Source: Gallionella sp. (GTDB lineage: Bacteria > Pseudomonadota > Gammaproteobacteria > Burkholderiales > Gallionellaceae). From it: DNA of 21,145 nt. Of this stretch, positions 1 to 21,145 are shown piece by piece. The translations under genes were made by a program, and so were the position numbers. The notes beneath the pieces were generated by a model, which worked only from the letters and a program-made list of their open reading frames with translations, was not told the DNA's origin and did no database searches. Position 1 is the first letter of the stretch. The number at the start of each line of letters is the position of its first letter. Location: positions 1 to 21,145 of the forward strand of contig JANYHX010000119.1 of the NCBI GenBank assembly GCA_025362155.1. Direction: 5' to 3'.

Positions 1-1
1 G

Positions 2-121
2 TTGAGCGCATATTGTTCGCTCGCGGAAGTGTATAAACAGGCGCATCGATTAAATGAAGCTGACACTGCCGAAAGAGAATGCCAAAGCCCCTTACATGCA
101 GGATCAATACCGGAAAGATAG
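2..121 (+). CDS. C-terminal end of a second GT-C/TPR membrane protein (5' part outside window)
   Basis: An open frame enters from the left edge and stops at TAG 119-121, giving 39 codons. Its beginning, LSAYCSLAEVYKQAHRL, lines up with the C-terminus of the GT-C/TPR protein encoded at 12159-14069 (LRAYCPLAEVYRHTGRI). I count 13 identities in the first 21 positions, so this is very likely the last TPR of a paralogue. The fragment then diverges and is a few residues longer than its relative. It is convergent with galK, with only 11 bp between the two stop codons and no room for a classical terminator. The catalytic part is outside the window, so function rests only on this similarity. Confidence 0.7.
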   Translation: MSAYCSLAEVYKQAHRLNEADTAERECQSPLHAGSIPER

Positions 122-132
122 CGACATCAGGC

Positions 133-1194
133 TTATACCAAAACCTTGCCGTGGTAGCCTGCTGCGGTGTATGCCGCCAGTACTTCGGCAGTGACAGTAG
201 CGTGAGTATCTTTTTTTGCCAGCGCCACACAGGCACCACCAAAACCGGCACCCGTCAAGCGCGCGCCATACACTGCTTGATGGCGCTGAAGTAAATCCAC
301 GAGTACGTCCAGCGCCGGAATTGATACGGCAAAATCATCGCGCAGGCTCGCATGAGACGCGTTCATCAACTCACCAAAACGTTCCACGCTGATTGGACCC
401 ACTGCTTCCAGCACGCGCTGATTTTCGCTGATGACATGGTGTGCGCGCTGTTTAAGTGGAAAGGGTAACGCTTCGATGCGGCGCAGGTCATCGACATCCC
501 GTAAAGCGGGTACGCCAAGCAGGGCGGCGGCCTGTTCGCATTCGCTGCGGCGCTGGTTGTATTCGCTATTGGCCAGCGACCTGGGTACGCCGCTGTCGAT
601 CACAATCAATTCTGTGTTCGCCGGTAAAGGCAAAATTGCGCGCTGCAGCGTGCGCGTATCAAGAAACAGCATATGGCCCACATCGGCCAAACTCGAGGCC
701 ATTTGATCCATGATGCCGCAACGCACGTGCGCAAACTGAATTTCGGCCTGCTGTGCGATCTGTGCAATTTCGACATCGTCGATGTTGAAGCCGAATAATT
801 TTCGCAAGCCGCGCAATACTGCAACCTCAAGCGCGGCGCTGCTCGACAGTCCGGCGCCTATTGGCACCTCGGAGCTGATGGTCATGGCCACCGGGGTCAG
901 CGGAAAACCTTTTTGTTGCAATAAACGAATACAGCCGAATACATAACTCGAAAATCCGGCAGGCATATCTTGCTCGGGTACGTAGGAGACAAACTCGTCG
1001 AGGCGATCAGCATATAACTGATACTCATTGTTGGGGCTGCGCGCCAACTCAATATATGTGCGCTGTGGAATGGCCGTCGGCAAGACGAAACCATCGTTGT
1101 AATCAGTATGCTCGCCCAGAAGATTGACGCGCCCCGGTGCATCGGCGGCGGCTTGGGGGGTAAAGCCGAAAACATCGTAAAAAACTGACTTCAT
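133..1194 (-). CDS. galK: Galactokinase
   Basis: Phosphorylates alpha-D-galactose with ATP to galactose 1-phosphate in the cytoplasm, the first committed Leloir step. The 353-residue protein has the galactokinase signature GRVNLLGEHTDYNDG at about 21-35, the GHMP-kinase ATP loop VPIGAGLSSSAALEVA at about 110-125, the catalytic Asp in GIMDQM (D163) with the partner Arg at R22, and the C-terminal GHMP motif LTGAGFGGACVAL at about 313-325. Length is slightly below the usual 380 or so, but all motifs are intact. It is the last gene of the minus-strand operon, 9 bp after the broken M24 gene, and two genes after galT. No galE is seen in the window, so the epimerase must be encoded elsewhere or be unnecessary here. 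Confidence 0.96.
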   Translation of the reverse strand: MKSVFYDVFGFTPQAAADAPGRVNLLGEHTDYNDGFVLPTAIPQRTYIELARSPNNEYQLYADRLDEFVSYVPEQDMPAGFSSYVFGCIRLLQQKGFPLTPVAMTISSEVPIGAGLSSSAALEVAVLRGLRKLFGFNIDDVEIAQIAQQAEIQFAHVRCGIMDQMASSLADVGHMLFLDTRTLQRAILPLPANTELIVIDSGVPRSLANSEYNQRRSECEQAAALLGVPALRDVDDLRRIEALPFPLKQRAHHVISENQRVLEAVGPISVERFGELMNASHASLRDDFAVSIPALDVLVDLLQRHQAVYGARLTGAGFGGACVALAKKDTHATVTAEVLAAYTAAGYHGKVLV

Positions 1195-1203
1195 GGCTAA
1201 GCC

Positions 1204-2315
1204 TTATTTTTCCATTATTTGCGGACGTTGCCGACCCCGCACCATTTCATGCGGCCAAGCCGCGTCATAGGTCAGATTTTCCACCCCCTGCGCGGTCACC
1301 ATAAAGGTATCTTCGATTTTGGCGCCACCGCGCAGGCTGGGATTCCACGCTATCGGCGTCGCATCGCTCAGCGTTTCAAGCGTTTCAGGCGTGGCGACAA
1401 TTTCGCGTGCCAGGTAACCGGTGGTGCCGCCCTGATGATGTTCAAGAATGGCCGCTGCGTGACCGCGGGCAAGATAGGCGGCTTCCAGCGTGCGATAAAT
1501 TTCATTCAATGGAATCTGGGGACGACAGGCATCCAGCGCTTCCGCTTCGATTTCGCAAACCTGTTGTTGCAACCTGGTCCATCCACCCGGCAATTCGCCG
1601 AAGCTGACAAAGCGGGTCAAATTCGCATACAGCCCAAATCCGCGCGCACAAAATACCAGCATCGCCATCCTGCCGAGTTTAGCCGCGCTGGCGGTAGGGT
1701 GGCGGTAGGGTGGCGGTAGACGGGCAAGCGTTGTGCACCGGCTGCCAGTGTCAATGCCGGGTGCAGACCGCGTGCCCACAAGGCCTCGGCCCCCGCACCG
1801 GCCAGTTGGTACTCGCTCCACTCCGGCTGCGCGGCACTCAATGCTTCGCGCATGGCTGCACTGGCGAGCCGACCGACCTGGCGATAACGAATAATTTCGG
1901 CAGGTGACATATGCCTTTTCAAGGCGAGCAAGGCGGAGGGTAGCGGACGCTCTCCATTGCATGGGCAGTCTGAGAGAATGGCTGCGTTGGCGCTCATTTC
2001 CTGGACTGCAATATCGCGCGTAGCCGGATACATCCACGGGTCTACATGGAGTTTAAATACGGAAGGCAACTCTTCATCTTTTAAGCGCTGTGCTTCAATC
2101 GGATCAGTCAATACCCACGCCTCATGTGGGGTGATCAATACTTCCGCGACGCCGATATTCGTCGTCAGCAACACCACATTCGACGCCCCTGCTGTCGCCC
2201 ACGAAAACCAGTCATAACCACGCAAACATAACGCCGTATTGGGTTTCAACGCCATGCGTACAGCCATAAGCTTGGTGCTGACCTCGGCATCGCGCGCTGC
2301 CAGATCGAAGCTCAT
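1204..2315 (-). pseudogene. M24-family (creatinase / aminopeptidase P fold) protein, frameshifted
   Basis: The N-terminal frame (from ATG 2315, MSFDLAARDAEVSTK) resembles the N-terminal half of Xaa-Pro-aminopeptidase-like proteins. The C-terminal half continues in another frame down to TAA 1204. The switch falls inside an 11-bp tandem duplication at 1690-1711. Removing one copy joins the frames as PVYRHPTASAAKLGRMAM and gives an uninterrupted protein of 366 residues, the expected length. In the pita-bread domain, the position of the two metal-binding Asp residues reads MLVFCARGFGLYANLTRF, lacking both, and the first Glu ligand is not seen (IAWNPSL). The His (LEHHQGG) and last Glu (AKIEDTFMV) remain. 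Even the restored protein may therefore not be a metallopeptidase. The start overlaps the galT stop as ATGA. Sequencing error is an alternative to true mutation. Confidence 0.82.
1690..1719. repeat. 11-bp tandem duplication that shifts the M24 frame
   Basis: The unit GGCGGTAGGGT occurs at 1690-1700 and again at 1701-1711, followed by the first 8 bases of a third copy (GGCGGTAG, 1712-1719). Eleven is not a multiple of three, so each gain or loss of one unit changes the frame. Loss of one unit restores a continuous M24 reading frame on the minus strand. The layout fits replication slippage. Confidence 0.93.
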
Positions 2316-3397
2316 AACGAAACGGCGACCGCCTGTAATTCCTGCGCTTTTTCTTCCGGTAACGCGTCGTTGGCAAACATGCCTGCCGCCAGTTCGGTAC
2401 CCGCCAGATATTTCAAGCGGTCACGGGTGCGATAGGGCGGATAAAACTCTGCATGTAAATGCCATTCCGGATGCGCCTCGCCGTCGGTGGGCGCCTGATA
2501 CCAGGCCATCAGGTAGGGAAAAGGCCGTTGCCATAAACCGTCGTATTTCAGTAATACTGTTTTTAACGCTTTGGCGAGATCGGCGCGTTGCGGCTCATCC
2601 AAAGAGGAAAAATCCGGCACTGCTTTACGCGGCGCCACCCAGACTTCATAAGGATAACGCGCCCAGGCTGGGACAAAGGCAACCGCATGTTCTCCGACAT
2701 AGAGCATGCGCAGATCGGCCTTGATTTCTGCTGCGATTAATTGCTCCAGCAAAGGCTGCTTATATTCGCGGTAATGTGTCAGCTGCTGCTCGTGCATACG
2801 TTGGGGCACCGGCGGAATAAAGGGATAGGCATAAATTTGCCCATGGGGATGGTGCAAAGTGACGCCGACTTCCACCCCGCGATTTTCAAACGGCAATACA
2901 TACTGAATGGACGGATGTTCAGCCAGCGCGGTGGTGCGCGCACCCCACACCATCAACAGCAATTCGATATGGGACAACGGCAATGCTGCCAAGGAGCTCA
3001 AGGGATCCTGCGTAAATACCACCACCTCGCACTGACCGTTTGCGGGCAGGGTTTTAACTACACTTTCAGGCGGGTCATGTGCTTGCAAGGTCAGCGAGGG
3101 AAAACGGTTATCAAATACGGCAATGTCGTAATCGCCCTGAGGAAGCTCAGTCGGATTCGACGCATCTCGCGTTACCGCCAACGGGTTGTATTCCGGCGGT
3201 GGCATGAAGGTGCGGCCTTGGCGATAGCTGGCGTAAGCCACCCATTCGCCGCGTAGCGGATGCCAGCGCAAATGCGGATTGGCCGCTACCGGCTCGGGAC
3301 TGGGGCTGGGTGCTGCGGCTACCGAGGTGATGGGGGCGCGACTATATAAAAAAAGTTTGCGCCCATCCGGTTTCGTCAGTTCCTTGGCATACAACAT
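2312..3397 (-). CDS. galT: Galactose-1-phosphate uridylyltransferase
   Basis: Exchanges UMP between UDP-glucose and galactose 1-phosphate, yielding UDP-galactose and glucose 1-phosphate. The 361-residue protein has the N-terminal GalT block HLRWHPLRGEWVAYASYRQG at 42-61, the NRFPSLT block at about 97-103, the active-site motif HHPHGQIYAYP at 182-192 with H185 as the expected uridylylated histidine, and the C-terminal EWHLHAEFYPP at 311-321. The zinc-binding Cys-X-X-Cys usual near residue 70 in E. coli-type enzymes is replaced by NPLAVT, so the structural metal site looks altered or absent. The frame starts one base after the upstream GH2 stop and overlaps the M24 start by 4 bp, which implies one transcript and coupled translation. 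Confidence 0.95.
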   Translation of the reverse strand: MLYAKELTKPDGRKLFLYSRAPITSVAAAPSPSPEPVAANPHLRWHPLRGEWVAYASYRQGRTFMPPPEYNPLAVTRDASNPTELPQGDYDIAVFDNRFPSLTLQAHDPPESVVKTLPANGQCEVVVFTQDPLSSLAALPLSHIELLLMVWGARTTALAEHPSIQYVLPFENRGVEVGVTLHHPHGQIYAYPFIPPVPQRMHEQQLTHYREYKQPLLEQLIAAEIKADLRMLYVGEHAVAFVPAWARYPYEVWVAPRKAVPDFSSLDEPQRADLAKALKTVLLKYDGLWQRPFPYLMAWYQAPTDGEAHPEWHLHAEFYPPYRTRDRLKYLAGTELAAGMFANDALPEEKAQELQAVAVSL

Positions 3398-5173
3398 TTA
3401 ATCGTGTCCGCGTACGATTTCCGCAAGGCGCCGCATCGGAATTTTCGGGGTGCGGTCGCCATACAGCAAGCCATTAGCTTCCTGGAAAGTATCCGTAAAC
3501 TGGGTATAACAAAAGCCGCTAAACATGGCAGTAGTGCGCGCGACGTCGATAAGGGCGCTGCATTGCGCTTCATATTCGGCATGGTTCTCATAAAACCGGT
3601 ATCCCCAGGCGCGACCGCGGGTCTTGTCGTCTGGATGCACATAGGCGAGGCCGCCAAATTCGGTCAGGAAAATCGGCTGACCGCGATGCGGATAACCGTC
3701 AAGTGTCAGAATGCGCCCGCCGGGACGACGGCGGTCAAACAATTCCTCCGGCTTGACCAGCCGCCCGTAGCGGCGCCGCAAAGTCGAGGGATTAAAATCG
3801 TAATCATGGATGCCGATGATGTCGGTAGCTGAACTTTCCCAGCCGTCATTGCCGATCACAGGTCGCGTCGGATCCAGTGTTTTGGTGAGGTGATAAAAAG
3901 CCTCGACAGCGGCGCGGTGTATATGGGAAGCGGCCAGATCAGGGACGCCCCACGATTCATTAAATGGCACCCAGACAATAATGCAGGGGTGGCTGTAGTC
4001 GCGGTCAATCGCTTCTGTCCATTCTTGCATCAGGCGCTTGATTGATTTGGGGCTGAAGCGATAGGCGCTGGGCATTTCTTCCCATACGGTCAGCCCGAGC
4101 TTGTCGGCCCAGTAGAGATAGCGCGGGTCTTCGATTTTTTGGTGCTTGCGCACACCGTTGAATCCCATTTCCTTGGCGAGTTCCACATCTCTGCGCAACG
4201 CATTATCGGAAGGCGCGGTCATCAGCGTATCCGGCCAATAACCCTGGTCGAGCACCAGCCGCAATTGATAAGGCCGGCCGTTGAGCAGCAGGCGGTCGCG
4301 TTGAACATTCACTGAACGGATCGCGGTATAGGATTTGATCCGGTCAACTTTTTGATTGCCGCACCACAGCGTGATATCAGCGTCGATTAAAGTCGGCCGT
4401 TCCGGACTCCACAGCAGATCATTACGGTAATCATCTATGCCTGGATCGGACAAGGCAATCCGTCTATGCACCTCTCCGCCTATAACCTGATAGCTGTCAT
4501 CAACCAGCAACTGCGTGCCACGCGTCAAGCGGATCGAAATGCGCATGTCATCGCTGAGCTGGCCGACAATAAATCCCTCAAAGCCGATTTCCCAGCGCTC
4601 CAGATGCGGCGTCCAGCGGATATGGCGTATATAGGTTTCGGGAACTGATTCCAGCCATACGGTTTGCCAGATGCCGGTAGTGCGCGGGTACCAGATGCCG
4701 TGAGGCTCGCGTTGCCAGTCTTGCTTGCCGCGCGGTTTCTCCAAATCTTCAGGATCATCTTCCGCCCTGACGGTAATGCGTTGCGTACTGCTTTCCCGCA
4801 GCAGCATGGTGATGTCCACCGAAAAAGGCGTATGTCCGCCCTCATGCTCAATCGCCAGCATGTTGTTGATCCATACACGCGCAAAATAATCGACTGCACC
4901 GAAATGCAGAATGACGCGACCCGATTCCTTATGCGCTGGCTTTTCATATTCAAACTCGCGTTCATACCAGCAGGCGCGATGGAAGCCAGTGTCGCCGATA
5001 CCGCTAGCGCGGCTTTCCGGAGCAAATGGGACAAGTATGGTATGGGGCCATTCCGTCAGCTCTGACGGTTGCCGGAAGCGTTGTTCGGGATCGAAAAAAA
5101 ATTTCCATTTCCCATTGAGCGATACCCACTGGGGACGTTCAAGCTGGGGGCGAGGATAAGCCATTTCCGTCAT
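3398..5173 (-). CDS. Glycoside hydrolase family 2 (beta-galactosidase/beta-glucuronidase type)
   Basis: Cleaves a beta-linked sugar by the retaining GH2 mechanism. The order of domains is the N-terminal sugar-binding jelly roll (SLNGKWKFFF near 18-27, DTGFHRACWYEREF near 61-75), an Ig-like domain around 170-280, and a TIM barrel from about 285 on. The acid/base Glu is in VWVPFNESWG (about E406) and the nucleophile in IFLTEFGGLAYV (about E505). No signal peptide is visible, so it should be cytoplasmic. At about 591 residues it is of glucuronidase size, far shorter than LacZ. ATG at 5173 shares its A with the TGA of the preceding gene; a GTG at 5176 is also in frame. Between the UGM-like fusion and galT, a galactosidase role is likely but the substrate is not shown by sequence. 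Confidence 0.9.
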   Translation of the reverse strand: MTEMAYPRPQLERPQWVSLNGKWKFFFDPEQRFRQPSELTEWPHTILVPFAPESRASGIGDTGFHRACWYEREFEYEKPAHKESGRVILHFGAVDYFARVWINNMLAIEHEGGHTPFSVDITMLLRESSTQRITVRAEDDPEDLEKPRGKQDWQREPHGIWYPRTTGIWQTVWLESVPETYIRHIRWTPHLERWEIGFEGFIVGQLSDDMRISIRLTRGTQLLVDDSYQVIGGEVHRRIALSDPGIDDYRNDLLWSPERPTLIDADITLWCGNQKVDRIKSYTAIRSVNVQRDRLLLNGRPYQLRLVLDQGYWPDTLMTAPSDNALRRDVELAKEMGFNGVRKHQKIEDPRYLYWADKLGLTVWEEMPSAYRFSPKSIKRLMQEWTEAIDRDYSHPCIIVWVPFNESWGVPDLAASHIHRAAVEAFYHLTKTLDPTRPVIGNDGWESSATDIIGIHDYDFNPSTLRRRYGRLVKPEELFDRRRPGGRILTLDGYPHRGQPIFLTEFGGLAYVHPDDKTRGRAWGYRFYENHAEYEAQCSALIDVARTTAMFSGFCYTQFTDTFQEANGLLYGDRTPKIPMRRLAEIVRGHD

Positions 5174-8055
5174 CACAGCCCCCGACTGGCATCCCTGGTT
5201 TTTAAGCGTCTGGTGTGATCAAAAGCCCCATTATTATTACTGTAAAAAGCCGCTCGCTGCGAGGCTGCCTGTGCTGCGGTGGATACCGCGGGCACCGCGC
5301 TGTGAGCGGATGCCGCAAGAGCAGTTTTGTCATATTGAGAATGTACGTAGTCCGCAGCTTTTTTACCGGCAATAAAGGCATGGTCGGAGTTATAGTATTC
5401 CCACTCGCTATAACGCCCAGCGAGAACAATATCCTGTTCATGCAGCCACGAACGTATCAACGACACATGCTTGAGCCGTGCATGATCGTAGATGACATAG
5501 GCATAGGGCATATCCACTTCGTTGGCGACCCAAACCGGATCGCTCGCATTGATAATACCGACCTTGATGCAATCGGCTATACACCGCTGAATCAGTGCCT
5601 CGCCTTCGCAGGGCAGAGGTTTATGGGGGGAATAGGTAATTTCGCAGGTCAGCCCGAAGCCGCCGGGCGGATTGCAGTGCGGGCTGGCATTTCCCTGTAC
5701 AAAAATACGATGGAAGACGCTGTCTTCGGGAAAGTAAATCCAGTGTTTATTGGTCAGATTGGAACGGCCAATGCCGAGATTGATGCAGCGCACGGAGACA
5801 TGCCGCAGGCCTTGCGCAGCGCTCCGGACTACGCTCGGCACACCATCATCCATCAACTTAATGAGCTCGGGCAGCGGCAATGTGCTGACCAGCGACTGAT
5901 AGCTATATTCTGTTCCATCTGTCAGTGTGACACGATGATTTGCCGGAGAAATGGCGCTGACCTGCGCATTGAGTTTGAGCTGGCCTTGCAGATGGGGCAA
6001 AAATCCATCCATCAGCGTCTGGAAACCGCCTTTCAATGGGTAGCCGAAACGGGCATTGGGTCCCATGGGCTTGGCCACGGGCTGTAATGCGCCTTCAATC
6101 ATTTCTTCAAGATCGGGCAATGGTACGCGGCCGCCCAGCCAGGATGTTTCCATTTCAGTCAAAGGCACGGCCCAGAGTTTACGGTTATAGGGAATCGCAA
6201 AATGTTCGGCAATTCCTGAGCCCCAAACATGATAAATAAAATCCTCGAAATTACGTGCTCCCTTGCGGCGATTGGGAAAAGGCAGCACATGCGATTTGTT
6301 TGCCGGAACGGTGGCTTCCATGATGCCATCGCCGCAGCAATCAGTAATGGATTCGGCTTTGCAGGCGCTCGCGCTGCTGCCATTGCCAGACTTGCTTTCT
6401 GACTTGGCGCCCGCGGCTACCACGGTGGGTTTGAGAATGCTGCCAAAGCGCGCTTCAATGGCACCGACGATACAGTCTTTGATGACTTCAGGCGGAAGGC
6501 CATAAAGAGCGCCCTGAAAGGGATAACGCGTATAAACCTGCTTGCTGTAAACCCATGCCTCGCGTTCTTGCCAATGGATATTATTGCCAAGCAATAATTT
6601 ATATAACTCGTGAACATAGGGATCATTGGAAAACATTATGTGTCCGGCATAATCGAAGGTGAATCCTTTATCATCAATCGAACGGCACCAGCCGCCCACG
6701 GCTGCATTGCGTTCCAGTAACAACGAATCTGCGCCCAGATGGTAGGCGGCGCTCAGACCAGTGGGTCCGGCACCGAGGACAATAGTCCGCGGCTGTGGAG
6801 AGTGTGAATTAAGGCTGCCAGCCACCGATGGCGAATGCTTGTTAATAGAATTTTGGCTATGAGATTTCGGGTCGATAGAGTTTTCATCTATCTCCATGCC
6901 GTCAAATCCCGCAGGTTGTTCTCGTAGCAACGCGGCCGCTGCCGAGGGCAAATGATGTTGCTGAATGGAGTTGTCAATGAGTCCGCTCATTGCTTTGACA
7001 GTGGCATCCCACGAAGTACGCGACAGCACATCGCGCATTTTTACTATTCGTTTTTCCTGCTGATCGGGCGTAGCGAGCAAGGCATCTTCACAGGCGTCAA
7101 TAAATGCTGGCGAAGTATCCGCCAGATAAACGATTTCGCCATAGGGTTGTGCTACGTCAGTAATGGGTGTGCTGACGATGGGGCGCTCAGCCACCATATA
7201 TTCCAGGGTTTTGGTCGGGCTGATGAAACGCGTTGCTTGGTTGCGTGCAAAGGGCAACAGGCAGACGTCCCAACCCGCCAGAAAGCTGGGTAATTGTGCA
7301 TAATCCTGTTGCCCGAAGTAATGAATATTGGACTGTCGTGGTAACGTGTCCGGGGAGATTTTAACTACCGGGCCGACCATAATAATTTGCCACTCTGGAT
7401 GTGCGGCAGCAAGATCATCAATTAATTCCAGATTAATACGCTCATCAATGACGCCAAAAAAACCAAGGCGCGGATGAGATAGTGGTTTTTGTAATTCCGA
7501 TTCGATTTCTGGCCTGCGCGCCTGGGCAAAATGGGCGGCATCGACACTGCTGGAAAAACAATGGACATTAGAGTTGCGGTCTTTTTTGGCGTTATACAAA
7601 CTGGGGCCGCCGGTAAACACCAGATCAGCGGCTTTTAACAAGGCTGTTTCGCGCTGTAGCAACTGGCGCGGCGCATTGAGGAAAGCCGATAGTTCATCCA
7701 TGCAGTCGTAGATGATGCTGCGAGGTTGAATCGATTGCAACAACGGCAGAGCCATAGGCGTATAAAACCACGCCACATAATCCTTGAGATTTTCGTCAAG
7801 AACCAATCTTTCCAGCAAGGAATTCAAATAGGGTAACTGTTGATCGTGAAAGCCCACGGACTTTTCGGGGGTATGGGGTGTGCATACCAGCACATTGCCA
7901 TGCTGCTTGCAGTCGAGAAAAGTGGAATCATCCGGTACCGGCTCCTCAAAAAATATTACGCGGTGAGCAGCAGCGAAGCGGCTCATCAAGTGTTGAGGAC
8001 GTTGATACACGAAGTCCCATCGCAGATGGGAAAATACGATAAGGTCATAGGTCAT
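5173..8055 (-). CDS. Fusion: GT4-like glycosyltransferase + UDP-galactopyranose-mutase-like FAD protein
   Basis: A 960-residue protein with two enzyme halves. Residues 1-365 form a GT-B fold glycosyltransferase: it begins YDLIVFSHLRWDFVYQRPQH and has a donor-binding block SPTKTLEYMVAERPIVST at 279-296. A Ser/Asn/His-rich linker (about 365-422) leads to an FAD-binding half (423-908). This has dinucleotide motif VLGAGPTGLSAAYHL with acidic E449, GGWCRS, the block FDYAGHIMFSNDPY that matches the UDP-Galp mutase GPHIFHT region, GYPLKGGFQTLMDGF at 671-685 and a C-terminal FAD block AGRYSEWEYYNSDHAF. A Ser/Ala/Gly/Lys-rich insertion lies at about 543-598, and a low-complexity tail follows 908. Chemistry could be galactofuranose formation and transfer, or another flavin reaction on an activated sugar. 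It has a strong ribosome site and follows the GH1 gene by 29 bp. Confidence 0.85.
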   Translation of the reverse strand: MTYDLIVFSHLRWDFVYQRPQHLMSRFAAAHRVIFFEEPVPDDSTFLDCKQHGNVLVCTPHTPEKSVGFHDQQLPYLNSLLERLVLDENLKDYVAWFYTPMALPLLQSIQPRSIIYDCMDELSAFLNAPRQLLQRETALLKAADLVFTGGPSLYNAKKDRNSNVHCFSSSVDAAHFAQARRPEIESELQKPLSHPRLGFFGVIDERINLELIDDLAAAHPEWQIIMVGPVVKISPDTLPRQSNIHYFGQQDYAQLPSFLAGWDVCLLPFARNQATRFISPTKTLEYMVAERPIVSTPITDVAQPYGEIVYLADTSPAFIDACEDALLATPDQQEKRIVKMRDVLSRTSWDATVKAMSGLIDNSIQQHHLPSAAAALLREQPAGFDGMEIDENSIDPKSHSQNSINKHSPSVAGSLNSHSPQPRTIVLGAGPTGLSAAYHLGADSLLLERNAAVGGWCRSIDDKGFTFDYAGHIMFSNDPYVHELYKLLLGNNIHWQEREAWVYSKQVYTRYPFQGALYGLPPEVIKDCIVGAIEARFGSILKPTVVAAGAKSESKSGNGSSASACKAESITDCCGDGIMEATVPANKSHVLPFPNRRKGARNFEDFIYHVWGSGIAEHFAIPYNRKLWAVPLTEMETSWLGGRVPLPDLEEMIEGALQPVAKPMGPNARFGYPLKGGFQTLMDGFLPHLQGQLKLNAQVSAISPANHRVTLTDGTEYSYQSLVSTLPLPELIKLMDDGVPSVVRSAAQGLRHVSVRCINLGIGRSNLTNKHWIYFPEDSVFHRIFVQGNASPHCNPPGGFGLTCEITYSPHKPLPCEGEALIQRCIADCIKVGIINASDPVWVANEVDMPYAYVIYDHARLKHVSLIRSWLHEQDIVLAGRYSEWEYYNSDHAFIAGKKAADYVHSQYDKTALAASAHSAVPAVSTAAQAASQRAAFYSNNNGAFDHTRRLKTRDASRGL

Positions 8056-8060
8056 GAATT

Positions 8061-8066
8061 TCTCCT
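8061..8066 (-). promoter_or_regulatory. Strong ribosome binding site of the GT/FAD fusion gene
   Basis: Minus strand reads AGGAGA five bases before the ATG at 8055. It is a near-perfect Shine-Dalgarno sequence and fixes the start of the fusion protein at MTYDLIVFSH. Confidence 0.8.
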
Positions 8067-8084
8067 AAAATTTTAACTAACTAA

Positions 8085-9254
8085 TTAACTGATTGATTGA
8101 TAATTGCAGTGCTGGCTGCTGAGGCGGGTTTGCGCCACCTTCAGATCAGTCGCATAATTTTCATTCAAGATTCTGCGCCAAGAACCCTTGCTTTCGGTAT
8201 CCAAATCCCAAAGCCCGCTGTTGTGCCAATGCTTCTCATTTTCCCAGTCCGGACGATCCAGTATCGGGTAGAGGCAAATGCCATCAACCGGTATTCCCTG
8301 GCTGCGTGCGATGCAAACTTCCTCGGCGATTTCCTTTATCCATTGCCCACGACCGCTGCCGACATGGCTGGTTTCGCCGATAAAAATAGGATGGTGGTAA
8401 CGATGATAGACTTCCGCCAATAGTTGATGCAGAGGCATGCGACGCGGATCGCCAAGATGCCAGTGCAAACGATCATTGGTTAAATATTCCCATTGATTTG
8501 AATGGTAGTAATTCACCCCGATGATATCCAGATATTTTGGATCACCGCCCAACTCCGGTGAGGCATAGCCGCCGATCATGTCCCAAGCTTCGAATTGCGA
8601 AGCCCGCTGCGCGTTGGCTGCGGGAGCCAAGTCAGGTCGATCAGGGGGGGCGATGATATGAATAATGGGATCCACATTGACGATACGCGCCCGCGGGTCG
8701 ACCAACCAAATAGCCTCGCAGGCGGCTATCGTTGCGCGTATCAGCTGACGTTTTAATTCGGCGTCGCGGCCCTTACCGTGGCTGGCGTAGGGATACATCA
8801 GCCCGGTGTGGCAAATCGCCCAGGATAAAAAAGAAATTTCATTGATCGGGTTGTAATAGGGCACTGCATTGCTATGTTCGCCAATAAAGCGCGCAACATT
8901 TCCGCAGAAACGTGCAAAACGATCCACAAATACTGTAGAAAATACGTCGATTTCTTCCGGCCAGCCATAATGGCATAGCGTCCATATAAGCTGAATACCG
9001 TGGTCATTAGCCGCTTTCAACATCGGCGTAATAGAAGAATAGTCGAATTGGCCGGAGCGCTCTATCAATGGCCAGCGCACGCTTTCACGCGCCGCTTCAA
9101 TCCCAACGCTGGGGAGTAATGCATAATCTTGTGCCACTTGGCGATCATGCTGCACGAAGGAGGTCATATCAAGACGCTTGCCGGATTCATTGATATGACA
9201 AGCCCCTTCGTATCCAGCCATCCAGAAAGATTTAAACAACGGCGGGTTCGACAT
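8085..9254 (-). CDS. Clan GH-A glycosidase, GH1-like
   Basis: A 389-residue TIM-barrel glycosidase. Visible landmarks are ESVRWPLIE near 57-65, the GH1-like strand LIWTLCHYGWPE at 89-100, an acid/base Glu in YYNPINEISF (E139), NYYHSNQWEY near 248-257, and a nucleophile Glu in IFIGETSHVG (E294). It is shorter than typical GH1 enzymes (about 450), so it is probably a divergent branch whose substrate cannot be named. No signal peptide is seen, so action is cytoplasmic. I chose ATG 9254 because GAGGGGC (minus strand, 9268-9262) stands seven bases before it; an in-frame ATG at 9278 has a poorer ribosome site. It is the first gene of the minus-strand galactose operon and faces the divergent dprE1-like operon. 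Confidence 0.85.
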   Translation of the reverse strand: MSNPPLFKSFWMAGYEGACHINESGKRLDMTSFVQHDRQVAQDYALLPSVGIEAARESVRWPLIERSGQFDYSSITPMLKAANDHGIQLIWTLCHYGWPEEIDVFSTVFVDRFARFCGNVARFIGEHSNAVPYYNPINEISFLSWAICHTGLMYPYASHGKGRDAELKRQLIRATIAACEAIWLVDPRARIVNVDPIIHIIAPPDRPDLAPAANAQRASQFEAWDMIGGYASPELGGDPKYLDIIGVNYYHSNQWEYLTNDRLHWHLGDPRRMPLHQLLAEVYHRYHHPIFIGETSHVGSGRGQWIKEIAEEVCIARSQGIPVDGICLYPILDRPDWENEKHWHNSGLWDLDTESKGSWRRILNENYATDLKVAQTRLSSQHCNYQSIS

Positions 9255-9448
9255 TACAATAGCCCCTCGTGCCAGCATCTTGTAAGTTTCTTAAATTTAT
9301 CCATGGGGTTGCACACTGTAATTGCTTGAAGGCGTAGGCCATTTTGTTGTCAATTTTGTATTTTTATTGTCTGCTTCTGTGCCCCTATATACTGTGCGTT
9401 CTCGTACATCCGAGTAAAAATTATTTATGTGGGAAGATACATGGTGCC
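9255..9448. promoter_or_regulatory. Divergent promoter region between the two operons
   Basis: This AT-rich 194-bp gap separates the starts of the minus-strand galactose/GT-FAD operon and the plus-strand dprE1-like operon, so it should hold both promoters. Plus-strand candidate: TTGTCT (9367-9372), 15 bases, TATACT (9388-9393). Minus-strand candidate: TTACAG (complement of 9316-9321), 16 bases, TAAATT (complement of 9294-9299). A consensus TTGACA is also present on the minus strand (complement of 9348-9353) but no good -10 box follows it. I see no convincing operator palindrome. The boxes are eye-picked and weak; the position as a shared regulatory region is firm. Confidence 0.5.
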
Positions 9449-10804
9449 ATGACCACATTAATTAAGCCGCTCTCCGGCTGGGGGCGCTATCCGGTACAGT
9501 CCTGCGAACTGGAGCGACCGGAACGTTATGCAGAATTACTGCCGAGTTCTGCCCGATTGATCACTCGCGGTCAGGGACGCAGCTATGGCGATGCGGCGTT
9601 GAATGAAAATGGCAGGGTGATGCTGACGGAACGCATCAATCGCCTGCTGGATTTTGATGTCAACAGCGGCATTTTGCGTGCCGAGGCGGGAGTGACACTG
9701 GCCGACATTTTGCCGGTAATCGTCCCCAAGGGCTGGTTCCTGCCGGTCACCCCCGGTACGAAATTTGTTTCCCTGGGTGGTTGCGTGGCCGCGGATGTGC
9801 ATGGCAAGAATCATCATTACCAAGGCTCGTTCGGCGATCACGTTTTGTCGCTGGAATTGATCCTGGCCGATAACAGTCAGCTGACCTGTTCCCCTGCCGA
9901 AAATATTGAGCTGTTCTGGGCTACTGTGGGTGGAATGGGGCTGACCGGTATTATCGGTGAAGTGACACTCCAGCTCATCGCAGTACAGAGTGCGCACATG
10001 ATGGTTCAACATCATGCCGCCAAAAATTTGCAACAGCTTTTTAAGCATCTGGAAAATTCAGCTTTGGATGATCGTTATGCAGTGGCCTGGATAGATAGCC
10101 TGGCGGATAGCAAAAATCTTGGACGGGGTATCGCCATGTTCGGCCATCATGCGGGCGCGCATGAAATACCAGCTGATTTTGGTGACGCGCTTACTATCAA
10201 GGCTAGACGTACGCGTTCTATTCCTTGCGATTTGCCAGGTTGGGCACTGAACCCACTGAGCATAGGGGCATTCAATGCACTGTATTACCAGCGTGAAGGC
10301 AATAAACAGCGACCGTTTCTGACTAGTTACGATCCATATTTTTATCCGCTGGATGCAATCCAGAATTGGAATCGCCTGTATGGCAAACATGGCTTCGTGC
10401 AATATCAATGCGTGATTCCGCAGCACACTGCGTTCGATGGCATCAAAGCCTTGCTGCAAGAATTATCTAACAGTCGCCGTCCTTCTTTTCTTGCGGTGCT
10501 GAAACGCTTTGGTGCGCAGGGCAGGGGCATGCTGTCTTTCCCGCTGGCGGGTTATACGCTGGCACTGGATTTGCCGATCCGGGATGAAGGATTATTTGTG
10601 TTGCTGAACAAGCTGGACGAGATTGTTGTACAGCATGGCGGACGAGTATATCTGGCCAAGGACGCGCGACTTTCCGCGGCATCGTTTCGTGCCATGTATC
10701 CGCGTTATGAGGAGTGGTTAAAGATCAAACAAACGGTTGATCCGCAAAACAGGTTCAGTTCCAGTCTGGCGCGCCGCCTGAAAATTTCGGGTGATGCAGC
10801 ATGA
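9449..10804 (+). CDS. dprE1: DprE1-like FAD-dependent polyprenyl-phospho-ribose 2'-oxidase
   Basis: Expected to oxidise polyprenyl-phosphoryl-beta-D-ribose at C2 to the 2-keto intermediate, the first half of the epimerisation to D-arabinose. The 451-residue protein starts IKPLSGWGRYPVQSCE and has the FAD motif RGQGRSYGDAA (40-50), the hallmark TPGTKFVSLGGCVAADVHGK (101-120) followed by NHHYQGSFGDH, and the C-terminal block YLAKDARL (K404, aligned with Lys418 of Mycobacterium tuberculosis DprE1) with FRAMYPRYEEWLKIK. The position of mycobacterial Cys387 appears to be Ala372 (GYTLALDLPI). ATG 9449 matches the family N-terminus; an in-frame TTG at 9344 would add an unrelated hydrophobic stretch and is rejected. 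Overlaps the reductase by ATGA. The true lipid substrate is inferred from family. Confidence 0.92.
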   Translation: MTTLIKPLSGWGRYPVQSCELERPERYAELLPSSARLITRGQGRSYGDAALNENGRVMLTERINRLLDFDVNSGILRAEAGVTLADILPVIVPKGWFLPVTPGTKFVSLGGCVAADVHGKNHHYQGSFGDHVLSLELILADNSQLTCSPAENIELFWATVGGMGLTGIIGEVTLQLIAVQSAHMMVQHHAAKNLQQLFKHLENSALDDRYAVAWIDSLADSKNLGRGIAMFGHHAGAHEIPADFGDALTIKARRTRSIPCDLPGWALNPLSIGAFNALYYQREGNKQRPFLTSYDPYFYPLDAIQNWNRLYGKHGFVQYQCVIPQHTAFDGIKALLQELSNSRRPSFLAVLKRFGAQGRGMLSFPLAGYTLALDLPIRDEGLFVLLNKLDEIVVQHGGRVYLAKDARLSAASFRAMYPRYEEWLKIKQTVDPQNRFSSSLARRLKISGDAA

Positions 10805-11538
10805 GTGAAAGGGTATTGATATTAGGCGCCACTTCGGCGATCGCCCGTGCCACGGCTGCCGCCTTTGCCGCGCGCGGTGCGGCCTTGTATCTGGCTTCAC
10901 GCGATGCGGATGAGTTGCAGCGCATCGCTGCGGATTTGCGGCTGCGCTATGACGTGGAAGTACGTTATGGCTTGTTTGATGCTGAAGCGACTGAAAGTCA
11001 CGAAGCATTTTTTAAATCTGTTATTCAACATATGCCCACTCTTTCCGGCGTGGTATTGGCTTTTGGTTATCTCGGCAATCAACAGGCAGCGCAAGATTTT
11101 AGCGTGGGCGCGAAAGTGATCACCAGCAACTTTACCGGTGCAGTATCTATCCTGAGTCACTGCGCGAATTATTTCGAGACGTTGCAGAGCGGTTTCATCA
11201 TCGGTATTTCTTCGGTGGCCGGAGATCGCGGCAGGCAAAGCAACTATATGTATGGTGCCGCAAAAGGCGCGCTCAGCCTGTATCTGCAAGGGCTCCGTAA
11301 CCGCCTGTTTGTCAGGGGTGTGCGGGTTATCACTATCAAGCCTGGGTTTGTCGATACGGCCATGACATTCGGGCTTCCCGGTTTATTTTTAGTCGCCTCT
11401 CCGCAACACATCGGCGAACGTATTGTGGCCACCTTGGGTAAGTCGGCAGACGTAGTTTATCTTCCGAGTTTCTGGCGTTACATCATGCTGATCATCAAAC
11501 ATATTCCAGAACCTGTTTTCAAGCGGATGAAATTGTGA
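10801..11538 (+). CDS. dprE2: DprE2-like short-chain dehydrogenase (keto-sugar reductase)
   Basis: A 245-residue short-chain dehydrogenase/reductase. It has a nucleotide-binding turn LILGATSAIARAT at 6-18 (Ala/Ile/Ala in place of the usual Gly pattern, as in DprE2-type members), a Ser pair in IGISSVAG (S137, S138) and the catalytic YGAAK (Y151, K155). C-terminal residues after PGFVDTAMTF continue into a hydrophobic and basic tail ending FKRMKL that could touch the membrane. By family and position directly after the oxidase it should reduce the 2-keto lipid sugar with NAD(P)H to the arabino form. Its start overlaps the oxidase stop (ATGA) and its stop overlaps the next start (GTGA), so the three genes are translationally coupled. 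Confidence 0.9.
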   Translation: MSERVLILGATSAIARATAAAFAARGAALYLASRDADELQRIAADLRLRYDVEVRYGLFDAEATESHEAFFKSVIQHMPTLSGVVLAFGYLGNQQAAQDFSVGAKVITSNFTGAVSILSHCANYFETLQSGFIIGISSVAGDRGRQSNYMYGAAKGALSLYLQGLRNRLFVRGVRVITIKPGFVDTAMTFGLPGLFLVASPQHIGERIVATLGKSADVVYLPSFWRYIMLIIKHIPEPVFKRMKL

Positions 11539-12152
11539 GTATGCCGGGAGTGGAAAAGCCGGTCGTGGCGGCATTCGATTTCGATGGCACCTTGACGCAT
11601 CGCGACACTTTGGTGCCGTTCCTGTTGCAGGTTGTCGGCTTGGGTCATTTTGTTCGCAATGCATTCGTATTGCTTCCGACGCTTTCGGCTTACGGTCTGC
11701 GCATAATCCGCAATGACGTAGCCAAACAACGCGTACTCAGCCGATTTTTTGCCGGTATGCATATCGACACCTTGCGGGGCAAGGCGACAGAGTTTGCCGA
11801 ACACCAATTACCGGGACTGATACGCCCGGAAGCGGCACGGCGCTTTGCTTGGCACAAACAACAGGGACATCGCTGTATCGTGATCAGCGCATCGCTGGAA
11901 ATTTATGTGCGGCCTTGGGCACTGAGCAAAGGCTTTGATGATGTACTGGCTACACAACTGGAAACACGAGCGGACGGAAGCGTTAGCGGAAACCTGTTGG
12001 GAGAAAACTGTTTTGGCAGCGAAAAAGTAAAACGACTGGACGCATTGCTGGGGGCAAGAAGCAGCTATATTTTGTATGCCTATGGCGACAGCCGAGGAGA
12101 TAAAGAATTGCTGTCCGTAGCCGACCATGCCTATTACCGAAAGATGAACTGA
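11535..12152 (+). CDS. HAD-superfamily (IB, SerB-like) phosphatase, likely lipid-sugar phosphatase
   Basis: A 205-residue haloacid-dehalogenase phosphatase. Motif I is AAFDFDGTLTHRD (D15 nucleophile, D17), motif II is IVISAS (S118), motif III is the Lys in GSEKVKRL (K164), and motif IV is YGDSRGDKELL (D185, D189). Together these make a complete Mg2+-dependent active site. It sits within the DprE-like set and no PgpB-type phosphatase is seen, so the likely task is removal of the 5-phosphate from polyprenyl-phospho-5-phosphoribose made by the UbiA-type enzyme. That role is inference; SerB-like enzymes act on many small phosphates. GTG at 11535 overlaps the reductase stop; an ATG two codons on (11541) is the alternative start. 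Lacks signal peptide. Confidence 0.85.
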   Translation: MSMPGVEKPVVAAFDFDGTLTHRDTLVPFLLQVVGLGHFVRNAFVLLPTLSAYGLRIIRNDVAKQRVLSRFFAGMHIDTLRGKATEFAEHQLPGLIRPEAARRFAWHKQQGHRCIVISASLEIYVRPWALSKGFDDVLATQLETRADGSVSGNLLGENCFGSEKVKRLDALLGARSSYILYAYGDSRGDKELLSVADHAYYRKMN

Positions 12153-12158
12153 AAGCAA

Positions 12159-14069
12159 ATGAAAGTGGACATTCTGACGGCGCGTATGCGACAACTTTTC
12201 CCTGCTTGGCTACTCCCTGGACTCCTGGTGTTGATCAGTGCTGCAGCTGTGTTAGCTGCTTACTGGCCGACGCTACACTACATCTTTATTTCTGACGATA
12301 CTGTTTACATCACGGAAAACACCAGGCTGTTGGAGTTGCCCTTCAACGAATTGTGGCGCCTCTTTATCGAGCCATATAACCATTATTCCGAATTTCTTCC
12401 GCTGCGCGAACTTTCTTACTGGTTCGACATCACGCTGTTTGGCCTGAACGCAGCTGCGTTCCGCATGCACAACATTATTTTATATCTGCTGTGCCTGCCG
12501 TTGGTCTATGCCATTTCCTCAAACTTGTGGCGATACTTTTGTGCGGCAGACGCCGCGAGCGCGCCTTGGGCAGCAGCGGCCATTACCGTATTATTTGCGC
12601 TGCATCCCTCGCATACCGAAGCAGTAGTATGGATCAGCGGCCGCAAAGATGTGCTTTCAACGCTGCTTTCGCTGTTCGCCATATGGTTTGCCGTGCGGGC
12701 AAAGCGTGAACAGGGTCTTGCTGCGCCGCATGCAATAGCCAGCTTGGCGGCACTACTAGCGGCGATGCTTGCCAAGGCCTCGGCTTTTGCGGTGGCGCCC
12801 ATCATTGCTCTGCTTTGGATGATGTTCTGGTTCAATATACCCGCGCCACAGCGGCGCAATTCGATATTGTTGTGGCCGCTTGCCAGCCTGTTATTGGCAG
12901 GGTGCATGGCGCTGATTTTTGCGACTATCATCCCGACAAAGATCCCCTTCTATTTTGGAATTGAAGCAGTCACCAGGTCACTAGCGGTATTGGGGTGGTT
13001 GGCTAGACTTGCCGTGAGCCCGGAAAGCCGACACTTTTTTTACCCGGTACTGGAAGATCCGAATCTGACTGTCATGGTCATCCTTGGCGCAGTAGTTTTA
13101 TTGGCTGCGCTGGCGGTCAGTGCAAGAGTGCTTATGCGCAAGCGACTGTGGCTTGAGGGATTTGCGATACTTGTTTTTTTTCTGCTCTGCCTGCCCAGTA
13201 TTCAACTGATACCTTACCAGCCGCCTTCACTCGTTTCAGACCGCTGGTTAGCCCTTGCGGTATGGCCCAGCACGCTGTTGATCGTCGCATTGGCATGGCA
13301 TTTAAAGTCGGCGCCCCGCGCAGTCCTATTTGTTGTGATTGGGCTGGCATGGGGTTACCAAAGTATCGAACGCTCCCGGGATTGGCGAAATTTAGAAACA
13401 CTGATAGATGCCGATGTTCGAGCCTATCCGGGATATTATTTACCTGCGGCACATAAAATTATTTATGTGCAATTGAGGAGAGGCCTGCGCCGCGAGGCAA
13501 TTGAAACCGCCAATACCATCTCGGATACCGCTGCAAGGAATATCATGATCGAACTGGTCAAGACTGATTATGCGGTACGGGACATTGCAGTAGCCACTGG
13601 CAATCCTCAAGGAGCAATGACGCTATTGAGTAAATTAGAACTGGACATTAAACCCCCGGAGCAAACAAAGTGGAATACGGCTATGAAGAATTTTTGGTCA
13701 ATTACAGGATTTGCGGTAATCGGTGAATGGGAATCACTGGCCAAACAATTTCCTGATGCCGCGCCGGTACACTACAACACGGGCTTGTGGTTATTGAAGG
13801 TGCATAAATATAAAGAAGCGGTTGTCCATTTGCGCAGCGCGATCGAGTCTGGGCATCTTTCGGAACCTGCACGCGGACCAGCGTTGAAAAATCTCGGCCT
13901 GGCACTGATAGGCGCAGGGGATATCGCCGCAGCAGAAGCCCCATTACGCGCTGCCTTGCAACAGGTACCGCCAGATTTGCGTGCATATTGTCCGCTCGCA
14001 GAGGTCTATAGACATACTGGTCGGATCGAAGAAGCCACACGTGGCGATGCCGCATGTCCCCCTGAATGA
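12159..14069 (+). CDS. Polytopic GT-C glycosyltransferase (TMTC-like) with C-terminal TPRs
   Basis: A 636-residue inner-membrane protein. After the first membrane helix (about 17-35) comes an outward loop with acidic pair SDDTVYITENTRL (D46, D47), as in GT-C enzymes, then LPLRELSYWFD and the highly conserved LHPSHTEAVVWISGRKDVLS at 148-167, typical of TMTC-type proteins. About ten membrane helices extend to residue 400; a soluble region with TPR-like helices follows (clearest about 535-630, KNLGLALIGAGDIAAAEAPL). GT-C enzymes move sugars from polyprenyl-phosphate donors onto periplasmic acceptors, so it is the natural user of the donor made by its neighbours. Acceptor (protein, lipid or glycan) is unknown. 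It follows the HAD gene by 6 bp. A paralogue ends at the left edge of the window. Confidence 0.85.
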   Translation: MKVDILTARMRQLFPAWLLPGLLVLISAAAVLAAYWPTLHYIFISDDTVYITENTRLLELPFNELWRLFIEPYNHYSEFLPLRELSYWFDITLFGLNAAAFRMHNIILYLLCLPLVYAISSNLWRYFCAADAASAPWAAAAITVLFALHPSHTEAVVWISGRKDVLSTLLSLFAIWFAVRAKREQGLAAPHAIASLAALLAAMLAKASAFAVAPIIALLWMMFWFNIPAPQRRNSILLWPLASLLLAGCMALIFATIIPTKIPFYFGIEAVTRSLAVLGWLARLAVSPESRHFFYPVLEDPNLTVMVILGAVVLLAALAVSARVLMRKRLWLEGFAILVFFLLCLPSIQLIPYQPPSLVSDRWLALAVWPSTLLIVALAWHLKSAPRAVLFVVIGLAWGYQSIERSRDWRNLETLIDADVRAYPGYYLPAAHKIIYVQLRRGLRREAIETANTISDTAARNIMIELVKTDYAVRDIAVATGNPQGAMTLLSKLELDIKPPEQTKWNTAMKNFWSITGFAVIGEWESLAKQFPDAAPVHYNTGLWLLKVHKYKEAVVHLRSAIESGHLSEPARGPALKNLGLALIGAGDIAAAEAPLRAALQQVPPDLRAYCPLAEVYRHTGRIEEATRGDAACPPE

Positions 14070-14083
14070 ATAGGAATAGTGTA

Positions 14084-14125
14084 ATGAAAGTATCTGGACT
14101 ATTGTTTCTGTTGTTCTGTATATAA
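14084..14125 (+). CDS. Possible 13-codon hydrophobic peptide between GT-C and UbiA genes
   Basis: ATG 14084 to TAA 14125 encodes MKVSGLLFLLFCI, with an AGGA-type ribosome site nine bases upstream of the ATG. It sits alone in the 69-bp gap before the UbiA-type gene. It looks like a truncated signal peptide: a remnant of a lost gene, a leader that affects ribosome traffic to the next gene, or chance. The evidence is only the start, ribosome site and hydrophobic content. Confidence 0.2.
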   Translation: MKVSGLLFLLFCI

Positions 14126-14138
14126 CCCTGCCAAGAAA

Positions 14139-15011
14139 ATGAAAAAAATATTCGAGTTACTGCGGCTGATGCGCCCCTATCAGTGGGTGAAAAATGCCTT
14201 CATATTTACCGGCTTGTTGTTTGGCCATGCTTGGCATGACCCACAGTTGGTTGCACAGGTAATCATTGTCTTCCTCGCATTCTGTTTGGTGTCCAGCGCG
14301 ATTTATACCTTCAACGACATCATTGATTTGGAGCAGGATAAACAGCATCCCAAAAAATGCTTGCGGCCATTGGCGTGCGGATCGGTCACTATGCCCGCTG
14401 CCGTGATGCTCGCAGCATTGCTGGGTGGGTTGGGTTTAATGCTGGCGTATTCGGCCGCGCCTAAGGTGCTGGTAATTCTGATCGGATATGCGCTGATGAA
14501 CATCGCTTATTCACTTTGGCTCAAACATGTGGTGATTCTGGATGTTTTTATTATTGCTACCGGCTTCATGCTACGCATTCTTGCGGGCACGCTGGGAGTG
14601 GGTATCCCGCCTTCGCAGTGGCTGTTGCTGTGCGGTCTGATGGTGACGCTGTTTCTTGGTTTTACCAAACGCCGCGCGGAAATCATAGCGTTGACTGATG
14701 ATAAAACCGCGCACCGTAAAGTACTGGAACATTACAGTCCGGTGCTACTGGACAAAATGATCGGGATTACGGCAGCGGGTCTGATCATGAGTTATAGCCT
14801 ATACACCATGAATCCCGACACCATACGCATCCACAACACACCCAATTTGATTTACACCGTGCCGTTCATGATGTACGGGGTATTTCGTTACATCTATCTG
14901 TTGCATCACCAGAGCCGTGGCGGCGACCCATCGCATGATCTGGTGCGTGATCCACATTTGTTCGCGGTGGTAGTCGCATGGCTGCTGGCGACCATACTGT
15001 TGATCGCATGA
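14139..15011 (+). CDS. UbiA-family polyprenyl-phosphate phosphoribosyltransferase (DPPR synthase-like)
   Basis: A 290-residue UbiA-superfamily membrane enzyme with about eight or nine helices. The diphosphate/Mg2+ motif is YTFNDIIDLEQDKQHPKKCL (56-75). The HP-K-RP-A pattern after the aspartates is that of decaprenyl-phosphate 5-phosphoribosyltransferase (Rv3806c type), not of ubiquinone or heme prenyltransferases. The second acidic region is LKHVVILDVFIIATGFMLR (128-146), followed by FTKRRAEI. It should transfer 5-phosphoribose from PRPP to a polyprenyl phosphate on the inner face of the membrane, the entry step for the HAD, DprE1-like and DprE2-like enzymes encoded upstream. Its ribosome site is weak. 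The stop overlaps the next start as ATGA. Confidence 0.9.
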   Translation: MKKIFELLRLMRPYQWVKNAFIFTGLLFGHAWHDPQLVAQVIIVFLAFCLVSSAIYTFNDIIDLEQDKQHPKKCLRPLACGSVTMPAAVMLAALLGGLGLMLAYSAAPKVLVILIGYALMNIAYSLWLKHVVILDVFIIATGFMLRILAGTLGVGIPPSQWLLLCGLMVTLFLGFTKRRAEIIALTDDKTAHRKVLEHYSPVLLDKMIGITAAGLIMSYSLYTMNPDTIRIHNTPNLIYTVPFMMYGVFRYIYLLHHQSRGGDPSHDLVRDPHLFAVVVAWLLATILLIA

Positions 15012-15976
15012 GGCATACTATTCTGAGCGGCTGGCGTTTCCGCGCGCTGTTGCTGATTGTGCTGTTGAGCGCCATTGGTTATCTGGTGTTTTCCATATGG
15101 GGGGGCTGGCATGAAGTGGTTGCGGCGATGGTGCGGGTGGGCTTTACTGGAATGGTCATTGTGCTGACGCTTTCACTGGTCAATTACGGATTGCGCTTTG
15201 TGCGCTGGCAAAAATTCCTCGCGTTGCTCGGGCATCGTGTTTACACGCCGGAAAGCCTGCGCATTTACATCGCGGGATTCGGCCTGACCATATTGCCTGG
15301 CAAGGCTGGGGAAGCGATACGCAGTTTGTTCCTAAAGCATCATGGCATTTCCTATCCGGAAAGTCTGGCGGCTTTTTTTTCGGAGCAATTTTCCAATCTC
15401 ATCAGCATGCTGATGTTAGTCTCTATCGGTTTGTGGTTGTATCCGCCTGCTAAGCCTTTGGTCGTGATTCTTGCAACGTTAATTGTGACCGGTTTGGTCG
15501 TTCTGCAGCAAACCAAATGGCTGAAAGCGCTGAAGACCGTTGCGCAGAATCGCTTGCCGGGTCGGCTGGGCAAGTTAGTCCATCACGGCATTGAAATCGT
15601 GCTGCATTCCGGGCGTTGCTTTCGTCTGCCCATGTTGCTGTATGGAATTGTCCTTGGGCTGGTTGCGTGGGGCTCAGAGGGCGTGGCTTTTTACTACATC
15701 ATGCATGTTTTGGGCAGCGATCTGTCGCTGCCCACGGCACTGTTCATTTATGCTTTCTCGATACTGGTCGGCGCACTAAGCTTTCTGCCTGGGGGCTTGG
15801 GCGGGGCTGAAGTCACCATGGTAACATTGCTCATATTAAATAATGTCGCGCAACCTCAGGCCGTTGCCGCAACTGTATTAATCCGGCTGGCGACGTTGTG
15901 GTTTGCCGTTGCGTTGGGCGTGTTTGCGCTGACTCTGCCCGAGCAGGAAACGGCAGTCGAAAAAAACAATCCATGA
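15008..15976 (+). CDS. Flippase-like integral membrane protein (LPG synthase TM region / UPF0104)
   Basis: A 322-residue polytopic protein of the family that includes the membrane part of lysylphosphatidylglycerol synthase (MprF). Family features are LRFVRWQKFLALLG (62-75), GLTILPGKAGEAIRS near 92-106, AAFFSEQFSNL near 121-131 and the conserved LPGGLGGAEVT near 260-270. It has no soluble aminoacyltransferase domain. In glycan clusters such proteins are proposed to move lipid-linked sugars across the membrane, which would fit between the cytoplasmic enzymes and the outward-facing GT-C protein; this is inference. I chose ATG 15008 because it overlaps the UbiA-type stop (ATGA), as do other genes of this operon; an upstream in-frame ATG at 14978 lies inside that gene. 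Confidence 0.82.
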   Translation: MRHTILSGWRFRALLLIVLLSAIGYLVFSIWGGWHEVVAAMVRVGFTGMVIVLTLSLVNYGLRFVRWQKFLALLGHRVYTPESLRIYIAGFGLTILPGKAGEAIRSLFLKHHGISYPESLAAFFSEQFSNLISMLMLVSIGLWLYPPAKPLVVILATLIVTGLVVLQQTKWLKALKTVAQNRLPGRLGKLVHHGIEIVLHSGRCFRLPMLLYGIVLGLVAWGSEGVAFYYIMHVLGSDLSLPTALFIYAFSILVGALSFLPGGLGGAEVTMVTLLILNNVAQPQAVAATVLIRLATLWFAVALGVFALTLPEQETAVEKNNP

Positions 15977-17004
15977 GAATTGAAGCATTAACTTTTTATA
16001 GATTTCTCGCGGCGATAATGGTTGTTGTCCATCACTTCGGCAATAATTTGGTTAGCCGTGATTTTGCATTCCAGATGGTCACATTTTTCTTTGTGCTATC
16101 AGGTTTTGTGCTGACCGTCGCGTATTACCCCAAAGCGGAATTTTCAACAAAATCGTACGCAATAAACAGAATATTCAGAATAGCGCCTGTTTATCTGATT
16201 GCCTTGGCATTAGCAATTGGGCCCAATTCGAAGGTAATCGCGATTATTTTAAACCTGACATTTCTTCAATCATGGTTTCCCCCTTATCCGCTTAGTGTCA
16301 ACTTCCCCGCTTGGTCACTATCTGTAGAGATGTTCTTTTACTTGTCTTTTCCATTTATTTTGGCCAATTTAAAAAAAACTTCGCCTATTCAATTCATGAT
16401 GGTAGCGGGAATAGTTTGGGGATTTACCCAAATGGCCATTATGAATTTGCTTAATAGTCCATTTTATGCAGGGTTTCCTTCTGTGTCCCATGATTTAATT
16501 TATTTTTTTCCGATCTCTCATCTGAATAGTTTTTTGTTGGGGATGGGTGCAGCAAGTATGTTTCTTAAGAATAACGTGAGATGGAAAATACCATCCCTGT
16601 ATTCCCTCCCACTCATCGCTTCTTTATTTGTATTAATAATTTTCGGGTATAAATTCGAACAAATGATTTCGTTTCTGCTTGGACACGATTGGAAGTTTGG
16701 GGGGAGCTTTTATGCGCCAGTTTTTATGGCATTGATTCTTATAACTGCACTCTCGGATAACTTTTTTACAAAAACATTATCACTCAAATTTCCAGTCCTG
16801 TTAGGAGAGGCAAGCTACGCACTGTATATATTGCAATTCCCAATGTATAAGATATTTTATAATTCGATTCGTCCGTTATTTCCTTTTGGTGGACTGGACC
16901 TGTTTGTTTACTTGGCGTTTCTGACAATGGCATCAATCATTTCGTTTTATTGCTTGGAAAAACCGGTTAAACGTTTAGGGCACAACTTACTCAATCGTAC
17001 TTAA
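15973..17004 (+). CDS. Acyltransferase 3 family membrane protein (sugar O-acyltransferase)
   Basis: A 343-residue, ten-helix-type acyltransferase. Landmarks are the N-terminal LTFYRFLAAIMVVVHHFGNN with the active-site His pair (H20, H21), FFFVLSGFVLTVAYY (38-52), the family block PAWSLSVEMFFYLSFP (112-127), and the closing helix with YCLEKPVKR. Such enzymes add acetyl or other acyl groups to exported glycans or lipids. ATG 15973 overlaps the flippase-like stop (ATGA). The gene is visibly richer in A/T than its neighbours (runs of T and A, many AAA/ATT/TTT codons), hinting at later acquisition. It is the last gene of the operon and is convergent with the YyaL-type gene 63 bp away; no clear terminator is seen in that gap. 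Confidence 0.87.
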   Translation: MRIEALTFYRFLAAIMVVVHHFGNNLVSRDFAFQMVTFFFVLSGFVLTVAYYPKAEFSTKSYAINRIFRIAPVYLIALALAIGPNSKVIAIILNLTFLQSWFPPYPLSVNFPAWSLSVEMFFYLSFPFILANLKKTSPIQFMMVAGIVWGFTQMAIMNLLNSPFYAGFPSVSHDLIYFFPISHLNSFLLGMGAASMFLKNNVRWKIPSLYSLPLIASLFVLIIFGYKFEQMISFLLGHDWKFGGSFYAPVFMALILITALSDNFFTKTLSLKFPVLLGEASYALYILQFPMYKIFYNSIRPLFPFGGLDLFVYLAFLTMASIISFYCLEKPVKRLGHNLLNRT

Positions 17005-17067
17005 CCCATTGCTGATGGCGAGGTAGTGGTTTATTAGTAGCATCACCTTCACCATGGCCGCCACCAG

Positions 17068-19113
17068 TTAACCCTCCGATCCGCTTAACTCCTCGATCAA
17101 CTCGTCAATGTTAGTGATCGGAGGCAAGCATTGCGTTCCGTGGCACAGCCAGGCAGTGGTTTTTTCTGCGTGCGGTTTATCGAGTACCTCGGGTAGATTT
17201 GCTACCTCATCAGCCAGCACTATCGTCATCACATTGGGCAGGTAGCAGGAACGCAACGCGCTTTGCCATGTGCTTGTTGCGCTGGCGGTTCCGCGCAACA
17301 CCAGCACAGCAGAGGGCTGCAAATATTCTGCAAGTGCTGTGCACAGGCTGCTGTGATAAGCGGCATTTTGTTGCAGTGCAGAGAAAAAAAGTTTCAAACA
17401 ACGTTCGGCGGCTTCCGCATATCTGGTTTCCCCGGTAATCAAGGAAAGGCGAAGTAACGCTTGCGCGGCAATGCCGTTCCCCGCCGGAGTGGCATTATCC
17501 TGCCCAATTTTGTTGCGCTGGATCAGCACCTCGTGGTCATGGCTGGTGAAGAAAAATCCACCGATTTGTTTATCTTCGAACCTTGCCAGCAAGGCATCGC
17601 CGAGTTGTATCGCAAAGGCCAGATCAACGCTGCGAAACTCGGCCTGCATTAATTCCAGCAAAGCGTTCAGTAAAAAAGCATGATCGTCCAGATAGGCGTT
17701 CAGATGGGCCTTACCATCCTTGTACGTAGCTAATAATTTGTCATCGTGCCACAAAGCGTTGCGCACAAAATCCATCGCCCGTTGTGCCGAGTGCAACCAC
17801 TCTGGTCTATCGAACACCCGCGCCGCCCGCGCCATGCCGGTGATCATCAAACCGTTCCACGCGCCAAGGATTTTTTCGTCGCGCCCCGGGCGTATGCGCC
17901 GTTCGCGCGCCACAAATAATTTTTTTTGTGCGCTGCCCAGCAACGCGGTAGCTTGCTCTGCGGAGAGAACCAGGCGTTGGGAGATTTCTGCTAGCGGCGC
18001 GTTCACACGCAGGTTCCACGCGTGATGCTCGAAATTGACCGGGCCGTCCAGACCATAATAGGCCGCGATCAGCGTGTATTCATCGGCACTCAACAGCGCG
18101 CGAATCTCGTCACGCTGCCATACATAAAATTTTCCTTCCTCGTGCTCCGAGTCGGCATCCAGCGAGGAGTAATAGCCGCCTTCCGGGGATTGCATTTCAC
18201 GCAGCACCCAGCCGACGGTCTGTTCAATGACGCGCGCAAACAGGGGATCGCCGTTATTTTGCCATGCGTCGCAATACAGGGTAAGCAGTAGGCCGTTGTC
18301 GTATAGCATTTTCTCGAAGTGCGGGATGTCCCAGCGTTCGTCCACGCTGTAGCGACAGAAGCCGCCGCCGAGCTGGTCGTACAGTCCGCCACGCGCCATC
18401 TGTTGGAGTGTGTGATGCGCCGTGTGCAGCGTCTGCTTGTCGCCCGTTGCATGGCTGCGACGCAGCAGCAGATCGAGTTCCGCCGGATGCAGGAATTTCG
18501 GCGCGCCGCCGAAGCCGCCATGCACGCTGTCGTAGTTTGCACTGTGTTGTTTCACTGCTAACGCAAGGGGGCTGTCATTCAGCCAGACCCCTGAACCGCT
18601 CGGTCTGGGTAAGGTCTCGGCCAGTGCCGCGATCATTTGTTGGCCTTGTTCGGCAAGTTCTGCGCGCTTTTCCGCATAGACCTCCGCTACGCGCTTCAAT
18701 AGATCAGGAAAAGCGGGCAGGTTGTAGCGCGCCTGTTTGGGAAAATAAGTCCCGCCGAAAAATGGCGTGCCATCCGGGCTTAAGAACATGGTCAACGGCC
18801 AGCCGCCACTTCGTTGTGTCAGCATGTGATGCGCGGTCTGGTAAATCTGGTCGAGATCGGGGCGTTCTTCACGATCCACTTTTATGTTGACGAAATGCGC
18901 ATTCATCACTGCGGCGACTTCCACGTCCTCGAACGATTCGTGTGCCATCACATGACACCAATGGCAGGCTGAATATCCAATTGAAAGCAGGATAGGTTTG
19001 TCCTGTTCGTGGGCGAGGTTGAGCGCGTCAGGATTCCACGCATGCCAATCCACCGGATTGCTCGCGTGTTGTTGCAAGTACGGACTTGTTTCCTGAGCAA
19101 GGAGGTTGGGCAT
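17068..19113 (-). CDS. Thioredoxin-domain protein of the YyaL / SPATA20 (DUF255) family
   Basis: A 681-residue protein with the canonical family start NLLAQETSPYLQQHASNPVD. A thioredoxin-like N-domain holds CHWC (C50, C53) in SIGYSACHWCHVMAHESF, then KVDREERPDLDQIYQ and SGGWPLTMFLSPDG. The remaining about 500 residues resemble an (alpha/alpha)6 glycosidase/epimerase-type barrel (GGLYDQLGGGFCRYSVDERW, PHFEKMLYDNGLL, ILGAWNGLMITGMARAARVF). The biochemical role of this widespread family is not well settled; a thiol-linked cytoplasmic function is plausible. The start lies one base after the tesA stop, so the two are one transcription unit. It is of normal family length and intact, and is probably not connected to the glycan operons. 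Confidence 0.92.
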   Translation of the reverse strand: MPNLLAQETSPYLQQHASNPVDWHAWNPDALNLAHEQDKPILLSIGYSACHWCHVMAHESFEDVEVAAVMNAHFVNIKVDREERPDLDQIYQTAHHMLTQRSGGWPLTMFLSPDGTPFFGGTYFPKQARYNLPAFPDLLKRVAEVYAEKRAELAEQGQQMIAALAETLPRPSGSGVWLNDSPLALAVKQHSANYDSVHGGFGGAPKFLHPAELDLLLRRSHATGDKQTLHTAHHTLQQMARGGLYDQLGGGFCRYSVDERWDIPHFEKMLYDNGLLLTLYCDAWQNNGDPLFARVIEQTVGWVLREMQSPEGGYYSSLDADSEHEEGKFYVWQRDEIRALLSADEYTLIAAYYGLDGPVNFEHHAWNLRVNAPLAEISQRLVLSAEQATALLGSAQKKLFVARERRIRPGRDEKILGAWNGLMITGMARAARVFDRPEWLHSAQRAMDFVRNALWHDDKLLATYKDGKAHLNAYLDDHAFLLNALLELMQAEFRSVDLAFAIQLGDALLARFEDKQIGGFFFTSHDHEVLIQRNKIGQDNATPAGNGIAAQALLRLSLITGETRYAEAAERCLKLFFSALQQNAAYHSSLCTALAEYLQPSAVLVLRGTASATSTWQSALRSCYLPNVMTIVLADEVANLPEVLDKPHAEKTTAWLCHGTQCLPPITNIDELIEELSGSEG

Positions 19114-19114
19114 G

Positions 19115-19747
19115 TCAATGGAGTAAGTGCTTTAGCTCTTGCATCACATTCAGCATGATGTGTTGTTGTGTTGCGGCAACAGGATGCAGATTGTCGGCCT
19201 GAAATTGAGCTGCGGTAACACCTTCCAGCAGGAAAGGCACTAGCAGGATGTGATATTTTTTCGCAAGGCGGGGATACACATTGGCGAATTGCGTAATGTA
19301 AGGTTCACCATAATTCGGCGGCAATCTCATGCCCAGCAATAATACTTTCGCGCCGCTGTTCTGCGATTTTTCGATGATGTAATTCAAATTGGCCTCGATG
19401 TCTTTGATTGGTGTGCCGCGCAGTCCGTCGTTCGCGCCGAGTTCAACGACTACGATGGCCGGGCGAAATTGTTTTAATGCCTGGGCAATGCGTTTCCCGC
19501 CGCCGTTGGAGGTCTCCCCACTGATGCTTGTATTCACCACGCTAAATACGGATTGCGTGCGCTGCAATTCCTGCTGTAACAAATGGACCCAACTTTTTTC
19601 TATGGCGATGCCGTATCCGGCTGATAGACTGTCGCCAAATATTAATATGTTTTTTTCGGCATGGACGGCAAGCGGCAGCCCCAATGCGCTTAACGAAAGA
19701 CAAAATGTAGCGAACAGAAAAATAATTCTTAAGGATAAAATTCTCAT
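19115..19747 (-). CDS. tesA: Periplasmic SGNH esterase / thioesterase I / lysophospholipase (TesA type)
   Basis: A 210-residue SGNH hydrolase with an N-terminal signal peptide of about 30 residues ending AVHA. Block I is FGDSLSAGYG (S40 nucleophile), block II is ISGETSNGG (Gly), block III is ELGANDGLRG (N106) and block V is DNLHPV (D185, H188), so the triad and oxyanion residues are complete. It should hydrolyse acyl thioesters and lysophospholipids in the periplasm. ATG 19747 gives a proper signal peptide; a TTG at 19771 would add eight residues. The start codon shares two base pairs with that of the divergent ABC gene, so its promoter and ribosome site must lie within the 5' end of the ABC gene. 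No strong Shine-Dalgarno is seen there. Confidence 0.93.
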   Translation of the reverse strand: MRILSLRIIFLFATFCLSLSALGLPLAVHAEKNILIFGDSLSAGYGIAIEKSWVHLLQQELQRTQSVFSVVNTSISGETSNGGGKRIAQALKQFRPAIVVVELGANDGLRGTPIKDIEANLNYIIEKSQNSGAKVLLLGMRLPPNYGEPYITQFANVYPRLAKKYHILLVPFLLEGVTAAQFQADNLHPVAATQQHIMLNVMQELKHLLH

Positions 19748-20426
19748 GGCAGCGATTGTGCAGGCGATCAATCTAACTAAGCAAGTATTAAGTCCCTCAA
19801 TGGAAGGAAATGGTCAACCACTGACCATCCTGCACGAAGCAAGTTTCGCGGTTGAGGCGGGGGAGAGCCTTGCGATATTGGGCGCGTCCGGCTCCGGCAA
19901 ATCTACCTTGCTCGGATTGTTGGCCGGACTGGATGTGCCGAGCAGCGGCAGGGTGCTGCTCAATAATGTTGATTTATTTGCTTTAGATGAAGACGGACGC
20001 GCACGGCTGCGGGGCGAGATGGTGGGCTTTGTATTCCAGGCGTTTCAACTATTGCCCTCGTTGAATGCCCTGGAGAATGTGATGCTGCCACTGGAATTGC
20101 GTGGCGCCGCTCGGGCTCGCGAACGCGCTACGGAAGCACTGAGGATAGTTGGCCTAAGCGCTCGTGCTCAACATCTACCCAAACATCTTTCCGGCGGGGA
20201 GCAACAACGTGTGGCGATCGCGCGCGCTTTCGTTGCGCAGCCGAAGATATTGTTTGCGGATGAACCCACCGGCAACCTCGACCCCGCTACCGGCAGCCAG
20301 ATCATCGAACTAATGCTGGAACTCAATCGCGCACAAGGGACTACGCTGATACTCGTCACTCACGACGAAGCCCTGGCGCAGCGCTGTAACAGGCAGTTGC
20401 ATCTGGCGGCGGGGCGGGTGGTGTAA
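19746..20426 (+). CDS. ybbA: ABC transporter ATP-binding protein, YbbA/LolD type
   Basis: A 226-residue ATPase of the LolD/MacB-like group. It has Walker A GASGSGKST (46-54), Q-loop FQAF (Q98), signature LSGGEQQR (148-155), Walker B ILFADEPT (168-175) and H-loop His in VTHDEA (H196). In enterobacteria the equivalent gene is divergent from tesA and is followed by a large FtsX-like permease gene. Here the next frame is an unrelated small protein 162 bp on, so the permease partner is not encoded beside it, at least within the window. ATG 19746 has AAGGA about 11 bases upstream, inside the tesA signal-peptide region. A longer open frame back to 19389 is antisense to tesA and is not part of the protein. 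Confidence 0.93.
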   Translation: MAAIVQAINLTKQVLSPSMEGNGQPLTILHEASFAVEAGESLAILGASGSGKSTLLGLLAGLDVPSSGRVLLNNVDLFALDEDGRARLRGEMVGFVFQAFQLLPSLNALENVMLPLELRGAARARERATEALRIVGLSARAQHLPKHLSGGEQQRVAIARAFVAQPKILFADEPTGNLDPATGSQIIELMLELNRAQGTTLILVTHDEALAQRCNRQLHLAAGRVV

Positions 20427-20588
20427 CTCTGAAATGACTTTGTAGATGTGAATTCCTTCCCATGCGTAATAAAATCGCACCTACTGGGTCGTAAAGCCCA
20501 AATAGATTAGTCCCTCTTTGTGCGAAAGCGCACAGTACACCCCGCCAGCTGCCTTAATACTATAGGGAGGCACAATAAAGGTGGGAAT
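20427..20588 (+). other. Non-coding gap with structured leader candidate
   Basis: I see no gene in this 162-bp stretch. It holds a perfect 6-bp-stem hairpin at 20519-20534 (listed separately), a TGGG/CCCA arm pair around 20485-20500, a TCCCT (20511-20515) that can pair with AGGGA (20564-20568) around the hairpin, and a -10-like TACTAT at 20558-20563. Then comes AAGG at 20578-20581, seven bases before ATG 20589. It could be a folded 5' leader of the next gene. It does not fit any riboswitch consensus I can recall. Confidence 0.35.
20519..20534 (+). other. Perfect hairpin TGTGCG-AAAG-CGCACA
   Basis: TGTGCG (20519-20524) and CGCACA (20529-20534) pair fully around a 4-base loop. No T-run follows, so it is a poor intrinsic terminator for the ABC gene. 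A structured RNA element or a protein-binding palindrome is as likely. Confidence 0.5.
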
Positions 20589-21145
20589 ATGGGTAAGCTT
20601 GGCGAAAACGGCGGCAATACTGGGGTAGAAACGGTAGCGAAGAGAGGCAGTTCCGTTACCATGAAGTTTTTCAACTTTATCTTATCGCCCATCATCCTCA
20701 TCGCATCGGTTCTTTTATGCCAGCAAATTATTGAAAATTCGATTGCCAATCAGAAAAACAAAAATGATTATGCGGAGCTGAATCATGTCAAATACGGTCT
20801 GCTGAGTGTTGATGAATGGAAACGGCAAGTTACCGGGATTCTGATCGAAGAAGTCAACAAGCTGGATCTGTCACGCACGAGTCAGAAGAAGTTACGCAAA
20901 CATATAGAAGTTTTGTTGAATACATTTATTGATACTGCTGCCAAAAAAGTCAGGGAAGGAAACGAGAAGACTGCCAAGGGAAGGCTCAAACAATCATTGA
21001 TAGATGCTTTTATCAACATGGACGATATTAAAAAAGGCATTCCCGAATATACAGATTCCATTATGCAGGAGATGACGAAATCGAAAACCAAGCGGGAAAT
21101 AAAAGGCGCGGTTAAGAAACAACTCGATGAATATCTCAATCAAAC
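20589..21145 (+). CDS. Unrecognised single-pass membrane protein, 3' end outside window
   Basis: An open frame of at least 185 codons runs off the right edge. From ATG 20589 (ribosome site AAGG, seven bases away) it begins MGKLGENGGNTGVETVAKRG, then one membrane helix (FNFILSPIILIASVLLCQQI, about 28-47), and after that a strongly charged, Lys- and Glu-rich helical region (for example EWKRQVTGILIEEVNKLDLS) with coiled-coil character. A second in-frame ATG at 20661 (MKFFNFIL) would place the helix at the N-terminus as a signal anchor. The layout predicts a short inner tail and a long soluble helical domain on the other side of the membrane. I do not recognise the family. Confidence 0.7.
   Translation, partial: MGKLGENGGNTGVETVAKRGSSVTMKFFNFILSPIILIASVLLCQQIIENSIANQKNKNDYAELNHVKYGLLSVDEWKRQVTGILIEEVNKLDLSRTSQKKLRKHIEVLLNTFIDTAAKKVREGNEKTAKGRLKQSLIDAFINMDDIKKGIPEYTDSIMQEMTKSKTKREIKGAVKKQLDEYLNQ

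Follow-up and report, generated by a model that had tools for sequence, protein, structure and literature searches.

The stretch of DNA analysed here, a window of 21,145 nucleotides from a Gallionella sp. whose family is probably one of freshwater iron-oxidisers, carries two divergent operons, one on the minus strand (133-9278) and one on the plus strand (9449-17004). When 18 ORFs of the window were scanned against profiles, every gene named in a preliminary description of this DNA proved to be an ORF with the family match claimed for it. The 195-bp gap given there between the operons was also recovered, as about the distance from 9449 to 9254, one of two possible starts (9254 or 9278) of the GH1-like gene on the minus strand. 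The plus operon opens with a dprE1-like FAD oxidase (9449-10804; PDB DprE1 5oep, E 8e-92), the start of which is most likely 9449, since the listed TTG at 9344 lies well upstream of a profile match that begins at residue 42. It is followed by a dprE2-like SDR reductase (10801-11538; PRK07102, 304 bits, above the cut-off of 267), a HAD-IB enzyme predicted to be a 5-phosphoribose phosphatase (11535-12152; TIGR01490, 151 bits, cut-off 98), a GT-C glycosyltransferase with C-terminal TPR repeats and a TMTC-like architecture (12159-14069), a ubiA-type polyprenyl-phosphate phosphoribosyltransferase (14139-15011; PDB Rv3806c 8j8j, E 2e-35), a flippase-like LPG_synthase_TM/TIGR00374 protein (14978-15976; PF03706, 135 bits; TIGR00374, 78 bits, cut-off 43) and an acyltransferase-3 family protein (15973-17004; PF01757, 91 bits), which joins the flippase stop codon by an ATGA overlap. 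Pfam matches to a dsbH-like gene (DUF255), a GDSL esterase and an ABC ATPase (17068-20426) mark the right flank of the island. To the left the sequence ends at galK, at the edge of the window, and the left border of the island would lie beyond it. A tRNA search of the locus found none and repeat searches found no element borders; promoter and terminator scans stayed at about shuffle level (7 vs. 10.3 and 14 vs. 12.3, respectively).

The minus operon comprises galK, encoding a galactokinase (133-1194; Pfam GHMP_kinases and GalKase_gal_bdg; TIGR00131, 274 bits, cut-off 226.65), galT, encoding a galactose-1-phosphate uridylyltransferase (2312-3397; PF01087, PF02744; TIGR00209, 161 bits, cut-off 102), a GH2 glycosidase (3398-5176; PF02836/PF02837), the best NCBIfam match of which is the beta-glucuronidase model PRK10150 at 125 of 544 bits, a fusion of an N-terminal GT-B domain to a C-terminal eukaryotic-type UGM domain at ~423-905 (5173-8055; PF13692, PF13450, PF01593), and a GH1-like protein (8085-9278; TIGR03356, 29 bits), the PF00232 score of which (21.7 bits) is just below the gathering cut-off of 22.6. 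Between galK and galT we also observed a Peptidase_M24-like gene (1204-2315, minus strand) that is absent from the preliminary description. It is broken into two ORFs in different frames, 2315-1617 and 2037-1204, the downstream of which matches PF00557; its homologue L067:6558-7646 is a single 362-aa ORF with PF00557.

The plus operon had been described as DPA-type, that is, as a source of polyprenyl-phospho-arabinofuranose, and this reading is well supported because the active site is conserved and the gene set dprE1-dprE2-HAD-ubiA-flippase is repeatedly co-located in relatives. When UbiA was aligned to Rv3806c, 11 of the 13 ligand residues (for PRPP, Mg or lipid) named in PMC10994848 were identical, the remaining two being Q135N and Y157F. 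UbiA also passes the curated phosphoribosyltransferase model NF008977 (290 bits, cut-off 234). DprE1 (NF053785, 435 of 500 bits) and DprE2 (NF053786, 177 of 250 bits) miss the cut-offs of their NCBIfam equivalog models, so the epimer made could differ; the homology of both proteins is clear nonetheless. In L131, from the same genus, HAD and UbiA form one protein. The plus operon is thus probably a polyprenyl-phosphate pentofuranose pathway, in which lipid-linked arabinose would be made and exported to decorate surface molecules. From homology and binding-site identity we infer each reaction, the flipping step and the acceptor as follows. UbiA would move 5-phosphoribose from PRPP onto a lipid phosphate, and the HAD enzyme would strip the 5-phosphate from the resulting lipid-linked phosphoribose. 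The DprE1-like protein would then oxidise, and the DprE2-like protein reduce, C2 to give the arabinose epimer, which the TIGR00374 protein would carry across the inner membrane as lipid-sugar, and the GT-C/TPR enzyme would transfer arabinofuranose to a putative periplasmic acceptor, either a protein or a glycan.

Several known systems resemble this one in part. The phosphoribosyltransferase and oxidase are homologous to those of the mycobacterial DPA pathway, with the binding site conserved. In contrast to that pathway, a HAD phosphatase is present here in place of Rv3807c, which PMC11127046 states to be unrelated to HAD enzymes; in addition, no Emb/Aft-type gene was recognised in the window, and the operon has no conserved link to galactan genes. 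PMC11127046 also describes three-component pentofuranose systems in Citrobacter youngae O1/O2 that consist of a PRPP-dependent polyprenyl phosphoribose synthase, a HAD-family phosphatase, epimerisation, a flippase and a GT-C enzyme, and predicts DprE1/E2 homologues for Araf-containing glycans. Judged by family models rather than by the Citrobacter sequences themselves, the synthase, HAD phosphatase and GT-C enzyme are present here too. However, the HAD enzyme here is a separate protein, the GT-C enzyme carries TPR repeats where that of Citrobacter carries a carbohydrate-binding module, and the flippase-like protein is of the TIGR00374 type, compared with the MATE/EmrE-like or SMR types described there. 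The best reading is a putative Gram-negative three-component-like arabinofuranosylation system with a flippase of a different class. The genes PSPA7_6245-6251 and TfpW of P. paraeruginosa, described in PMC12369383, likewise represent D-Araf genes on a genomic island of a Gram-negative organism, with transfer by a GT-C enzyme. In that case pilin is arabinosylated, whereas no pilin gene was recognised in our window.

Of the 18 scanned ORFs, only the LPG_synthase_TM/TIGR00374 protein gave a flippase-like match. No MATE/EmrE- or SMR-type flippase was found among them, in a scan that covered ORFs of 100 aa and longer, an SMR protein being about that size. In 27 of the 28 family loci, ubiA has a flippase-like gene no more than 1.5 kb away. 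In another set of 43 loci, made up of L131 and 42 from outside the family, such a gene was present in 11 of 19 that were dprE-positive vs. 0 of 24 that were dprE-negative (Fisher p 1e-5); the other eight dprE-positive loci gave no flippase-like match. The TIGR00374 protein, which tracks DprE1/E2, is a candidate polyprenyl-P-arabinose translocase. For that step, according to PMC11127046, flippase activity lacks direct experimental support.

The GT-C/TPR enzyme has the architecture of TMTC proteins, and its DD motif (D46, D47) is invariant in 30 GT-C/TPR sequences. The N-terminal GT-C domain, C-terminal TPR repeats and invariant DD are features in common with the TMTCs described in PMC7801869, which also reports prokaryotic TMTC homologues of essentially full length and mentions DUF1736 for TMTCs. 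In contrast, DUF1736 was not among the 23 Pfam families matched by the 30 GT-C/TPR members at E<=0.1, and the predicted donor here is arabinose. A plain Foldseek search with the predicted model was dominated by TPR matches, and in a further list of structure matches AftD, EmbB and AftB ranked below OST and PMT. Homologues at E<=1e-60 occur in 15 of the 28 family genomes with the module vs. 7 of the 130 without it (p 9e-9). These seven have no close ubiA; five are less than 90% complete, and G456 and G435 stand at 95%. Thirteen module genomes do not have a close GT-C/TPR gene, and some of them carry a PMT_2-type gene in its stead. It is conceivable that the enzyme uses another lipid-linked sugar, such as the mannose proposed as donor for TMTC proteins, and that it sits in the operon by chance. 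The association with the module argues against this, as does the order HAD-GT-C-ubiA, which is found in the window and in L125, L126, L127, L128, and L197, and we consider another donor unlikely.

The plus module is accessory in the family (probably Gallionellaceae), being present in 28 of 158 genomes. In 8 of the 11 genomes with enough flanking sequence, the island lies in one slot between sppA and the GDSL-esterase/ABC pair, and the GT-C genes vary between the islands found there; in the other three (G444, G445, and G543) the module lies elsewhere. All four module-less relatives examined (L234-L237) show the slot empty, with sppA followed by GDSL and ABC genes, which in two of them are preceded by dsbH. 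Among the papers listed in our literature searches, none was seen to describe a system of this kind for Gallionellaceae, and neither "arabino" nor "polysaccharide" occurs in the main text of a pangenome study of the family (PMC10734462).

The minus operon centres on the GT-B/UGM fusion. Its designation as UGM-like in the preliminary description stands in the wide sense, the fusion profile matching the eukaryotic-type UGMs of PDB 3ute (A. fumigatus) and 4dsg (presumably a trypanosomal UGM) at E about 1e-61; it does not extend to the canonical bacterial model TIGR00031, against which the fusion scores 19 bits (cut-off 303.75). Foldseek likewise returned A. fumigatus UGM, together with GT-B enzymes of the MshA/GumK type, from a predicted structure that is weak over the UGM half. 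Residues R643 and R783 do not vary among 24 sequences; by manual counting on the alignment, they correspond to R182 and R327. We take R182 and R327 to be the key arginines of UGM, and PDB titles list UGM mutants at both positions. Unlike its eukaryotic counterparts, the domain occurs here in a bacterium and is joined to a GT-B domain; relatives carry a GH1-like domain in the fusion as well. The fusion is widespread in bacteria: 553 instances were confirmed, and in 32 of the best 78 loci the GH1-like part and the GT-UGM share one ORF. Pfam searches of 10 genes flanking the fusion in four of these 78 loci (L116, L110, L089, and L047) identified an aldose 1-epimerase, near the fusion cassette in L116, a glycosyltransferase and a transposase; six genes had other functions, one had no match, and no polysaccharide-export cluster was recognised in this small sample. 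No description of a GT/UGM fusion was found in titles and opening abstract lines of the open-access papers listed in our searches, and in Kingella, according to PMC12269835, UGM and the Galf transferases are separate genes.

A galactofuranose module is a plausible reading of the minus operon because the UGM domain is of the eukaryotic type and has both key arginines. Going beyond homology, we infer that GalK and GalT would convert galactose to UDP-Galp, that the UGM domain would convert this to UDP-Galf, and that the fused GT-B domain, with its GH1-like partner, would use the product. The GH2 enzyme may free galactose for re-entry; a galactofuranosidase activity of this enzyme is a tentative lead. 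The term "GH2" is absent from the main text of the review PMC7278926. Alternatively, the operon could serve catabolism of galactose or beta-galactosides, with the UGM-like domain catalysing some other flavin reaction. The galK, galT, GH2 and GH1-like genes are indeed the usual tools of sugar use, and the canonical UGM model is missed. However, synthesis is the better fit for a glycosyltransferase fused to a eukaryotic-type UGM with both arginines and for the frequent inclusion of the GH1-like part in the same ORF, and no sugar transporter was matched among the 18 scanned ORFs. Catabolism therefore appears rather improbable.

Whether the two operons belong together was addressed by comparison with relatives, which suggests that they are independent modules. 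The plus module recurs in the family as given above, yet the fusion and the GH2 gene were each found in 1 of the 158 genomes, and DPA genes were found in none of the 78 fusion loci from other organisms (best 78 of 553 confirmed). Conserved linkage, the absence of which the preliminary description itself named as a refutation, was not seen in these sets, and its proposal that the operons jointly make an arabinogalactofuranose-like glycan is unsupported by conservation; nor did Araf and Galf genes lie together in a conserved manner, as expected of a mycobacterial-type arabinogalactan locus. We favour, with a probability of roughly 0.7, two independent glycan modules that adjoin each other within a single accessory region: the arabinofuranose plus operon and a separately acquired galactofuranose-type cassette. 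A single glycan built by both operons, as a Gram-negative counterpart of mycobacterial arabinogalactan, would account for their adjacent and divergent arrangement. Moreover, the fusion P0005 (78%) and the GT-C protein P0141 (65%) share a longest contig size of 24,847 bases and the same source; both may therefore occur in a second lineage, which speaks against full independence. Elsewhere such matches, judged by eye, link DprE1 and GT-C of one locus (18,437, 30,961, and 8,202 bases). The nearest listed fusions (90 and 87%) are also about as close as the nearest listed DprE1s (91, 90, and 89%), as would be expected if both came from one sister species. Against this, none of the 120 DprE1 matches listed has, by eye, the longest-contig value of any of the seven nearest listed fusions. 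Taken with the counts above, this makes a joint glycan quite unlikely. Very unlikely, and speculative, is an elaboration in which the acquired cassette supplies a Galf-containing acceptor for arabinosylation by the DPA-fed GT-C enzyme. This would give an arabinogalactofuranan assembled independently of mycobacteria, and the TIGR00374 protein would be a polyprenyl-P-arabinose translocase of a type so far unrecognised.

The adjacency of the two modules could also be an artefact, the contig being chimeric, with sequence from two genomes meeting between the operons. The source is a metagenome-assembled genome with 4.27% contamination, and no other of the 158 family genomes carries the fusion or the GH2 gene. 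However, with 14 sampled contigs of the source genome as reference, both halves of the minus operon fall inside the range of 13 pieces in tetranucleotide distance (0.162 and 0.156 vs. 0.138-0.203) and GC content (0.557 and 0.516 vs. 0.48-0.56), and the similar closeness of the nearest fusions and DprE1s also argues against a join; we regard a chimera as highly improbable. In composition, neither GC nor tetranucleotides gave the minus operon a foreign character. Across 15 genes for which composition was determined, the acyltransferase, with a GC of 0.378, was the one outlier.

On the reading of two independent modules, these results would add a family of environmental bacteria to those with lipid-linked arabinofuranose systems and name the TIGR00374 protein as a testable flippase candidate. 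They also highlight the fusion of a glycosyltransferase with a eukaryotic-type UGM, often together with a GH1-like domain, that is widespread in bacteria. Within the family, the arabinofuranose system would be a module that often occupies one chromosomal slot and whose glycosyltransferases can be exchanged.

ORF coordinates place the genes of both operons at few-base overlaps or short gaps, an operon-like arrangement, on either side of a divergence point at ~9,254-9,449 of the window, which is contig C5 (21,145 bases) of a metagenome-assembled genome (2.2 Mb, 330 contigs, 87.84% complete, 4.27% contaminated). The minus operon (133-9278) carries galK, a split Peptidase_M24-like gene, galT, GH2, a 960-residue glycosyltransferase-flavoprotein fusion (5173-8055) and a GH1-like gene; the plus operon (9449-17004) carries dprE1-like and dprE2-like genes, a HAD phosphatase, a GT-C glycosyltransferase with TPR repeats (12159-14069), ubiA, a flippase-like gene (LPG_synthase_TM/TIGR00374; 14978-15976) and an acyltransferase (15973-17004). 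ORFs and family matches confirmed the preliminary description's gene calls in both operons, and its assignment of the plus operon to a DPA-type (polyprenyl-phospho-arabinofuranose) pathway was borne out by the DprE1 and UbiA alignments. DprE1 of the window matches solved DprE1 (E 8e-92) and retains the HGKNHH and AKD motifs, which we take to be catalytic; both it and DprE2 score below their equivalog cut-offs. The HAD phosphatase belongs to the HAD-IB type. UbiA exceeds the cut-off of the decaprenyl-phosphate phosphoribosyltransferase model NF008977, matches solved Rv3806c (E 2e-35) and, when aligned, is identical at 11 of the 13 Rv3806c ligand residues named in the available text of PMC10994848 (R22, K28, Y70, N73, D77, K87, R90, Q135, Y138, K143, Y157, K191, K208). 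The exceptions are Q135N and Y157F, and residue 157 is Phe in some mycobacteria according to the same text. In its predicted workings the operon resembles the three-component pentofuranose systems described in the accessible text of PMC11127046, but its flippase class differs. The OST/PMT-like fold of the GT-C protein, together with the JGI name 'protein O-mannosyl-transferase' on 3 of the 120 homologues listed (P0142, P0164, P0182), weakly suggests protein O-glycosylation as the acceptor route. The acyltransferase gene has a GC content of 0.378 and overlaps the flippase stop codon in an ATGA, which ties it to the operon; its homologues adjoin the flippase gene in two fetched loci, L165 and L173.

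The preliminary description had proposed that the locus makes an arabinofuranose-containing, perhaps arabinogalactofuranose-like, surface glycan or protein modification, and conserved linkage of the two operons was looked for. At E<=1e-60, the genome of the window was the single one among 158 family genomes with the fusion, and likewise with the GH2 gene, while the module, scored by ubiA, occurs in 28 of 158 with the window's genome counted; the relatives are mostly draft genomes, and absence from incomplete ones is weak evidence. Three congeners (G001, G018, G020) carry more distant relatives of the fusion's UGM (UDP-galactopyranose mutase) half or of its GT half, and none of the six module-bearing congeners in a first set of 61 genomes had the fusion. 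DPA genes were absent from all 78 fusion loci examined, the best of 553 confirmed stretches, and among the 120 DprE1 proteins listed none matched, by eye, the contig sizes of the seven nearest fusions. Two hints point the other way: a fusion (P0005) and a GT-C protein (P0141) share a source and a 24,847-base longest contig, and similarity to the window proteins is about the same for the closest fusions as for the closest DprE1s. A joint arabinogalactofuranose-like glycan is improbable. Judging from these genomes, co-location of the fusion cassette and the DPA module may fairly be called rare.

Profile comparison of the fusion's C-terminal half gave eukaryotic-type UGMs (E about 1e-61), with no qualifying match to the canonical bacterial UGM model. 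R643 and R783 align, counted by hand, with R182 and R327 of the Aspergillus fumigatus enzyme and are invariant in 24 fusions. In the structure model the N-terminal half adopts a GT-B fold, most similar to MshA, sucrose-phosphate synthase and GumK, and the UGM half is of low confidence. Of 7,991 candidates scored in a protein search, 6,158 matched at E<=0.001, both Pfam domain kinds being present, by eye, on all 120 matches listed. The best 78 distinct loci of the genome scan come from Massilia, Nitrosospira, Pantoea, Methylococcales, Acidobacteria, Planctomycetes and others, and 55 have ~6 kb or more of flank on both sides. A strong GH1-like match (>150 bits) lies near the fusion in 42 of them and in the same ORF in 32; GH2, galT and galK (>100 bits) are nearby in 14, GH2 without the galT/galK pair in 20 more, and M24 in 11. 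On these counts, the minus-operon cassette recurs across phyla in varying subsets. In those 32 loci (L110:8786-12625, L116:8678-12757, L089:8516-12586 and others), GH1-like, GT-B and eukaryotic-type UGM parts form a single ORF of ~1,280-1,400 residues. The Peptidase_M24-like gene of the window (1204-2315, minus strand) is split over two frames, and its homologue at L067:6558-7646 is one ORF; the split would be due to pseudogenization or to an error in the sequence.

Longer flanks were fetched for 14 of the other 27 module-bearing genomes, and 11 were testable after three whose contig ends lay too near (G034, G035, G439) were left out. The module lies between sppA and a GDSL-esterase/ABC-ATPase pair in eight (G007, G012, G025, G026, G449, G450, G465, G475) and elsewhere in three (G444, G445, G543); in G035 neither a GDSL nor an ABC match turned up within 3.5 kb on the right side of the flippase gene, which argues against the usual slot there. 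All four module-less genomes examined (G013, G021, G443, G397) have sppA followed by (dsbH-)GDSL-ABC. The number of TPR-type GT-C genes between the borders ranges from zero to five, and PMT_2-type genes or ORFs with no match also occur there; the genome scan for GT-C scored at most seven candidates per genome. The window carries the right border, dsbH-GDSL-ABC, and a short contig of the same genome, C17 (L233), carries sppA, then a GT-C/TPR homologue, then ends. C17 thus fits as the left border of the window's island, the two contigs being unjoined, and the minus operon would lie inside that island. At the window's end, a 208-residue ORF (20520-21143), open at the contig end, gave no match in a Pfam scan.

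Other UbiA-type cassettes occur in the order. L131 (G032:C144), from a genome in the window's genus, has a ubiA only 30-32% identical to that of the window and encodes HAD and UbiA as a single protein, with genes for DprE1, DprE2 and an LPG_synthase_TM protein next to it; it is a different, second type of DPA cassette within the genus. G033:C106, from a genome without a close module, has a GT-C/TPR gene (1660-3501) followed by a distant UbiA-like ORF (3638-4063). Beyond the family, 40 of the 80 matching genomes of the order were taken (L238-L277) and, with L130, L131 and L132, gave 43 further loci, split by hand for dprE (L242 and L258 were scored positive via dprE2 or a partial edge dprE1). 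A PMT_2-type GT-C stands beside the UbiA-type phosphoribosyltransferase, without DprE1/E2, in 18 of the 24 dprE-negative loci (L245-L254, L256, L261-L265, L130, L132), which are predicted from gene content to be ribofuranose, not arabinofuranose, systems.

In the window the flippase-like gene and ubiA share a 34-base overlap; across the family the two are no more than 1.5 kb apart in 27 of 28 loci, the exception being G541. Among the 43 further loci it was present in 11 of 19 dprE-positive (10 of 18 minus L131) and 0 of 24 dprE-negative ones (Fisher p 1.3e-5, kinship uncorrected), a p value that overstates the case because the loci are related and several of the dprE-negative ones (L259, L263, L264, L270, L277) are short or truncated next to ubiA. 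Still, the gene tracks the epimerase pair, not the phosphoribosyltransferase. For the flipping step, the accessible text of PMC11127046 describes MATE/EmrE-like and SMR-type proteins, in contrast to the TIGR00374-type gene of the plus operon, and states that direct evidence of flippase activity is lacking. Given this gap and the association with the dprE pair, we propose the TIGR00374 protein as a candidate translocase, one that would move polyprenyl-P-arabinose in dprE-bearing systems.
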